From assembly GCF_000474945.1 (NCBI RefSeq), contig NZ_AXDW01000011.1:124001-188000 (forward strand): a DNA stretch of 64,000 bases. Reading direction: 5' to 3'. This DNA comes from Solimonas soli DSM 21787 (GTDB taxonomy: Bacteria; Pseudomonadota; Gammaproteobacteria; Nevskiales; Nevskiaceae). The position numbers and the translations under genes were made by a program. Shown piece after piece: positions 1 to 64,000 of this stretch (positions are counted from its first letter, which is position 1; each line of letters begins with the position of its first letter). Under the pieces are notes generated by a model, which was given only the letters and a program-made list of their open reading frames with translations, ran no database searches and was not told the origin of the DNA.

Positions 1-35
1 TTCGGCCGCTATTGCCGGCGGCACCCGGTCGCGGT

Positions 36-809
36 CTAGCTGACGTCGCCCGGCGCCAGCGTCGTGCGCGCGGCGGCGCGGCGCTGGTTCTTGGCGAACA
101 GGCCGATCATCGCTTCGTTGAAGGCCGGAATGTCGTCCGGCTTGCGGCTGGTGACGAGCTGATCGTCGATCACCACGGTCTCGTCGACCCACTCGCCGCC
201 GGCGTTGCGCACGTCCGTCTTCAGCGACGGCCACGAGGTGAGCTTGTGGCCGGCGACGACCTGCGCCTCGACCAGCAGCCAGGGCGCGTGGCAGATTGCC
301 GCGACCGGCTTGCCGGCCGCGAAGAAGCTCTTCACGAAATTGATGGCGCGCGGCTCGGTGCGCAGCGTGTCCGCATTGAGCGTGCCGCCCGGCAGCACGA
401 GGCCGTCGTAGCGGCCTTCGTTGGCGGCGTTGAGGTCGAGATCGACGTCGATCTCGTCGCCCCAGTCCTTGCTGCGCCAGCCGCGGATGCGGCCTTTCCG
501 GAGCGACACGATTTCGATCGTCGCGCCGGCTTCCTGCAGGGCGCGTTTCGGCTCCATCAGCTCGGACTGCTCGAAGCCGTGGGTGGCGAGGATCGCGAAG
601 GTCTTGCCCCTCAGGCCGCCGCTCTTTTCAAGCGCGCGCTTCGCCGACGCTTTCGCGCCGACCTTGGCTTTTGCCTTCTCGGTCGCCGCGGCATCGCGCC
701 GCCGGCGTTCCTCGTCGCCGCCGCCCCAGGCCGGCGCGTCGCTGGCCGGAAAGGTGTTCTCGAGCGCGCGATCGACTTCGCGGTCGCTCTTCGCGGGTTT
801 GGTCGCCAT
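36..809 (-). CDS. DJ-1/PfpI family cysteine hydrolase-like protein
   Basis: The 257-residue product has a PfpI/DJ-1 domain from about residue 68 to 240, starting with a beta strand (KTFAILATHGFE) and carrying the nucleophile elbow AICHAPW with Cys173-His174. Family members are stress-related glyoxalases, deglycases or proteases; the substrate cannot be told here. Residues 1-67 are an unusual Lys/Ala/Arg-rich extension, probably disordered. The start is well fixed by a perfect AAGGAGG eight bases upstream. It stands alone, divergent from the AEC transporter gene. Confidence 0.85.
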   Translation of the reverse strand: MATKPAKSDREVDRALENTFPASDAPAWGGGDEERRRRDAAATEKAKAKVGAKASAKRALEKSGGLRGKTFAILATHGFEQSELMEPKRALQEAGATIEIVSLRKGRIRGWRSKDWGDEIDVDLDLNAANEGRYDGLVLPGGTLNADTLRTEPRAINFVKSFFAAGKPVAAICHAPWLLVEAQVVAGHKLTSWPSLKTDVRNAGGEWVDETVVIDDQLVTSRKPDDIPAFNEAMIGLFAKNQRRAAARTTLAPGDVS

Positions 810-843
810 CGCTTCCTCCTTGATGCGTGCATGCGGCAGAAGA

Positions 844-875
844 GGGGAAGGCGCCCTGCCTTGCGCGCCTTCCCC
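844..875. repeat. Perfect 11-bp inverted repeat (hairpin)
   Basis: GGGGAAGGCGC and GCGCCTTCCCC are separated by 10 bases in the divergent spacer between the PfpI gene and the AEC transporter gene. It has no T-tract on either strand, so it is not a standard terminator. It would sit in the 5' leader of the PfpI transcript, where it could affect RNA stability or serve as an operator. Confidence 0.6.
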
Positions 876-1029
876 GGGTGCGCATCGGCTATGAACCGCC
901 TTGGACCCCGCTACGCCGGATCCCTCGATGCAGCACCTGAGTTTTAGGCTCCGGCGCCACGCGAAAGTTCAGCGCCGGCGCGGCGCTGCGGCCAGCGCTG
1001 AACGCGGGCTGTCTGGATAAAATCCGGTG

Positions 1030-1929
1030 ATGACCGCGCTCGTGCTGCTCATCGTCTGCCTGCTGCTCGGCGCCGCCGTCGCGCGCTACGCGCGCCCGCC
1101 GATCGGTCTGGCGCCCGGCCTCAACTGGTGGCTGATCAACGTGGCGCTGCCGGCGATGGTGCTCGAACTGATTCCGCGCCTGCACTTCGATCTGCACATG
1201 CTGTATCTCGTGCTGTCGCAGTGGCTGGTGTTCGGCCTCGCCTGGCTGCTGTTCGCGACGCTCGGCCGTCGCTTCGGCTGGTCGCGCGCGCGCATCGGCG
1301 GGCTGACGCTGGTCGCCGGGCTCGGCAACACCTCGTTCATCGGCTATCCCTTGCTGGAAGCGCTGCGTGGCCGCGAAGGCCTCGCGCTCGGCGTCGTCGC
1401 CGACCAGGCCGGCTGCTTCATCGCCCTCGCGGTCGGCGGCATTCTGGTCGCCTCGCTGTATTCCGGGCAGACGCCGAAGCCCGTGCAGATCGTGCGTCGC
1501 GTCGCCTTCTTCCCGGCCTTCGTCGCGCTCGTCACCGGCATCGTCGTCGGCGCGTTCGGTGGCTGGCCGGAGATCGTCGATGCCGTCCTGACGCGCATCG
1601 CACAGACGCTGACGCCGCTCGCCCTGTTCGTCGTCGGCCTGCGCTTCCGCCTGCATCTCGGCCGCGACCGGCTCGGTGCGGTCGGCATCGGCCTGCTCTA
1701 CAAGCTCGCGCTGATTCCGGCGCTCGTGCTCGGCCTCGGCCTGCTGTGCGGCGTCCACGGCCTGCCGCTGACCATCGCCGTGCTGCAGGCGGCGATGGCG
1801 CCGATGGTGTCGGCGACCATCCTCGCCGACCAGCACAATCTCGACCCGCCGGTCGCCAATACCTTGCTCGGTGCCGGCACGCTGCTGGCGTTCGTCACCG
1901 TGCCGCTGTGGAACTGGGCGCTCGGCTGA
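1030..1929 (+). CDS. AEC family transporter (auxin efflux carrier-like permease)
   Basis: The protein is about 299 residues and almost wholly hydrophobic, with roughly ten membrane segments in the two-half arrangement of the AEC/BASS-like fold. The conserved mid-protein stretch GLGNTSFIGYPLLEAL and the late AAMAPMVSATILA match the broken-helix crossover regions of the family. It probably exports or imports a small carboxylate or amino acid; the substrate is unknown. An in-frame GTG lies just before the ATG, so the protein may have one more residue. No obvious Shine-Dalgarno sequence is seen. Confidence 0.85.
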   Translation: MTALVLLIVCLLLGAAVARYARPPIGLAPGLNWWLINVALPAMVLELIPRLHFDLHMLYLVLSQWLVFGLAWLLFATLGRRFGWSRARIGGLTLVAGLGNTSFIGYPLLEALRGREGLALGVVADQAGCFIALAVGGILVASLYSGQTPKPVQIVRRVAFFPAFVALVTGIVVGAFGGWPEIVDAVLTRIAQTLTPLALFVVGLRFRLHLGRDRLGAVGIGLLYKLALIPALVLGLGLLCGVHGLPLTIAVLQAAMAPMVSATILADQHNLDPPVANTLLGAGTLLAFVTVPLWNWALG

Positions 1930-2104
1930 AATCATCAAGCCGGATGCCTTCCGCCTGCGGGCCGGCGAGGACGCGCTGAGCGTCTACCCGTTCGGCGCGA
2001 ACCGCAGCACGCATCGCCCGTTCTGCCGGCACTGCGGCGTGCAGCCGTTCGGGCGCGGCCACATCGAGCAGATCGGCGATTACGTCTCGGTACAGCGTGG
2101 TGGA
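1928..2104 (+). pseudogene. Remnant of a GFA/CENP-V family gene (C-terminal half)
   Basis: Directly after the AEC gene one frame reads EIIKPDAFRLRAGEDALSVY, then a cysteine motif RPFCRHCGVQPFGRG and DYVSV. This matches the central and C-terminal part of the glutathione-dependent formaldehyde-activating (GFA) fold, with its CxxC zinc ligands. The N-terminal half with the first zinc cysteines is absent, the segment has no start of its own, and similarity stops after about 58 codons where the frame runs antisense into rimO. It is best read as a decayed fragment. Intact family members are about 115-140 residues. Confidence 0.6.
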
Positions 2105-2144
2105 AGAGCCGGCCGAGACGCGGCATCCCTGAGGCGCGTCGCGC

Positions 2145-3527
2145 TCAGGCGAGCGTCGCGAACAGGTCGTAGTCGTCGGCGTCGACGACCTTGACCTTGA
2201 TGCGCTGGCCGGGCATCGCCTTGAGCTTGCCGCCCGTGCCGAGGCCCTTGATGTAGACCTTGCCGTCGATCTCCGGCGCATCGGCCCAGGAGCGGCCGAC
2301 GCTCGCCGCGTCGTCGTGGATTTCGTCGACCAGCACTTCGATGGTCTGGCCGATCTTCTGCTGCAGCCTGGCCGCGCTGATCGCCTGCTGTTTTTCCATG
2401 AAGCGGTGATAGCGTTCTTCCTTGACCGCGTCCGGCACCGGGCCGGGCAGGGCGTTGGCGGTCGCGCCGTCGACCGGCGAGTAGCGGAAGCAGCCGACGC
2501 GATCGAGTTGCGCTTCGTCGAGCCAGTCGAGCAAGAGCTCGAAGTCCTGCTCGGTTTCGCCGGGAAAGCCGACGATGAAGGTGCTGCGGATGGTCAGGTC
2601 CGGGCAGATCCTGCGCCAGGCGCGGATGCGTTCCAGCGTGTCCTCGGCGGCGGCCGGGCGCTTCATCGCCTTCAGCACTTTCGGCGAAGCGTGCTGGAAC
2701 GGCACGTCGAGATACGGCAGCACCCTGCGTTCGGCCATCAGCGGCATGATGTGGTCGACGTGCGGATACGGATAGACGTAGTGCAGGCGCACCCAGGCGC
2801 CCAGCTCGGACAGGCCCTTGCAGAGGCCGAGCATGCGCGTTTCGTAGGCCTTGTCGCGCCACTGGCCGCTGGCGTACTTGAGGTCCGCACCGTAGGCCGA
2901 GGTGTCCTGCGAGATCACCAGCAGTTCCTGCACGCCGGACTTCACCAGCTTCTCGGCTTCGAGCAGCACCTCGCCGACCGGCCGCGACGCGAGCCTGCCG
3001 CGCATCGAGGGGATGATGCAGAAGCTGCACTTGTGATTGCAGCCTTCGGAAATCTTCAGATACGCGTAGTGCTTCGGCGTCAGCTTGATGCCCTGCGGCG
3101 GCAAGAGATCGAAGAACGGATCGTGCGCCGGCGGCACCGCGGCGTGCACCGCGTTCATCACCGAGACGTAGTCCTGCGGGCCGCTGATCGACAGCAGGTC
3201 GGGAAACTTGTCGCGGACGATCTGGCTCTTCGGGCCGGCGCCCAGGCAGCCGGTGACGACGACCTTGCCGTTTTCCGCCAGCGCCTCGCCGATCGCGTCC
3301 AGCGATTCGGCCACCGCGTCGTCGATGAAGCCGCAGGTGTTGACGACGACCACGTCGGCGGCGTCGTAGGTCGGCGTTGTTTCGTAGCCCTCGGCGCGCA
3401 GCTGCGTGAGGATGCGTTCGGAATCGACCAGCGCTTTCGGACAGCCGAGCGAGACGAAGCCGACTTTCGGCGCGGTGGGTTTGCTGGCGGCGCCTTTGCG
3501 GCGGCTGGCGGAAGCGGGACGGGCCAT
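2145..3527 (-). CDS. rimO: Ribosomal protein S12 methylthiotransferase RimO
   Basis: The 460-residue radical-SAM enzyme adds a methylthio group to an aspartate of ribosomal protein S12. The N-terminal MTTase domain has iron-sulfur ligands Cys29 ([12 protein letters not shown]), Cys65 (NTCGF) and Cys94 (TGCLG). The radical-SAM cluster is Cys163-x3-Cys167-x2-Cys170 (CNHKCSFC), and the C-terminal TRAM domain is present. [12 protein letters not shown] is RimO-type rather than MiaB-type. It lies 110 bases downstream of glyQ on the same strand and may share its transcript. Confidence 0.96.
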
Positions 3528-3637
3528 GACTGCGGAATGCGAGGACAGCGAAGGGCGCGCATTCTAGCCGGTTGGCGATTTTTCAGCCGGCCGCCGCGCC
3601 TCCGTCGGTCGACGCGCGCGCGGCGCAGGGGCCGGAA

Positions 3638-4546
3638 TCAGGCAGCTTGTTTCGCCGCGGCGAGCATCGGGAAGCCAAGCTTTTCACGGGCGGCGTAATA
3701 CGCCTCGGCGCAGGCGCGCGCCAGGGTGCGCACGCGCAGGATGTAGGCCTGGCGCTCGGTCACCGAGATCGCGCCGCGCGCATCGAGCAGGTTGAAGGCG
3801 TGCGAGCAGGCGACCATGCGCTCGTAGGCCGGCAGCGGCAGCGGCGTCTCCAGCGCGAGCAGCTTCTGGCACTCCGCCTCGGAGGTGTTGAAGCGCTCGA
3901 ACAGCGCCGCGGTGTCGGCGTACTCGAAGTTGTAGGTGCTCTGCTCGACTTCGTTCTGGTGGTAGACGTCGCCGTAGGTGACGACGCGCCCGCTCAGCGG
4001 ATCGCGCGCCCACACCAGGTCGTAGACCGACTCGACTTTCTGGATGTACATCGCCAGGCGTTCGAGGCCGTAGGTGATCTCGCCGGCGACCGGCCGGCAC
4101 TCGAGACCGCCGACTTGCTGGAAGTAGGTGAACTGGGTGACCTCCATGCCGTTCAGCCAGACTTCCCAGCCCAGGCCCCAGGCGCCGAGCGTCGGCGACT
4201 CCCAGTTGTCCTCGACGAAGCGGATGTCGTGCGTGAGCGGATCGAAGCCGAGCAGCTTCAGCGAGTCCAGGTACAGCTGCTGGATGTCGGCCGGGCTCGG
4301 CTTCATCAGCACCTGGAACTGGTAGTAGTGCTGCAGGCGGTTCGGGTTCTCGCCGTAGCGGCCGTCGGTCGGCCGCCGCGAGGGCTGCACGTAGGCGGTG
4401 TTCCAGGGCTCCGGGCCGACGGCGCGCAGGAAGGTCGACCAGTGGAAGGTGCCGGCGCCCATTTCCATGTCCATCGGCTGCACGATCACGCAGCCTTGCG
4501 CGGCCCAGAATTTCTGCAGCGTGAGAATCAGGTCCTGGAACGTCAT
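3638..4546 (-). CDS. glyQ: Glycyl-tRNA synthetase alpha subunit
   Basis: The 302-residue protein matches the bacterial alpha2beta2-type GlyRS catalytic subunit along its whole length, with [18 protein letters not shown] at the N-terminus, the class II core around [20 protein letters not shown] and YVQPSRRP. It forms glycyl-adenylate and needs the beta subunit GlyS for tRNA charging. In most gammaproteobacteria glyS follows directly; here the next gene on this strand is rimO, so glyS must lie outside the window. Confidence 0.97.
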
Positions 4547-4613
4547 GGCGGCGAAGGCGGAGCGGAACGAAAGGCGGCGAGTATATCAAGCGCCCCTGCG
4601 CACACGGTCGCCT

Positions 4614-5987
4614 TCAGGCCGGCCGCGCGAGCGCCCCGGCGCGGTGCTGGGCGAGCGTCAGCAGCGGGCCGGTCATCAGCGTCGTCACCAGCGCCATGAC
4701 CACCATCATGCTGAACACGCGCGGCGACAGGATGCCGAGGTCGTAGCCGAGGTTGAGCACGATCAGTTCCATCAGGCCGCGCGTGTTCATCAGCGCGCCG
4801 ATCGTGAACGCCTCCTCGCGGCCGGCGCCGGTGAGGCGCGCGGCGACGTAACTGCCGCCGAGCTTGCCGGCGACGGCGAGCGCGACGATCGCGCCGCACA
4901 GCGCCCAGTCGCCGGCGCCGTCGATCAAGCCGAGCTGCGTGCGCAGGCCGGACAGCGCGAAGAACAGCGGCAGCAGGACGATGGTGGCGAAGGCGTGCAG
5001 GCGTTCGCGCACGTGGCCGCGGAAGGCACCGGCGGCCGGCATCACCAGGCCGGCGACGAAGGCGCCGAACAGCGCATGGATGCCGATGACTTCGGTGATG
5101 GTCGCCGCGAGCAGCAGCGCCACGAGCACCACGCTGATCTGCAGCGCATCCGCGCCGCGCGACTGGCGCTGTGCCGCCCAGCGCGCGAGCAGCGGTTTGA
5201 CGAGCAGCAGCATGGCGGCGACGAACAGCGCCGTCAGCGCCACGGTCAGCGCCACGCCGGCGAGGCCGTCGCCCTTGGCGAGCGCGACCACCAGCGCCAG
5301 CAGGCACCAGGCGCTGACGTCGTCGATCGCCGCGCAGGCGATCGCGTCGCGGCCGATCACGGTCTGCAGCAGGCCGCGATCCTCGAGGATGCGCGCCAGC
5401 ACCGGAAACGCGGTGACGCTCATGGCGATGCCCATGAACAGCGCCAGCGACGCGAAGGGCGCGCCGGGCGCACCGAGCTGCGGGTAGGCGACCAGCACCA
5501 GGCCGACGCCGAGCGCGAACGGCACGAAGATGCTGGTGTGGCTGACGACGATCGCGGTGCGCGCCTTGTGGCGGATCGTGCCCGGGTCGAGATCGAGGCC
5601 GACGAGAAACATGAAGACCAGCACGCCGAGCTGGCTCAGCAGACCCAGCGGTCCGAGCGAAGCCGGCGCAAACAGCTGCGCCGACGCGGCCGGCCACAGG
5701 CCGCCGAGCAGCGAGGGGCCGAGCGCCAGGCCGGCGACGATCTCGCCGATCACCGGCGGCTGGCCCAGGCGGCGGAACAGGCGGCCGAGCCCGCGCGCCG
5801 CCACCAGGATGACGACGATCTGCAGCAGCAGCCGCGCCAGCGGCGTGGTGCCCGACAGCACCGGCGCCGTCGTCGGCACGGCGGCGGCGAGCGCCGGATA
5901 GTGCCGGGCGCCGAGCGCCACGAGCGTGGCGATGACGGCGAACGAAAGCAGCAGGATCAGCAGATAAGGCAGGGCAAACCGGCGCAT
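4614..5987 (-). CDS. CPA2-family cation:proton antiporter
   Basis: The product is about 457 residues with some 12-13 membrane helices and the Na+/H+ exchanger domain of the KefB/GerN group (IGEIVAGLALGPSLLG, VFMFLVGLDLDP, IDDVSAWCLLALVVAL, the last holding the conserved acidic residue of the ion site). No TrkA-N domain follows, so it is a short CPA2 antiporter. The ATG at 5987 places MRRFALPYLL at the first helix; an upstream in-frame ATG at 6044 would add a basic, non-conserved lead. The gene ends 67 bases before glyQ. Confidence 0.85.
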   Translation of the reverse strand: MRRFALPYLLILLLSFAVIATLVALGARHYPALAAAVPTTAPVLSGTTPLARLLLQIVVILVAARGLGRLFRRLGQPPVIGEIVAGLALGPSLLGGLWPAASAQLFAPASLGPLGLLSQLGVLVFMFLVGLDLDPGTIRHKARTAIVVSHTSIFVPFALGVGLVLVAYPQLGAPGAPFASLALFMGIAMSVTAFPVLARILEDRGLLQTVIGRDAIACAAIDDVSAWCLLALVVALAKGDGLAGVALTVALTALFVAAMLLLVKPLLARWAAQRQSRGADALQISVVLVALLLAATITEVIGIHALFGAFVAGLVMPAAGAFRGHVRERLHAFATIVLLPLFFALSGLRTQLGLIDGAGDWALCGAIVALAVAGKLGGSYVAARLTGAGREEAFTIGALMNTRGLMELIVLNLGYDLGILSPRVFSMMVVMALVTTLMTGPLLTLAQHRAGALARPA

Positions 5988-6109
5988 GGTCGTCGGGCGA
6001 ATGCGGAGGCGCTTACGGTCGCATCTGCGTCCGCGACGGGTCAATGCGCGCCGCCCCGTCGCCGCCGCGGCTCCTCATTTGCCGTGCGGCCGGGTATATT
6101 CGCGCCGCC

Positions 6110-6766
6110 ATGCGATCGCTCACGCCACTCTTCCGCAACAACGAAACCTGGGCCCGCGACAAGGTTGCCGAGGACCCCGATTACTTCAAGCGCCTCGTCG
6201 CGCAGCAGCGCCCGGATTATTTCTGGATCGGCTGCGCCGACTCGCGCGTACCGGCCAACGAGATTCTCGGCCTGCCGCCGGGCGAGGTGTTCGTCCATCG
6301 CAACGTCGCCAACGTCGTCGTGCCCACCGACTTCAACTGCCTGACGGTGATGCAGTACGCTGTCGATGTGCTGAAGGTGAAGCACATCATGGTCGTCGGC
6401 CACTACGGCTGCGGCGGCGTCGGTGCCGCGCTGCGCCAGACGCGCGTCGGCCTGGCCGACAACTGGCTGCGCCACGTCCGCGACGTCGCCGACCGCCACG
6501 CGTCGCGGCTCTACGCGATTCCCGAGGACGCGACCCGGCATGACCGCCTCTGCGAGCTCAATGTCCTCGCCCAGGTCCTGCACGTCGGCCAGACGACGAT
6601 CGCCGAGGACGCCTGGGCGCGCGGCCAGGAGCTGTGCCTGCACGCCTGGGTGTACAGCCTCGAGGACGGCCGCCTGCGCGATCTCGGCATGACGGTCGAC
6701 AAGCGCGACGAACTCGGGCCGGCCTACGAGAGCGCCGTCGAGGCCGTGCTCGCCAAGCCGCGCTGA
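6110..6766 (+). CDS. can: Beta-class carbonic anhydrase
   Basis: The 218-residue enzyme interconverts CO2 and bicarbonate in the cytoplasm. The zinc ligands and their partner are all present at Can-type positions: Cys42 and Asp44 (GCADSR), His98 and Cys101 (GHYGCGG). Length and start (MRSLTPLFRNN) match the Escherichia coli Can type. It is divergent from the antiporter gene, with an AT-richer TATATT in the short spacer about ten bases before the ATG. Confidence 0.96.
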   Translation: MRSLTPLFRNNETWARDKVAEDPDYFKRLVAQQRPDYFWIGCADSRVPANEILGLPPGEVFVHRNVANVVVPTDFNCLTVMQYAVDVLKVKHIMVVGHYGCGGVGAALRQTRVGLADNWLRHVRDVADRHASRLYAIPEDATRHDRLCELNVLAQVLHVGQTTIAEDAWARGQELCLHAWVYSLEDGRLRDLGMTVDKRDELGPAYESAVEAVLAKPR

Positions 6767-6844
6767 GCCGCCAGCGGGCTGTCGGTGCGCCGCGGAAAGC
6801 GGTTACGATAGCGCGCCCCGTTTTAGCTCCCGCATTGCGTCCAC

Positions 6845-6860
6845 TGGCATGTTTCATGCT
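6845..6860 (+). promoter_or_regulatory. Sigma54 promoter of glnA
   Basis: TGGCATGTTTCATGCT fits the -24/-12 consensus TGGCAYG-N4-TTGCW with correct GG-to-GC spacing and one mismatch in the -12 element. It lies 74 bases before the glnA ATG. glnA of enterics is driven from such a promoter by phosphorylated NtrC, and ntrBC are close downstream here. No confident NtrC binding site was picked out upstream. Confidence 0.65.
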
Positions 6861-6933
6861 GCACTTTGGCGCGCGCCGGTGGCCGAGACCCCGGCGGCAT
6901 TGAATTCGTTGATTCCCTAAGGAGACTGGACCC

Positions 6934-8343
<1,410 letters not shown>

Positions 8344-8442
8344 CGCGAAGCGTCAGCGCGAATAACGACAGGGCATGTTTTTTCTTCACATCGCAAGCGA
8401 TGTGAAGGGTGTGATGAGCTGCATTCTGTCGTTGATCGGTTC

Positions 8443-8472
8443 AAAAGCCCTCGCCATCCGGCGGGGGCTTTT
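8443..8472 (+). terminator. Rho-independent terminator after glnA
   Basis: AAAAGCCCTCGCC and GGCGGGGGCTTTT form a 13-bp stem (one G-T pair) around the loop ATCC, followed by a pyrimidine-rich CTTTTG. It lies 100 bases after glnA and just before the DUF4124 gene, so it should end most glnA transcripts. The stem is also A-rich on its 5' side. Confidence 0.88.
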
Positions 8473-8503
8473 CTTTTGCGCGCCTTCGGCTAGGCTGCCA
8501 CGC

Positions 8504-9046
8504 ATGAGGGGGATGCTGGCCAGTCTGCTATTGGGGTTCGTCGCGGCCGCCGCGGCGGACGAGGCCGTGTACCGCTACGTCGACGCCGAAGGCGTGGTCC
8601 ACTACACAGACCGCGCGCCGGACAAGCATGCCAGGCCGATCCGGCTTGCCCCGTTATCGGGCGTGAGCCCGGGCGCCGGCGCCGGCAAGCGGACGGTGTT
8701 CTACTCGCCCGAAGCCCTGCGTCAGGCGGCGCGTTTCGCGGTGCGCGTGGAGTCGCCGACACCGGACCAGCGCCTGCCGGCGAAGGCCGCCCCGCTGGTC
8801 GCCGCGGCCAGCGTGATGCCTGCGCTGGTGAGCGGATTTCGGCTTGTCTATCAAGTGGATGGGCGTTCCGTCACGGCCGCGCCGGTGGACGCCCTGAGCA
8901 TCCCGCTGCAGCCTCTGCCGGCCGGCACGCACGAGCTGCAGATCATCCTGCTCGACGATCACGGTCGCGAACTCGCACGCTCGGAAGCGAGCCGCTTTCG
9001 CGTCGCGCCGCTCAAGCTGGCGGCCGGCGCACCAATAAAAGGCTAG
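8504..9046 (+). CDS. DUF4124 domain-containing exported protein
   Basis: The product is about 180 residues: a signal peptide (MLASLLLGFVAAAAA), then a DUF4124 domain (VYRYVDAEGVVHYTDRAPD), then a C-terminal stretch that reads like a beta-sandwich (HELQIILLDDHGRELA). DUF4124 proteins commonly lie between glnA and ntrB in gammaproteobacteria; their role is unknown. The frame is open further upstream, but that part overlaps the terminator. ATG at 8504 or 8513 is therefore the real start. Confidence 0.82.
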   Translation: MRGMLASLLLGFVAAAAADEAVYRYVDAEGVVHYTDRAPDKHARPIRLAPLSGVSPGAGAGKRTVFYSPEALRQAARFAVRVESPTPDQRLPAKAAPLVAAASVMPALVSGFRLVYQVDGRSVTAAPVDALSIPLQPLPAGTHELQIILLDDHGRELARSEASRFRVAPLKLAAGAPIKG

Positions 9047-9131
9047 AGCCCTATACTGGTGCATCCCGTGCCGACGGATGGGCCGATTCGGCCGGTCCGG
9101 CCATGGCCTGCATCTTGCTGTCGCTTGCCTG

Positions 9132-10199
9132 ATGAAATTGGGTGTTCGCAGTCGCGTTACGGCGGAGGACGTCATTGATGGATTGACCACCGCCGTGGTC
9201 GCCCTCGATGAAGGCTTGCGCGTGTCGATGATCAACTCAGCTGCCGAGGGACTGTTCGAAGTCTCGCGCCGATTGGCGCTCGGCGCGCCGTTGGCCGAAG
9301 CGATGCCGCACTTCGGACCGCACCAGGGACGCCTGCAGGACGCGCTCGACCGTTCGACCGGCTTCATCGAGCGCGAGACGCGGCTGGCGCGCAACGGCAG
9401 TCCGGCGGTGACCGTCGATCTCACCGCGACGCCTTTCGTGGTCGGCAAGAAACCGGGCCTGCTGCTGGAGATGCTGCCGGTCGACCGCCATCTGCGCATT
9501 TCGCGCGACGAGTTGTTCCAGTCGCAGTTCGATGCCAGCCGCGAGCTGATCCGTGGCCTCGCGCACGAGATCAAGAATCCGCTCGGCGGCATTCGTGGCG
9601 CCGCGCAGCTGCTGGAACACGAGTTCCCCGATTCGCAGCATCGCGAGTACACGCGCGTGATCATCCGCGAGGTCGATCGCCTGCAGAATCTCGTGAACCG
9701 CATGCTCGGACCGAATCGCGCGCCGCAGAAGGTGCTGCTCAACATTCACGAGCTGCTCGAGCACGTGCGCCGCCTCGTGCAGGCGGAAGCGCCGGCCGAG
9801 GTGGCCGTGCTGCGCGACTACGATCCCAGCATCCCGGAAGTGGTGGTCGATCGCGAGCAGATCATCCAGGCCGTGCTCAACATCCTGCGCAACGCCCTGC
9901 AGGCGGTCGGCAACAGCGGCCTGATCACGCTGCGCACGCGCACGCGCCGCCAGCTGACCATCGCCGCGGTGCGGCACAAGCTCGTCGTGCAGATCGACAT
10001 CGAGGACAACGGCCCCGGCGTGCCGCGCGACATGATGGAGAAGATCTTCTATCCCATGGTCACCACGCGCGCCGAAGGCACCGGTCTCGGGCTGCCGCTC
10101 TCGCAATACCTCGTACACAGCCACGGTGGGTTGATCGAATGCCGCTCGCGGCCCGGTTGCACCGTGTTCTCCATCTACCTGCCGATTGAAACCGCATGA
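9132..10199 (+). CDS. glnL: Nitrogen regulation sensor histidine kinase NtrB
   Basis: The product is about 355 residues, cytoplasmic and without membrane segments. A PAS domain (about 10-75) precedes the phosphoacceptor helix GLAHEIKNPLGG with His145, then the ATPase domain with its N box (NILRNALQA), G1 box (IEDNGPGVP) and G2 box (GTGLGLPLSQ). It phosphorylates and dephosphorylates NtrC under PII control. The ATG at 9132 gives the usual NtrB length; the open frame extends 54 bases further up. Its last four bases overlap the ntrC start (ATGA). Confidence 0.95.
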   Translation: MKLGVRSRVTAEDVIDGLTTAVVALDEGLRVSMINSAAEGLFEVSRRLALGAPLAEAMPHFGPHQGRLQDALDRSTGFIERETRLARNGSPAVTVDLTATPFVVGKKPGLLLEMLPVDRHLRISRDELFQSQFDASRELIRGLAHEIKNPLGGIRGAAQLLEHEFPDSQHREYTRVIIREVDRLQNLVNRMLGPNRAPQKVLLNIHELLEHVRRLVQAEAPAEVAVLRDYDPSIPEVVVDREQIIQAVLNILRNALQAVGNSGLITLRTRTRRQLTIAAVRHKLVVQIDIEDNGPGVPRDMMEKIFYPMVTTRAEGTGLGLPLSQYLVHSHGGLIECRSRPGCTVFSIYLPIETA

Positions 10200-11662
10200 A
10201 CGCCCTCAACGTCTGGATCGTCGATGACGATGAGTCGATCCGCTGGGTCATTGAAAAATCGCTGAGCCGCGCCGGCATGCAGGTGACGAGCTTCCCGGGC
10301 GCCGCCGAGCTGCTCGACGCGCTCGCCGACGGCGCGCCGGACGTGTTGATTTCCGACATCCGCATGCCGGGCGTCGACGGCCTGACGCTGATGGGGCGCG
10401 TGCACGCCGCGCACCCCGAGCTGCCGGTCATCATCATGACCGCGCATTCGGATCTCGACGCCGCGGTCGCCTCCTACAAGGGCGGTGCCTTCGAGTATCT
10501 GCCGAAGCCCTTCGATGTCGACGGCGTCGCCGATCTGGTGCGCCGCGCGGCGCGCAACCGCGAGGTCGCCGAGGAGCTTCCGGCCGAGCCGCCGGCGACG
10601 ATGATCGGCGAAGCGCCGGCCATGCAGGACGTGTTCCGCGCCATCGGCCGCCTGTCGCAATCACACATCACCGTGCTGATCACCGGCGAATCCGGTACCG
10701 GCAAGGAACTCGTGGCGCGCGCCCTGCACACCAACAGCCCGCGCGCCAGCAAGCCCTTCATCGCCATCAATACCGCGGCGATTCCCAAGGATCTGCTCGA
10801 ATCCGAATTCTTCGGCCACGAGCGCGGCTCGTTCACCGGCGCCGCGACGCAGCGCAAGGGCCGCTTCGAGCAGGCCGACGGCGGCACGCTGTTCCTCGAC
10901 GAAATCGGCGACATGCCGGCCGACCTGCAGACACGCCTGCTGCGCGTGCTGTCGACCGGCGAGTTCTACCGCGTCGGCGGCGTCGCGCCGGTCAAGGTCG
11001 ACGTGCGCGTGATCGCCGCGACCCACCAGGACCTCGACTCGCTGGTCCGCGAGGGGCGCTTCCGCGAAGACCTCTATCACCGCCTCAACGTCATCCGCAT
11101 CCGCATCCCGCCGCTGCGCGAGCGTCCGGAAGACATTCCGCAGCTGGCGCGTTCCTTCCTCATTCGCGCCGCCGAGGAACTGAAGACCGAACCGAAGCGC
11201 CTGCGCGCCGACGTGCTGCAGCGGCTGAAGCTCTTCGGCTGGCCGGGCAATGTGCGCCAGCTCGAGAACATCTGCCGCTGGCTGACCGTGATGGCGCCCG
11301 GGCAGGACGTGCACGTCCAGGACTTGCCGCCCGAGCTGCTGCAGGGTGCGAGCACGCCGCCGCTGACCGCGGCGCCGAGCGCGCCGGCCGTGACCATCGC
11401 GGTTCCCGAGGCCGCCGCCGCGGCGCCGATCGCCGCGCCGGGCGGCTGGAACGAGCGCCTGCATGACTGGGCGCAGAAGGAACTGGCTTCCGGCCACAGC
11501 GATCTGCTCAGCACCGCCGTGCCCTTGTTCGAACGCACGATGATCGAAGTCGCGCTTGCCGCGACCAAGGGGCAGCGTCAGGAGGCGGCGAAGCGTCTCG
11601 GCTGGGGCCGCAATACGCTGACGCGGAAGATCAAGGAACTCGGCATGGGCGAGGACGAGTAG
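10196..11662 (+). CDS. glnG: Nitrogen regulation response regulator NtrC
   Basis: The 488-residue sigma54 activator has a receiver domain with phosphoacceptor Asp54 (LISDIRMPG), an AAA+ domain with Walker A GESGTGKE, the sigma54-contact loop GSFTGA (the usual GAFTGA with A to S) and Walker [12 protein letters not shown]. It ends in a Fis-type helix-turn-helix ([20 protein letters not shown]). An Ala/Pro-rich linker lies at about 380-420. It is translationally coupled to ntrB. Part of its 3' end is repeated just downstream. Confidence 0.97.
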
Positions 11663-11755
11663 CGGACCGCTGCGAACCCGGCCCGCGTCAGCGTATTCGA
11701 TCGCTTGATCCGCGTTGCGAGCAACGCGGCGCGCTGACGCGGAAGATCAAGGAAC
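11616..11755 (+). repeat. 24-bp direct repeat: duplicated scrap of the ntrC 3' end
   Basis: The 24-base stretch 11616-11639, coding for the last NtrC helix (LTRKIKE), recurs exactly at 11732-11755. The second copy reads on as LTRKIKERRAAVAKLCA and then stops. Between the two lies an inverted repeat. Local duplication followed by decay is the simplest reading. Confidence 0.85.
11711..11728. terminator. Possible hairpin after ntrC
   Basis: CGCGTTGC and GCAACGCG form a perfect 8-bp stem around GA, 49 bases after the ntrC stop. No run of T follows, so it could be a transcript-end stabiliser or just part of the duplicated segment. Confidence 0.4.
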
Positions 11756-12152
11756 GCCGGGCCGCGGTCGCCAAGCTTTGCGCGTGATGCGGGGCCGGCC
11801 GCCATGGCGGGAAAAAATTGATCCTGCGAGGCTGCCGCGCCGCGCCATTGCGCCGATCAAAGGGGCAGGCCTTGGCGCGAAGCGCTCCGGCCGATGATCC
11901 GCTGACATGCGCAACGACGACGAAGACCGGCCGCGGCCGGCGCCGTCCCTGGCGCGACGACAGTCATCCTGACCGTCGTCGCACTTGGCTGGCACGGCGC
12001 GCACTACCGCGCCCTGCCGGCCAACGCCCTTCCCTGGCGGAGGGGGAACGCTGTGTCGCCCGGCGGCGCCGACCCTCCCTGGTCTGCCGCGTTCCTCCCG
12101 ACCGGCACTCTATCGGCTGGCCGTGCACCGGATGATCACCGCGTACCGATAC
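11756..12152. other. Stretch without a supported gene
   Basis: Short open frames exist on both strands but none has a convincing start, length or family match. A frame reading TVILTVVALGWHG resembles the edge of a membrane segment but leads nowhere. With the duplicated ntrC scrap on one side and the repeat element on the other, this looks like eroded sequence. Confidence 0.5.
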
Positions 12153-12169
12153 ACTTTGTAATACAAAGT
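12153..12169. promoter_or_regulatory. AT-rich palindrome, possible operator
   Basis: ACTTTGT-AAT-ACAAAGT is a perfect 7+7 palindrome in otherwise GC-rich sequence. Its form is typical of a site for a dimeric repressor such as a TetR-type protein. A second small hairpin, GCCCGA-TG-TCGGGC, follows at about 12184. No intact target gene is adjacent, so it may be left over from a lost gene. Confidence 0.4.
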
Positions 12170-12202
12170 CGTCAGCCCGCGCAGCCCGATGTCGGGCGAT
12201 GC

Positions 12203-12387
12203 GCTAGGGCCTGTTAACACTAATCGCGTCGCTTGCCAGACGGCACCCCGAGGGGGCCGGCCCGTTTTGCCGCATCGCGGCGTCTCTCGTCGCTCATGTA
12301 CATCAAGTACATGTCTCTCCTCATTCCTTGCGCTGCGGCAAAACGGACTCGGCCACAGCGACGCCATTAGCGTTAACAGGCCCTAGC
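12203..12387. mobile_element. MITE-like element with about 30-bp inverted-repeat ends
   Basis: The ends GCTAGGGCCTGTTAAC... and its reverse complement pair over about 30 bases with few mismatches. The interior is itself folded: CCGTTTTGCCGCA pairs with TGCGGCAAAACGG, and CATGTACAT with ATGTACATG-like sequence. No transposase is encoded. The right end reads GGCCCTAG and overlaps the stop codon of the minus-strand LuxR gene. The shared CTAG at both outer ends may be target sequence. Confidence 0.7.
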
Positions 12388-13600
12388 CGAGATTCAGCAC
12401 GCTGTTGAGCAGCAGGCGCACGAGCATGGTCTGCCGCGTCACGCCGGTCTTGCAGAAGATCGAACGCAGATGCGTTCGCGCGGTGTTGCGACGCACGTTC
12501 ATCTTCTCCGCCGCCTCGTCGAGCGTGTAGCCCTCGGTCAGCAGCAGCGCGAGCTGCGCTTCCATGCGCGTGAGGCCGAACAGGCGACGCACGAGTTCCT
12601 GCGAAGGTTGCGCGGCATTGGCTTCCGGGTCGCGCAGGAACACGGCGACGGCCGGCCGCTGGCGGCTTTCCGACCATTGGCCGAGCGGAATCGCGCGCAC
12701 GAGAATGCCCAGCTTGGCGCGACCGGACGGGCGCGTGACGGCCATCGCCTCGACCACGCCCGGGCCTTCGGCCTCGCCGGTGCCGGCCAGCGCGGCGCGC
12801 AGCATGCGCTGCAGCTCGCGGCTCTCCTGGCTGCTCTCGATACAGAGATTGTTGCCGGACAGCCAGATGCCGTCCTTCTCGGCGAGGATGCGGCGCGCTT
12901 CCTGATTGGTCTCGACGATGTTGCCGTTCTGGTCGAAGCTGACCATGCCGAGCAGCATGCGGTTGACGGCGCCGGCGAACAGCGCGCGCTCGCATTCGAG
13001 GAAGTCGAGGCGCGCGTGCAGCTGGATCGCGCGCTTGAGGTGCGGCAGCAGCAGGCGCACCAGCGACTTGTCCTCCGCCGAGAACGGCGCCGCCGCGGGC
13101 CCGCGCGTGATGCGGAAGCGGCACTCGATGCCGTCCTTGGTGTAGATATCGGCGCCGAGCAGATGGCGCACGCCGATCGGTTCGAGGAACTCGCGGAAGT
13201 ACTGGCTCTGCATCCATTGCGGACCGATCAGCTCTTCGGCCGAGAACACATCGCCCTCGGCCAGGCGCACGAACGGATCGGCGGCGAAGAAATGCGTCTC
13301 GTAGGACTGGATGCCCTGCGTGGTGGTCGGCCCGGTGTTGATCATCACGCCGGTGCTGTCGGACGACGGCGGACGCAGCATCAAGGTGACGTGCGCGGCG
13401 CCGAGCATGTCGCGCAGCCGGGCCATGGCGGTCTGCCAGGGCGGCGATTCGGTCGGGCCGTCGTAGATGGCGCCGAGCAGCTGATCGATCTGGTCGAGCG
13501 GCGGCGTCTCGCTCTGGCGCTTGCCGGCGATGCCGATGCTGGCGCGCTTGCTGACGGCGACGTTGCGGACGCCGGACATCTGTTCGGCTGATACGGCCAT
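12383..13600 (-). CDS. LuxR-family transcriptional regulator (left boundary of steroid locus)
   Basis: The 405-residue protein has a long N-terminal sensory region (about 30-330) and a C-terminal LuxR/GerE helix-turn-helix (about 335-395; LFGLTRMEAQLALLLTEGY, NTARTHLRSIFCKTGVTRQT). It has no receiver aspartate and no autoinducer-domain signature. It is paralogous to the regulator at 62528-63739 over its whole length (LLGAIYDGP/LLDAIYEGP; ALFAGAVNRM/SLFAGAVNRL; VTRPSGRAKLG/ITRPSGRSRLG). The start follows GGAGGAGGAAGACC. Its stop codon lies in the repeat element. It probably controls the steroid genes; this is inferred from position. Confidence 0.88.
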   Translation of the reverse strand: MAVSAEQMSGVRNVAVSKRASIGIAGKRQSETPPLDQIDQLLGAIYDGPTESPPWQTAMARLRDMLGAAHVTLMLRPPSSDSTGVMINTGPTTTQGIQSYETHFFAADPFVRLAEGDVFSAEELIGPQWMQSQYFREFLEPIGVRHLLGADIYTKDGIECRFRITRGPAAAPFSAEDKSLVRLLLPHLKRAIQLHARLDFLECERALFAGAVNRMLLGMVSFDQNGNIVETNQEARRILAEKDGIWLSGNNLCIESSQESRELQRMLRAALAGTGEAEGPGVVEAMAVTRPSGRAKLGILVRAIPLGQWSESRQRPAVAVFLRDPEANAAQPSQELVRRLFGLTRMEAQLALLLTEGYTLDEAAEKMNVRRNTARTHLRSIFCKTGVTRQTMLVRLLLNSVLNLG

Positions 13601-13650
13601 GGTCTTCCTCCTCCGTTGATAGGGCCGCTGCATCTCTCGTCCTCTGCGGG

Positions 13651-13673
13651 ATTTTGAGAGTGAATTCTCGAAA
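13651..13673 (-). promoter_or_regulatory. Possible regulatory motif upstream of the LuxR gene
   Basis: The minus strand reads TTTCGAGAATTCACTCTCAA, with a GAG/CTC dyad. The first ten bases, TTTCGAGAAT, and a following CAAAA recur about 90 bases upstream of the first P450 gene (58386-58411). A shared operator is possible. Confidence 0.3.
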
Positions 13674-13855
13674 CGGCCGGCCCGCCATCAATATGCCTGT
13701 CTGGAGGGGGCGTCAAGCGCCCGCCGGACAATGGCGACCTTATGAGTCCTTTTTACTAATTCACTCGTCCATCGCGCGTAGTCCGGTCGGATGATTTCGA
13801 CCGGCCGGCCGGCCGGACAGGATGCGCGGACATTCAAAGTGGCTGGGGAGTCGGC

Positions 13856-14242
13856 GTGCCAAGCGAACAGATCATGAAAGAGGCGATGCAGGCCTATATC
13901 GATGGCTTCAACCGTGCCGATGCCGGCGCCGTCGTCGCTCTCTATGCCGACGACGCGATCGTCGAGGACCCGGTCGGCAGCAAGCCGAAGCAGGGCAGGG
14001 CCGAGATCGCCAGGTTCTACCAGATGTCGATCGCCACCGGCGCCAAGCTCAAGCTGGCCGCGCCGATCCGCGGTTCGCACGGCAATGCCGCGGCGATGGC
14101 CTTCGACGTCGAGCTGAAGATGCCCGAAGGCCAGGCCCTGATCCGCGTGATCGACGTGATGACCTTCGACGACGCCGGCAAGTTCTCCTCGATGCGCGCC
14201 TACTGGGCGCCGGGCGACATGGAGGTGATCGGTGCGAAGTGA
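13856..14242 (+). CDS. ksi: Steroid delta5-3-ketoisomerase
   Basis: The 128-residue NTF2-fold enzyme moves the double bond of delta5-3-ketosteroids to delta4 after 3beta-hydroxyl oxidation. The match to known ketosteroid isomerases is strong (ALYADDAIVEDPVGS, VIDVMTFDDAGK, MRAYW). With the GTG start, the catalytic residues are Tyr14, Asp38 and Asp100, corresponding to Tyr14/Asp38/Asp99 of the Comamonas enzyme. GGGGAG precedes the GTG. It opens a plus-strand run with two further small genes, and the next gene overlaps it by 11 bases. Confidence 0.93.
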   Translation: MPSEQIMKEAMQAYIDGFNRADAGAVVALYADDAIVEDPVGSKPKQGRAEIARFYQMSIATGAKLKLAAPIRGSHGNAAAMAFDVELKMPEGQALIRVIDVMTFDDAGKFSSMRAYWAPGDMEVIGAK

Positions 14243-14711
14243 AGGCGGCGACGCCGCGCTGCGCGAACTCGCCGACCGCCTCGAACTCGAGCGGCTCGTC
14301 GTGCGCTACGCCTACGCGATCGACGAACGCGCCTTCGAACGGCTCGACGACATCTTCACGCCGGATGCCTACATCGACTACCGCGCGATGGGCGGCATCG
14401 ACGGCGGCTATGCGCAGATCCGCGCCTGGCTGCCGCAGGCGCTCGGCGTGTTCCCGGCCTGCATGCACTTCAACGGCAACTTCCTGTTCGAGATCGACGG
14501 CGATCGCGCGAGCGGCAAGGTCGCCTGCTTCAATCCCATGGTGCTGCCGAAGGCCGACGGCGCGCCGGGCGAGGGCGACACCATGTTCCTCGGCCTCTGG
14601 TATCTCGACCGCTACGTGCGCACCGCGGCGGGCTGGCGCATCCGCGAGCGCATCGAGAAGCGCTCCTACGACTTCAACATGCCGGCGGCCTTCAGGCAGG
14701 CGATGCAATAG
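14232..14711 (+). CDS. SnoaL-like / NTF2-fold protein
   Basis: The 159-residue protein belongs to the SnoaL-like polyketide-cyclase/dehydratase group (RLELERLVVRYAYAIDERAFERLDDIFTPDAYIDY). Such proteins are common in steroid and aromatic catabolic clusters as isomerases, dehydratases or ring-hydroxylating small subunits; the exact reaction is unknown. The GTG start overlaps ksi, with GGAGG nine bases upstream, so the two are translationally linked. Confidence 0.8.
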   Translation: MRSEGGDAALRELADRLELERLVVRYAYAIDERAFERLDDIFTPDAYIDYRAMGGIDGGYAQIRAWLPQALGVFPACMHFNGNFLFEIDGDRASGKVACFNPMVLPKADGAPGEGDTMFLGLWYLDRYVRTAAGWRIRERIEKRSYDFNMPAAFRQAMQ

Positions 14712-14805
14712 CGCGCGGCCGGCGTCGCCGCGCGCCCCATTCGCGCGGCTGACCGGGCGACACGGGCGATGTCAGAATCGCGGCTCGGCCGGCGCGGGGG
14801 AGCAC

Positions 14806-15483
14806 GTGCGCATCACCTATCTTTTCGATTTCGGCGACGGCCGGCAGGCCAGCGTTGCGGTGGATGTCGACCGCGCGGCCGGCGGCGCAGCGTCCGCGGC
14901 GGCGGCCCTGCCGGACTGGGCCTTGCTGGAGCGCTCGAAATGTCCGCACTGCCCGCTCGGCGCCGAAGCGCGCCACTGCCCGGCGGCCGCCGATCTGGTG
15001 CCGACCATCGACAGCTTCGCGCAGATCATTTCGCACCAGGAAGCGCGCGTCACCGTGCGCATGGCCGAGCGCGAAGTGACGGCGAACTGCCAGGCGCAGC
15101 ATGCGCTGAGTTCGCTGGTCGGCCTCATCATGGCCAGCAGCGCCTGCCCGATCCTCGGCCGCATGCGCGGCCTGGCGCGCACGCACCTGCCGTTCGCGAG
15201 CATCGAGGAAAGCATGCTGCGCGTGGTCGGCGCTTACATGATCCGCCAGTGGCTCGATGCGCGGGAAACCTCGGCGGCGATCGGCGATCTGTCGGAACTG
15301 AAGGCGCACTACGCCGATCTCGAAGTCCTCAACAAGGCCTTCCGCCAGCGCCTGCGCAGCTCGCAGCGCCAGGATTCGGTGCTGAACGCCATCAGCTCGC
15401 TCGGCGCGCTGTCGACCGGCATCGGCATCTCACTGGAAGACGAGCTGCGCGACGTCGCCGACTACACCTTCCGGCCCGGCTAA
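14806..15483 (+). CDS. Hypothetical protein with CPHCP motif
   Basis: I do not recognise a named function. The product is 225 residues from a GTG preceded by GGGGGAG. A beta-rich start (ITYLFDFGDGRQ) leads to a cysteine cluster, Cys46-x2-Cys49 (KCPHCPLG) and Cys58 (HCPAA), then a mostly helical remainder with further cysteines (SSACPILG). The cysteines could bind zinc or an iron-sulfur centre. It has no signal peptide or membrane segment. It follows the two NTF2-fold genes and runs convergent to kshA. Confidence 0.7.
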   Translation: MRITYLFDFGDGRQASVAVDVDRAAGGAASAAAALPDWALLERSKCPHCPLGAEARHCPAAADLVPTIDSFAQIISHQEARVTVRMAEREVTANCQAQHALSSLVGLIMASSACPILGRMRGLARTHLPFASIEESMLRVVGAYMIRQWLDARETSAAIGDLSELKAHYADLEVLNKAFRQRLRSSQRQDSVLNAISSLGALSTGIGISLEDELRDVADYTFRPG

Positions 15484-15531
15484 GGCCCGGCTAAACCCTG
15501 GGTGCGCCGGCCGCGCCCGCCCCGGCGGGCG

Positions 15532-16647
15532 CTAGCCGTTGGCCACCATCGGCAGGCTGGCCTCGCTCTGCTCGCGCATCTCCTCCGGCGCCGCTTCCAT
15601 GCCGCGCGGCACGTGGATGCCTTCGACCTGCTTGAGGTATTCCTGCTTCCTGGCGCGCGGGTTGTAGAACTGCTTGTACCAGACGCGCTGCTTGAGGAAG
15701 GCGCCGTCGCCCTGCACGAACAGGCCCTGCAGGCAGGGCCGCTTGTGCTTCCACACCTCGAAGTCCTGCGCGAAGGCGGCGAGCGCTACGTCCTGGTACT
15801 GGCGCGCGGCGATGTTGTCCTGCGCCGTCGCCGGGCTGCCGTCGGAGGTACGCACCAGCAGCGCGTGCCAGACATAGGCGCTGCCGTCGTCGACCGGCGT
15901 GTGCGCGATGAAGATGTAAGAGTCGTACAGGCCGCTCATGCGCGTGATGAGAATGCTGGGGCCGTGATAGACCGCCTCGGTGACCAGCATCGGTCCGCCT
16001 TCGGCGATCAGCGTGCGATGGCCGCCGCCCATGCGCTGGATCGCCAGATGGCCGCGGAATTCGTTCTCGAAGAACTGGGTGCGCGAACCGTGCACCGGGC
16101 CGAAGTGCGCGGCGTCGGTGATGTTGTCGACGATCTCCTGCGGATGCACGTCGACGCGGCCGAGATCGTCGAAGGTCCAGTGCGTCCATGCCGGATCGTT
16201 CCACTCCTGCAGGAACGGCGCGTCCCATTCGGGTGCGCCACCCTCGGCATCGTGCCAGACGAAGACCGCGCCCATGCTCTCGACGACCGGCCAGGAGCGC
16301 ACTTTCGCGGCCGGCGGAATCGGTCCGCTGGAATACGGAATCTGGTTGCACTTGCCGTCCGGGCCGAAGCGCCAGGCGTGGTACGGGCAGCGAATCGAAT
16401 CGCCTTCTACGGCGCCGTCCTGCGCCACGTAGGAAGTGCTGTTGCGCGCCAGGTGCGTGCCCATGTGCGGGCAGTAGGCATCGAGCAGCACGACCTTGCC
16501 GCTGTCCTTGCCGCGGTAGAGCGCGAACTCCTGACCGAAGAAGCGCACGCCCTGCGGCTTGTCGGTGACCTTCGCCGATTCGGCGACCATGAACCAGCCG
16601 CGCGGAAAGGTGAATTCACCGAGGTTGTAGTCTTTCGAGCTGGCCAT
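15532..16647 (-). CDS. kshA: 3-ketosteroid 9alpha-hydroxylase oxygenase subunit (KshA-type Rieske)
   Basis: The 371-residue Rieske non-haem iron oxygenase has a [2Fe-2S] site of Cys59, His61 (CPHMGTH), Cys87 and His90 (CPYHAWRF). The mononuclear iron motif NITDAAHFGPVH includes His181 and His186, with Asn175 at the position of KshA's catalytic asparagine. KshA hydroxylates C9 of androstadienedione and, with KstD, opens ring B. The start is MASSKDY, after GGGAG; two upstream in-frame codons look non-coding. The partner reductase KshB is not in the window. Confidence 0.9.
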   Translation of the reverse strand: MASSKDYNLGEFTFPRGWFMVAESAKVTDKPQGVRFFGQEFALYRGKDSGKVVLLDAYCPHMGTHLARNSTSYVAQDGAVEGDSIRCPYHAWRFGPDGKCNQIPYSSGPIPPAAKVRSWPVVESMGAVFVWHDAEGGAPEWDAPFLQEWNDPAWTHWTFDDLGRVDVHPQEIVDNITDAAHFGPVHGSRTQFFENEFRGHLAIQRMGGGHRTLIAEGGPMLVTEAVYHGPSILITRMSGLYDSYIFIAHTPVDDGSAYVWHALLVRTSDGSPATAQDNIAARQYQDVALAAFAQDFEVWKHKRPCLQGLFVQGDGAFLKQRVWYKQFYNPRARKQEYLKQVEGIHVPRGMEAAPEEMREQSEASLPMVANG

Positions 16648-16677
16648 GCGCCGGCGCTCCCACATCGAAGGTCGAGA

Positions 16678-16749
16678 AATCGGGTGACCGCAAGGCTGCG
16701 ATCCTGCGGCCAGTGTGGGCAGCGCCCCGGGTGGTCACATCACCCGTTT
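16678..16749. promoter_or_regulatory. Inverted pair of CGGGTGA boxes in the kshA/GH5 divergent spacer
   Basis: AATCGGGTGA (16678-16687) and the reverse complement of AAACGGGTGA (16740-16749) face each other between the divergent kshA and GH5 genes. AATCGGGTGA recurs exactly before hsaC (36004-36013), and CAACGGGTGA occurs before the fused acyl-CoA dehydrogenase gene (49156-49165). A 10-base palindrome AACCTAGGTT also lies in this spacer at about 16777. Operator function is inferred. Confidence 0.4.
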
Positions 16750-16834
16750 GAATGAAGTGACAGCGCGCTGTCGAACCTAGGTTTCAGCTAGACAAAACAC
16801 GGCCCGCGACGGTGCCGGAAAACGGGGAGAGACG

Positions 16835-18349
16835 ATGCGCCAGGTCCCGCGGATGCGCCTGCGCCCGGCGGCGCTGGCCGTCCTGTGCACGCTGCTCGCC
16901 GCCTGCGGCGCGAGCAGCGCGCCGGCCGGCGGCGACGCCCCGCAGCTGCGCCGCGAAGGCCGCTGGCTGGTCGACGCGCAGGACCGCGTGGTGCTGCTGC
17001 ACGGCGTCAATCTGGTCTGGAAGAACGCACCCTACGTGCCGCCGGACACGGCGGCGGGCTTCGCCGGCGCCGACGCCGACTGGCTCGCCGCGCACGGCTT
17101 CAACAGCGCGCGCATCGGCGTGCTCTGGGTCGGCGTCACCCCCGCGGCGCCGGGCGTCGTCGATCGCGGCTATCTGGACGCCTGGGACCGCGTGATCGGC
17201 CTGCTCGCCGCCCGGCGCATCTGGATGCTGTTCGATTTCCACCAGGACATGCTCGGGCCGATCTACCAGGGCGAGGGCGTGCCGGACTGGGCGGTCGAGC
17301 AACTCGTCGGCAATCTGACGACCACGCTCGGCGCACCGACCCTCGGCTTTCCTTTCAACTACTTCACGCCGCAGCTGTCGCAGGCCTACGACAGGCTGTG
17401 GGCCGACAGCGGCAGCGTGCGCGACGGCTTTCGCGACGCCTGGGTCGCGGTGGCGCGGCGCTGGAAGGATCAGCCGTACTCGATGGGCTACAACCTGTTC
17501 AACGAACCCTGGGCCGGGCTCGAATATCCGCTCTGCCTGATTCCGCTGCTCGGCTGCCCGGCGCACGACGCGAACGAGCTGCAGCCTTTCTACGAATACG
17601 CGCTCGCCGGCATCCGCGCCGTCGATCCGCACAACATGGTGTGGTTCGAGTCCGAGCCGCAAGGCAGCAGCATCGGCACGCCGAAGGGTTTCACGCCGGT
17701 CGCCGGCGAGACGCAGCTCGGTTATTCCTTCCACGACTACTGTCCGCTGGCGGCGCTGACCCAGGCCGTGCAGCTCGGCCTGCTCGACGCGCTGCCGGTG
17801 TCGGCGACCTGCGACATTTTCAACGCCATGTCGCTCGACGAGGCCCGCGATCAGGCGCAGCGCATGAATGCCGTCGAACTGCTCACCGAGTTCGGCGCCA
17901 GCGACGATCTCGCCATCCTGCGCCAGACCACCGCCGCCGCCGACGCGCGGCTGATCGGCTGGCAGTACTGGCAGTACAAGAACTGGGCCGATCCGACCAC
18001 GACCTCCCAGGAAAGCGGCGCGCAGGGCCTGTTCGCCGACGACGCCGATCTCTCGACCGCCAAGACCGACAAGCTGCGCGTGCTGGTGCGCACCTTCCCG
18101 CAGGCGACCGCCGGCATTCCCGAAGAACTGTCCTTCGATCCGGACAGCGGCGCCTTCCACTACCGCTACGCGCCGCGCGAGGCGCGCGGGCCGACGCGGA
18201 TCTTCGTGCCGGTCGCGCTGCATTACCCGAGCGGCTATGCGGTCACGGTGAGCGGCGCGCGCGTCGTCTCGGCCGCCAACGCGACGACGCTGGAGCTGGA
18301 GAACGCCGACGGCGCGCAGGAGGTGATCGTCGATGTGCGCGCGCAGTGA
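16835..18349 (+). CDS. GH5-family glycoside hydrolase lipoprotein (endoglycosylceramidase / steryl-glycosidase type)
   Basis: The 504-residue product has a lipoprotein signal peptide with lipobox LAAC and a GH5 TIM barrel. The acid/base is Glu224 (GYNLFNEPW) and the probable nucleophile Glu352 (ELLTEFGAS). FDFHQDM and the C-terminal small beta domain fit endoglycosylceramidase-like subfamilies, which also include fungal steryl-beta-glucosidases. GGGGAGAG precedes the start. Placed between kshA and the HsaA-like gene, it may free sterols or bile-type steroids from glycosides at the cell surface. The family is firm; the substrate is inference. Confidence 0.85.
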   Translation: MRQVPRMRLRPAALAVLCTLLAACGASSAPAGGDAPQLRREGRWLVDAQDRVVLLHGVNLVWKNAPYVPPDTAAGFAGADADWLAAHGFNSARIGVLWVGVTPAAPGVVDRGYLDAWDRVIGLLAARRIWMLFDFHQDMLGPIYQGEGVPDWAVEQLVGNLTTTLGAPTLGFPFNYFTPQLSQAYDRLWADSGSVRDGFRDAWVAVARRWKDQPYSMGYNLFNEPWAGLEYPLCLIPLLGCPAHDANELQPFYEYALAGIRAVDPHNMVWFESEPQGSSIGTPKGFTPVAGETQLGYSFHDYCPLAALTQAVQLGLLDALPVSATCDIFNAMSLDEARDQAQRMNAVELLTEFGASDDLAILRQTTAAADARLIGWQYWQYKNWADPTTTSQESGAQGLFADDADLSTAKTDKLRVLVRTFPQATAGIPEELSFDPDSGAFHYRYAPREARGPTRIFVPVALHYPSGYAVTVSGARVVSAANATTLELENADGAQEVIVDVRAQ

Positions 18350-18475
18350 GCCGCGCTCGTCCGCCGCTGCTCCCCAATTCGGACGAGGCTTGCGCAGCCG
18401 ATTTCTGTGAAAAAGGCAGGCGCCATCGAAGCGCGCAATGCGCCCGCGTGACCGCGCCGCCACAGGAGATTCGCC

Positions 18476-19669
18476 GTGCCCAGCCAAGCCGCAAAGACAG
18501 TTCCCATCTCCCCCGACGTGCTGGTGCAGCGCGCGCGCGACATGGTGCCGGTGCTCGTCGGCCGCGCGCAGCAGGCCGAACAGGCGCGCATGGTGCCGGT
18601 CGAGAGCGTGCGCGAGATGGAGGAGGCCGGCTTCTTCCGCGTGCTGCAGCCGAAGCTGTACGGCGGCTACGAGATGGACCCGCAGGTCTTCTACGACATC
18701 GTCATGACGCTGGCCGAGGGCTGCATGTCGACGGCCTGGATCTACGGCGTCATCGGCGTGCACAACTGGCAGATCGCCCTGTTCGATCCGAAGGCCGCGG
18801 CAGACGTGTGGAAGGACGACACGAATGTGCGCATCGCCTCGACCTACATGCCGAAAGGCCAGGTCAAGCCGGTCGAAGGCGGCTTCCGCTTCTCCGGCCG
18901 CTGGGGTTTCTCCAGCGGCTGCGATCACTGCGACTGGATCTTCCTCGGCGGCCTGATCTTCAACGAAGGCCAGCCGCCCGAATACCGCACCTTCCTGCTG
19001 CCGAAGTCGGATTTCGAGATCGTCGACACCTGGCACGTCATGGGCCTCAAGGGCACCGGCTCCAAGGACATCGTCGTCAAGGACGTGTTCGTGCCGGAGT
19101 ACCGCACGCACAAGGGCATGGACGGTTTCATGGGCACCAACCCGGGCCGCCACACCTTCACCGCCGATCTGTACAAGCTGCCGTTCGGGCAGATCTTCGT
19201 GCGCGCGGTGTCGTCGGCGGCGATCGGCGGCCTGCAGGGCGCGCTGAACACCTTCGTCGATTTCGCCAAGGTGCGCGTCGGCGACATGGGCAACAAGACC
19301 GCCGAGCAGCCGCCGGCGCAGCTGGCCGCCGCCGAGGCCGCCGTGGCGATCGACGAGATGAAGCTGGTCCTGCGCCGCAACTTCGACGTGCTGATGGGCA
19401 AGGTGCGCGCCGGCGAGCCGCTCGACGACATCGCGCAGCGCGTGCATTTCCGCTACCAGGCCTCGCAGGTCGTCGAGCGCTGCGCCCGGCATGCCTACCA
19501 GCTGTTCTCGGCCTGCGGCGGTCGCGGCATCTTCACCGACTTCCCGCTGCACCGTTACCTGCTCGACATCTACGCCGCGCGCGGCCACTACGCGAACAAC
19601 CCCGACCAGTTCGGCCGCAACTACGGCGCCGTCATGCTCGGCCGCGACAACACCGACGTGTTTATTTGA
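18476..19669 (+). CDS. Flavin-dependent monooxygenase, HsaA-like oxygenase component
   Basis: The 397-residue protein has the acyl-CoA-dehydrogenase fold of two-component FMN monooxygenases, with the group's N-terminus (LVGRAQQAEQARMVPVESVREMEEAGFFRVLQP shortened) and the central FSGRWGFSSGCDHCDW. In steroid degraders HsaA hydroxylates 3-HSA on the aromatic A-ring before meta-cleavage. HsaC-like and KstD/KshA genes in the same locus support that role; hydroxylation of a related phenol is the alternative. The start is GTG after AGGAG. No flavin reductase (HsaB) is nearby. Confidence 0.82.
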   Translation: MPSQAAKTVPISPDVLVQRARDMVPVLVGRAQQAEQARMVPVESVREMEEAGFFRVLQPKLYGGYEMDPQVFYDIVMTLAEGCMSTAWIYGVIGVHNWQIALFDPKAAADVWKDDTNVRIASTYMPKGQVKPVEGGFRFSGRWGFSSGCDHCDWIFLGGLIFNEGQPPEYRTFLLPKSDFEIVDTWHVMGLKGTGSKDIVVKDVFVPEYRTHKGMDGFMGTNPGRHTFTADLYKLPFGQIFVRAVSSAAIGGLQGALNTFVDFAKVRVGDMGNKTAEQPPAQLAAAEAAVAIDEMKLVLRRNFDVLMGKVRAGEPLDDIAQRVHFRYQASQVVERCARHAYQLFSACGGRGIFTDFPLHRYLLDIYAARGHYANNPDQFGRNYGAVMLGRDNTDVFI

Positions 19670-19755
19670 GAACGTTGGTCTGAACGTCCCTGTTCACGCC
19701 CGGGCCTTCCATGGCCCGGACTTTCAAATTCGATCATTGGTGATGGGCGGGTGAC

Positions 19756-21507
19756 ATGGGCATGAACGAAGCGGGCGGCTGGGATCAGGAATACGACGTC
19801 ATCGTCGTCGGCTCCGGCGGCGGCGGCATGACGGCGGCGCTGTGCGCGAAGGCGCAGGGCCTGTCGTCCGTCGTCATCGAGAAGTCCGACAAGTACGGCG
19901 GCACCAGCGCGGTGTCTGGCGGCGGCATCTGGATTCCCTGCAACGACGACATCGCCAGGACCGGCGGCAGCGATTCGTATGAAGAAGCGCTGACCTATCT
20001 GAAGACGGTGATCGGCGACAGCGTGCCGCAGGAGCGCATCGAGGCCTACCTGAAGAACGGTCCGGAGATGGTCCGTTTCCTCGCGCAGAAGTTCGACGTG
20101 CACTACCACAACGTGCCGAAGTACCCGGACTACTATCCGAACCAGCCGGGCGGCAAGGAAGGCTGGCGCTCGATGCAGCCGGACGCCTTCGACGGCGCCT
20201 TGCTCGGCAAGGAATTCGACAAGCAGCGCGAGTCGTTCAAGGGCACGCTGCTGATGGGCCGCATCGCCATGGACCAGATCGAGGCGCACACGCTGTTCTC
20301 GCGCAGCCCCGGCTGGATCGCCCTGACCCTCAAGCTGGTCTTCAAGTACTGGCTCGACTTCCGCTGGCGCCTGAAGACGCATCGCGACCGCCGCCAGGTG
20401 CTCGGCCAGGGCATGGTCGCGGCGCTGCGCTACGCGATGCTGCGGAACGACGTGCCGCTGCAGCTCGAGACCGGCCTGGAATCGCTGATCGAGGAACCGT
20501 CTTCGGGGGGCGGCCGCGTCACCGGCGTGGTCGTCAGGCAGAACGGCCGCACGCTGCGCTACCGGGCGCGGCGCGGCGTGATCCTGGCCTGCGGCGGCTT
20601 CGAGTCGAACCAGGCGATGCGCGAGCAGTATCTCGCCAAGCCGACGACGACCGACTGGACCGCGGCGCCGCCGATCAATCACGGCGATGGCATCCAGGCC
20701 GGCCGGAAGCTCGGCGCCGCGCTCGCGCACATGGACAAGGTCTGGGGCTCGCCGACCGTCAGCAAGCCCGGCGCGGCGCAGCAGATCACCCTGTTCATCG
20801 AGCGCGGCATGCCGGGTTGCGTGGCGGTCAACGCCAAGGGCAAGCGCTTCGTCAACGAAGCCGCCGCGTATCCGGACTTCCGCGACGCGATGTACGCCGA
20901 TCACGCCAAGGGCAACGGCTGCGTGCCGTGCTGGCTCGTGTTCGACGCGACCTTCCGCTACAAGTATCCGATGGGCATCTTCCTGCCCGGCCAGATCGAG
21001 CCGGATTCGAAGCTGCCGAAGGACTGGCTCGACAAGGTCTACTACAAGGCCGAGACGATCGAGGCGCTCGCGCGGAAGATCGGTGTCGACGTCGGCGGCC
21101 TGCAGACGACGGTCGCGAAGATGAACGAGTACGCCCGCAGCGGCGTCGATCCGGAGTTCCACAAGGGCGAGACGGCGATCGACCGCTACTACAGCGATCC
21201 CGGCGTCAAGCCGAACCCCTGCCTCGGGCCGATCCTCAAGCCGCCGTTCTACGCGGTGCCGCTGTGGCCGGGCGAGATCGGCACCAAGGGCGGCCTGGTC
21301 GTCGACGCGCGCGCCCGCGTGCTGCGCGAGGACGGCAGCGCGATCGAAGGGCTCTACGCGACCGGCAACACCTCGGCGGCGGTGATGGGCCCGACCTACG
21401 CCGGCGCCGGCTCGACGCTCGGGCCGGCGATGACCTTCGGCTACATCGCGGCGCGCGACATCGCGCAGACGGCATCGTCCTCGGCCAGGGTCCAGGCCGC
21501 CGCCTGA
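19756..21507 (+). CDS. kstD: 3-ketosteroid delta1-dehydrogenase
   Basis: The 583-residue flavoprotein introduces the C1-C2 double bond in 3-keto-4-ene steroids. The FAD site is VVGSGGGGMTAAL near residue 19, followed by KYGGTSAVSGGGIWIP. KstD-type active-site segments are present: PDYYPNQPG (Tyr126/127) and YAVPLWPGEIGTKGG (Tyr499 and the following glycine that polarises the C3 ketone). It ends with TYAGAGSTLGPAMTFGYIA. It follows the HsaA-like gene by 86 bases on the same strand. Confidence 0.93.
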   Translation: MGMNEAGGWDQEYDVIVVGSGGGGMTAALCAKAQGLSSVVIEKSDKYGGTSAVSGGGIWIPCNDDIARTGGSDSYEEALTYLKTVIGDSVPQERIEAYLKNGPEMVRFLAQKFDVHYHNVPKYPDYYPNQPGGKEGWRSMQPDAFDGALLGKEFDKQRESFKGTLLMGRIAMDQIEAHTLFSRSPGWIALTLKLVFKYWLDFRWRLKTHRDRRQVLGQGMVAALRYAMLRNDVPLQLETGLESLIEEPSSGGGRVTGVVVRQNGRTLRYRARRGVILACGGFESNQAMREQYLAKPTTTDWTAAPPINHGDGIQAGRKLGAALAHMDKVWGSPTVSKPGAAQQITLFIERGMPGCVAVNAKGKRFVNEAAAYPDFRDAMYADHAKGNGCVPCWLVFDATFRYKYPMGIFLPGQIEPDSKLPKDWLDKVYYKAETIEALARKIGVDVGGLQTTVAKMNEYARSGVDPEFHKGETAIDRYYSDPGVKPNPCLGPILKPPFYAVPLWPGEIGTKGGLVVDARARVLREDGSAIEGLYATGNTSAAVMGPTYAGAGSTLGPAMTFGYIAARDIAQTASSSARVQAAA

Positions 21508-21579
21508 GACCGCCACGCGCGCGTCGCGTCCGCCGCGCTAGACTCCGGTCGTCGTCGTCGCTGACCGGAGCCTTCCCCC

Positions 21580-22314
21580 GTGCGTTCCGTCGTGCGTCAC
21601 CTGTGCTGGCCGCTGCTGCTGTCATGCGGATGTTTGTGCGTCGCCTGTGCCGGCGGAGCGTGGCCGCTCGCGGCGCCGTCGTCGCCGGCCGGTGCCGCGG
21701 CCGGGCTCGACGACAGCCAGATCGTCGCCGGCCTGCGCGAGGCACTGGCCCAGGGCGTGACGCGCGCCGTCAACGAGCTCGGCCGGCCCGACGGTTTCTG
21801 GAAGGATCCGGACGTGCGCATTCCCCTGCCGGACCCGCTGGCCGGCGCCGAGAAGACGCTGCGCCAGTTCGGCCAGGGCAACAAGCTCGACAACTTCCAG
21901 CTCGCGCTCAACCGCGCCGCCGAGAGCGCCGTGCCGCAGGTGGCGATCGTGCTCGGCGACGCCGTGCGGCAGATGAGCATCAAGGACGCGCGCGCGATCC
22001 TCGCCGGTCCGCCGGATGCGGCGACGCAGTACTTCCGTCGCGTGTCGGGCGCGACGCTGCGCGAGCGCATGCTGCCGATCGTGCAGGGCGCCACCGCCGG
22101 CGTCGGCGTCGCGCAGAGCTACAAGAAGCTGGCGGGGCAGATCGGGTCCTGGCTGCAGCCCGCCGGCAAGTCGATTCCCGATCTCGACGGCTACGTCACC
22201 GACCAGGCGCTCGACGCCCTGTTCGCGAAGATCGCGATCGAGGAAGCGAACATCCGCCAGAACCCGGCCGCGCGCGGCAGCGAGCTGCTGCGCAAGGTGT
22301 TCGCGGCGCCGTAA
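21580..22314 (+). CDS. DUF4197 family exported protein
   Basis: The 244-residue product has an N-terminal signal sequence, possibly a lipoprotein (CLCVACAGG), then a DUF4197 domain (QIVAGLREALAQGVTRAV, DAATQYFRRVSG, VTDQALDALFAKIAIEE). The family is widespread in proteobacteria and of unknown function. The start is GTG. It follows kstD by 72 bases; no steroid role is known. Confidence 0.82.
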   Translation: MRSVVRHLCWPLLLSCGCLCVACAGGAWPLAAPSSPAGAAAGLDDSQIVAGLREALAQGVTRAVNELGRPDGFWKDPDVRIPLPDPLAGAEKTLRQFGQGNKLDNFQLALNRAAESAVPQVAIVLGDAVRQMSIKDARAILAGPPDAATQYFRRVSGATLRERMLPIVQGATAGVGVAQSYKKLAGQIGSWLQPAGKSIPDLDGYVTDQALDALFAKIAIEEANIRQNPAARGSELLRKVFAAP

Positions 22315-22321
22315 GCCGGCC

Positions 22322-23005
22322 ATGGCCGAGCGATCCGAAGACGCCGAGCGGCGCATCGCCGAGACCTGGCAGCGCAACGCCGGGCCGTGGACGACGGCGG
22401 TGCGCGCGCAGCGAATCGACAGCCGGCGTCTGGTCACCGACGCGGCGATCGTCGACGCCATCCTGCAACGCCGGCCGCGCTCGCTGCTCGACGTCGGCTG
22501 CGGCGAGGGCTGGCTCTTGCGCGCGCTCGCCGGGCGCGTGCCGCTTCGCGTCGGCACCGATCGCGTCGCCGCGCTGATCGCAGCGGCGCGCCGCGCCGGC
22601 GACGGCGAGTTCCACGTCGCCTCCTACGAGGCCCTCGCGGCCGGCGCATTGAAGCAGCGCTTCGACGTGGTGTCCTGCAATTTCGCGCTGCTCGGCGACA
22701 CCTCGGTATCGGCCCTGTTCGCCGCGCTGCCGGCGCTGCTCGCCGCCGGCGGCGCCTGCATCATGCAGACCCTGCATCCGCACGTCGCTTGCGGCGAGGT
22801 GCCTTACGCCGACGGCTGGCGCGAGGGCTCCTGGGCCGGCTGCGGCGAGGGCTTCAGCGCGCCGGCGCCCTGGTATTTCCGCACGCTGGCGAGCTGGATC
22901 GCGCTGTTCGAAGCGCATGGCCTGCGCCTGCGCGAGATGCGCGAACCCCTGCATCCGCACACCGCGCGGCCGGCGTCGGTGCTGTTCATCGCCGAACGCG
23001 GCTGA
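22322..23005 (+). CDS. Class I SAM-dependent methyltransferase
   Basis: The 227-residue protein has a Rossmann SAM site (LLDVGCGEGWLLRALAGR, acidic residue in VGTDRV) and the second-motif region FDVVSCNFALLGD. It resembles small cytoplasmic methyltransferases of the UbiG/BioC type; the acceptor is unknown. Its ATG is seven bases after the DUF4197 stop, so the two are probably co-transcribed. Confidence 0.82.
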   Translation: MAERSEDAERRIAETWQRNAGPWTTAVRAQRIDSRRLVTDAAIVDAILQRRPRSLLDVGCGEGWLLRALAGRVPLRVGTDRVAALIAAARRAGDGEFHVASYEALAAGALKQRFDVVSCNFALLGDTSVSALFAALPALLAAGGACIMQTLHPHVACGEVPYADGWREGSWAGCGEGFSAPAPWYFRTLASWIALFEAHGLRLREMREPLHPHTARPASVLFIAERG

Positions 23006-23097
23006 GTCCGGCGCGGACTACTGCGCACGGATCATGCGGCGCGCGCGGCCGGCGCCGATGCTGCCGCCACGACAACGAGACGTGGAGGAGCGGCGTC

Positions 23098-23853
23098 ATG
23101 AGACTAGAGGGCAAGGTCGCGCTCGTCACCGGCGCCGGCCAGGGCGTGGGGCAGGGCATCGCGTGCGCGCTGGCGGCGGACGGCGCGCGCGTCGCCGTCG
23201 CCGGCCGCACGCTGGCCAAGTGCGCGGCGACCGTCGCCGAGATCGAACGGCGCGGCGGCCAGGCCCTGGCCGTCGAGTGCGACGTCAAAGATGCCGCCTC
23301 GCTCGAAGCCTGCGTGGCGCGCGTCGTGCGCGAACTCGGCGGCCTGCAGATTCTCGTCAACAACGCCCAGGAAGTACCGCTCGGCACGCTCGAGCAGCTC
23401 AGCGAGGCGGCGTTCGCCGCCGGCTGGGAATCCGGCCCGCTGGCGACATTCCGCCTGATGAAGCTCGCCTATCCGCATCTGAGGCAGCGCGGCGGCAGCA
23501 TCATCAACCTGGCCTCGCCGGCGGCGATGCGCTGGGACGCCAGCGGCTACGGCGCCTACGGCGCGGTCAAGGAAGCGATCCGCCAGCTGTCGCGCGCCGC
23601 CGCCTGCGAGTGGGCGAAGGACGGCATCCGCACCAACATCATCCTGCCGCTCGCCGATTCGCCGGCCATGGCCTGGTGGACGCGCGAACGCCCGCAGGAA
23701 GCGGCGGCCTTCATCGCCACCGTGCCGATGCAGCGCGTCGGCGCCTGCGAGCGCGACATCGGCCGCTTCGTCGCCACGCTGTGCTCGGACGACTGCGCCT
23801 ACATCAACGGCCAGAGCATCGCCGCCGACGGCGGCCAGGCGTTCCTCGGCTAG
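23098..23853 (+). CDS. Short-chain dehydrogenase/reductase
   Basis: The 251-residue SDR has the dinucleotide site TGAGQGVGQG, the structural VNNAQ motif and the catalytic Ser (LASPAAM) with YGAVK. A strong GGAGGAG precedes the ATG. The usual NNAG is changed to NNAQ. Its context suggests oxidation of a steroid hydroxyl or a CoA-linked beta-hydroxyacid, but the substrate cannot be assigned. It converges with the methyltransferase gene on the opposite strand. Confidence 0.85.
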   Translation: MRLEGKVALVTGAGQGVGQGIACALAADGARVAVAGRTLAKCAATVAEIERRGGQALAVECDVKDAASLEACVARVVRELGGLQILVNNAQEVPLGTLEQLSEAAFAAGWESGPLATFRLMKLAYPHLRQRGGSIINLASPAAMRWDASGYGAYGAVKEAIRQLSRAAACEWAKDGIRTNIILPLADSPAMAWWTRERPQEAAAFIATVPMQRVGACERDIGRFVATLCSDDCAYINGQSIAADGGQAFLG

Positions 23854-23899
23854 GCGGCGCGCATCACCTCGCCGCGACGCGGTCCGCCGCCCGGGCCCG

Positions 23900-24742
23900 T
23901 CACGTCCAGGCTTCGAGCACGCGCACCGCGTCGCCGCCGCGGATCTTCGCGTACTCGCGCGCCGGCGCGATCGACTCGCACTTGATGGCACGGGCGCGCG
24001 CGAAGCCGGCAGCCTTCATGACGCGCGGCACGTCGGCCGGCGTGTCGAAGTGAATGTACATGCGGCCCTTGACGAACACGCTGAGCAGGGCGCCGAAGGC
24101 GAGCACCGCCGGGTGGCGGGCGCGCTCCTGGAAATAGACGTCGCTGAGATAGACGCCGTGCGGAAAGCGCGCGAGCGTCGCGGCGATGCGCTGCCAGACG
24201 GCGCGCGCGCTCGGCGGATCGAGATAGTTCATGAGGCCCTCGGTGACGATCGCCGTGCCGAGCTTCGGATCGAGCGTGGCGGCGATCGCTTCGAGGCTGT
24301 CGGGGCCGTGGTCGGCGAGCGCGTCGAGTTCGACGACGCGGTGGCGGTCCGACAGCGAACCGGCGCGCTCGAGCAGGGCACGCTTGGTCGCCGCCATCGC
24401 CGGCAGATCCGTCTCGAGGTAGCGCAGGCGCCGGCCGTAGCGCTGCGTGAACGACCAGCCGCGCGGCGAGAGGCCGGCGGCGATCTCGATGACCTGCGCG
24501 ACCTTGCCGCGGTCGATCGCCTCGCGCAGCCGCGCGTCGATGCCCTTGTGCCGCGCCAGCATCAGCGCGTCGAGCGAAAAGCCGGACAGTTTTCGGGTGG
24601 CGCCGGCGAAGGCGCGGAACACGCCGTCGATGCGGCGGCCCTGCGGCGTCGCCAGGGCCGCGTGCGACAGCCCGTGGCGATACCAGAAGTAGCCGGTCGC
24701 GTAGGCCGTGGGGCTGACGCGCGTCGTCTTCGCGGCGGCCAC
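23900..24742 (-). CDS. LCM/Ppm1-type SAM-dependent O-methyltransferase
   Basis: The 280-residue protein resembles the leucine carboxyl methyltransferase/Ppm1 family (SPTAYATGYFWYRHGLS at the start, VIEIAAGLSPRGW as the SAM loop, YLETDLPAM, VTEGLMNYLD). Bacterial members methylate carboxyl or hydroxyl groups of small molecules or polyketides. The start is GTG, one base after the stop of the upstream SDR gene, a tight two-gene operon. Methylation of a steroid carboxylate is one guess. Confidence 0.75.
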   Translation of the reverse strand: MAAAKTTRVSPTAYATGYFWYRHGLSHAALATPQGRRIDGVFRAFAGATRKLSGFSLDALMLARHKGIDARLREAIDRGKVAQVIEIAAGLSPRGWSFTQRYGRRLRYLETDLPAMAATKRALLERAGSLSDRHRVVELDALADHGPDSLEAIAATLDPKLGTAIVTEGLMNYLDPPSARAVWQRIAATLARFPHGVYLSDVYFQERARHPAVLAFGALLSVFVKGRMYIHFDTPADVPRVMKAAGFARARAIKCESIAPAREYAKIRGGDAVRVLEAWT

Positions 24743-24743
24743 C

Positions 24744-25523
24744 TCAGATGCCCGGCGCGCCGGGAAAGCCGACGTAGTACTGGCCGGTGAGCATGCCGCC
24801 GTCGATGGCGATCTCGGCGCCGCACAGGTACGACGATTCGTCGCTGGCCAGGAACAGCGAGGTGCGCGCGACTTCCTCCGGCTCGCCGACGCGCTGCAGC
24901 GGCACCATCGCGTAGCGCTTGTTGAGCTCGGCGCGCGCTTCGGCGTAAGGATTGCCCATGGCGGTATCGATGCCGCCCGGATGGATCGAGTTCACGCGCA
25001 CGCCCTTGTGGCCGTATTCCATCGCCGCGACCCGCGTCAGGCCGCGGATGCCCCATTTGCTCGCGGCGTAGGCGCCGAGCCCGTTCGCGCCCTTCATGCC
25101 GTCGACCGACGAGACGTTGACGATGCTGCCGTGGCGGCGTCCGAGCATGTGCTGGCCGACGATCTTCACGCCGAGGAAGCAGCCGACCAGATTGATGTCG
25201 ATGACGCGCTCGAATTCGGCCTTGCTGGTCTCGGCCAGCGTCTTGAACATCAGCACGCCGGCGTTGTTGACCAGCACGTCGACGCCGCCGAAGGCGTCGA
25301 CCGCCTGCGCCAGGGTGGCGTGCCAGGCGTTCTCGTCGCTGACGTCGTGCCGCACGAAGCGCGCCGCGTCGCCGAGCTCGGCGGCGAGCTTCGCGCCGTC
25401 GTCCTCGAGCACGTCGCTGATCAGCACCCTGGCGCCTTCGGCGACGAACAGCCGCGCGGTGGCCGCGCCCATGCCGCGTGCGCCGCCGGTGACGATGGCG
25501 ACCTTGTTCTTCAGCCGTGACAT
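24744..25523 (-). CDS. SDR, 3alpha/20beta-hydroxysteroid dehydrogenase-like
   Basis: The 259-residue classical SDR has TGGARGMGAA, NNAGVL, catalytic Ser (VSSVDGMKGANG) and YAASK. The arrangement, especially KNKVAIVTGGARGMG and HPGGIDTAM, is that of the 3alpha(20beta)-hydroxysteroid dehydrogenase group. GGGAGAT lies before ATG 25523, and residues upstream of it look non-coding. It is divergent from the TonB receptor gene and transcribed with the following methyltransferase gene. Confidence 0.85.
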   Translation of the reverse strand: MSRLKNKVAIVTGGARGMGAATARLFVAEGARVLISDVLEDDGAKLAAELGDAARFVRHDVSDENAWHATLAQAVDAFGGVDVLVNNAGVLMFKTLAETSKAEFERVIDINLVGCFLGVKIVGQHMLGRRHGSIVNVSSVDGMKGANGLGAYAASKWGIRGLTRVAAMEYGHKGVRVNSIHPGGIDTAMGNPYAEARAELNKRYAMVPLQRVGEPEEVARTSLFLASDESSYLCGAEIAIDGGMLTGQYYVGFPGAPGI

Positions 25524-25617
25524 GCCGATCTCCCGGTGATGGTCCTGATATGCCTGCGGCGGCGAACGCAAGCGAAGCCGGACGCAGCGCATCCTTGCAT
25601 CGCGCCGCCGCCGGCGG

Positions 25618-25668
25618 CCTCATCCGAACGAGCGATCGGCTGCGCAACTCTCGTCCTTCCGGATGAGG
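25618..25668. promoter_or_regulatory. Inverted repeat in the SDR/TonB-receptor divergent spacer
   Basis: CCTCATCCG and CGGATGAGG, with an inner CGAG/CTCG pair, lie 33 bases apart in the 252-bp spacer between the minus-strand SDR gene and the receptor gene. It could be an operator for the divergent genes or an RNA hairpin in the receptor leader. Confidence 0.4.
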
Positions 25669-25775
25669 GCCACGCCGCATCGACGGAGGACTATAGAAAA
25701 GCCAGCTGCCGCAAAGAACGGCATGCGGCGGCGCCGACGACGGAGCCGGCGCCCGCACACGCAATGAGGAGAGTC

Positions 25776-28103
25776 ATGGTCCGTATCGATCGCAAGCGCC
25801 GTCTCGGCGCTATGGCGGCGTTGCTGCCGCTGCTCGTCACTCCCGCCCTGCGCGCACAGGATGCGCCGGCCCCGGCATCCCCCGCCGCGCCGCCGGCCGC
25901 GCGCGCCGGCGACGACGATGGCCGCATCGCCGAAGTCGTCGTCACCGCGCAGCGCCGCGAGGAGAAACTGCAGGAAGTGCCGCTCGCCGTGACGGCGATG
26001 GGCGCGGAGCAGATCGGCAGTCGCGGCATCCAGAACGTCAGCGACCTGTCGGCGCTGGCGCCCGGCCTGCAGATCAGCAAGACCCCGTCGAACTCGACGA
26101 TTTCGCAGATCACCATTCGCGGCCTGTCGCAGATCAATCCGGCGATCTACTGGGATCCGGCGGTCGGCGTGTACGTCGACGGCGTCTACATCGGCAAGGC
26201 GCAGGGCGGCATCTTCGACGTCGTCGATCTCGAGCGCGTCGAAGTGCTGCGCGGCCCGCAGGGCACGCTGTACGGCCGCAACACGCTGGCCGGCGCCATC
26301 AACCTGATCACGAAGAAGCCGAGCGGCCTGTTCGGCGGCTCGGCGAGCATCGAGATCGGCAACTACGACGCCGTGAGCGAGAAGGTCTCGCTCGATCTGC
26401 CGAAGATGGGCATCGTCAGCCTGTCGCTCGCGGCGCGCCAGGAGCAGCGCGACGGCTGGGTGCACACCACGCGCACCAGCTCGGTCGGCGAGCTCAACGA
26501 CCGCGACAACAACGGCATCCGCCTTGCCGCCGATTTCGATTTCGCGCCGGGCCTGCTCGGCGAATACCGCTTCGATCGCAGCATCGTCGACCAGACGCCG
26601 AACTGGGATCAGCTCTACAAAGCCGATCCGGCGACGTTCGCCTTCCTCGGCTTTCCGACGCTGCCCGACTACGCCTCGCACGATCGCCTGAAGCACGCCG
26701 ACGTCGACGCGCCGATGTTCGAGAAGTCGCGCGTCATGGGTCATTCGTTCACGCTGAGCTGGAATCTCGACGACGTGAACACGCTGAAGTCGATCACCGG
26801 CTACCGCATGCTCGACTGGGACGATTCGCTCGATCTCGACGGCTCGCCGCTCGATGTCGCGTTCACGCAGCGCTTCACCGACTACCACCAGTTCTCGCAG
26901 GACCTGCAGTGGCTCGGCCATGCCGATCGCGTCAACTGGGTCGCCGGCTTCTACTATTTTGGCGACGACGGCAAGACCAACAACCCGCAGGAATTCTTCG
27001 CCGGCGGTGTGCGCTACGACTCGCGCTACAGCACCAAGACGCACGCGTACTCGGGCTACGGTCAGGTCGACTACAAGCCGATCGATCCGCTGACGCTCAC
27101 GGCTGGCGTGCGGTACACCAACGAGAAGAAGGACCTGACGCGCACCTTCGGCTGCAACTCGTTCTTCTACCCGGCCTGCACGAACGCCGATCCCGCGGTG
27201 TTCAACTACCTGATGACGCCCGACACGGTGGCCCCGTCGAAGACCTTCGGCGCCACCACGCCGATGGCCTCGGTGGCCTGGCAGTTCACGCCGGATTTCA
27301 ACACCTACCTGCGCTACGCAGAAGGGTTCAAGAGCGGTGGCTTCAACGGCGAGTTCAGCGATCCGGCCGGCACGCCGGCGTCGAACGCGGCCGAGACCGA
27401 TCGCGCCTTCAAGCCGGAGAAGCAGCGTTCCCTCGAACTCGGCGCCAAGACCACGCTGTTCGACGGGCGCGGCTTCCTCAACACGGCGCTGTTCTACAAC
27501 AAGGCCAAGGATCTGCAGGAATCGATCTTCACCGGCACCGGCGCGGCCGGCACCATCGTCCGCAACGCCGGCGAGGCGACCATTTACGGCGCCGAGATCG
27601 AAGGCCAGTTCGTGCTGACGCCGGGCACGCGGCTCGGCTTCAATTACGCCTATCTGCATCCGAAGTACGACGAGTTCTTCGACGAGAACGGCAACGACGT
27701 CGCCGACAACCGCGCTTTCGTGCATGCGCCGAAGAACACGCTCAACCTCTTCCTCGACGCGCGCCTCGCGCAGCTCGGCTGGGGCGAGTTGCGCGGCGTC
27801 GCCGATTACGCCTACACCGCCTCCTTCTTCACCTATGCCTACCAGCTGCATCCGGTAGATCCGGCGCAGGTCGCCGACGACAGCAAGGTCGACGCCTACG
27901 GCATCCTCAACCTGCGCCTGGCGCTCACCAACGTGAAGCTCGGCGGCACGGCGACCGGCGAGCTCGCCTTGTGGTGCCGCAACGTCACCGACGAGGACAC
28001 GGCCAACAACTTCATCGACTTCGGCCCCGGTTTCGGCAGCCTGACCGTCGCAAACTTCGTCGATCCGCGGACCTTCGGCATCACCGGCATCGTGCGCTGG
28101 TAA
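25776..28103 (+). CDS. TonB-dependent outer-membrane receptor
   Basis: The 775-residue product has a signal peptide (MAALLPLLVTPALRAQ), an Ala/Pro spacer, a TonB-box-like segment (IAEVVVTAQRREEKLQEVP), a plug domain with VEVLRGPQGTLYGRNTLAGAINLITKKP, and a 22-strand barrel ending in FGITGIVRW with the terminal aromatic. AGGAGAGTC places the start at 25776; an in-frame ATG lies 12 bases upstream. This catabolic subclass imports hydrophobic or carbohydrate substrates, and its position suggests steroids or steroid conjugates. Confidence 0.92.
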   Translation: MVRIDRKRRLGAMAALLPLLVTPALRAQDAPAPASPAAPPAARAGDDDGRIAEVVVTAQRREEKLQEVPLAVTAMGAEQIGSRGIQNVSDLSALAPGLQISKTPSNSTISQITIRGLSQINPAIYWDPAVGVYVDGVYIGKAQGGIFDVVDLERVEVLRGPQGTLYGRNTLAGAINLITKKPSGLFGGSASIEIGNYDAVSEKVSLDLPKMGIVSLSLAARQEQRDGWVHTTRTSSVGELNDRDNNGIRLAADFDFAPGLLGEYRFDRSIVDQTPNWDQLYKADPATFAFLGFPTLPDYASHDRLKHADVDAPMFEKSRVMGHSFTLSWNLDDVNTLKSITGYRMLDWDDSLDLDGSPLDVAFTQRFTDYHQFSQDLQWLGHADRVNWVAGFYYFGDDGKTNNPQEFFAGGVRYDSRYSTKTHAYSGYGQVDYKPIDPLTLTAGVRYTNEKKDLTRTFGCNSFFYPACTNADPAVFNYLMTPDTVAPSKTFGATTPMASVAWQFTPDFNTYLRYAEGFKSGGFNGEFSDPAGTPASNAAETDRAFKPEKQRSLELGAKTTLFDGRGFLNTALFYNKAKDLQESIFTGTGAAGTIVRNAGEATIYGAEIEGQFVLTPGTRLGFNYAYLHPKYDEFFDENGNDVADNRAFVHAPKNTLNLFLDARLAQLGWGELRGVADYAYTASFFTYAYQLHPVDPAQVADDSKVDAYGILNLRLALTNVKLGGTATGELALWCRNVTDEDTANNFIDFGPGFGSLTVANFVDPRTFGITGIVRW

Positions 28104-28124
28104 GCCCGGCCAGCGCCAACTTCG

Positions 28125-28149
28125 ATGCCCGCCGCCCGGCGGGCATTTT
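28125..28149 (+). terminator. Rho-independent terminator after the TonB receptor gene
   Basis: ATGCCCGCC and GGCGGGCAT form a 9-bp GC-rich stem around GCCC, followed by TTTC TTT. It lies 21 bases after the stop and should end the receptor transcript. Confidence 0.85.
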
Positions 28150-28286
28150 CTTTGGCGCGCCGCCCGTGGCCGCGGCCTCCGTGCGATGATGCGCCGTCCT
28201 GGCCGGCCACCCTCGGCCGGAGCCTGCTGCCGCAGGGCCAGAGGACCGCGGGGCGCGCTTGCGGGCAACGCGACAAAGGAATCCAC

Positions 28287-28703
28287 GTGACCGAAGTGTC
28301 TCTGCTGCGACTTTATCTGCTGCGCGCCATGTACCTGCTCATCGCCGCCGGCCTGGCGACGACGGTGTGGCCGTACATCCTGTTTCCCGCCGATCCCGCC
28401 GCCGGGCCGAAATCGGTGATCCGCGCGCTGCTCGGCGCGCTGGCGGTGCTCTCGCTGCTCGGGCTGCGCTACCCGCTGAAGATGCTGCCGCTGCTGCTGT
28501 TCGAGTTGTTGTGGAAGCTCATCTGGGTCTGTGCGTCGGCGATCCCGATGTGGCTCGGGCCGGGCCTGGACGAGTACGCCTCCGAAACGCTGTTTGCCTG
28601 CCTGATCGGCGTCGCGCTCGTGCCGATCGTGCTGCCCTGGGGCCATGTCGTCCGTTGCTATCTGCGCGCGCCGGCGGAACGCTGGCGCGGCGCGCAGCCG
28701 TGA
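28287..28703 (+). CDS. Small integral membrane protein
   Basis: No family is recognised. The product is 138 residues from a GTG with AAAGGA upstream, with about four membrane helices (LLRAMYLLIAAGLATTVW, ALLGALAVLSLLGL, LPLLLFELLWKLIWV, LFACLIGVALVPIVLPW). The architecture suggests an inner-membrane protein of unknown role. Six bases separate it from the next small membrane protein. Confidence 0.65.
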   Translation: MTEVSLLRLYLLRAMYLLIAAGLATTVWPYILFPADPAAGPKSVIRALLGALAVLSLLGLRYPLKMLPLLLFELLWKLIWVCASAIPMWLGPGLDEYASETLFACLIGVALVPIVLPWGHVVRCYLRAPAERWRGAQP

Positions 28704-28709
28704 TCGCCG

Positions 28710-28922
28710 ATGCCGACGCCTGCCGCGCTGTTCGCGATGATCTTCTTCAGCCTCGTCGGCCTGGCGGCGGTGCGTTACGGTCGCCAGTGGATGGTCTGGG
28801 AGCCGATCGCGATCGGCATCGCGCTGATGGTGTTCCCGTACTTCTTCGAGCGCACCTGGCTGCTGTACGCGGTCGGCGCCGCGCTGTGCGCCGCGCTCTA
28901 CGTGTTCCGCCCCTCGCGCTGA
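28710..28922 (+). CDS. Small two- to three-helix membrane protein
   Basis: The 70-residue product has hydrophobic segments at about 5-25, 29-47 and 48-65 (LFAMIFFSLVGLAAV, IAIGIALMVFPYFF, WLLYAVGAALCAALYVF). Similar short proteins are found alone in many gammaproteobacteria, with no known function. It is closely packed between the preceding membrane protein gene and the YceI-like gene, implying co-transcription. Confidence 0.65.
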   Translation: MPTPAALFAMIFFSLVGLAAVRYGRQWMVWEPIAIGIALMVFPYFFERTWLLYAVGAALCAALYVFRPSR

Positions 28923-28950
28923 TGCCATGGGCCGTGCTGGTGATGCGTGC

Positions 28951-29652
28951 ATGCTGAAACGGCTCGCGCTGGCGCTCGTGCTGCTGCTTGCCGCCTGCCA
29001 GGCGCCGGCGCCGCGGCCGACGGCGGAGGCGATGTCCGACGCCGCGCTCGCGCAGTACCGCGCGCCGCTGGCCGGCGAAGGTGTGCGCTACCGGCTCGAT
29101 GCCGCCGCCTCGCGGCTGACGATCTACGCGTTCCGCGGCGGCGCGGCGGCGAAGTACGGCCACAACCACGTGCTCGCCGCGCCGCAGCTGGAAGGCGAGC
29201 TGCTGCTGCCGGGCGAAGCGCTGCGCGGTGCGCAGTTCACGCTGCGCCTGCGGCTCGACCAGCTGCAGATCGACGATGCGGCCCTGCGCGCGCAGACCGG
29301 CGGCAGCTTCGCCAGCCTGCGTTCCGCGGCCGACATCGAGGGCACGCAGCGCAACATGCTGAAGAGTCTCGATGCGGCGCAGTATCCGGACGTGGTCATC
29401 AACTCGATCGAGGTCGCCGGCGACTGGCCGCTGGCCGTCGCGCGCATCGCCGTCACCCTGCACGGCGTGACGCGCGAGCAGCGCGTGGCGCTGCGCGTCG
29501 AGCGTGACGCGGCCGGCCTGCGGGCGTCCGGCGCGCTGGCGCTGCGCCAGAGCGACTACGGCGTGCAGCCGTTCTCGATCCTCGGCGGCGCGCTGTCGGT
29601 GCAGGACGAACTCGCCGTCGAATTCCGCCTGGTCGCCAAACCGTCATCCTGA
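28951..29652 (+). CDS. YceI-like periplasmic lipoprotein
   Basis: The 233-residue product has a lipoprotein signal (LVLLLAACQAP) and a YceI-type lipocalin-like domain (RYRLDAAASRLTIYAFRGG with AKYGHNHVL, LRLDQLQIDD, TLHGVTREQ). YceI proteins bind long hydrophobic ligands such as polyprenols or amphipathic molecules, so a periplasmic steroid carrier is conceivable but unproven. The ATG at 28951 gives a normal signal peptide; the in-frame ATG at 28927 adds eight residues. Confidence 0.8.
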   Translation: MLKRLALALVLLLAACQAPAPRPTAEAMSDAALAQYRAPLAGEGVRYRLDAAASRLTIYAFRGGAAAKYGHNHVLAAPQLEGELLLPGEALRGAQFTLRLRLDQLQIDDAALRAQTGGSFASLRSAADIEGTQRNMLKSLDAAQYPDVVINSIEVAGDWPLAVARIAVTLHGVTREQRVALRVERDAAGLRASGALALRQSDYGVQPFSILGGALSVQDELAVEFRLVAKPSS

Positions 29653-29845
29653 GCAGGCCGCAGGATTAGGCAAGGACGCGGCGGCCCCGGGTATTCGCAG
29701 CGCCCCGCGCAGCCGCGATACTGGCAGCGTCCCCTCGTTCCTTCCTGACGCATGCGATCGCCGGCTGCACCGCGGCCGCATGCGGCGGGCACTACCTTGC
29801 CGCCCTCGGCCTGCCTTGCGGGCCTGCACCACGATGGAGATCCTC

Positions 29846-30169
29846 ATGAGCCTGACCCATCTTGCCTTCGTTCTCGCCAAGCCCGACTGCACCGGGCCGC
29901 TGGCGGCACGGATCGCCGAACTCGCCGTCGAAGCGGCCGGCGAGCCCGGCTGCATCGAATTCACGATTCACCAGTCCAGCGACGACCCGGCGCTGTGGTT
30001 CCTGTATTCCAGCTGGCAGTCGGCGGAAGCGCTCGCCGAACATCTCGAGCACGGCAGCGGCCGTCACTTCGCCGAGGCCAGCGGCGGCCTGCTGGAGGAA
30101 TCGATGGACGTGCACAGCTTCATTCGCCGCCGTCCGCTGCGCGCCGACACGCTGGCGATCGCCGCCTGA
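29846..30169 (+). CDS. Antibiotic biosynthesis monooxygenase (ABM) domain protein
   Basis: The 107-residue ferredoxin-like protein reads as an ABM domain (LAFVLAKPDCTGPLAARIAE, EPGCIEFTIHQSSDDP, WFLYSSWQSAEALAEHLE). Such dimers act on quinone-like or phenolic compounds or as small oxygenases. A GGAG before ATG 29846 favours this start over the in-frame ATG 12 bases earlier. It is isolated by a 190-bp spacer in which I see nothing and followed by a strong terminator. Confidence 0.78.
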   Translation: MSLTHLAFVLAKPDCTGPLAARIAELAVEAAGEPGCIEFTIHQSSDDPALWFLYSSWQSAEALAEHLEHGSGRHFAEASGGLLEESMDVHSFIRRRPLRADTLAIAA

Positions 30170-30193
30170 TCGTCCGCCCGGCCGTCGCGCAAG

Positions 30194-30223
30194 AAAAAGG
30201 GCCGCGACTGCGGCCCTTTTTTT
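30194..30223. terminator. Bidirectional rho-independent terminator
   Basis: AAAAAGGGCCGC and GCGGCCCTTTTT form a 12-bp stem around GACT, with T-tracts on both strands. It lies between two convergent genes, the ABM protein gene (plus) and the repeat-protein gene (minus), and can serve both. Confidence 0.93.
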
Positions 30224-30248
30224 CATGCGGCGGCGTGATGCCGCGGCC

Positions 30249-30587
30249 TCACTGCGCCGGCTGACGGTTCTCGCGGTTCTCTTCGCGGGTCTTCTGGCGC
30301 TCGGCGCGCGCCTTCTGCCGCGTCTCCTGCCGGCTGGCGCTGTTCTCCTTCATGGTGCCGTGGCGGTCCGCGCGATTTTCCTGGCGGGTGTCCTGACGGT
30401 TGTTGCTGTTCTCCTGGCGGGTGTCCTGGCGCTTGTTGCGGTTCTCTTGCCGCGCGTCCTGGCGCTGCTGGCGATTCTCCTGACGCTGGTCCTGCTCTTC
30501 GGCCGGCGTGGTCTGCGCCGCGGCCGCGACGCTGCCGAGGCCCAGCAGCGCTGCGGCCAGCGCGGAAACGGCGGTGGTCTTCATCAT
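30249..30587 (-). CDS. Exported 11-residue-repeat (hendecad) protein
   Basis: The 112-residue product has a signal peptide ending in AAAAQ and then about six tandem 11-residue units of the form RQENRxxRQDT, ending in a partial unit. There is almost no hydrophobic residue in the repeats. They are rich in Arg, Gln, Glu and Asn, and an 11-residue period suggests a long single helix or charged filament in the periplasm. Function is unknown. GGAGAAGGG before MMKTT fixes the start; the upstream open frame is non-coding. Confidence 0.75.
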   Translation of the reverse strand: MMKTTAVSALAAALLGLGSVAAAAQTTPAEEQDQRQENRQQRQDARQENRNKRQDTRQENSNNRQDTRQENRADRHGTMKENSASRQETRQKARAERQKTREENRENRQPAQ

Positions 30588-30695
30588 GTCCCTTCTCCTG
30601 CTCGCATCACGGATGTGAGCCGGCAGGGTACGCAGCGCCATGAACGGGCGTGGAAGCGCAGCGGTAGGCGCAAGCCGCCACGGGCTGCAGGAAAT

Positions 30696-31559
30696 TCACT
30701 CGACGATCGCCGGATGGGCCTGCTGCGGGCCGCCGAGCATGGCGCGATGCGAAGGCGGCTGACGGCCCTCGTCGGTGAGGCCGTATTCGAGCGCCAGCTC
30801 GGCCCCGATCAGCACCTGGCCGGACTTCTCGGCGCGCTTCGGGTCGCGGTACAGCGCGCTGATGACATGGCCGGTGAATTCCGGCGTCTCGGCGATCTCC
30901 CAGAAGCCGGCGTACTTCTGCGGCTCGGCGTCCATCACGCGCCGGGTGCGGTCGGTGCGCAGCATGCCCATCCAGATCGACGCCGCCGCCACGTTGTGCG
31001 GCCTGAGATCGACGCCCATGTCCTTGGCGAACTTGTCGACGCCGGATTTCTGCGCGCCGTAGGCCGGTCCGTGCATGTAGCAGCTCGAACCGAACGAGGA
31101 GGTGAAGGCGATCAGGCCGTTCTTCTGCGCGACCATCAGCGGCGCCGCATACCAGCTCGCGACATAGGCCGAGCGCAGGCCGACATCGAGGATGTCGACC
31201 AGTTCCAGCGGCTTGGTCCAGAAGCCGCCCTTGTCGATCAGCTGCTCATGCAGGAAGGTGGCATTGTTGACGAGGATGTCGAGCCGGCCCTGCTCCTGCT
31301 GCACGCGCTCGAACAGCGCCTTCACGTCGCCGTCCTTCGCGTGGTCGACGGCGACAGCGATGCCGCGCCCGCCCGCCTTCGTCACCTCGTCGGCCGTGGC
31401 GCTGATCGTGCCCGGCAGCTGCGCATCGCCTTCCTTCAGCGAGCGGCCGGTGACGTAGACCGTCGCGCCCTCGGCGCCGAGCGCCAGCGCGATGCCCTTG
31501 CCGGCGCCGCGCGACGACCCGGTGACCACGGCCACCACACCCTTCAGGTTCTTGTCCAT
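30696..31559 (-). CDS. SDR family oxidoreductase (DHRS1-like)
   Basis: The 287-residue SDR has TGSSRGAGKG, NNATF (the usual NNAG changed), catalytic Ser (FTSSFGSS) and YGAQK. The length and C-terminal extension resemble the DHRS1-like branch, which includes steroid-active members. It is the last gene of the minus-strand group that includes fadD3, with a 25-base gap to fadD3, so it is probably co-transcribed. Confidence 0.83.
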   Translation of the reverse strand: MDKNLKGVVAVVTGSSRGAGKGIALALGAEGATVYVTGRSLKEGDAQLPGTISATADEVTKAGGRGIAVAVDHAKDGDVKALFERVQQEQGRLDILVNNATFLHEQLIDKGGFWTKPLELVDILDVGLRSAYVASWYAAPLMVAQKNGLIAFTSSFGSSCYMHGPAYGAQKSGVDKFAKDMGVDLRPHNVAAASIWMGMLRTDRTRRVMDAEPQKYAGFWEIAETPEFTGHVISALYRDPKRAEKSGQVLIGAELALEYGLTDEGRQPPSHRAMLGGPQQAHPAIVE

Positions 31560-31584
31560 CTGGAAGTCTCCTCGAATCGGAATG

Positions 31585-33156
31585 TCAGGCCGCCTGCGCC
31601 TGCCTGTGCAGCTCGCGCAGCTGGAACTTCATCACCTTGCCGCCGGCGTTGACCGGCAGCGCATCGACGAAGGCGACCTGCCGCGGCACCTTGTAGTTGG
31701 CCATCTGCTCGCGGCACCAGGCGATCAGCGACTTCTCGTCGAGCGTCTGGCCGGGCCGCAGCACGACGTAGGCCTTGCCGACCTCGCCGAGGCGCTCGTC
31801 GGGAATGCCGATGATCGCGCTCTGCGCCACCGCCGGATGCGCGGCGAGCATGCGCTCGATCTCGGCCGGATAGCAGTTGAAGCCGCCGCTGATGTACATA
31901 TCCTTCAGGCGGTCGGTGATGCGCAGATAGCCGCGCGCATCGAGGTTGCCGACGTCGCCGGTGTGCAGCCAGCCATCGGCGTCGATCGCTTCCGCCGTCG
32001 CCTGCGCATCGTCGAGATAACCCTGCATGACGTTGTAGCCGCGCACCACGATCTCGCCCGGTTCGCCCGGCGCGCAGGTCTTGCCGCTGCTGTCGACGCA
32101 GCGCAGCTCGATGCCGTTCATCGCGCGGCCGGACGTCAGCGCGATGGTCTCGGCATCGTCGTCGGCCTGGCAGAGGCTGACGACGCCGCAGGTCTCGGTC
32201 AGGCCATACGCCGTCAGCACGATCTTGAAGCCGAGTTCGGCGCGCGTGCGCTCGATCAGGCTCGGCGCGATCGCCGCGGCGCCGGTGATGGTCGCGCGCA
32301 GCGAGCTCATGTCGGTGCTCGCGCGCTCGGGTTCGTTGAGCAGGCTGACCAGCAGCGTCGGCGGGCCGGGCAGCACGGAGATCTTCTCGGCGGCGATGCG
32401 CTTGAAGATCGCGCGCGCGTCGAACACCGCATGCGGCAGCACGGTGAGGCCGGCGATCAGGCCGGCGAGCCAGCCGACCTTGTAGCCGAACGAATGGAAA
32501 AACGGATTGACGATCAGATAGCGATCGTCCGGATTCAGCTGCATGCACGCCGACCATTCGCGGATCGTGCGCAGGTTCTGCGCATGCGTGGTGACGACGC
32601 CTTTCGGCAGGCCGGTGGTGCCCGACGTGAACAGGATGTCGAGCGTGTCGCCGGGCGTGACGCTCGCGGTACGGGCATCGACCTCCGCATCGCCGACCGA
32701 CGCGCCGCTTGCGATGAAGGCGTTCCAGTCGAGATCGCCGGGCTCGGCGTTGTCGATGACGACGATCGTCTGCAGGGTCGCCGGCCGCTGCTCGCCCAGC
32801 AGAGAGGGATAGTGCTGGTTGAGGAAGCGGCCGACCGAGAACAGCAGCTTCGCGCCGCTCTTCTGCAGGATGTAAGCCGCCTCGGCGCCGCGCATGCGCG
32901 TGTTGAGCGGCACCAGTGCCGCGCCGACGCCATGGATCGCCAGGCCGGCGATGATCCATTCGACGTTGTTCGGGCACCAGATCGCCACGCGGTCGCCACG
33001 CTGCACGCCCGCCGCCATCAGCGCCGCCGCCGCCCGCCGCCGGCGCGCGTCGAGCTCGCCGTAGCTCAGCTGCGCACCGCTCTCGGCGACCACCGCGACG
33101 CGATCACGGAAGGTCGCGACGGCGGCGGCGAAGGCTTGCGGGGCGGTTTCGATCAT
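31585..33156 (-). CDS. fadD3: Acyl-CoA ligase, FadD3-like (HIP-CoA synthetase)
   Basis: The 523-residue AMP-forming ligase has the phosphate loop LFTSGTTGLPKG, the TAYGLTETCGV motif, the hinge GDVGNLDARGYLRITDRLKD and the late lysine in NAGGKVMKF. FadD3 of actinobacteria loads CoA on HIP, the C/D-ring product. Co-location with ipdABC, echA20 and fadA6 homologues supports that role; another steroid-acid ligase is the alternative. MIETAPQ is the likely start. Its upstream region holds two palindromic repeats. Confidence 0.82.
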   Translation of the reverse strand: MIETAPQAFAAAVATFRDRVAVVAESGAQLSYGELDARRRRAAAALMAAGVQRGDRVAIWCPNNVEWIIAGLAIHGVGAALVPLNTRMRGAEAAYILQKSGAKLLFSVGRFLNQHYPSLLGEQRPATLQTIVVIDNAEPGDLDWNAFIASGASVGDAEVDARTASVTPGDTLDILFTSGTTGLPKGVVTTHAQNLRTIREWSACMQLNPDDRYLIVNPFFHSFGYKVGWLAGLIAGLTVLPHAVFDARAIFKRIAAEKISVLPGPPTLLVSLLNEPERASTDMSSLRATITGAAAIAPSLIERTRAELGFKIVLTAYGLTETCGVVSLCQADDDAETIALTSGRAMNGIELRCVDSSGKTCAPGEPGEIVVRGYNVMQGYLDDAQATAEAIDADGWLHTGDVGNLDARGYLRITDRLKDMYISGGFNCYPAEIERMLAAHPAVAQSAIIGIPDERLGEVGKAYVVLRPGQTLDEKSLIAWCREQMANYKVPRQVAFVDALPVNAGGKVMKFQLRELHRQAQAA

Positions 33157-33177
33157 GAAGGGCACACACAAAAAAAT

Positions 33178-33305
33178 CCCCTCTCCACCCGCATGCGGGG
33201 GGAGAGGGTGAGGGTGAGGGGGGAGCTCAATCGAGCGACGGAGCGCGCCGCGAAGCGCCTCCTCACCCCAACCCTCTCCCGCATCGCGATGCGACGGGGG
33301 AGAGG
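33178..33305. repeat. Two CCCTCTCC-type palindromic repeats in inverted orientation
   Basis: One copy (33178-33220, with GCATGC at its centre and followed by GAGAGGGTGAGGGTGAGG) faces a second copy (33262-33305, CTCACCCCAACCCTCTCCCG with centre CATCGCGATG). Together they form a long imperfect hairpin between the SDR gene and fadD3. The same family recurs at 39332, 41671 and 46126. Confidence 0.85.
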
Positions 33306-33339
33306 CGGTATTTCTTTGCGTGCTGCGGCGAGCATCTGC

Positions 33340-34107
33340 TCAATCAGCCCACATGAGATAACCGTTGTCGACGCGCAGCTCCGCGCCGTTGATGAACTTC
33401 GACTCGTCGCTGGCGAGGAACAGCACGACGTTGGCGATGTCCTGCGGCTGCGCGAAGCGCGCCTGCAGCTGCTTGGGATCCTTCTCGCGGACGTAGCCGC
33501 TACCGGCCTTGTTGTCGCGGTTGAGGTTGAAGACCATCGGCGTGGCGATGCCGTCCGGGTGGATCGAGTTGCAGCGGATCCTGTAGAGCTGCGCGCGGCA
33601 GTGCGCGGCGACGCTGCGCGTCAGGCCGGCGACGGCGGCCTTCGAGGCGCTGTACGCGCAGAACGAGGACTGGCCGCCGATGCCGGCGATCGACGACATG
33701 TTGATGATCGAGCCGCTCGGTCGCGCCTTCATCGCTTCGAGGCCGTAGCGGCAGCCGAGGAAGTAGCCGTCCGAATTGATGCGCTGGATCTTCTGCCACA
33801 GCTCCAGCGTCGTCGACTCGATGGTGCCGTAGGCGAGGATCGCCGCGTTGTTGACCAGCACGTCGACGCCGCCGAACTTGTCCTGCGTGGCCTTGACGAC
33901 GTTCTTCCAGTCGTCCTCGCAGGCGATATCGTGGCGCACGAACAGCGCGGCGTCGCCGATGGTCTTCGCCACCTCGCGGCCGGCCTCCTCGTTGAGATCG
34001 GTGAGCACGACCTGCGCGCCCTCGCGCGCCATCAGCAGCGCGTCTTCCTTGCCGACGCCGCTCGCCGCGCCGGTGATGATCGCGACCTTGCCTGACAGAC
34101 GACCCAT
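33340..34107 (-). CDS. Short-chain dehydrogenase (hydroxysteroid dehydrogenase-like)
   Basis: The 255-residue classical SDR has TGAASGVGKE, NNAAIL, catalytic Ser (MSSIAGIGG) and YSASK. It resembles 3beta/17beta- or 7alpha-hydroxysteroid dehydrogenase-like enzymes, but the substrate is not defined. GAGGAG precedes the ATG. It lies 56 bases downstream of the KstD-like gene on the same strand and probably belongs to its operon. Confidence 0.85.
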   Translation of the reverse strand: MGRLSGKVAIITGAASGVGKEDALLMAREGAQVVLTDLNEEAGREVAKTIGDAALFVRHDIACEDDWKNVVKATQDKFGGVDVLVNNAAILAYGTIESTTLELWQKIQRINSDGYFLGCRYGLEAMKARPSGSIINMSSIAGIGGQSSFCAYSASKAAVAGLTRSVAAHCRAQLYRIRCNSIHPDGIATPMVFNLNRDNKAGSGYVREKDPKQLQARFAQPQDIANVVLFLASDESKFINGAELRVDNGYLMWAD

Positions 34108-34163
34108 GCTGCTGCTCCTCGTGTTGCGCTGATGATTGGCGGTGAATGTTGCGCGGGCGCGGC

Positions 34164-35870
34164 TCAGGCCGCCGCCTGCAAACCGGCGAGTCCGGCGGCG
34201 GCGCGCCCGGCGCGCCGGCCCGACCACAGGCAGTCGGCCAGCGACAGGCCGCTGACGTAGCTGTTCGAAGCGATGCCGACCGCGCTGCGCCCGGCCGCAT
34301 AGAGGCCGCCGATGTCGAGGCCCTGCGCATCGAGCACGGCGCCGCTCGCCTCGTTGACGCGCAGGCCGCCGAGCGTGATCGCCGGGCAGGGAAAGGTCTT
34401 GCTGTCGGCCGAGAGATCCAGTGCGTAGTACGGCGCCTGCGCCAGCTCGGCGAGATAGGCGGCGCTCTTGCCGAGCGCGTCCTGTTTGCGCCGCGCGCCG
34501 TCGTTGTAGCGCTCGACGCTCTGCCGCAGCGCCGCCGGCGGCATGCCGATCTTCGCGGCCAGCGCTTCGGGCGAGCGGGCGCGCGGCGCGAACAGCATGA
34601 GGAACAGCGCCGGCATGCTCTGGAAGGCCCACAGGCCGCCGAACAGCGCCTCGCGTATCGCCTTGCGGCGCAGCGCCTTGTCGATGATCAGCCAGGCGCG
34701 GCCGCCGTGCTGTTCGCACATCTGCACGCCGAGCTTGGCGCCGTAGACCTGCTCGTTGCAGAAGCGCTCGCCGCCGGCGTCGACGGCGATGCCCTGCGGC
34801 CAGACGCTCGGCGGATTGATGAAGCGCCAGGCCGAGACCTTGTCGAGCCGCGCCACGCTGGCGCCGACCGACTGGCCCAGACGGATGCCGCTGCCGTCGC
34901 AGCCGGTCGCGCCGAGGCGCATGGTCATCGTGTATTTCGGCGCATGCTGCGCGACCATCGCGCGGTTGAAGATGAAGCCGCCGGTGCTGAGCACGACGCC
35001 GCGCTGCGCGCGCACCAGGGCCCTGTCGCCCTGCGCGGTTTCGATCTGCAGCGCCCGCGCGCGCAGGCGGTCGGCCCAGCGCGGCGCGATGTTGTGCAGC
35101 GCCTCGGCGCGGCGCATCAGCCGTGCGTGGCGCCGCGCCGCCGGCGAATCCGCCGGCAGCTGCCACAGCTCGGCGCCGAGCACCTGGTTCCGGCGGTCGA
35201 CGACCAGACGCCGCACGCCGCTCTGGCGCAAGGTGCGGATACCGAGCGCGTCGACACGCGCGCGCAGGGCCTCGAACAGCGTGCGGCCGGACAGGAAGCT
35301 GCCGCGCACGCGGTGCCCGCGCGGCGCCGGCTCGGCCACCGCGGCGTATTCCTTCACCGCCTCGTTGCCCGAGTAATAGAGGTAGATGCCGTCCTTCGGA
35401 TACGAGGTCTTCGGCTGCGTCTTCTCGTACTGCGGGTCGGAATCGAAGCGCACGCCGATCGATTCGAGCCAGGCCACGAGACCGACGCTGTCCTCGCAGA
35501 AGCGGCGCAGCGTGCCGTCGGCGACCGCGTTGTCGTCGCCGTGCGAACCACATTCCAGTTGCAGGTAGCGGAACATCGCCTCGGGCGTGTCGGCGTAGCC
35601 GGCGCGCCGCTGCTGCGCCGTGCCGCCGCCGGCGTAAACGATGCCGCCGCTCTTCGCGGTCGCGCCGCCGCCGTCGAAGCGTTCCGCGATCAGGGTCCTG
35701 GCGCCGGCCTCCTGTGCGGCGATCGCCGCGCTGGCGCCGGCCGCGCCGTAGCCGACCACGAGCACATCGCAGCGCCACCGCCAGTCGACGGCACCGTCGG
35801 AATCGACGACGAGCGGCGCATCGATCGGCAGGCTGCCGTCGGCAGCGGTCGCGGAGGCGGGCGTAGGCAT
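34164..35870 (-). CDS. KstD-like FAD-dependent steroid dehydrogenase
   Basis: The 568-residue flavoprotein belongs to the fumarate reductase/KstD superfamily. It has the FAD motif VLVVGYGAAGASAAIAAQEAG, then FDGGGATAKSGGIVYAGGG, and ends with AAGRSAVGIASNSYVSGLSLADCL. The C-terminal segment FPCPAITLGGLRVN replaces the KstD PGxxGTKGG stretch, so it may act on another ring position, such as delta4(5alpha), or on a degraded steroid. It heads a minus-strand operon with the next SDR and is divergent from hsaC. Confidence 0.83.
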   Translation of the reverse strand: MPTPASATAADGSLPIDAPLVVDSDGAVDWRWRCDVLVVGYGAAGASAAIAAQEAGARTLIAERFDGGGATAKSGGIVYAGGGTAQQRRAGYADTPEAMFRYLQLECGSHGDDNAVADGTLRRFCEDSVGLVAWLESIGVRFDSDPQYEKTQPKTSYPKDGIYLYYSGNEAVKEYAAVAEPAPRGHRVRGSFLSGRTLFEALRARVDALGIRTLRQSGVRRLVVDRRNQVLGAELWQLPADSPAARRHARLMRRAEALHNIAPRWADRLRARALQIETAQGDRALVRAQRGVVLSTGGFIFNRAMVAQHAPKYTMTMRLGATGCDGSGIRLGQSVGASVARLDKVSAWRFINPPSVWPQGIAVDAGGERFCNEQVYGAKLGVQMCEQHGGRAWLIIDKALRRKAIREALFGGLWAFQSMPALFLMLFAPRARSPEALAAKIGMPPAALRQSVERYNDGARRKQDALGKSAAYLAELAQAPYYALDLSADSKTFPCPAITLGGLRVNEASGAVLDAQGLDIGGLYAAGRSAVGIASNSYVSGLSLADCLWSGRRAGRAAAGLAGLQAAA

Positions 35871-36083
35871 GATGGATATTCGGCGAAGCGCGGCGCGCAG
35901 TGGATCACCTGCATTATTTCGATCGCCGCGGGTCGAGCTTCGTCCGATGAGACGAGCACGCCGTGTCGGAAATCGGCTTTGGAAACGCAGGTTTGACTCG
36001 TCTAATCGGGTGAAGCTCCGGCGTCCGGCGCTCTCGATAATTTCGTCGTCCACAAAACTCCCGACAAGACGGCGGACTCCCCC
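35871..36083. promoter_or_regulatory. Divergent regulatory region with CGGGTGA box
   Basis: The 213-bp spacer separates the KstD-like gene (minus) from hsaC (plus). It contains AATCGGGTGA at 36004-36013, identical to a box before kshA. AGACGAG (about 35948) and CTCGTCT (about 35995) form an inverted pair. No clear -35/-10 pair is seen. Confidence 0.4.
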
Positions 36084-36971
36084 ATGCTCAAGATCGAGGC
36101 GCTGGCCTACATCGTCGCCGAGACGACCGACATCGCGAAGTGGCAGCACTTCGGCGAACGCGTGCTCGGCATGCAAGCGGTGCCGACCGCCGACGGCCTC
36201 GGCCTGAAGATGGACGGGCGCGATTTCCGCATCGCCGTCGTGCGCGGCGCCGCCGACCGCTACGTCGCCTCCGGCTGGCAGCTGGCGGATCGCGCCGCCT
36301 TCGACGCGACCGTCGCCGCGCTGCAGAAGGCCGGCGTGGCCGTGAGCGCCGGCGCAGCCGCGCTGGCCGCGGCGCGCAAGGCCGAGGCGATCGCCACGTT
36401 CAGCGATCCGGCCGGCAATCTGCACGAGCTGGTCTGCGGCTATGCCGGCGGCCGGACGCCGTTCGTGTCGCCGATCGGCGTGCAGGGCTTCAAGACCGGC
36501 GCGCAGGGCATGGGCCACACGGTGCTGCCGGCGATCCCGTTCGAGCCGACGCTGCAGCTCTTTCACGAAACGCTGGGTTTCGGCCTGTCCGACATCTTCA
36601 ATTTCAAGCCGGCGCCCGAGGCGCCGAACATGCGCATCTACTTCCTGCACGCCAGCGCCGGCCGCCACCACAGCGTGGCGCTCGCCGAGATGCCGAACCC
36701 GGCCGGCTGCGTGCACGTGATGGTGGAGACCAACACGCTGACCGACGTCGGCCTCGCCTACGACCGCATGAAGCGCGAGGGCGTGAAGCTGATGGCCACG
36801 CTCGGCGAGCACGAGAACGACCGCATGACCTCGTTCTACATGCTGACGCCGTCCAATTTCGCGATCGAGTACGGCTACGGCGGCATCAGCGTCGAGCCCG
36901 GCGTCTGGCAGACCACGCAGACGCAGCAGGTTTCGATCTGGGGTCACGATTTCTCGGTGGGGTTTCAATGA
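36084..36971 (+). CDS. hsaC: Extradiol ring-cleavage dioxygenase, HsaC-like
   Basis: The 295-residue type I extradiol dioxygenase consists of two vicinal-oxygen-chelate domains. The iron ligands are His145 (GMGHTV), His211 (CVHVMVE) and Glu262 (IEYGYGG), with catalytic His195 (RHHSVAL), as in BphC/HsaC. HsaC meta-cleaves 3,4-DHSA, the catechol formed from ring A. A 2,3-dihydroxybiphenyl-type substrate is the alternative, but the steroid neighbours argue for DHSA. No HsaD hydrolase gene is nearby. Confidence 0.85.
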   Translation: MLKIEALAYIVAETTDIAKWQHFGERVLGMQAVPTADGLGLKMDGRDFRIAVVRGAADRYVASGWQLADRAAFDATVAALQKAGVAVSAGAAALAAARKAEAIATFSDPAGNLHELVCGYAGGRTPFVSPIGVQGFKTGAQGMGHTVLPAIPFEPTLQLFHETLGFGLSDIFNFKPAPEAPNMRIYFLHASAGRHHSVALAEMPNPAGCVHVMVETNTLTDVGLAYDRMKREGVKLMATLGEHENDRMTSFYMLTPSNFAIEYGYGGISVEPGVWQTTQTQQVSIWGHDFSVGFQ

Positions 36972-37080
36972 AAAGCGCTTTAACCACAGATCTCACAGAT
37001 TTCACAGAAGGACGGAGCGGAGGCCGACATGACGCTGTCAATGAGTGTCATCTGTGGAATCTGTGGTTGAGAGCTTTTTC
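36972..37080. repeat. CACAGAT-type palindromic repeat between hsaC and ipdA
   Basis: AAAAGCGCTTTAACCACAGAT at the left pairs with ATCTGTGGTTGAGAGCTTTT at the right, and inner CACAGAT/ATCTGTG copies extend the pairing. The element fills the whole 109-bp gap: it starts at the hsaC stop and ends at the ipdA ATG. It may therefore supply the ipdA leader. No coding capacity is seen. Confidence 0.7.
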
Positions 37081-37989
37081 ATGCTGAACAAGCAAATGAC
37101 GGCGGCCGACGTCGTCGCGACGCTGCGCGACGGCATGACGATCGGCATCGGCGGCTGGGGCCCGCGCCGCAAGCCGATGGCCATCGTCCGCGAGATCCTG
37201 CGTTCGCCGCTCAAGGATCTGACCGTCGTCGGCTACGGCGGCACCGACATGGGCATGCTGTGCGCGGCCGGCAAGGTCAGGAAGCTGATCTACGGCTTCG
37301 TCTCGCTCGATTTCATTCCGCTCGAACCGTACTTCCGCAAGGCGCGCGAGGCCGGCCAGATCGAGGCGATGGAACTCGACGAGGGCCAGCTGCATTGGGG
37401 CCTGCGCGCGGCGGCGATGCGCCTGCCGTTCCTGCCGACGCGCATCGGCCTCGCCACCGACCAGCCGGGCAAGATCAATCCGCAGTTCCGCACGGTGACC
37501 TCGCCGTATGCGGACGGCGAAGTGTTGCTGGCGATGCCGGCGATCAAGCTCGATGTCGCGCTGCTGCACGTGCACAAGGCCGACAAGCTCGGCAACACGC
37601 GCCTCTATGCGCCCGATCCGTTCTTCGACGAATGGTTCGCGCGCGCCGCCGAGCGCTGCTACGTCAGCAGCGAGGAAGTCGTCGAGCGCATCGCCAGCGA
37701 CGAGACCGACGCCAGGTTCAATCCCTTCGAGCGCAACCTCGTCAGCGGCGTGGTCGCGGCGCGCGGTGGCGCCCATCCCACATCCAATGTTTCGACGTCC
37801 AACGTGTCGACGCAGTGCGGCGGCTACGGCTGGGATGCGGCGCATCTGAAGCGCTACTGCGATTCGGCCGAGCAGGACGGTGGCTGGGCGCAGTACGCCA
37901 GCGAATTCCTCGCCGGCGACGAAGCGGCGTACCAGCAGGCCGTCGGCGGCGTCGATGCCATCACCCAACTGCCGCGGCAGGTGTTCTGA
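37081..37989 (+). CDS. ipdA: IpdA, CoA-transferase-family alpha subunit (COCHEA-CoA hydrolase)
   Basis: The 302-residue protein has a family I CoA-transferase alpha fold (DGMTIGIGGWGPRRKPMAIV, LTVVGYGGTDMGML). Actinobacterial IpdA pairs with IpdB to open the last steroid ring, hydrolysing COCHEA-CoA rather than transferring CoA. GGWGxRRKPM is characteristic of IpdA. The ipdB gene follows two bases after the stop. The start MLNKQM lies directly after the palindromic repeat; an in-frame start inside the repeat is possible but unlikely. Confidence 0.9.
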   Translation: MLNKQMTAADVVATLRDGMTIGIGGWGPRRKPMAIVREILRSPLKDLTVVGYGGTDMGMLCAAGKVRKLIYGFVSLDFIPLEPYFRKAREAGQIEAMELDEGQLHWGLRAAAMRLPFLPTRIGLATDQPGKINPQFRTVTSPYADGEVLLAMPAIKLDVALLHVHKADKLGNTRLYAPDPFFDEWFARAAERCYVSSEEVVERIASDETDARFNPFERNLVSGVVAARGGAHPTSNVSTSNVSTQCGGYGWDAAHLKRYCDSAEQDGGWAQYASEFLAGDEAAYQQAVGGVDAITQLPRQVF

Positions 37990-37991
37990 TC

Positions 37992-38813
37992 ATGAGCCAA
38001 ACAAGCAATGCCGCGAACTTCACGCTCGCCGAACTGCTGATCTGCGCCTGCGCCGAGGTGTGGCGCGACGAGGGCGAGGTTCTGGCGACCGGCATCGGCA
38101 TCATCCCGCGCCTCGCGCAGGGCCTCGCCAAGCTGACGCACAGCCCCGAGCTGATGATCACCGACGGCGAGGCCTGCCTCACCGAAGAGCCGGTGACGAT
38201 CGGCGCGAAGAACCACGAGGGCCGCGCCTATGCCGGCTGGATGCCGTACTCGCGCGTGTTCGACAACCTCTGGGGCGGCCGCCGTCATGCGCTGGTCGGC
38301 CCGGTGCAGGTCGATCGCTGGGGACAGGCGAACATTTCCTGCATCGGCGATTTCGCCAGGCCCAAGCGCCAGCTGCTCGGCCTGCGCGGCTTTCCCGGCA
38401 ACAGCATCAATCACGTCAATTCCTTCTTCGTGCCGAACCATGGCCCGCGCGTGTTCGTCGACAAGGAAGTCGACGTCGTCTGCTCGGTCGGCTATCGCAA
38501 GGAGCGCTGGCCGGCCGGCGTGAAGAAGGACTACCTGCGCATCGCGCGCATCGTCACCGATCTGTGCGTGATGGATTTCGGCGGCCGCAGCGAAGACAGC
38601 GAGCATGCGATCCGCGTCATCAGCCTGCACCCGGGCGTGAGCTTCGCGCAGGTGCAGGCCGCGACCGGCTTCCCGCTGCTGAAGATCGAAGACTTGGGCG
38701 AGACCGCGTATCCGACGGCCGAACAGCTCGCGCTGATCCGCAAGCTCGATCCGAAGGACCTGCGCAGCAAGCAGCTCAAGGACAATCCATCCGGCGTGAG
38801 GAAAGCCGCGTGA
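37992..38813 (+). CDS. ipdB: IpdB, CoA-transferase-family beta subunit
   Basis: The 273-residue partner of IpdA has a beta-type CoA-transferase fold (EVLATGIGIIPRLAQGLAKL, GGRRHALVGPVQVDRWGQAN). The immediate order ipdA-ipdB and their matching lengths support a heterotetrameric ring-opening hydrolase for the HIP-CoA pathway. Its last four bases overlap the GTG start of the DUF35 gene, so translation is coupled. Confidence 0.9.
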   Translation: MSQTSNAANFTLAELLICACAEVWRDEGEVLATGIGIIPRLAQGLAKLTHSPELMITDGEACLTEEPVTIGAKNHEGRAYAGWMPYSRVFDNLWGGRRHALVGPVQVDRWGQANISCIGDFARPKRQLLGLRGFPGNSINHVNSFFVPNHGPRVFVDKEVDVVCSVGYRKERWPAGVKKDYLRIARIVTDLCVMDFGGRSEDSEHAIRVISLHPGVSFAQVQAATGFPLLKIEDLGETAYPTAEQLALIRKLDPKDLRSKQLKDNPSGVRKAA

Positions 38814-39262
38814 ACGACACCGTCGCCGGTTGCAACGCGCAGCCCTTCCTCGAAGGCTGGTTCACGCTCGACGCCGAGCGTCCGCAGCTGCTCGGCAACC
38901 GCTGCGTTGCCTGCGGCACGGTCTACTTTCCGAAGCTGAAGAGCGGCTACTGCCGCAATCCGGACTGCGACGGCGAGCGCTTCGAGGAGACGCCGCTGTC
39001 GCGCAGCGGCGCACTGTGGTCGTACAGCAACGCCGCCTACCAGCCGCCGGAGCCGTATGCGCAGGTCGACAAGGACGCCTTCAGGCCGTTCGCGATCGCC
39101 GCGGTCGAGCTCGACAAGGAAAAGATGATCGTGCTCGGTGCGGTGGTCGCCGGCGTCGGTGTCGAGCAGCTGAAGGTCGGCATGACGATGGAGCTGAAGC
39201 TCGGCGCGCTCGCCGACGGCAAGCTGACCTGGATGTGGGCACCCGCCGGAGCGCAGGCATGA
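38810..39262 (+). CDS. DUF35 zinc-ribbon/OB-fold protein (Ltp partner)
   Basis: The 150-residue protein has a rubredoxin-like zinc ribbon with Cys32, Cys35, Cys48 and Cys53 (RCVACG, YCRNPDC) and an OB fold. DUF35 proteins bind thiolase-like Ltp enzymes; in steroid side-chain loss the Ltp2-DUF35 complex acts as a retro-aldolase. The GTG start overlaps ipdB. Its stop overlaps the ATG of a 47-codon ORF, which appears to be the former start of the Ltp gene. Confidence 0.85.
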   Translation: MNDTVAGCNAQPFLEGWFTLDAERPQLLGNRCVACGTVYFPKLKSGYCRNPDCDGERFEETPLSRSGALWSYSNAAYQPPEPYAQVDKDAFRPFAIAAVELDKEKMIVLGAVVAGVGVEQLKVGMTMELKLGALADGKLTWMWAPAGAQA

Positions 39263-39402
39263 GCCAGGACATCGCCATTGTCGGCGTCGGCATGCACCGG
39301 GATACAGATGCGGCCGCAGGCCGCGCTTCTGCCCCTCGCCCGCTTGCGGGAGAGGGGAGGGCCGCCCGCCGGGCGGGCGCTGGGGTGAGGACGGGTGCAT
39401 GA
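39259..39402 (+). pseudogene. 47-codon ORF: displaced 5' end of the Ltp thiolase gene
   Basis: It opens with MSQDIAIVGVGMH, which parallels the start of the thiolase just downstream (MSTTRDIAILGAGMH). It then runs through a CCCTCTCCCGC-type repeat, which is translated as RASAPRPLAGEG. Its ATG overlaps the DUF35 stop and its own TGA overlaps the ATG of the real thiolase gene at 39399. It is either a dead remnant or a coupling ORF that carries ribosomes from DUF35 to the thiolase. Confidence 0.65.
39332..39390. repeat. CCCTCTCCCGC-type palindromic repeat
   Basis: CCCCTCGCCCGC and GCGGGAGAGGGG pair around TT, followed by a second stem GCCCGCC/GGGCGGGC and TGGGGTGAGG. The copy is inserted between the two versions of the thiolase 5' end and is read through by the 47-codon ORF. 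Confidence 0.8.
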
Positions 39403-40586
39403 GCACAACGCGTGATATCGCCATCCTGGGTGCGGGCATGCACCCGTGGGGCAAGTGGGGCAGGAATTTCGTCGAATACGGCGTCGTCGCGGCGCGCGCC
39501 GCCCTCGCCGACGCCGGCGTGCCGTGGCGCGACGTGCAGTTCGTGTCCGGCGCGGCGACGATCCGCAACGGTTATCCCGGCCAGGTCGCCGGCGCGACCT
39601 TCGCGCAGGCGCTCGGCTGGCAGGGCGCGCAGGTCAACACCTCGTATGCCGCCTGCGCCTCGGGCTCGCAGGCGCTGGCCGCGGCGCGCGCCAAGATTCT
39701 CGCCGGCGAGTGCGAGGTCGCGCTGGTGATCGGTTCCGACACCACACCGAAGGGCTTCCTCAAGCCGCAGCCCGGCGACCGGCCGGACGATCCGGACTGG
39801 GTGCGCTTTCGCATCGGCATCACCAATCCGACCTACTTCGCGCTGTACGCGCGCCGGCGCATGGCGATGTACGGCGACACGCTCGCCGATTTCGCGGCGG
39901 TGAAAGTGAAGAACGCCGAGCACGGCCTGAGCAATCCGAACGCGCGCTACCGCAAGGCCTTCAAGGCCGATGAAGTCGCCGCTTCGCCGATCGTCGCCGA
40001 TCCGCTGCGCCTGATGGACATCTGCGCGACCTCGGACGGCGCCGCGGCGCTGATCGTTTCCAGCCTCGCGTATGCATCGAGGATCGGCAAGGCCAATGCG
40101 CCGCGCGTCGCGGCGGTGTCGACGGTGACGCCGAGCTTCGCCTCGGCGCTGGTCGAGATGCCGGACATCGCGACCGATTCGGCGATCGCCGCGCCGGCGC
40201 AGAGCTTCCGCGCCGCGCTGCCGAGGAAGGCCTACGAGCAGGCCGGCATCGGGCCCGAGGACGTCAGCGTCGCCGAGGTCTACGACCTGTCGACCGCGCT
40301 CGAGCTCGACTGGATGGAAGACCTGCAACTCTGCGCACGCGGCGAGGCGGCGCACTTGCTGCGCGCCGGCGAGACGCGGATCGGCGGCCGCATCCCGGTC
40401 AATCCTTCCGGTGGCCTGGCCTGCTTCGGCGAAGCGGTGCCGGCGCAGGCGCTCGCGCAGGTCTGCGAGCTGACCTGGCAGCTGCGCGGCCAGGCCGGCG
40501 CGCGCCAGGTCGCCGATGCCAAGGTCGGCATCACCGCGAACCAGGGCCTGTTCGGCCACGGCTCGTCGGTGATCGTGAAACGCTGA
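39399..40586 (+). CDS. Thiolase-like lipid-transfer protein (Ltp2-type)
   Basis: The 395-residue protein is of the SCP-2/Ltp thiolase branch, with the nucleophile-position Cys86 (TSYAACASGSQALA) and the C-terminal GGLACFGEAVPA and GLFGHGSS. The thiolase HP motif is altered, as in aldolase-type Ltp enzymes. With the DUF35 gene just upstream, it probably cleaves a C-C bond of a steroid side chain or of a late CoA intermediate. ATG 39399 overlaps the stop of the upstream short ORF. Confidence 0.85.
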   Translation: MSTTRDIAILGAGMHPWGKWGRNFVEYGVVAARAALADAGVPWRDVQFVSGAATIRNGYPGQVAGATFAQALGWQGAQVNTSYAACASGSQALAAARAKILAGECEVALVIGSDTTPKGFLKPQPGDRPDDPDWVRFRIGITNPTYFALYARRRMAMYGDTLADFAAVKVKNAEHGLSNPNARYRKAFKADEVAASPIVADPLRLMDICATSDGAAALIVSSLAYASRIGKANAPRVAAVSTVTPSFASALVEMPDIATDSAIAAPAQSFRAALPRKAYEQAGIGPEDVSVAEVYDLSTALELDWMEDLQLCARGEAAHLLRAGETRIGGRIPVNPSGGLACFGEAVPAQALAQVCELTWQLRGQAGARQVADAKVGITANQGLFGHGSSVIVKR

Positions 40587-40614
40587 TGCGCCGCCTGCCG
40601 ACCGGTTCCGACAG

Positions 40615-41760
40615 ATGAATCCCGCCCTGCAGACACCGCTGACGCAGATGCTCGGTTGCCGCTACCCGATCGTGCAGACGGCGATGGGCTGGGTTGCCGA
40701 CGCCAAGCTCGTCGTGGCGACGACCAATGCCGGCGGCTTCGGCTTTGTCGCCGCGGCGACGATGTCGACCGACACGCTGCGCCGCGAGATCGCCGCGGTG
40801 CGCGCGGCGTGCAGCGGCAGGTTCGGCGTCAACTTCCACATGTTCCAGCCGAACGCGCGCGAGGTCATCGAGCTGGTGCTCGACAACGCCGATCGTGTGC
40901 GCGCGGTGTCGTATGGCCGCGGCCCGGATGCCAGGACCATCCAGCGTTTCAAGGACGCCGGCGTGCTGTGCATGCCGACGGTCGGCGCGCTGAAGCATGC
41001 GATCAAGGCCGTCGAACTCGGCGCCGACATCATCACCGTGCAGGGCGGCGAAGGCGGTGGCCATACCGGCTCGGTGCCGACGACCTTGCTGCTGCCGCAG
41101 GTGCTGGACGCGGTGAAGGTGCCGGTGGTCGCCGCCGGCGGCTTCCACAGCGGCCGCGGCCTCGCCGGCGCGCTCGCCTATGGCGCCGCCGGCATCGCCA
41201 TGGGCACGCGCTTCCTGATGACGGCCGAGTCGCCGGTGCCGCGCGCGACGCTGGAGAAGTACATCGCGGTCAAGGAGCCGGCACAGATTCGTGCGTCGAC
41301 CGCCGTCGACGGCATGCCGCAGCGCATGATCGACAACCCCTTCCTCCTGCGCCTCGAAAGCGGCGGCCTGCTGCACCGCCTGTGCGTCGCGCTGGCGAGC
41401 GCCTGGCGCTGGCGCGCGCACACCGGCATGTCGCTCGCACACATGGCGAAGACTTTCGTCGGCGCGCTGCGCGAAGGCGACAGCGCCATCCAGACGATGA
41501 TGGCCGCCAATGCGCCGGTGCTGATCCAGCGCGCGATGGTCGAAGGCCGTCCGGATGAAGGCGTGCTGCCGAGCGGTCAGGTCGCCGCCGTGATCGATTC
41601 ATTGCCGGCGGTCGCGGAGCTGATCGGCAGCATCATCAGCGAAGCCGAACAACGCCTCGCTGCGCTCGGCGCCCTCTCCCCCGCGCCCTCTGCCGCGAGC
41701 GCCAGAGGGGAGCAAGGGCGCGCCGACTCGTTGCCTCTGCCGCTGGCGGGAGAGGGTTAG
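40615..41760 (+). CDS. ipdC: IpdC-like flavin-dependent oxidoreductase (nitronate monooxygenase family)
   Basis: The 381-residue protein has the FMN-binding barrel of the 2-nitropropane dioxygenase group (PIVQTAMGWVADAKLV, TVQGGEGGGHTGSV, PVVAAGGFHSGRGLAGAL, MGTRFLMTAE). IpdC in actinobacteria acts on 5-OH-HIC-CoA in the C/D-ring pathway. The neighbours ipdA, ipdB and echA20 support this. The last 29 or so residues (from about 353, ALSPAPSAASARGEQG) are encoded by a palindromic repeat and are unlikely to belong to the original protein. Confidence 0.87.
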   Translation: MNPALQTPLTQMLGCRYPIVQTAMGWVADAKLVVATTNAGGFGFVAAATMSTDTLRREIAAVRAACSGRFGVNFHMFQPNAREVIELVLDNADRVRAVSYGRGPDARTIQRFKDAGVLCMPTVGALKHAIKAVELGADIITVQGGEGGGHTGSVPTTLLLPQVLDAVKVPVVAAGGFHSGRGLAGALAYGAAGIAMGTRFLMTAESPVPRATLEKYIAVKEPAQIRASTAVDGMPQRMIDNPFLLRLESGGLLHRLCVALASAWRWRAHTGMSLAHMAKTFVGALREGDSAIQTMMAANAPVLIQRAMVEGRPDEGVLPSGQVAAVIDSLPAVAELIGSIISEAEQRLAALGALSPAPSAASARGEQGRADSLPLPLAGEG

Positions 41761-41782
41761 GGACAGGGCGGCGCGCAGCGCC
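41671..41782. repeat. CCCTCTCCC-type repeat overlapping the ipdC 3' end
   Basis: Two imperfect stems are visible, CCCTCTGCCGCGAGCGCCAG with GAGGG and GCCTCTGCCGCTGGCGGGAG with AGGGTTAGGGACAGGG. It belongs to the same family as the copies at 33178, 39332 and 46126. It lies across the ipdC stop and ends before the echA20 ribosome-binding site. Confidence 0.75.
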
Positions 41783-41805
41783 GAAGACGGAACGAGAGAA
41801 ACGAT

Positions 41806-42567
41806 ATGAGCCACGGATTCCAGACGACGATCGCCGACGGCATCGCCGAGCTCGTCATCAACCGCCCGCCGGTCAATGCGCTCGACGACGCCGGCTGGCA
41901 CGCGCTCGCCGACGAGATCGAGCGCCTCGGCGTCGATCCGGACGCGCGCGTCATCGTGCTGCGCGCCGAGGGCCGCGGCTTCTGTGCCGGCGTCGACATC
42001 AAGGAACTCGACGCGCATCCCGAACGCATCGTCTCGGTCAACGCCGGCAACTACCGCTCGTTCCGCGCCGTGCACCGCAATCCGCTGCCGGTCATCGTCG
42101 CCGTGCACGGCTTCGTGCTCGGCGGCGGCATCGGTCTGACCGGCGCCGCCGACATCGTCGTCGCCGCCGCCGACGCCACCTTCGGCGTGCCGGAAGTCGA
42201 TCGCGGCGCGATGGGCGGCGGCGCGCATCTGCAGCGCCTGTTGCCGGTGCAGAAGGTGCGCATGATGTATTTCACCGGCGAGCCGATCACGGCGGCCGAG
42301 GCGCATCGCCTCGGCGCGATCGAGCGCGTCGTGCCGCGCGCCGAGCTGCGCGAAGCCGCTTTGACGATCGCGCGCAAGATCGCCGCCAAGTCGACGGCGA
42401 TGATCCGCCTCGCCAAGGAATCGCTGAACGGCATCGAGGACGGCAACCTCGAAGACAAGTACCGCTGGGAGCAGGGCTTCACGCTGCAGGCCTACAGCGA
42501 AAAGGATTCCGCGGAAACACGCCGCGCGTTCGTCGAGAAGCGCGAAGCCAACTTCAAAAACTCATGA
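41806..42567 (+). CDS. echA20: Enoyl-CoA hydratase/isomerase family, EchA20-like
   Basis: The 253-residue crotonase-fold protein has the oxyanion segments GRGFCAGVDIKEL and VLGGGIGLTGAADIVVA and then FGVPEVDRGAMGGGAHL. This pattern matches Mycobacterium EchA20, which hydrolyses the D-ring in HIEC-CoA, better than ordinary hydratases. Position between ipdC and the dehydrogenase genes agrees. Its stop overlaps the next start (ATGA). Confidence 0.87.
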   Translation: MSHGFQTTIADGIAELVINRPPVNALDDAGWHALADEIERLGVDPDARVIVLRAEGRGFCAGVDIKELDAHPERIVSVNAGNYRSFRAVHRNPLPVIVAVHGFVLGGGIGLTGAADIVVAAADATFGVPEVDRGAMGGGAHLQRLLPVQKVRMMYFTGEPITAAEAHRLGAIERVVPRAELREAALTIARKIAAKSTAMIRLAKESLNGIEDGNLEDKYRWEQGFTLQAYSEKDSAETRRAFVEKREANFKNS

Positions 42568-43739
42568 GACTGATCTACACCGAGCGGCAGAAGCAGTTCC
42601 GCGAAGAGATTCGCGACTGGCTCGCTGCCCATGTGCCGAAGGCGCCGCTGCCGAGCTTCGACACCGAAGAAGGCTTCGAGGCGCATCGCCGCTGGGAAGC
42701 GACCCTGTTCGAGGGGCGCTGGAGCGCGGTGACGTGGCCGAAGGAGTATGGCGGCCGCGGCTGCGACCTGATCGAGTGGCTGATCTTCGAAGAGGAATAC
42801 TGGCGCGCCGGCGCGCCGCTGCGCGTCAACCAGAACGGCGTGTTCCTGCTCGCGCCGACGCTGATGGAATACGGCAGCGACGAACAGAAGGCGCGCTTCC
42901 TGCCGCGCATGGCCTCCGGCCAGGACATCTGGGCGCAGGGCTGGTCCGAGCCGGGCGCCGGTTCCGACATGGCGGCGATCCGCAGCAGGGCGGTGCGCGA
43001 CGGCGACCATTACGTCATCAACGGCCAGAAGACCTGGTCGACGCGCGCGGTGTGGGCCGACTGGCTGTTCGGCATGTTCCGCACCGATCCGGCGTCGAGC
43101 CGGCATCACGGCCTGACCTTCATCCTGCTGCCGCTCGATCTGCCGGGCATCACCATCCGCCCGATCAAGCAGCTCAACGGCCTGCCGGGCTTCGCCGAGA
43201 TTTTCTTCGACGATGTGCGCGTGCCGGTCGAGAACCGCCTCGGCGACGAAGGCGCCGGCTGGAACGTGGCGATGGCGACGGCCGGTTTCGAACGCGGCCT
43301 GATGCTGCGCTCGCCGGCGCGCTTCCAGCAGACCGCGCGCAAGCTCGTCGATCTGTACCTGCGGCACCGCGAATCCGCCGATGCCGATCCGGGCATCCGC
43401 GACGCGGTGATGAAGAGCTGGATGGACGCCGAGGCCTACACGCTGGCCACCTACCGCACGGCCAGCCGCCTGGGCAAGGGCGCGAAGATCGGCGCCGAGG
43501 CCAGCACCAACAAGATCTTCTGGTCCGAGCTCGATCTCTTGATGCACGAAACGGCGATGCGCATTCTCGGCCCCTACGGCGAGCTGATGCCGGAAGCGCC
43601 GGACGGCGGGCCGTTCGGGCACGAGCACGCGGCCTGGCTCGACGGCTTCCTGTTCGCGCAGGCCGGGCCGATCTACGCCGGCACCAACGAGATCCAGAGA
43701 AACATCATCGCCGAGCGCATGTTGGGGCTGCCGCGCTGA
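42564..43739 (+). CDS. Acyl-CoA dehydrogenase of the steroid C/D-ring group (FadE30/IpdE-like)
   Basis: The 391-residue full-length dehydrogenase has FAD-binding segments WAQGWSEPGAGSDMA and GQKTWSTRAVWADW and the C-terminal IYAGTNEIQRNIIAERMLG. Steroid-type dehydrogenases of this locus desaturate HIP-CoA or later CoA esters. Translation is coupled to echA20 by a 4-base overlap. The next gene encodes a second, shorter dehydrogenase, so a heteromeric alpha2beta2 enzyme, as known for several steroid FadE pairs, is possible. Confidence 0.88.
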   Translation: MRLIYTERQKQFREEIRDWLAAHVPKAPLPSFDTEEGFEAHRRWEATLFEGRWSAVTWPKEYGGRGCDLIEWLIFEEEYWRAGAPLRVNQNGVFLLAPTLMEYGSDEQKARFLPRMASGQDIWAQGWSEPGAGSDMAAIRSRAVRDGDHYVINGQKTWSTRAVWADWLFGMFRTDPASSRHHGLTFILLPLDLPGITIRPIKQLNGLPGFAEIFFDDVRVPVENRLGDEGAGWNVAMATAGFERGLMLRSPARFQQTARKLVDLYLRHRESADADPGIRDAVMKSWMDAEAYTLATYRTASRLGKGAKIGAEASTNKIFWSELDLLMHETAMRILGPYGELMPEAPDGGPFGHEHAAWLDGFLFAQAGPIYAGTNEIQRNIIAERMLGLPR

Positions 43740-43854
43740 TGCGCGTCGTCCGTGATCAGCGACTGGTGACTTGTGATTCGTAGAAGCGCGTGACGCACCG
43801 ACGAATCTTCATTTGCCAATCGCCAATCACGCATCACCAATCACGGGGAAAGAG
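43740..43854. repeat. Degenerate GTGATT/AATCAC hairpin spacer
   Basis: The gap between the two dehydrogenase genes contains GTGATCAGCGACTGGTGACT with TGTGATTCGT and, facing it, ACGAATCTTC and CCAATCACGCATCACCAATC. Repeated GTGATTGG-like units pair across a loop. It looks like an intergenic palindromic repeat, unlike the surrounding coding DNA and lower in GC. Confidence 0.55.
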
Positions 43855-44940
43855 ATGGATTTCACCTTCGAAGACCAGCAGCTCGCGTTCCGCGACGCGA
43901 TCCACAAGTTCCTGATGGTGGAAGCGGCGCCGGAAATGCTGCGCGAGATCTGGGAGACGACCAAGAGCGGCCGCTCCGCCGAGTTGCGCGCCAAGCTCGC
44001 CGACCAGGGCCTCACCGCGCTGTCGGTGCCGGAAGAATTCGGCGGCATCAATCTCGGCGATCTGGACTGGGTGCTGGTGCAGCAGGAACTCGGCTATTTC
44101 GCGATTCCCGATTCGCTGACCGATGCCGCCTATCTGGCGGTCTATCTGCTCACGCATCTGCCGGCCGACATCAACCTCAAGCGCGACTGGCTGCCGCGCA
44201 TCGCCGCCGGCAAGGCGCGCATCGCCGTCGGCCATCCGCTCAATCCGTTCGTCGCCGACGCGGCCAATGCCGATCTGCTGCTGCTCTGGCACGACGACGA
44301 GATTCACGCGCTGAAGCCCGGCCAGATCACGGCGTCGTTCAATCCGAGCATCGACCTGTCGCGGCGCCTGTACAAGGTCGACTGGACGCCGTCGCCGGCG
44401 ACGCGCATCTGCCCCGCGAAACAGGGCCGGCAGCTGTGGAAGGACCTCGCCGATCGCGCCGCGCTCGCCGCCGCCGCGCAACTGCTCGGCCTGGCGCAGC
44501 GCATGCTCGATCTCGGCGTCGACCACGCCGCGCAGCGCAAGCAGTTCGGCAAGCCGGTCGGCTCGTTCCAGGCCGTCAAGCACCATCTCGCCGACGTCGC
44601 CGTCAAGATCGAGTTCGCCGAGCCGGTCATTCACCGCGCCGCGCAGGCGGTCGCCGAAGACGATCCGCGCCGCGCGCTGTACGTCTCGCACGCCAAGCTC
44701 GCCGCCGGCGAAGCCGCACGGCTCGCCGGCCGCAGGAGCATCCAGGCGCACGGCGCCATGGGCTACACCTGGGAAGCCGATCTGCAGATGTACATGAAGC
44801 GCGCCTGGGCCCTCGATGCGAGCTGGGGCGACGCCAAGTTCCACAAGGCGCGGGTCGCCGCCGATATCCTCGCCGGCGCCGCAGCCATCGGCCCGAGCAC
44901 CACTTTTCCGAACATGAACCCGGAGTCACACCATGGCTGA
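43855..44940 (+). CDS. Acyl-CoA dehydrogenase (second subunit type)
   Basis: The 361-residue dehydrogenase-fold protein has MDFTFEDQQLAFRDAIHKFL at the N-terminus, a shortened middle domain and a C-terminal helical domain with RKQFGKPVGSFQAVKHHLADV and QAHGAMGYTWEADLQMYMKR. The usual SEPxAGSD FAD loop is missing (AVGHPLNPFVADAA instead), as in the non-FAD-binding subunits of heteromeric steroid dehydrogenases. A partnership with the previous gene product is therefore likely. GGGGAAAGAG precedes the ATG, and the 3' end overlaps the thiolase gene by 8 bases. Confidence 0.87.
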   Translation: MDFTFEDQQLAFRDAIHKFLMVEAAPEMLREIWETTKSGRSAELRAKLADQGLTALSVPEEFGGINLGDLDWVLVQQELGYFAIPDSLTDAAYLAVYLLTHLPADINLKRDWLPRIAAGKARIAVGHPLNPFVADAANADLLLLWHDDEIHALKPGQITASFNPSIDLSRRLYKVDWTPSPATRICPAKQGRQLWKDLADRAALAAAAQLLGLAQRMLDLGVDHAAQRKQFGKPVGSFQAVKHHLADVAVKIEFAEPVIHRAAQAVAEDDPRRALYVSHAKLAAGEAARLAGRRSIQAHGAMGYTWEADLQMYMKRAWALDASWGDAKFHKARVAADILAGAAAIGPSTTFPNMNPESHHG

Positions 44941-46081
44941 AGCCTATATCGTCGACACGCTGCGCACGCCCACCGGCAAGCGCAAGGGCAGCCTCGCGCA
45001 CATGCACGGCGCCGATCTCGGCGCGCACGCGCTGAAGACGCTGGTCGAGCGCAACAAGATCCCGGCGGAGGCCTACGACGACGTGATCTTCGGCTGCCTC
45101 GATGCGATCGGCCCGCTGGCCGGCAACATCGCGCGCACCTCGTGGCTGGCCGCCGGCCTGCCGCTGCACGTGCCGGGTGTCACCATCGACCGCCAGTGCG
45201 GCTCGTCGCAGCAGGCCGTGCACTTCGCCGCGCAGGCGGTGATGAGCGGCACGCAGGACGTGGTCGTCGCCGGCGGCGTGCAGACGATGACGCAGATTCC
45301 GATTTCGTCGGCGATGATCGCCGCGCAGCCGCTCGGCTTCAAGGATCCGTTCTCGGGTTCCAAGGGCTGGGTCGCGCGTTTCGGCGACCAGCCGGTGTCG
45401 CAGTTCGTCGGCGCGCAGATGATCGCCGACAAGTGGAAGATCTCGCGCGAGGACATGGAGCAGTTCGCGCTCGAGTCGCACCGCCGCGCGCGCGTCGCGC
45501 AGCAGGAAGGCCGCTTCGACCGCGAGATCATCGCGACCGAAGGCCTGAGGATGGACGAGACGGTGCGCGACACCTCGCTCGAACAGATGGCCAAGCTCGA
45601 ACCACTGGCACCCGGCGGCACGATCACCGCCGGCGTGTCGAGCCAGACCGGCGACGCCGCCTCGGCCATGCTGATCGTCTCCGAGAAGGCGCTGAAGCAG
45701 TACGGCCTGACGCCGCGCGCGCGCATCGTGCACATGAGCGTGTACAGCGACGATCCGATCTACATGCTGACCGCGCCGATTCCGGCGACGCAGCGCGCGC
45801 TGAAGAAGGCCGGCATGAAGCTCGACGACATCGACCTCGTCGAAATCAACGAGGCCTTCGCGCCGGTCGTGCTGGCCTGGTTCAAGGACGTCGGCTATCC
45901 GCGCGAGAAGACCAACGTCAACGGCGGCGCGATCGCGCTGGCCCATCCGCTGGGCGCGACCGGCGTCAAGCTGATGACGACGCTGCTGCACGAACTCGAG
46001 CGCACCCACAAGCGCTACGGCCTGCAGACGATGTGTGAGGGCGGCGGCGTCGCCAACGTGACGATCATCGAGCGGCTCTGA
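44933..46081 (+). CDS. fadA6: Acetyl-CoA acyltransferase, FadA6-like thiolase
   Basis: The 382-residue thiolase has the nucleophile Cys89 (TIDRQCGSSQQA), the His motif GGAIALAHPLGATG and the second active-site cysteine in TMCEGGG. FadA6 performs the thiolytic step after IpdAB ring opening. The last gene of an uninterrupted run from ipdA, it overlaps the previous dehydrogenase gene by 8 bases. A general beta-ketothiolase is the alternative. Confidence 0.9.
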   Translation: MAEAYIVDTLRTPTGKRKGSLAHMHGADLGAHALKTLVERNKIPAEAYDDVIFGCLDAIGPLAGNIARTSWLAAGLPLHVPGVTIDRQCGSSQQAVHFAAQAVMSGTQDVVVAGGVQTMTQIPISSAMIAAQPLGFKDPFSGSKGWVARFGDQPVSQFVGAQMIADKWKISREDMEQFALESHRRARVAQQEGRFDREIIATEGLRMDETVRDTSLEQMAKLEPLAPGGTITAGVSSQTGDAASAMLIVSEKALKQYGLTPRARIVHMSVYSDDPIYMLTAPIPATQRALKKAGMKLDDIDLVEINEAFAPVVLAWFKDVGYPREKTNVNGGAIALAHPLGATGVKLMTTLLHELERTHKRYGLQTMCEGGGVANVTIIERL

Positions 46082-46125
46082 ACGCGATCACTGATGTTGA
46101 ACGATGTGCGAACTCAAACTTCATT

Positions 46126-46176
46126 CCCTCTCCCGCTTGCGGGAGAGGGTTAGGGTGAGGGCGGCGCTTTAGCGCC
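46126..46176. repeat. CCCTCTCCCGC palindrome, best copy
   Basis: CCCTCTCCCGC and GCGGGAGAGGG form a perfect 11-bp stem with loop TT, then TTAGGGTGAGGGC and a second stem GGCGCT-TT-AGCGCC. It is the cleanest of five copies and may act as a terminator or mRNA stabiliser after fadA6. Confidence 0.85.
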
Positions 46177-46186
46177 GGCTACTCGT

Positions 46187-46470
46187 GCTGCAAGCGTCGT
46201 CGACAAATCCGGCCTTTTGTTTCGCCTTGAAGGCGACTCACTTTTCTTTGCTTGTGCAAAGAAAAGTAAGCAAAAGAAAGCACACCCCTAGGGCCGCACC
46301 CCGCTGCGCGGGGTTCCCTGCGCTGCTCACGTGCTCGGGACCGGCACCGACACGACATCCCTGTCGTGACGGTGCCTTGGCGTGCCGTCCTGGCACGCCA
46401 TTCCCTGCGCGCGCTGCGCTGCTCGGTGCGGCCCAAGGGGACCCGAACATCAACGGCAACAGCAGAGCGT
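46187..46470. repeat. Interspersed repeat sequence (about 280 bp) before ipdF
   Basis: An AT-richer block contains ACTTTTCTTTGCTTGTGCAA followed by its partner AAGAAAAGTAAGCAAAAGAA, then GC-rich hairpins (GCACCCCGCTGCGCGGGGTT; GGCGTGCC/GGCACGCC). I recognise this as a type of non-coding repeat common between genes in Xanthomonadales and relatives, from memory only. Short ORFs in it on both strands (for instance 46185-46478) look spurious. It splits ipdF from fadA6. Confidence 0.6.
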
Positions 46471-46512
46471 CGCATTGAGCGCGCTCGCATAGAACTAACC
46501 GGAAGCACTCAC

Positions 46513-47391
46513 ATGGGCATCTGCGACCACCGCACCATCATCGTCACCGGCTCGGGTTCCGGCCTTGGCCGGCAATACGCCCTCGCGCTCGCCGCCGAAG
46601 GGGCGAACGTCGTCGTCAACGACATCAGGCAGGAGATGGCCGACGCCGTCGTCGCCGAGATCGCCGCAGCCGGTGGCAAGGCGGTGGCGGCCTGTGCCGA
46701 CATCACCTCGATGAGCGGCGCCGACGCAATCATCGCCGCCGGTATCGAGGCCTTCGGCGACGTGCACGGCGTCGTCAACAATGCCGGCATCGTCCGCGAC
46801 CGCATGTTCGCCTCGCTGAGCGAAGACGACTGGGACCTGGTCATCAAGGTGCATCTCAAGGGTCATTTCTGCATCGCCAGCCGTCTCGTGCAGCGCTGGC
46901 GCGAGCAGAGCAAGGCCGGGCAGAAGGTCGATGCGCGCATCGTCAACACCAGCTCCGGCGCCGGCCTGCAGGGCTCGATCGGCCAGAGCAACTACGCGGC
47001 GGCGAAAGGCGGCATCGCCTCGCTGACGCTGGTGCAGGCGGCGGAGCTGGCGCGCTACGGCATCACCGCCAATGCGCTGGTGCCGGCCGCGCGCACCGGC
47101 ATGACCGAGGGGCCGTTCGGCGCCATGATGAAGAAGCCCGAGGACGGCAGCTTCGACCACTACGATCCGGCCAACGTCGCGCCGCTGGTCGTCTGGCTGT
47201 GCAGCCCGCTGTCGGCCCAGGTCAGCGGCAAGGTCTTCGAGGTCGAGGGCGGCAAGGTTTCGATCGCCAGCGGCTGGAAGACTGGCCCCGTCCGCGACAA
47301 GAAGGCGCGCTGGCAGCCGGCCGAGCTGACCGACGTCGTCGCCGCCCTGATCGCCGAATCGCCGCCTGCGCAGAAGGTGTACGGCGCATGA
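46513..47391 (+). CDS. ipdF: IpdF-like SDR (CoA-ester hydroxyl dehydrogenase)
   Basis: The 292-residue SDR resembles the dehydrogenase domain of 17beta-HSD type 4: TGSGSGLGRQYALALAAEGA, NNAGIVRDRMFASLSEDDWD and catalytic NTSSGAGLQGS with YAAAK. IpdF oxidises the 5-hydroxyl of a HIP-CoA derivative; a 3-hydroxyacyl-CoA dehydrogenase role is also possible. ATG 46513 fits the SDR N-terminus; upstream residues come from the repeat. Its stop overlaps an ATG of a 20-codon ORF before the thioesterase gene. Confidence 0.85.
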   Translation: MGICDHRTIIVTGSGSGLGRQYALALAAEGANVVVNDIRQEMADAVVAEIAAAGGKAVAACADITSMSGADAIIAAGIEAFGDVHGVVNNAGIVRDRMFASLSEDDWDLVIKVHLKGHFCIASRLVQRWREQSKAGQKVDARIVNTSSGAGLQGSIGQSNYAAAKGGIASLTLVQAAELARYGITANALVPAARTGMTEGPFGAMMKKPEDGSFDHYDPANVAPLVVWLCSPLSAQVSGKVFEVEGGKVSIASGWKTGPVRDKKARWQPAELTDVVAALIAESPPAQKVYGA

Positions 47392-47446
47392 GCGCCGCCG
47401 GGATTCCGTGCCGGCGCGCGCCGGCGGCGAGCGCGGCTTCGCGCCG

Positions 47447-47899
47447 ATGAGCGCGGCCGACGGCACGCGCGTCGCCGACTACCGCTTCTGGGTCGGCGAG
47501 CGCGTGCGCTTCAACGACCTGGACCTGCTCGGCCACGTCAACAACATCGCCTACGTCGTCTACGTCGAGACCGGCCGCGCGAGCTTCCTGCGCTCGCTCG
47601 GCATGTTCGAGCTCGACGCGCGCCGCCAGACGGTCATCGCGCGCTTCGAAATGGACTACCGGCGCGAGCTGGGCTATCCGGCCGATGTGCGCGTCGGCGT
47701 GCGCGTGCTGGCGATCGGCCGCAGCTCGTTCCGCATCGGCGTCGGCATTTTCGACGGCGACGGCTGCGTGGCGAGCGCGCTCAACGTGATCGTGCGCTGG
47801 GACCGCGAGCGTCACCAGGCCGTCGCGCTCGACGCCGCCGAACGCGCCGCGCTCACGGCCTGGCTCGGCGACGGACCGGAGCCTGTCCTGACGGTGTGA
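47447..47899 (+). CDS. 4HBT-type acyl-CoA thioesterase
   Basis: The 150-residue hot-dog protein has the 4-hydroxybenzoyl-CoA thioesterase motif VRFNDLDLLGHVNNIAYVVYVE with the catalytic aspartate. It would release CoA from an intermediate or relieve CoA trapping. The start is uncertain: ATG 47447 gives MSAADGTRVADYRF, while GTG 47408 adds 13 residues. A 20-codon ORF (47388-47450) begins at the ipdF stop and ends on this ATG. Confidence 0.82.
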   Translation: MSAADGTRVADYRFWVGERVRFNDLDLLGHVNNIAYVVYVETGRASFLRSLGMFELDARRQTVIARFEMDYRRELGYPADVRVGVRVLAIGRSSFRIGVGIFDGDGCVASALNVIVRWDRERHQAVALDAAERAALTAWLGDGPEPVLTV

Positions 47900-48000
47900 A
47901 GGCGGCCGCCGAACGGTCATGCCACCGTATGCCGCCGGTCCGCGACGCGCGTACAGTAGAGCCGGTGCGCAGCGGCCGGCACAGGCCGCGGGGGTGGATC

Positions 48001-49137
48001 ATGAGAGGACTGGCGATCGTCTCCTTGCTGCTGGCGGCCTGCAGTGCGGCGCCGACCCGCGAGCTTCCCGGCGATCTTTTCGCCGATGAGGGTTTCGGCG
48101 CGCCGCCGCCCGCGATCCAGCAGCTGGATCTGTTCGCCGCCAGCCCGGCGATGCAGGCGTTCATCAACGGCGAGGTGCCGAAGTTCATCCGCACGCGCGG
48201 CGACTCGCGCGGACTGTACGAGGCGATGCGCACGAGCCTGCGCATCGATTACGACGCCTCGACGACGCGCACGGCGGCGGAAACCTTCGCGGCGCGCTCG
48301 GGCAACTGCCTGTCGCTGGTCATCCTGACGTCGGCGCTGGCGCGTGAGCTCGGCATTCCGGTGCGCTACCAGTACGTGCGCAACGAGCAGAGCTGGAGCC
48401 GCACCGGGCGTCTCGTGTTGCTCAACGGTCACGTCAACATTGCGCTGGAGCCGGGGCAGGTCGCCGGAAAGCCGAGAGCGTTCGACCCGGGCATCGTCAT
48501 CGACTTCCTTCCGCCCAGCGAGCTGCGCGGGCAGGAGACCGTCGAAATCGACGAAGCGTCGGTGGTCGCCATGTATATGAACAACCGCGCCGTGGAAACC
48601 ATGGTGACGGGCGACGTGGACGGCGCGTACTGGTGGGCCCGCGCCGCGCTGCACAAGGACCCGTCCTTCGTCGCGGCCTACAACACGCTCGGGGTCATTT
48701 ATCGCCGCCACGGCGATGCGGCATTGGCCGAGCGCAGCTTCACGCTGGCGCTGCAGATGGAACCGGATAACGCGCAGCTGCTGTCGAACATGATCGGCTT
48801 GCTGACCGGCGAGGCGCGAAGCGACGAGGCGGCGTCTTTCGAGCGGCGCCTCGCAAGCGTGCAGCCGATCAGGCCGTTCGAATTCCTCGATGCCGGCTAC
48901 GCGGCGATGGCCGCGGGCGATCCGGGCTCGGCGCTGATCCTCTACCGGCGCGAGCTGGCGAGGCAGCCGTACAGTCCCGAGGTGCATTACGCGATCGCTG
49001 TCGCCAATGCGCGGCTCGGTCGTGATCAGGAAGCGCGCAAGTACCTTGCGCAAGCGTCGACGCTGGCCACCAACGTGCACGATCACGACATTTACGCAGC
49101 CAAGCTGGCCAAGCTGGAGGCGCTGCACGTCAATTGA
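48001..49137 (+). CDS. Lipoprotein with transglutaminase-like and TPR domains
   Basis: The 378-residue product has a lipoprotein signal (IVSLLLAACSAAP), a transglutaminase-like segment with RSGNCLSLVILTSALARELG (conserved Cys) and a histidine in NGHVNIAL, then TPR units from about residue 210 (AAYNTLGVIYRRHGDAALAE, EVHYAIAVANARLGRDQEA). It acts in the periplasm or at the outer membrane; the substrate is unknown. GGGGGTGG lies before ATG 48001. No direct steroid link is evident. Confidence 0.78.
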   Translation: MRGLAIVSLLLAACSAAPTRELPGDLFADEGFGAPPPAIQQLDLFAASPAMQAFINGEVPKFIRTRGDSRGLYEAMRTSLRIDYDASTTRTAAETFAARSGNCLSLVILTSALARELGIPVRYQYVRNEQSWSRTGRLVLLNGHVNIALEPGQVAGKPRAFDPGIVIDFLPPSELRGQETVEIDEASVVAMYMNNRAVETMVTGDVDGAYWWARAALHKDPSFVAAYNTLGVIYRRHGDAALAERSFTLALQMEPDNAQLLSNMIGLLTGEARSDEAASFERRLASVQPIRPFEFLDAGYAAMAAGDPGSALILYRRELARQPYSPEVHYAIAVANARLGRDQEARKYLAQASTLATNVHDHDIYAAKLAKLEALHVN

Positions 49138-49155
49138 GGCGGGCGCCGATCGTCC

Positions 49156-49165
49156 CAACGGGTGA
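49156..49165 (+). promoter_or_regulatory. CGGGTGA box upstream of the fused acyl-CoA dehydrogenase gene
   Basis: CAACGGGTGA followed by AGAG lies 59 bases before the gene start. It shares CGGGTGAAG with the box before hsaC. Operator function is inferred from recurrence only. Confidence 0.3.
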
Positions 49166-49223
49166 AGAGTGGGAGGACGGTTCTTCTGAATAATGCGGGG
49201 TCTGAATCATCCGCAAAAACAAG

Positions 49224-51557
49224 ATGAACCTCACGCTCAGCGACGACCAGCTGCTGATCCGCGACGCCGCCGAGAGTTTTCTCGCTGATGTCAGCGACAG
49301 CGCCGCCGTGCGCCGCCACATGGCGGAGCTGCATGGCTACGCCGCCGAACCGTGGCAGCGCCTCGCGGGCGAACTCGGCTGGTGCGCGATGCCGATCGCG
49401 GAGGCGTATGGCGGACTCGGCCTCGGGCCGGTCGAGATGGCGACGGTGCTCGAGGCGATGGGCAGGCGCCTGTTCTGCTCGCCCTACTTCGCGACGGTGG
49501 CGCTGGCCGCGACCCTGATTGCCGAATGCGCGGACGAAGCGCCGCGCGCCGAGCTGCTCGGCGCGATCGCCGGCGGACAGCTGCGCTGCGGCGTGGCGAT
49601 GCCGGATGGCGAGTGGCGGGCGACGGCGCATTCGCTGCGCGCGCGTCGCGATGACCATGGCTGGCGGCTCTCCGGTACGGTCGCCGCCGTCGTCGACGGT
49701 GCGAGCGCCGACACGCTGCTGCTGTTCGCGCTGGACGACGGCGGCGAGGCCGAAGAGCCCGGCCTGTACGCCGTGCCGCGCGAGGCGAACGGCCTGCGCG
49801 CCACGCCGCTGCGGACCTGGGACGAGACGCGGCGCTTCGCATCGCTGCAGCTCGACGGCGTCGCGGCGCAACGCATCGACGGCCCGGGCCGTGACCCTGG
49901 CTATGCGCGGGCGCTCGCGCTGGCGCGGCTCTATCTCGCCGCCGAGGGCCTCGGGATCGCGCAGCAGTGCCTCGACCTGACGGTCGCATACGTGGCGCAG
50001 CGCAAGCAGTTCGGCCGCGCGATCGGTTCGTTCCAGGCGGTCAAGCATCGCTGCGCCGAGATGATGGTGAAGGTGGAGGCGCTGCGCTCGGCGGTCGCGG
50101 GCACCGCCGCCCTGGCGGCCGGCGCCGCCGACACCGCCACGCTCGGCGTCGAATGCGCGGCGACACGGCAGCTCGCCGCCGATACGGTCTTCGCCTGCGC
50201 CCAGGAGGCGATCCAGCTGCACGGCGGCGTCGGCTTCACCGCCGAGTACGACGTGCAGCTGTATTTCAAGCGCGCCCAGGCCTCGTCGCACTGGCTCGGC
50301 CGCGCCGACGATCTGCGCGAGGCGATCGCCGTCGCCTGTGTCGATCGTCCGCCGTGGCCGGCGGCCGCGCACGATGCGGCGCCGCACAGCGACGATGCGC
50401 GCTTCCGCGCCGAAGTCGCGGCGTGGATGCGCGAACACCTGAGCGGCCGCTTCGCGGCGCTCCGCCATCGCGGCGGGCCCGGCGACGAGGAGGCCGATCC
50501 GGCCCTGCGCAAGGAATGGGAGCGCGAGCTGGCGCGCGGCGGCTGGACCTGCGTGGGCTGGCCGCGCGAGGCGGGCGGCCGCGGCCTCCCGATCGCGCAA
50601 CAGGTGATCTTCCACGAGGAGTACGCACGCGCCGGCGGGCCGGGCCGCATGGGACACATCGGCGAAGGGCTGATCGGTCCGACGCTGATCCAGTTCGGCA
50701 CGGCCGAGCAGAAGCAGCGCTTCCTGCCGAAGATCGTCGCCGGCGAGGAGTACTGGGCGCAGGGCTACTCGGAGCCGAACGCCGGCTCCGACCTCGCGGC
50801 CGTAGCGACGCGCGCCGAGCGCCAGGCGGACGGATCGTGGCGCGTGTCGGGCCAGAAGATCTGGACCTCGCTGGCGCACGAGTCGGACTGGATCTTCGTG
50901 CTCGCGCGCTGCGAGCCGGGCAGCCGCGGCAACAAGGGGCTCGTCTTCCTGCTGATGCCGCTCGCGCAGCCCGGCATCACGATCCGGCCGATCGTGCAGA
51001 TGGGCGGCGGCGCCGAGTTCAACGAAGTGTTCTTCGACAACGCGATTGCCGAGGCCGGCCACGTCGTCGGCGCGCCGGGCGAGGGGTGGAAGGTGGCGAT
51101 GGGCCTGCTCGACGTCGAGCGCGGCGTGTCGACGCTCGGCCAGCAGATGCACTTCGCGCACGAGTTCGCGCTGGTGGTCGACGCGGCGAAGCGCCTGGGC
51201 CGCGATCGCGATGCGCAGATCCGCCAGCGGCTCGCGCAGGCCTGGGCCGGGCTGCGCGTGATGCGCCACAACGCCATGCGCATGCTCGCCGACGGCGCGC
51301 AGCTCGGCCTGCGCCGCGAGGCGCTGATCTACAAGTACTACTGGTCGAACTGGCATCGCGAGCTCGGCAAGCTCGGCGCCGACGTGCTCGGCTTCGCCGC
51401 CGACGTGGTCAGCGACGATCCGGCGATCCGGCCGCTGCAGCAGCTGTTCTTCTTCTCGCGCGCCGACACGATCTATGCCGGCACCAACGAAATCCAGCTG
51501 AACCTGATCGCGGAGCGCGGCCTCGGCCTGCCGCGCGAGCCGCGTCCGGCTGCCTGA
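49224..51557 (+). CDS. fadE34: Fused double-length acyl-CoA dehydrogenase, FadE34-like
   Basis: The 777-residue protein carries two acyl-CoA dehydrogenase units. The N-terminal unit (about 1-375) lacks the SEPxAGSD FAD loop, and the C-terminal unit (about 395-777) has it (WAQGYSEPNAGSDLAAV) together with IYAGTNEIQLNLIAERGLG. This fused layout is that of mycobacterial FadE34 (ChsE3), which desaturates CoA esters of C24-C27 sterol or bile-acid side chains. It is followed nine bases later by an SDR gene and then MaoC and thiolase genes, a complete beta-oxidation set. Confidence 0.9.
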   Translation: MNLTLSDDQLLIRDAAESFLADVSDSAAVRRHMAELHGYAAEPWQRLAGELGWCAMPIAEAYGGLGLGPVEMATVLEAMGRRLFCSPYFATVALAATLIAECADEAPRAELLGAIAGGQLRCGVAMPDGEWRATAHSLRARRDDHGWRLSGTVAAVVDGASADTLLLFALDDGGEAEEPGLYAVPREANGLRATPLRTWDETRRFASLQLDGVAAQRIDGPGRDPGYARALALARLYLAAEGLGIAQQCLDLTVAYVAQRKQFGRAIGSFQAVKHRCAEMMVKVEALRSAVAGTAALAAGAADTATLGVECAATRQLAADTVFACAQEAIQLHGGVGFTAEYDVQLYFKRAQASSHWLGRADDLREAIAVACVDRPPWPAAAHDAAPHSDDARFRAEVAAWMREHLSGRFAALRHRGGPGDEEADPALRKEWERELARGGWTCVGWPREAGGRGLPIAQQVIFHEEYARAGGPGRMGHIGEGLIGPTLIQFGTAEQKQRFLPKIVAGEEYWAQGYSEPNAGSDLAAVATRAERQADGSWRVSGQKIWTSLAHESDWIFVLARCEPGSRGNKGLVFLLMPLAQPGITIRPIVQMGGGAEFNEVFFDNAIAEAGHVVGAPGEGWKVAMGLLDVERGVSTLGQQMHFAHEFALVVDAAKRLGRDRDAQIRQRLAQAWAGLRVMRHNAMRMLADGAQLGLRREALIYKYYWSNWHRELGKLGADVLGFAADVVSDDPAIRPLQQLFFFSRADTIYAGTNEIQLNLIAERGLGLPREPRPAA

Positions 51558-51565
51558 GGAAAGAG

Positions 51566-52357
51566 ATGATCACGGTTCCGCCCATTCCCTATGTCCCCGC
51601 GCACGGCCTGCTGAAGGGCCGCAGCGTGCTGATCACCGCGGCCGCCGGCGGCGGCATCGGCTTCGCGGCCGCCACGCGCTGCGCCGAGGAAGGCGCGCGG
51701 GCATTGTTCATCTCCGACATCCACCCCCGCCGTCTGGACGAGGCGGTGGCGGCCCTGAAGCAGGAGCATGCGGGCTGCGAGGTCCACGGCCGGCTGGCCA
51801 ACGTCGCCGTCGAGGACGACGTGCAGGCGCTGGTCGACGAGGCCGAAGCGAAGCTCGGCGGCGTCGACGTGCTGATCAACAACGCCGGTCTCGGCGGCAG
51901 CAAGCGCGTCGTCGACATGACGGACGAGGAGTGGCACAAGGTGCTCGATGTGACGCTGACGGGTACGTTCCGCATGACGCGGGCGATGCTGCGCAAGATG
52001 CAGCCGCGCCGCCGCGGGGCGATCGTCAACAACGCCTCGGTGCTCGGCTGGCGCGCGCAGAAGGAGCAGGCGCACTACGCGGCCGCCAAGGCCGGCGTCA
52101 TGGCGCTGACGCGCTGCAGCGCGCTCGAGGCCGCCGAGTTCGGCATCCGCATCAACGCCGTGTCGCCGTCGATCGTCTTTCACGATCACCTGCGCAAGAG
52201 CGCGCCGGAGGAGCTGCTCAACGAGCTGGCGAGCCGCGAGGCCTTCGGCCGCGGCGCCGAGGCCTGGGAGATCGCCAACGTGATGGTGTTCCTGGCGTCG
52301 GACTACGCCTCGTATCTCGTCGGCGAAACGATTTCCGCATCGAGCCAGAGGGCCTGA
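51566..52357 (+). CDS. SDR of side-chain beta-oxidation
   Basis: The 263-residue SDR starts [20 protein letters not shown] and has [28 protein letters not shown] and YAAAK. The conserved proline-rich lead and the position between fadE34 and maoC suggest a hydroxyacyl-CoA dehydrogenase or a steroid 17beta-dehydrogenase acting on side-chain intermediates. GAGGAAAGAG precedes the ATG. Confidence 0.85.
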
Positions 52358-52362
52358 AAGCC

Positions 52363-52818
52363 ATGAAACCCGTGTTCGATTCCGCCGACGCCGTGCTCGC
52401 CGCCGTCGGCCAAACGCTGGGCACCAGCGACTGGGTGACGATCACGCAGCGGCGCATCAACCAGTTCGCCGACGCGACGGACGATCACCAGTGGATTCAC
52501 GTCGACGCCGAGCAGGCCGGGTCCGGTCCGTTCGGCGCGACCATCGCGCACGGCTATCTGACCCTGTCGCTGGCGTCGCGCTTCCTGCCCGAGATCGTCG
52601 ACGTGCGCATGAAGATGGGCGTCAACTACGGCTGCGAGAAAGTGCGTTTTCCGGCGCCGGTGAAGGTCAACAGCCGCATTCGCGGCAAGGGCGAACTCAT
52701 CGCCGCCGAACGCAGCAAGGACGGCGCCGTGCAGGCGGTGATCCGCGTCACCGTCGAGATCGACGGCGAAGCCAAGCCGGCGTGCATCGCCGACACCATC
52801 AGCCGTTACTACTTCTAG
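52363..52818 (+). CDS. MaoC-family enoyl-CoA hydratase
   Basis: The 151-residue single hot-dog hydratase has the hydratase-2 motif [14 protein letters not shown] with Asp and His, followed by [15 protein letters not shown]. It would hydrate the enoyl-CoA made by the FadE34-like enzyme. It starts five bases after the SDR stop. Many steroid MaoC enzymes are heterodimers; no second MaoC gene is seen here, so it may be homodimeric. Confidence 0.9.
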
Positions 52819-52871
52819 ACGTCCCTGCCGCAGCACTCGGCATCCCCGTCTCGACTTTCAGAACAAGCGCC

Positions 52872-54080
52872 ATGACCCAAACCGCAGTGATCGTTTCCGT
52901 CGCCCGCACCGGCATCGGCAAGGCCTATCGCGGCGCATTCAACGACACCGAGGCGCCGGTGCTCGGCGGCCACGTCGTCAAGGCCGTGGTCGAACGCGCC
53001 GGCGTCGATCCGAAGGACGTCGATGACGTGCTGCTCGGCTGCGCCGCGCAGCAGGGCACGCAGGCCTACAACCTCGGCCGCCTCTGCGCCTACACCGGCG
53101 GCCTGCCGGACACCGTGCCGGGCATGACGCTGGATCGCCAGTGCTCGTCCGGCCTGCAGACCATCGCCATCGCCGCGAAGAACATCATGGCGGGCGAGCA
53201 GGACATCGTCATCGCCGGCGGTCTCGAATCGATCTCGCTGGTGCAGAACAAGCACAAGAACAGCTACCGCTTCGTGTCGAAAGCGGTGGTCGCGGCGGAG
53301 CCGACGGCCTACATCCCGATGATCGAGACCGCGGAGATCGTCGCCGAGCGCTACGGCATTTCGCGCGCGCAGCAGGACGAATACGCGCTGCAGAGCCAGC
53401 AGCGCACCGCCGCCGCGCAGCAGGCCGGCAGGTTCAAGGACGAGATCGTCGCGCTGACGGTCGACAAGCAGCTGTTCGACAAGGAAGGCAACCCGAGCGG
53501 CCAGCAGCGCGTCACGCTCGATCGCGACGAAGGCAACCGCGCCGAGACCACGCTGGAGAGCCTCGCCGCGCTCAAGCCGGTGTGGAAGGACGGCCAGTGG
53601 GTGAAGCAGGGCGCGCACATCACCGCCGGCAACGCCTCGCAGCTGTCCGACGGCGCCGCCGCGACGCTGCTGATGTCGGGCGAGCAGGCGCGGCGGCGCG
53701 GCCTGGCGCCGCTCGGCATCTATCGCGGCTTCGCGGTCGCCGGCTGCAAGCCGGACGAGATGGGCATCGGCCCGGTGGCCGCGGTGCCGAAGCTGCTCGC
53801 GCGGCACGGCCTCAAGGTGTCCGATATCGGCCTGTGGGAACTGAACGAGGCGTTCGCCTGCCAGGTGATCTACTGCCGCGACCAGCTCGGCATCGACAAC
53901 GACCGGCTCAACGTCGACGGCGGCGCGATCGCGATCGGCCATCCCTTCGGCATGAGCGGCGCGCGCATGGTGATGCACGCGCTCATCGAGGGACGGCGGC
54001 GCGGCGTGCGCTACGTGGTGACGACGATGTGCATCGGCGGCGGCATGGGCGCGGCCGGCCTGTTCGAGATTCCGGCTTGA
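52872..54080 (+). CDS. fadA5: Acetyl-CoA acetyltransferase, FadA5-like thiolase
   Basis: The 402-residue thiolase has Cys91 ([16 protein letters not shown]), His in [17 protein letters not shown] and the C-terminal cysteine in [13 protein letters not shown]. With fadE34, SDR and maoC just upstream it completes a side-chain beta-oxidation module. FadA5 thiolysis of steroid 3-ketoacyl-CoA is the likely role; a general thiolase cannot be excluded. Confidence 0.88.
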
Positions 54081-54212
54081 GTGCGCGGCCCTGACGCCGG
54101 ATTGCCATGGCGGTCCGGCCACGGTCACGGCGGCGGCAAAGCCGCAAAACGATGGACGCCACGGGCGGCACACGAGGGCGAAGTGCACGAGAGCAGCAAG
54201 GAGGAGACAACC

Positions 54213-55391
54213 ATGAACGCAACGGCAGCTTCCGCGGTTCGCAGCCGCAGCGCCACCGCGTCATCGACCGGCAGCTGGCCGGCGCTGGTATTCACGCTGA
54301 TCGTCGCGCTCGCCGCGGCTTACGCGTTCTCGCCACGCCCGGCGCCGCCGTTCGCGCCGACCGCCGTGCATCCGGACGGTCTGCTCGTCAACGGCCTCGC
54401 GCGCAGCGGTTCGCGCTTCGTCGCCGTCGGCGAGCAGGGCCGCGTGCTGATCGCCGACGATGCGCGCGGGCCCTGGCACGAGGCCAAGGTCGAGCCGCAG
54501 CGCGGTTCGACGCTGACGCAGGTGAAGTTCATCGACGACAAGACGGTGATTGCCGTCGGTCACGATGGCTGGATCCTGCGCAGCACCAACGCCGGCGAGA
54601 CCTGGCAGGAAACCTTCTTCATCGAATCGCCGAAGGACGGCGCCGAGGCGGCCGGTGGCGCCGGGCCGCCGGCCGATGCCGGCTTCAGCGCCGAGCCGCC
54701 GCCGGAAGGCGCCGAGGCGTCGGCCGATCCGTTCGCCGGCATGACCGGCGCGGCGGCCTGGACACCGCCGCCGCTGCAACCCGACCCGCTGCTCGGCATC
54801 GCCGGTCCCTTCGACGGGCGCCTGTACGCGGTCGGCGGCTTCGGCCTGATGCTGACCTCCGGCGATGCCGGCCGGACCTGGACGCGCCTCGCCGCCGAGG
54901 CGATCGCCGACCCTCATCTCTACGCCATGGTGCGCGCCGGCGACCGCTCGCTGATCGTCGTCGGCGAGCGCGGCCTGATGGCGCGCTCGACGGACGAAGG
55001 CGCCACCTGGAAGAAGCTGCCGCCGGTCTACGAGGGCTCGTTCTTCGGCGCCATCGTGCTGCCGTCGAAGGCCCTGCTCGCCTTCGGCATGCGCGGCAAC
55101 GTGTTCCGCAGCGAGGACGACGGCAAGACCTGGCAGAAGGTCAGGACGCCGGTCGAAAGCTCGCTGTTCTCCGGCAACGTCAGCGCGCGCGGCGAAGTCG
55201 TGCTGGCCGGCGCCGGTCACGTGATCCTCACCTCGCAGGACGATGGCCGCAGCTTCACGCAGGCCTCGTCCAGCGAGCCGCACGACCTCGCCGCCGTGCT
55301 GCCGCTGAGCGCGGGCAGCGCGCTGACCGCCGGTGACGGCGGCATCCAGTTCGTGCAACTCGGCGCCGGCGCCGCCGGAGCACGGCCATGA
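54213..55391 (+). CDS. Ycf48-like beta-propeller protein
   Basis: The 392-residue product has one N-terminal membrane anchor (WPALVFTLIVALAAAYAF) and a periplasmic propeller with at least five Asp-box-like turns (STNAGETW, SGDAGRTW, STDEGATW, SEDDGKTW, SQDDGRSF). It is related to the photosystem II assembly factor Ycf48 and to BNR-repeat proteins. A Pro/Ala/Glu-rich loop sits at about 150-185. AAGGAGGAG precedes the ATG. The stop overlaps the MMPL gene start, so the propeller likely works with the transporter. Confidence 0.85.
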   Translation: MNATAASAVRSRSATASSTGSWPALVFTLIVALAAAYAFSPRPAPPFAPTAVHPDGLLVNGLARSGSRFVAVGEQGRVLIADDARGPWHEAKVEPQRGSTLTQVKFIDDKTVIAVGHDGWILRSTNAGETWQETFFIESPKDGAEAAGGAGPPADAGFSAEPPPEGAEASADPFAGMTGAAAWTPPPLQPDPLLGIAGPFDGRLYAVGGFGLMLTSGDAGRTWTRLAAEAIADPHLYAMVRAGDRSLIVVGERGLMARSTDEGATWKKLPPVYEGSFFGAIVLPSKALLAFGMRGNVFRSEDDGKTWQKVRTPVESSLFSGNVSARGEVVLAGAGHVILTSQDDGRSFTQASSSEPHDLAAVLPLSAGSALTAGDGGIQFVQLGAGAAGARP

Positions 55392-57964
55392 AGGGCGCAC
55401 TGCATCGCGGTGTCGACGGCATCTCCGACTTCCTGCTCGGCTGGCGTCATCTGCTGTCGGTCGTCTTCCTCGCCCTGACGATCTTCTTCGGCTGGAGCGC
55501 GACGCGCGTCCAGCTCGACCCCGGCTTCCTCAAGATGATCCCCATCAAGCATGAGTACATGCGCACGATGATGGATTACATGAAGAACTTCTCGGGCGCC
55601 AACAACCTGCTCGTGAACCTGCGCTGGAAGGGCGAGGGCGACATCTACAACGCCGAATTCATGGAGGCGATGCGCAAGGCGACCGACGACGTCTTCCTGA
55701 TCCCCGGCATCGACCGCACGCACGTCTCGTCGATCTTCACGCCGAACACCTACTACATCGAAATCACCGAGGACGGCTTCAAGGGCGAGCCGGTGGTGCC
55801 GGCACGCTTCTCGGCGACGCCGGAGCAGCTTGCGCGCGTGCGCCACAACGTCTCGCTGTCCGGCCAGGTCGGCCTGCTGGTCGCCAACGACTACCAGGCG
55901 GCGCTGATCCGCGCCGACCTGCAGGAAGCCGACACCGGCAATCCGGCCAAGGCGGAGATCTTCTACCGCCAGGTGATGAACAAGCTCGGCGACATCCGCG
56001 GCCGCTTCGAGAGCCAGACCAAGTACGTCTACAGGCTCAAGGTCGACCGCGACGGCTTCAAGGCCGGCGACGTCATCGACGAGGGTTACGTCGACTATGG
56101 CTGGCTGCTCGGCTCGCAGACTTTCTTCGGCGTGCCGCACGGCGGCGGCGAAGCGGTGCCGTTCAAGGGCAGCGAGCTGACGGTCGAGAAGGTCAAGAAC
56201 CCCGACTACGACCCGAACCTAGAGGTCAACATCATCGGCTTCGCACAGCTGCTCGCCGACGTCATCGGCGGCCTGGTCGGCGTGTTCGCCTTCTTCGCGC
56301 TCGCCTTCCTCATCACGCTGGCCTTGCTGTTTTTCTACTCGCGCTCGGTGCGCCTGACGCTCGCCGCCATCGTCGTCGCCATGCTGCCGGTGCTGTGGCT
56401 GATCGGCATCCTGCCGCTGATCGGCTTCGGCATCGATCCGATGTCGATCCTCGTGCCGTTCCTGATCTTCTCGATCGGCGTCAGCCACGCCGTGCAGATG
56501 ACCAACGCCTGGCGGCACGAAGTGGTGGCCGGCTGCACGCCGGTCGAGGCTTCGCGCGCGGCGTTCCGCAAGCTGTTCATTCCCGGCGCCGTCGCCCTGC
56601 TCACCAACGCGCTCGGCTTCGCGGTGATCATGCTGATCGACATCCCGATCGTGCACGAGCTGGGCATCACCGCCTGCCTCGGCGTGCTGCTGATGATCAT
56701 CACCAACAAGATGATCCTGCCGATCATCCTCACGCACATCCGCCTCGAAGAGCGCAGCCGCGTGCATTCGCTGAAGCCGCCCGGCCCGAGGCAGATGGCG
56801 ATCTGGAAGCAGATGGCCAAGTGCGCCGAGCCGAAGCCCGCGCTGGCCGTGTTCGCCATCTGCCTCGCCCTGCTGGCGGTGACCACGCAGGTTTCGCGCA
56901 GCATGGTGATCGGCGATTCCGGCACCGGCGCGCCGGAGCTGCGCCAGGATTCGCGCTACAACCACGACAACCGCGCGATCGCCGATTCGTACAACATCGG
57001 CACCGACGTGCTCAGCGTGATCGTCGAGGCCAAGGACTTCGAGGGCGATTCCTGCCTGCACTATCCGGTCGTCAACCTCATCGACCGCTTCGAGCTGTTC
57101 ATGCGCGGCGTCGACGGCGTGCGCTCGGTGACCGGCGTCGGCGGCATCGGCAAGCTGGTGATCTCGGCGTTCAACGAGGGCAATCCGCGCTGGCGCGCCC
57201 TGCCGCGTTCGCAGGTCGGCCTGTCGACCGGCTCGCGCGCCTTCGATCCGAATCTCGGCCTCAACACCGACGGCTGCAAGGCGATCCAGATCCTCGTGTT
57301 CATGAAGGACCACGAGGGCGCCAACATCGCGCATGCCCTGCACGAGGCCAAGCGCTTCATCGAGGACAATCCGGTCGACGGCGTCAAGATGCGCCTGGCC
57401 AGCGGCAACGTCGGCGTGATGGCGGCGACCAACGAGGCCGTCGAAGCGGCGGAAGCGAAGATGCTGCTGGCCATCTTCGGCGCCCTGGCGCTGCTCTGCC
57501 TCATCACCTTCCGCTCCTGGCGCGCGACGCTCTGCGTGCTGGTGCCGCTGACCATGGTGTCGATCTTCTGCAACGCGCTGATGGCCTCGCTCGGCATCGG
57601 CCTGAAAGTCGCCACCCTGCCGGTCGTCGCGCTCGGCGTCGGCGTCGGCGTCGACTACGGCATCTACCTGTTCGAGCGCATCCAGCACGATCTCGCCAAG
57701 GGCCTGTCGTTCGCCGACGCCTTCCGCGAGGCCATGCTCGCGCGCGGCGTCGCCGCCGTGTTCACGGCGATCACCATGGCGATCGGCGTCGGCACCTGGA
57801 CGATGTCGGCGCTCAAGTTCCAGGCCGACATGGGCCTGCTGCTGAGCTTCATGTTCCTCGTCAACATGCTCGGCGCGATCTGCCTGCTGCCGGCGCTCGG
57901 CGCCTGGCTGTTCCGCGATCGCGCGGCGGCGGCGCTGGGCGCGCGGCGCCTCAGCGAGGCCTGA
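55388..57964 (+). CDS. MMPL/RND-family lipid or steroid transporter
   Basis: The 858-residue protein has RND topology: an N-terminal helix, a large periplasmic domain, a five- to six-helix block, then the same again (about 12 membrane helices). The repeated blocks include VGVFAFFALAFLITLALLFF and AIFGALALLCLITFRSW, with ALGVGVGVDYGIYLFERI in the second half. MMPL and hopanoid transporters move lipids through the envelope. Coupling to the Ycf48-like gene and the steroid setting suggest sterol transport; direction is unknown. Confidence 0.88.
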   Translation: MKGALHRGVDGISDFLLGWRHLLSVVFLALTIFFGWSATRVQLDPGFLKMIPIKHEYMRTMMDYMKNFSGANNLLVNLRWKGEGDIYNAEFMEAMRKATDDVFLIPGIDRTHVSSIFTPNTYYIEITEDGFKGEPVVPARFSATPEQLARVRHNVSLSGQVGLLVANDYQAALIRADLQEADTGNPAKAEIFYRQVMNKLGDIRGRFESQTKYVYRLKVDRDGFKAGDVIDEGYVDYGWLLGSQTFFGVPHGGGEAVPFKGSELTVEKVKNPDYDPNLEVNIIGFAQLLADVIGGLVGVFAFFALAFLITLALLFFYSRSVRLTLAAIVVAMLPVLWLIGILPLIGFGIDPMSILVPFLIFSIGVSHAVQMTNAWRHEVVAGCTPVEASRAAFRKLFIPGAVALLTNALGFAVIMLIDIPIVHELGITACLGVLLMIITNKMILPIILTHIRLEERSRVHSLKPPGPRQMAIWKQMAKCAEPKPALAVFAICLALLAVTTQVSRSMVIGDSGTGAPELRQDSRYNHDNRAIADSYNIGTDVLSVIVEAKDFEGDSCLHYPVVNLIDRFELFMRGVDGVRSVTGVGGIGKLVISAFNEGNPRWRALPRSQVGLSTGSRAFDPNLGLNTDGCKAIQILVFMKDHEGANIAHALHEAKRFIEDNPVDGVKMRLASGNVGVMAATNEAVEAAEAKMLLAIFGALALLCLITFRSWRATLCVLVPLTMVSIFCNALMASLGIGLKVATLPVVALGVGVGVDYGIYLFERIQHDLAKGLSFADAFREAMLARGVAAVFTAITMAIGVGTWTMSALKFQADMGLLLSFMFLVNMLGAICLLPALGAWLFRDRAAAALGARRLSEA

Positions 57965-58226
57965 GGCGGCGGTCCGCGCGCCGCGACCGGCGCGGGGCGG
58001 CGACGAACAGCGTCAGCAGCGCGAAAGCACGCATCGCGCCGCCCGAACCGGCGCCGGCCTGCCAGGCGTACAGATCGGTGGCGCCGCCGTGCGTGAAGCT
58101 GACGGCGAGGAAGGTCCAGCCGGCGCTCGCGTCGAAGCTCTGCGCCGGCCTGGCGACGCAGCTGCCATCCTTGTTGAAGTGCCATTCGCCGTTGCGCGCC
58201 GGCCGGTACCCGTCGCGTGATCGCAC
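57951..58226 (-). pseudogene. Fragment of an exported protein with a sorting-signal-like C-terminus
   Basis: The 91-codon frame reads GYRPARNGEWHFNKDG and FLAVSFTHGGATDLYAW, then SGGAMRAFALLTLFVAAPRR, a glycine-rich, hydrophobic, Arg-rich tail like GlyGly-CTERM/rhombosortase-type anchors. There is no signal peptide and the only start is a GTG. It may be the 3' remnant of a larger gene. The 3' end overlaps the MMPL gene by 14 bases. The alternative is a chance frame. Confidence 0.35.
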
Positions 58227-58385
58227 CCGGCAACGCGACGCGCGGCATCGACACGGCCATCTCCGCTCCGGCTGGACAGGCGCGAACCATAGGCGCCGGC
58301 TCGGACGCGGTCCGTGCGCCGCCGAAGCATGCGCCGGGCCGCCGCAATCGGGCGCCGCGCCTTCCTACTCCACGCGGACGATGAA

Positions 58386-58411
58386 TTTCGAGAATCGAGT
58401 TGCAAAACTCG
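58386..58411 (+). promoter_or_regulatory. Possible operator upstream of the P450 genes
   Basis: TTTCGAGAAT is followed by CGAGTT-GCAA-AACTCG, a perfect 6+6 dyad. TTTCGAGAAT also occurs upstream of the left LuxR gene. The rest of the spacer 58227-58475 shows nothing else I can support. Confidence 0.35.
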
Positions 58412-58475
58412 ACGGACACGCTGCAGGACGTGCAGCCAGGGCCGCGACGAGGGCCCGCGAGGAGGAGGATCCGCC

Positions 58476-59756
58476 ATGAGCGCCAGCACCGAACCGGGCC
58501 GCGTCGAAATCGACGCGAAGATCTTCAACCCGTATTCGAAGGACTTCATCCGCTCGCCGTGGGCGACCTGGGAGACGCTGATCCGCGACTACCCGGTGGC
58601 CTGGCACAAGGAGCTGCAGATGTGGGTCGTCAGCGGCCACGAGCCGCTGCTCGACATGATGAAGGACAACCGCTTCTCGACGAACTACAAGCACTGGCAG
58701 TACGCGCCGCCGGCCAAGCCGTTCGAGCAGCAGAACCACTTCGAGCGGGCCATGGACGCCGGCCTGTTCGCGGTGAGCCCGACCGAGCACCTGCGCCTGC
58801 GCAAGCTGACGATGCCGGCGTTCTCCAAGCCGGTGATGGGCAAGATCGACGCCAAGATCCGCGACCTGATCACGACCTGCTTCGACGAGATCGGCACGCC
58901 GGAACAGTTCGATGCGTTCACCATGATCGCCGAGAAGCTGCCGGTGCGTTCGATCGCGCGCATGGTCGGCGTGCCGACCAATATGGAATCGTTCTTCCAC
59001 GACTTCGCGGTCAACGTCGTCAAGGCGACGCGCATCAACCTGCCGCCGAAGGAACGCGACAAGGCGATGCAGGATTCGCTGGCCGGCTTCCGGTATTTCC
59101 TCGACATCATCAAGGAACGGCGCGCCGCGCCGCACCCGGGCGACGATTTCATCGGCAGCCTGGTCGCCGCGTCCGACAACGGCGACCGGCTCACCGATTA
59201 CCAGATCGTCTCGGTGATCCAGGCGGTGATCGTTGCCGGCTCCGACACCGCGACCGATCTGCACACCTACGCGATCAAGGGCCTGCTCAGCCATCCCGAC
59301 CAGTACGCCCTGCTGCGCGAAAGGCCCGAGCTGATGGAGAACGCCATCATCGAGCTGCTGCGCGTCGGTTCCTTCGGCAAGACACCGCAGTTCCGCTTCG
59401 TCAGCGAAGACCTCGAGTGGCGCGGCCAGAAGTTCAGGAAGGGCGAGTCGGTGCTGATCAACATCACCACCGCCTGGATCGATCCGGCGAAGTGGGAGAG
59501 CCCGCACCGGCTCGACATCACGCGCAAGCTCGACGGCAACCTGGTGTTCGGCGCCGGCGCGCACTTCTGCATCGGCACGTATCTGGTGCGCGTGCAGGGC
59601 GGCCTGATGCTGCAGGAGCTGATGCGGCGCTTCCCGCAGGCCGGGCTGCTGGATGGCGACGGCCACGTCGAGTACGACTACAACCACCACAACGCGCGCC
59701 GCATCAATCGCCTGATCGTCAAGACCAATGCGGTCGCGCAGCGCAGGGCAGCCTGA
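58476..59756 (+). CDS. Cytochrome P450 (first of three)
   Basis: The 426-residue soluble bacterial P450 has the I-helix oxygen-binding motif VIVAGSDTATD, the haem loop FGAGAHFCIG with Cys365 and an ELLRVG segment at the K helix. The K-helix ExxR reads ELLR. It likely hydroxylates a steroid; the position, such as the side-chain terminus, is unknown. GGAGGAGGAT precedes the ATG. It heads a run of three P450 genes without a ferredoxin or reductase gene. Confidence 0.9.
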   Translation: MSASTEPGRVEIDAKIFNPYSKDFIRSPWATWETLIRDYPVAWHKELQMWVVSGHEPLLDMMKDNRFSTNYKHWQYAPPAKPFEQQNHFERAMDAGLFAVSPTEHLRLRKLTMPAFSKPVMGKIDAKIRDLITTCFDEIGTPEQFDAFTMIAEKLPVRSIARMVGVPTNMESFFHDFAVNVVKATRINLPPKERDKAMQDSLAGFRYFLDIIKERRAAPHPGDDFIGSLVAASDNGDRLTDYQIVSVIQAVIVAGSDTATDLHTYAIKGLLSHPDQYALLRERPELMENAIIELLRVGSFGKTPQFRFVSEDLEWRGQKFRKGESVLINITTAWIDPAKWESPHRLDITRKLDGNLVFGAGAHFCIGTYLVRVQGGLMLQELMRRFPQAGLLDGDGHVEYDYNHHNARRINRLIVKTNAVAQRRAA

Positions 59757-59823
59757 GCGGCGCCACATTTCCAGCATGGCCGGCGCGCACGATCGCCGGC
59801 CTTCAAGTTCGAGGAGCCGCATC

Positions 59824-61233
59824 ATGGGCAGCGCAGAACCGACTCTCCCCAGACACACGCCGCCGCCGGTGGTGCGCGGCCTGCCGCTGCTGGGCAGCAC
59901 GCTGGAGATGGCGGCCGATCCGGCGCGCTTCTTCGCGCGCTGCTATCGCGAGTACGGCCAGGTCTTCAAGGTCCGCGTGTTCGGCAACGAGCTGACGGTG
60001 ATCGCCGGCGCCGAAGCCGCCAACTTCATGGGCACGCGCGAGGGCAAGGAATCGCTGCGCTCCAAGGAAGCCTGGGAGCCGCTGGTCCAGGAGTTCGGCG
60101 CCTCGAAAATGCTGACCGCGGTCGACGGCGAGCTGCACAAGCAGCTGCGCGCGGTGATGAAGCGCGGCTTCTCCAAGGAATCGATCAAGGGCCGCTACCA
60201 GGAAGTGCTCGACATCACCCGCACCGCGCTGCTGCGCGACTGGAAGGTCGGCAGCAAGGTGCCGGTCGTGCAGGCCATGCAGTACCTCGTCGTCGAGCAG
60301 CTCGGCATGGTGCTGACCGGGCAGACGCCGCGCGAGTACGTGCAGGACATCCGCACCACGATCCTCTACATCCTCAACGTGCTGGTCACGCGCCAGCGCC
60401 CGAAGTTCCTCATGAAGATGCCGAAGTACAAGCGCGCCAAGGCACGCATGTTCGAGCTCGGCCGCAAGATGATCCAGCAGTACCAGGACCGCGTCGCGCG
60501 CGGCGGGGCGGTCGCCGAGGAATTCAAGACGCTGATCGACGACGTGATGGAGGCGCACCAGCGCGATCCGGAGCTGATCCCGGCCGGCGACCTGGTGATG
60601 CTGATGACCGGCCCCTACGTCGCCGGCCTCGACACCGTCGCCAACACCACCTCGGCGATCGTCTACACCGTGCTCAAGCATCCCGAGGTGCTGGCGCGCA
60701 TCCACGCCGAGGTCGACGCGCTGTACGCCAAGGGCCGGCCGGTCAACGAAGACGAGTTCATGAAGGAACTGCCGGCGCTCAACGGCGCGATCATGGAGAC
60801 CATGCGCCTCTATCCGATCGCCGTCGCGCAGATCCGCACGGCGAACAAGGACTTCATGTTCGGCGGCCACCTGATCCGCGAGGGCGAGATGATCTATCTC
60901 GGCACCGCGGTGCCGCATTTCCAGAGCGAGTTCTACGCCGACGCCGACAAGTTCGACATCGACCGCTACGGCAAGGCGCGCGCCGAGCACATGCAGGTCG
61001 GTGCCTATTCGCCGTACGGCCGTGGTCCGCACACCTGCCTCGGCAAGAGCCTCGCCGAAGTGCTGCTGGCGATGACCATGGCCGAGGTCTTCTACAACTT
61101 CGATCTCGAGCTGCCGTCGCCGGACTACGTGCTCAAGACCAAGACCGCGCCGACGCCCGGGCCGTCGATGAGCTTCAAGGTCAGGGTCAAGGGGCGGCGC
61201 GTGCCGGGTGTGGCGCCGCCGCGCGCGGCCTAG
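59824..61233 (+). CDS. Cytochrome P450 (CYP51-clan-like)
   Basis: The 469-residue P450 differs from its neighbours: a proline-rich lead (PPPVVRGLPLLGSTLEMA), I helix GPYVAGLDTVANTT, K helix ETMR and haem loop YSPYGRGPHTCLG with Cys405. Overall form recalls sterol-14-demethylase and eukaryote-like P450s, yet the CYP51 motif GQHTS is lacking. A steroid-ring hydroxylase is plausible. GAGGAGCC lies before the start, 67 bases after the first P450 gene. Confidence 0.9.
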   Translation: MGSAEPTLPRHTPPPVVRGLPLLGSTLEMAADPARFFARCYREYGQVFKVRVFGNELTVIAGAEAANFMGTREGKESLRSKEAWEPLVQEFGASKMLTAVDGELHKQLRAVMKRGFSKESIKGRYQEVLDITRTALLRDWKVGSKVPVVQAMQYLVVEQLGMVLTGQTPREYVQDIRTTILYILNVLVTRQRPKFLMKMPKYKRAKARMFELGRKMIQQYQDRVARGGAVAEEFKTLIDDVMEAHQRDPELIPAGDLVMLMTGPYVAGLDTVANTTSAIVYTVLKHPEVLARIHAEVDALYAKGRPVNEDEFMKELPALNGAIMETMRLYPIAVAQIRTANKDFMFGGHLIREGEMIYLGTAVPHFQSEFYADADKFDIDRYGKARAEHMQVGAYSPYGRGPHTCLGKSLAEVLLAMTMAEVFYNFDLELPSPDYVLKTKTAPTPGPSMSFKVRVKGRRVPGVAPPRAA

Positions 61234-61347
61234 CACCGCCGCGCCGCGACCGCGCATTTATGCGCCGTTTGAGGGATGAACGCGGCGCGCGCCATCGCCG
61301 ATGCTCGCCGTGCGTCGCCGATCGAAGCGGCGCGCGAGGAGAATGCG

Positions 61348-62541
61348 ATGCAGGCCCTGCGACTCGACCCCTACGAACATCAGTTCCACTGGGATCCGTA
61401 TCCGACCTACGCGGCGCTGCGCGAGCGCGATCCGGTGCATTACAACGAGGAGCTGGATCTCTGGTTCCTCACCAGGTGGGACGACGTGTTCGCCGCGTTC
61501 CGCGATTTCAGGAGCTTCGTCAACACCGGCGCCACCTCGCTCGAAAGGGGCTCGACCGAGCAGCTGCCGTACCCGATGTTCATCTTCAGCGATCCGCCGG
61601 CGCACACGCGGATCCGCAATCTGTTCATGCCGCTGATGACGCCGGTCGCGGTCAGGGCGCTCGAGCAGTACATCCGCGAGCGCACGCGCGCGCTGCTGGC
61701 GCCGGTGCTGGCGCGCGGTCGCTTCGACTTCGTCGCCGATCTCGGCTGCTTCCTGCCGATGGACGTCATCTCGACGCTGACCGCCGTGCCGGTCGAGGAC
61801 CAGGACCGCGTGCGCGGCTGGGCCGACGATCTGATCGCGCGCGAGGACAAGCAGCACGCCCTGTCGGAACGCAACATCGGCGGCTTCATCAACATGGCGC
61901 AGTATTTCGAGGCACACTCGGCGCGGCAGGCCGCGGCGCCGCCCCGGCATGGCCTGCTCGGCATCATGCTGGACGCCGAGCGGGCCGGCACGATGTCGCA
62001 CGCCCAGGTCGTCGGCACGCTGATCCTGCTGGCGATCGCCGGCAACGAGACGACGACCAAGCTGATCGGCAACATGGCCTACCGCCTCTGGCAGCATCCG
62101 CATCAGCGCCGGCTGCTGCGCGACGATCCGTCGCTGATCGCCGGCGCGGTCGAGGAAACGCTGCGCTTCGACGGCTCCTCGCAGATCATCGTGCGGCGCG
62201 CCGGCCGCGACGTGACGCTGCGCGGCAAGACGATCCCGCGGGGCGCGCGCGTCGGCCTCTGCATCATTTCCGCCAACCGCGATCCCGACAGGTATCCGGA
62301 CCCGGATCGCTACGACGTGCGCCGCGGGGCACGCGATCACCTGGCCTTCGGTCTCGGCATCCACGCCTGTCTCGGCTCGGCGCTGGCGCGCCTCGAGGCG
62401 CGCGTGGTGTTCGAGGAAATTCTCGCCGCGATCCCCGACTACGAGATCGACGAGTCCGGCCTGCGGCGCGCGCACAATCCGAACGTGCGCGGCTTCACGC
62501 ACGTGCCGGCGCGCTTCACGCCGCGGCTCAGCCCAGCGTGA
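61348..62541 (+). CDS. Cytochrome P450 (third)
   Basis: The 397-residue class I-type soluble P450 has DPYPTYAALRERDPVHYNEE, I helix AIAGNETTT, K helix EETLR and haem loop FGLGIHACLG with Cys341. GAGGAGAATGCG precedes the ATG at 61348; the open frame continues 72 bases further up. The substrate is probably a steroid by context. The 3' end overlaps the convergent LuxR gene by 14 bases. Confidence 0.9.
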   Translation: MQALRLDPYEHQFHWDPYPTYAALRERDPVHYNEELDLWFLTRWDDVFAAFRDFRSFVNTGATSLERGSTEQLPYPMFIFSDPPAHTRIRNLFMPLMTPVAVRALEQYIRERTRALLAPVLARGRFDFVADLGCFLPMDVISTLTAVPVEDQDRVRGWADDLIAREDKQHALSERNIGGFINMAQYFEAHSARQAAAPPRHGLLGIMLDAERAGTMSHAQVVGTLILLAIAGNETTTKLIGNMAYRLWQHPHQRRLLRDDPSLIAGAVEETLRFDGSSQIIVRRAGRDVTLRGKTIPRGARVGLCIISANRDPDRYPDPDRYDVRRGARDHLAFGLGIHACLGSALARLEARVVFEEILAAIPDYEIDESGLRRAHNPNVRGFTHVPARFTPRLSPA

Positions 62542-63739
62542 AGACGCTCTTCAGCATCAGGCGCACCAGCGTCGTCTGCCGGGTCACGCCGGTCTTGCTG
62601 AAGATCGAGCGCAGATGCGTGCGCGCGGTGTTGCGGCGGATGTTCATCAGGTCCGCCGTCTCGTCCAGCGAGTGGCCGTCGGTCAGGTACATCGCCAGGC
62701 GCGTCTCGACGCGGGTCAGGCCGAGCAGGCGCCGCGCGATCTCCTGCGCGGTCTGCGGCGTGCTCGCTTCCGGATCGCGCAGATAGAGGACGGCGGCCGG
62801 GCTGCGCTCGTGCTCCGGCCAGCTGCCGGGCGGCAGGGCCTTGATCAGCACGCCGAGGCGGCTGCGCCCCGAAGGCCGCGTGATCGGCATCGCCTCGGCG
62901 ACGCCGGGCAGTCCCTTGCCGCCGGCCTTGCGGATCGCCAGCTCGATCAGCCGCTGCAGCTCGCGCTTCTCCTGCGCGCTGTCGGTGATCAGGCCGCCGT
63001 TCATGCCGAGCGCGATGCCGTCGCGCTCGGCGAGGATGCGGCGCGCCTCGTCGTTCATGTCGAGGAGGGCGCCGCTCGCCGACAGGCTGATGACGCCGAG
63101 CGCCAGCCGGTTCACCGCGCCGGCGAACAGGCTGCGCTCCGATTCCAGGGAGTCGACGCGCACCTGCTGGCGGATCGCGCGCTTCAGATGCGGCAGGATG
63201 AAGCGCAGCAGGGCACGCTCGCGATCGCCGAACGGCGGCGCCGCATGCGGCCGCGCGACGCGCACCTGGCACTCGACGCCTTCGGCGGAGCGCAGGTCGG
63301 CGCCGATCACGTAGCGCACGTCGAGCGGCTTCAGGTAGTCGCGATAGATGGCGTTGTCCAGCCACGCCTCGCCGATCAGCTCCTCCGGCGTCACCACTTC
63401 GCCCTCGTCGAGATTGACGAAGGGATCGAAGGCGAACAGATGCTTGGTGTACGACTCCATCGCATGATCGTCCTCGTAGCCGATGTGCGACATCGTGCCG
63501 AAGCGATCCGCCGACGGCGACCGCACGATGAGCGCGACGTGCGAGGCATCGAGCCGCTGCTTGAGCAGGCGCAGCGCGCCGTCCCACGCCGGGCGCTCGG
63601 CCGGACCCTCGTAGATCGCATCGAGCAGGCCGTTGAGTTCGTCGTCCTCGAGACCGGCGAGCAGCTGCAGCGGCGCCAGCGGCGGCGGACGCGACGCGAC
63701 GCGCGCCGAAGGGTTCAGGTAGCGGACCTTGCCGGACAT
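62528..63739 (-). CDS. LuxR-family transcriptional regulator (right boundary of steroid locus)
   Basis: The 403-residue paralogue of the regulator at 12383-13600 has the same layout and length, ending in a LuxR helix-turn-helix (LLGLTRVETRLAMYLTDGHS, NTARTHLRSIFSKTGVTRQT). GGAGGAAGAAGACG before MSGKVRYL nearly repeats the leader of the other gene, so both the gene and its translation signal were duplicated. Upstream in-frame ATGs at 63787 and 63793 are less likely starts. Steroid sensing by its long N-terminal region is inferred. Confidence 0.88.
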   Translation of the reverse strand: MSGKVRYLNPSARVASRPPPLAPLQLLAGLEDDELNGLLDAIYEGPAERPAWDGALRLLKQRLDASHVALIVRSPSADRFGTMSHIGYEDDHAMESYTKHLFAFDPFVNLDEGEVVTPEELIGEAWLDNAIYRDYLKPLDVRYVIGADLRSAEGVECQVRVARPHAAPPFGDRERALLRFILPHLKRAIRQQVRVDSLESERSLFAGAVNRLALGVISLSASGALLDMNDEARRILAERDGIALGMNGGLITDSAQEKRELQRLIELAIRKAGGKGLPGVAEAMPITRPSGRSRLGVLIKALPPGSWPEHERSPAAVLYLRDPEASTPQTAQEIARRLLGLTRVETRLAMYLTDGHSLDETADLMNIRRNTARTHLRSIFSKTGVTRQTTLVRLMLKSVFTLG

Positions 63740-63887
63740 CGTCTTCTTCCTCCCTGGAACGCCGTCGCGCGGCTTCTCGTTCGCCATGCGCAAACCTCAC
63801 TGATTTGGGGGATGCGCGGCGCTCCGCCGAATGCCGACCATCACTTGCCGAGCGATGCGGGCACTCGCAAAAAAACATTGCGATCGC

Positions 63888-63893
63888 ATTGTA
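63888..63893 (-). promoter_or_regulatory. Possible -10 element of the right LuxR gene
   Basis: On the minus strand TACAAT resembles a sigma70 -10 box and is followed at once by the palindrome TGCGATCGCA. No good -35 box is seen at the right spacing, so activation or another sigma factor is possible. From there to the window end I see no gene. Confidence 0.35.
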
Positions 63894-64000
63894 ATCGGCA
63901 TTCGGCGGCGGCGACAGTCCATGGCGCGATTCGCGGCGCAGGCGGACGGTCGGATCTGCAAACCCCGGACAGCGGGCCGGCGGACGGTCAGGCCGGTCGG

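Follow-up and report, generated by a model that had tools for sequence, protein, structure and literature searches.

The stretch of DNA analysed here (64,000 nucleotides from a Solimonas relative, hereafter the window) raises the question of which steroid degradation pathway it encodes and whether that pathway departs from the known ones. An earlier note had read it as an island combining ring, C/D-ring and C17 side-chain pathways, with protein types following the actinobacterial scheme. When 47 window genes were scanned against family models, a steroid-breakdown gene island was found and most of the gene identities given in that note held, the exceptions being the FadE34-like and FadA5-like assignments; the stated absence of HsaD and HsaE holds for the window but not for the contig. 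There is good support for steroid catabolism via the 9,10-seco route including degradation of rings C and D, but the combination with side-chain degradation is not what gene order indicates. Genes for rings A and B and for uptake are:

13856..14242, + strand: delta5-3-ketosteroid isomerase (KSI; PDB KSI match, E 4e-24)
15532..16647, - strand: KshA, 3-ketosteroid 9alpha-hydroxylase oxygenase (KshA_C 209 bits, Rieske 67 bits)
18518..19669, + strand: HsaA-type 3-HSA hydroxylase oxygenase (PDB 2rfq, E 2e-85; NF045629)
19756..21507, + strand: KstD, 3-ketosteroid delta1-dehydrogenase (3-oxosteroid 1-dehydrogenase model)
25776..28103, + strand: TonB-dependent receptor, probable uptake (Pfam)
31585..33165, - strand: FadD3-type HIP-CoA ligase, ScdA role (NF005801 739 bits, cut-off 657)
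34164..35870, - strand: KstD-related FAD protein, candidate delta4-5alpha-dehydrogenase (TesI) (FAD_binding_2; NF005511 708 bits, cut-off 466, model name generic)

The isomerase aligns to solved ketosteroid isomerases and has Tyr14, Asp38 and Asp100, as the earlier note had seen, and its calls of KshA, FadD3 and a TonB receptor agree with the model matches. Its HsaA-like protein has 2rfq ('3-HSA hydroxylase') as best PDB match and reaches 378 bits with the HsaA model, below the cut-off of 450; KstD is likewise recognised, though its 607 bits lie below the model cut-off of 788. With KSI, KstD and KshA, ring B would be opened and ring A become aromatic, after which HsaA, HsaC and HsaD-/HsaE-type enzymes would cleave ring A, leaving HIP to be activated by FadD3. 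HsaD and HsaE are absent from the window, as had been stated, but a genome search located genes of both types on the same contig, about 135 kb to the left of the island; the HsaD-type protein resembles BphD more closely, and hsaF ends at contig breaks.

The central part of the island consists of the following genes:

36084..36971, + strand: HsaC/TesB-type extradiol dioxygenase (PDB 2zi8, E 2e-54)
37081..37989, + strand: IpdA (ScdL1) (PDB 6co6, E 2e-74)
37992..38813, + strand: IpdB (ScdL2) (position and conservation in 45 operons)
38810..39262, + strand: OB-fold/zinc-ribbon protein (DUF35 type), probable Ltp partner (OB_ChsH2_C 28.8 bits, cut-off 27.1; zf-ChsH2 24.6 bits, cut-off 23.2)
39399..40586, + strand: thiolase-like "lipid-transfer protein" (Ltp), SCP2-thiolase-like, in the scdN slot (NF004715 696 bits, cut-off 424)
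40615..41760, + strand: IpdC (ScdK) (NMO domain, gene order)
41806..42567, + strand: EchA20-type (ScdY) ring hydrolase (NF005925 388 bits, cut-off 260, generic model name; gene order)
42564..44940, + strand: two acyl-CoA dehydrogenase subunits, ScdM1M2 position (Pfam)
44933..46081, + strand: FadA6-type thiolase (ScdF) (NF005865 691 bits, cut-off 591, generic model name)
46513..47391, + strand: SDR, ScdE position (NF005861 433 bits, cut-off 373, generic model name)
49224..51557, + strand: fused ScdC1-ScdC2 acyl-CoA dehydrogenase (co-occurrence, operon position)
51566..52357, + strand: SDR, ScdG/IpdF position (NF005880 426 bits, cut-off 336, generic model name)
52363..52818, + strand: MaoC hydratase, ScdD position (Pfam)
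52872..54080, + strand: thiolase, ScdJ/HIP-thiolase position (NF005494 572 bits, cut-off 615)

The HsaC-type dioxygenase scores below cut-off with both the HsaC model (254 bits; cut-off 450) and the BphC model (260 bits; cut-off 366), and its best PDB match, 2zi8, was deposited as 'probable BphC'; we take this entry to be mycobacterial HsaC, in line with the HsaC-like call of the earlier note. The best match of IpdA, 6co6, is a CoA-transferase alpha subunit that is presumably IpdA itself, and IpdC is an NMO-type protein at its expected place, so that both names stand. IpdB is supported by place and conservation but matched no Pfam or NCBIfam model, and the best model of the second acyl-CoA dehydrogenase subunit is IpdE2 (143 bits, below the cut-off of 450). 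We assume the specific names EchA20, FadA6 and IpdF from position, the models exceeding cut-off being only generically named. The enoyl-CoA hydratase, thiolase and MaoC calls were confirmed as families.

The order from hsaC (36084) to 54080 (hsaC, ipdA, ipdB, the scdN slot, ipdC, echA20, two acyl-CoA dehydrogenases, fadA6, SDR, fused acyl-CoA dehydrogenase, SDR, MaoC, thiolase) is that of the tesB-scd cluster described for Comamonas testosteroni TA441/CNB-2 (tesB-scdL1L2-scdK-scdY-acyl-CoA dehydrogenases-scdF-scdE-scdC1C2-scdG-scdD-thiolase) and not the actinobacterial KstR/KstR2 layout, window genes assigned by family and position having been compared with the order in excerpts of PMC13101464 and PMC8399759 (Table 1). 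Judging from its genes and their order, the island of this Solimonas relative is very probably a steroid cluster of the Comamonas (tesB-scd) type. The two share a LuxR-type regulator (tesR in Comamonas), but here scdC1 and scdC2 are fused, the two ORFs (bile salt amidases) listed between scdF and scdE in that Table 1 were not seen, KSI, KshA, HsaA and KstD lie nearby, and two LuxR-like genes form the borders. With the actinobacterial scheme, as excerpted from PMC5380842, the island shares homologous HIP enzymes (IpdA, IpdC, FadD3 and others), but not the gene order. The earlier note was right about the differences in order and regulators, which arise because the cluster is of the proteobacterial and not the actinobacterial type, with LuxR-like genes in place of TetR; no KstR-type TetR gene was found (no TetR_N match among the 47 window genes scanned). 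Outside the window, at C8:214190, one TetR gene adjoins another KstD gene.

To the right of this cluster lie the following genes:

54213..57964, + strand: YCF48-like protein and MMPL transporter (Pfam)
58476..62541, + strand: three P450 genes (Pfam, PDB comparison, family survey)

The earlier note took the island to encode also part of C17 side-chain (sterol) degradation. Family matches confirm the three P450s; the third reaches 216 bits with vitamin D3 25-hydroxylase, by name a sterol side-chain enzyme, and 212 bits with a CYP125 construct, and the family of the middle one occurs in 43 of 45 operon genomes. Such matches would suit the side-chain view, but those to CYP125 are no closer than those to other families. 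The best PDB match of the middle P450 is CYP51 (sterol 14-demethylase), with only 138 bits. The genes expected to mark side-chain degradation, a FadE34/ChsE3-type acyl-CoA dehydrogenase and a FadA5 thiolase, were not found in the island by model scores and co-occurrence. The ScdC1-ScdC2 protein was matched in 43 of 85 genomes, the other half adjoins in all 19 cases of a partial match, and fusion or halves occur in 43 of 45 operon genomes against 0 of 40 others; its place in the C/D-ring operon and this co-occurrence speak against FadE34, and the FadE34-like reading was not confirmed. Nor was the FadA5-like reading of the last thiolase (288 bits with the steroid-thiolase model; cut-off 515). 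Because the Comamonas cluster has the order scdE-scdC1C2-scdG-scdD-thiolase, a ring-C/D role suits the fusion, MaoC and thiolase better than a side-chain role, and we regard the encoding of side-chain degradation as improbable, although the P450s might take part in it. On the ring-C/D reading, the fused ScdC1C2, ScdD, ScdE and one thiolase would shorten the propionyl chain of HIP, and IpdC, EchA20, IpdAB and FadA6 would bring about the opening of rings D and C, with MOODA-CoA as product. What was observed is the presence, order and co-distribution of the genes; from these we infer all reactions as well as regulation.

As far as sequence can tell, the island departs from the known pathway in the replacement of scdN, which occupies the slot between ipdB and ipdC in Comamonas, by the genes for the OB-fold protein and Ltp. 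Among 45 operons of the order whose gene order was compared, the slot holds OB+Ltp in 17, scdN in 16 and both in 12, and is never empty. IpdA was found in 44 of 85 genomes of the order, of which 16 have only scdN genome-wide, 16 only Ltp, 12 both and none neither. No scdN orthologue was found in the genome studied, the best relative being 42% identical (C1:225550), and among candidates scored in the 16 IpdA-positive genomes without ScdN, other ScdN-like crotonases (E 1e-30) appeared only in this genome and one other (G058). We read OB+Ltp for scdN as an apparent non-homologous replacement late in steroid breakdown that recurs in relatives. Because no Ltp-type protein is known to have hydratase activity, such a replacement would call for a different route or for a further hydratase.

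The slot pattern might instead reflect hitch-hiking, related operons having exchanged cassettes that are not functionally equivalent. The best tree of the right-hand operon genes has 14 changes of slot state and that of IpdA+IpdB has 16; 12 of 38 inner branches of the tree lack support. ScdN splits into two clades of 14 genomes each, of which the first never has Ltp and the second has it in 12, which fits cassette exchange. Among 37 named loci, six from other lineages (L037, L040, L043, L044, L046 and L047; none titled as Nevskiales) have neither gene in the slot between ipdB and ipdC, the part of those genomes that was compared. A kinship-aware pair test, with just 4-5 usable pairs and no power, found the other gene unchanged in most pairs. 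We nevertheless consider hitch-hiking rather unlikely, given that no operon of the order has an empty slot and that active-site motifs are kept throughout: all 29 Ltp sequences from the order have Cys86, Tyr295, Glu345 and His387. The four-Cys motif of the OB-fold protein is likewise present in all 29 of its sequences from the order; both sets include this genome.

These motifs also bear on the reaction. The nucleophile motif of thiolases, AACASG, is retained in Ltp, but in all 29 sequences YDLS and GEA replace the SCP2-thiolase motifs HDCF (excerpt of PMC12329534) and GHP, the latter as seen in the C2 paralogue of the same genome; Ltp has the nucleophile Cys (Cys86) and neither of these two motifs. 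OB+Ltp could be an ordinary last thiolase beside scdN (e.g., 2-methyl-beta-ketoadipyl-CoA to propionyl-CoA and succinyl-CoA), with scdN loss covered by another crotonase and no change of route. The nucleophile motif, the co-existence of both genes in 12 operons and the 42% crotonase would agree with this, which we hold to be possible but doubtful; the replaced motifs, the fact that none of the 44 IpdA-positive genomes of the order lacks both genes, and the scarcity of ScdN-like crotonases argue against it. It is unlikely that OB+Ltp is a retro-aldolase of the Sal or Ltp2 kind that follows hydration by some different hydratase. The DUF35-type partner and the Tyr of the YD motif are shared with the Ltp2-ChsH2 and Sal-Shy complexes of the thiolase superfamily, but in Sal the nucleophile position is occupied by Gly and Cys304 is required, and Ltp2 uses YDHF and Tyr344 (excerpt of PMC12329534). 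Ltp here, in a ring-C/D operon, conforms neither to YDHF with Tyr344 nor to YDCY without nucleophile Cys, having Tyr295, Leu297 at the H/C (third motif) position and Cys86. Its structure prediction is of low confidence (pLDDT 37).

We tentatively favour OB+Ltp as a distinct thiolase-superfamily enzyme (Cys86, Tyr295, Glu345), an interchangeable non-homologous alternative to ScdN swapped repeatedly within one order. Equally tentative is the step itself: the OB-fold protein and Ltp may form a complex that splits a carbon-carbon bond in a CoA ester derived from MOODA, Cys86 probably being the nucleophile and Tyr295 the base. Such an alternative exit would make scdN, a hydratase gene used after ring-C cleavage, dispensable. 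In 2017 it was described as unclear what becomes of delta2-MOODA-CoA, which is all that is left of the rings (excerpt of PMC5380842), and TA441 work placed ScdN in beta-oxidation after C-ring cleavage (excerpt of PMC13101464). A natural alternative to scdN, if true, would point to the reaction and give strains for testing it, and steroid degraders would be able to dispose of the last ring carbons in either of two non-homologous, interchangeable ways. Free-standing OB-Ltp pairs occur in Nonomuraea gerenzanensis and one further genome (G244), with Ltp 68-69% identical and, in Nonomuraea, all four motifs identical. No steroid cluster adjoins the former within 41 kb (the other match is only a partial, 34% acyl-CoA ligase), and no other match was found in the 9.7-kb contig of the latter.

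At both ends of the island lie LuxR-like genes, which, like the OB+Ltp pair, the earlier note had not named:

12383..13600, - strand: LuxR-like regulator, TeiR/TesR-like candidate, left border (GerE 20.8 bits, cut-off 23.5)
62528..63739, - strand: second LuxR-like regulator, right border (GerE 20.7 bits, below cut-off)

The two proteins are 52% identical to each other, and across 85 genomes of the order their family is present in each of the 45 that carry the C/D-ring operon and in none of the other 40. The left protein was modelled with moderate confidence (pLDDT 70.7), its structural matches including LuxR-type RhlR and SdiA at low TM-score. Linkage and co-occurrence tie these proteins to steroid genes, the HTH being indicated by the sub-cut-off GerE matches and this moderate-confidence model, and they are probable TeiR/TesR-like regulators of the island. 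Their distribution is relevant to the claim, made in 2019, that only Comamonas testosteroni has tesR-like genes (excerpt of PMC6895838), already qualified by a 2021 review placing TeiR-like genes in Pseudomonas stutzeri Chol1 (excerpt of PMC8399759). A Cupriavidus relative of the LuxR-like protein, 51% identical, is encoded one gene away from hsaC.

The genes between 36084 and 54080 (bare coordinates are window positions) share their order with the steroid cluster of Comamonas, apart from a few differences. According to the locus tags in Table 1 of PMC8399759 and the introduction of PMC13101464, the Comamonas order is tesB, scdL1, scdL2, scdN, scdK, scdY, two acyl-CoA dehydrogenase (ACAD) genes and scdF, followed by two ORFs, scdE, scdC1, scdC2, scdG, scdD and a thiolase gene. 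The two ORFs after scdF are not in the window, which, unlike Comamonas, has thioesterase-like and TPR genes (47408 and 48001) between the scdE-type gene and the next acyl-CoA dehydrogenase gene. This latter is a single gene (49224-51557) corresponding to scdC1 and scdC2, which are separate in Comamonas. Moreover, the place between ipdB and ipdC that is occupied by the hydratase gene scdN in Comamonas (the scdN slot) holds an OB-fold/zinc-ribbon gene (OB, 38810) and a thiolase-like "lipid-transfer protein" gene (Ltp, 39399). It is well supported that the steroid cluster is of the Comamonas type, with a single recurrent variation in its late steps. We consider this variation, OB and Ltp in the scdN slot, worth an experiment.

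The ScdC1-ScdC2 fusion protein matches 43 of the 85 genomes of the order (E 1e-150). The match is near full length in 24 genomes including S. soli (21 without an internal stop and three with one stop), and in the other 19 the C-half alone is above threshold and the N-half directly adjoins it in every case, the halves being called as separate genes in 12, as one gene in one and left undecided by the caller in six. On the N-half side, the neighbor is the scdE-type SDR in 16 of the 19 stretches (the other three show at least 1.3 kb of something else there); on the C-half side, the next gene is the scdG-type SDR in 14, and the remaining five stretches stop at about this point. These adjoining halves and neighbors place the gene, which the earlier note had labeled FadE34-like, in the C/D-ring operon; the FadE34 name was thus rejected on operon position and conserved neighbors. 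The FadA5-like label of the thiolase was also rejected.

We searched the 85 genomes for IpdA (threshold E 1e-30), ScdN and Ltp. IpdA was detected in 44 genomes, ScdN orthologs in 28 (at least 432 bits; next best 238) and Ltp orthologs in 29 (at least 680 bits; next best 205). Among the IpdA-positive genomes, 16 have ScdN only, 16 Ltp only, 12 both and none neither, while in the 41 genomes with no IpdA match ScdN is found in none and Ltp in one (G029, an 86% complete genome in which a contig end interrupts the operon). The chance of finding zero genomes with neither gene is 7e-5 when kinship is ignored; a kinship-aware pair test on the slot genes had 4-5 usable pairs, too few to inform. When the operon of the window was compared with those of 44 other genomes, gene order was constant across all 45 wherever the stretches cover it. 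The slot is occupied by OB and Ltp in 17, by scdN in 16 and by all three in 12, and is empty in none. The best IpdC+EchA20+ACAD tree, which includes 41 of the 45 operons (G004, G010, G066 and G067 each lack one protein in the stretch) and has 12 of its 38 inner branches unsupported, requires 14 changes of slot state (shuffled mean 19.5); the IpdA+IpdB tree requires 16. ScdN sequences form two clades, one of 14 genomes that never have Ltp and the other of 14 genomes, 12 of them with Ltp, that group with a Cupriavidus sequence. This split by Ltp presence makes the units exchanged at the slot look like cassettes.

Among named relatives, IpdA is closest in Solimonas marina (86%) and S. terrae (84%); next come records with Nevskiales, Salinisphaerales, Sinimarinibacterium, Nevskia or Oceanococcus in their titles, and after these Cupriavidus. 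We compared 37 named loci on the basis of IpdA, eight of which are of the Nevskiales type (L011-L018). The slot contains scdN in 18 loci of Cupriavidus, Ralstonia and Burkholderiaceae and in three others (L038, L039 and L041), is incompletely covered in L032 and L045, and has neither scdN nor Ltp within it in six (L037, L040, L043, L044, L046 and L047). Slots with neither gene count against an equivalence of OB plus Ltp with scdN.

Hydrocarboniphaga is, as we take it, a genus of the same order. Its listing among predicted degraders, in the available part of PMC4810484, is the sole statement that we found on steroid catabolism in the order, and neither 'nevski' nor 'solimona' occurs in the main text of PMC5790920. 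No mention of OB and Ltp between ipdB and ipdC was found in titles, abstract openings and individual passages. Parts of two other papers do contain lipid-transfer proteins, one together with a chsH2-like gene in the estrogen edc cluster (PMC7793797) and one in a table (PMC12507874).

The Ltp protein scores 696 bits with the NCBIfam lipid-transfer model (cut-off 424) and aligns with SCP2 thiolase, benzoylsuccinyl-CoA thiolase and archaeal acetoacetyl-CoA thiolase; a structure prediction from seven rows was unusable. All 29 sequences of the order, that of S. soli included, have the motifs AACASG (Cys86), VYDLS (Tyr295), FGEA (Glu345) and FGHG (His387). As described in PMC12329534, HDCF is the motif of SCP2 thiolases and YDCY that of Sal, in which Gly takes the place of the nucleophile, and Ltp2 combines YDHF with Tyr344; the window Ltp fits none of these three sets. 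Free-standing OB-Ltp pairs with a 68-69% identical Ltp were observed in Nonomuraea gerenzanensis (L110 19588-21176) and in G244 (L171 1303-2938), the latter being one further genome with the pair in an even sample of 369 genomes across the Gammaproteobacteria (E 1e-120), and no steroid cluster lies beside either pair in the stretches examined. Such pairs suggest that OB and Ltp were recruited into the steroid operon. A second pair in S. soli, with Gly in place of the Cys and the motif YDAF, looks nearer the Ltp2 type and is possibly a side-chain aldolase. This pair and other genes outside the window on the same contig, C8, are listed below.

Genes on contig C8 outside the window
C8:111-908, HsaE-type gene, ~135 kb left of the ketosteroid isomerase gene
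C8:911-1762, HsaD-type gene, ~135 kb left of the ketosteroid isomerase gene
C8:203702-205134 (L006), second KshA-type oxygenase
C8:212442-214855 (L007), second KstD-like FAD protein, then a TetR gene
C8:229821-231462 (L008), second OB + thiolase-like pair

The genome (4.19 Mb in 34 contigs) is 99.8% complete, and the window corresponds to C8:124001-188000. Genes in the window were called with our own script; the 47 called from 12383 to 63739 were all scanned with Pfam, and 30 of them with NCBIfam. The ketosteroid isomerase carries Tyr14, Asp38 and Asp100, as had been claimed, and directly after its gene lie genes for SnoaL_4 and DUF6901 proteins (14232-15483, Pfam). FadD3 is above its curated NCBIfam cut-off. 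HsaA, HsaC and KstD are under theirs, so they are named by their best matches and their context. The top PDB match of the HsaA-type protein is 3-HSA hydroxylase, and those of HsaC and IpdA are 2zi8 and 6co6, both deposited under general names and which we take to be mycobacterial or rhodococcal HsaC and IpdA. There are four KshA_C proteins in the genome, the window KshA among them; the small gene beside the second KshA-type oxygenase is presumably a rubredoxin gene. Between kshA and hsaA lies a gene for a GH5 protein with a C-terminal GH5 domain (16835-18349, Pfam), whose top PDB match is 5ccu, 'putative secreted endoglycosylceramidase' (E 6e-68), and which may possibly remove sugar from a steroid or lipid glycoside.

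HsaD and HsaE had been reported absent and expected elsewhere; genes of both types do lie outside the window, yet on the same contig. In the PDB search, the HsaD-type protein (C8:917-1693) scores higher with BphD (154 bits) than with HsaD (132 bits), so it is named HsaD by context. A second HsaD-/HsaE-type pair is located at the end of contig C15, and a second BphD-like gene at C15:73501. For hsaF, the matches cover no more than the final 119 positions of a 334-position model, at C10:1 and C19:1. These 3' ends (C10:1-387 and C19:1-387) have equal scores at two contig starts and adjoin different genes, and are probably a collapsed repeat. Four flavin reductases were matched in the genome, none of them assignable as HsaB, and among 16 Fer2 places genome-wide, seven in gene-called stretches, none was convincing as a dedicated KshB; from sequence and context, these candidates may be of the phenylacetate, phenol and CDP-glucose types.

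The third P450 (61276-62541) matches vitamin D3 25-hydroxylase (216 bits) and a CYP125 construct (212 bits) about equally in the PDB search, and may thus possibly be a side-chain hydroxylase. These matches slightly raise the probability of a reading in which the P450s give the island part of C17 side-chain (sterol) degradation, which we still regard as unlikely. The middle P450 (59824-61233) is weakly CYP51-like (top PDB match, 138 bits), and a plasmid search with it gave distant matches only (best 35%). Its family was found in 43 of the 85 genomes (E 1e-80), all among the 45 operon genomes (lacking in G008 and G011) and in none of the 40 others. Most of the family genomes carry a 55-69% type of this P450, which in S. 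soli is at C11:35221-36579 with no recognized steroid genes nearby.

The genes at the two borders (12383-13600 and 62528-63739) encode LuxR-like proteins that are 52% identical to each other, with GerE matches of 20.8 and 20.7 bits, under the curated cut-off of 23.5. No convincing operator was found among inverted repeats near them, and a plasmid search with the left regulator gave distant matches only (best 48%). The predicted model of the left protein (pLDDT 70.7) has alpha/beta domains, which may be GAF/PAS-like, and is helical toward its C-terminus; RhlR, SdiA and phytochromes are among its structural matches, at low TM-score. In the available parts of PMC6895838 and PMC8399759, the LuxR-type regulator TeiR/TesR controls the Comamonas genes, and the border genes probably play the same role. 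Their family is present in 45 of the 85 genomes (E 1e-40), exactly the operon genomes (44 with IpdA plus G029), and in none of the 40 others. S. soli has a third copy at C8:12546, with 11 kb between it and the HsaD-type gene.
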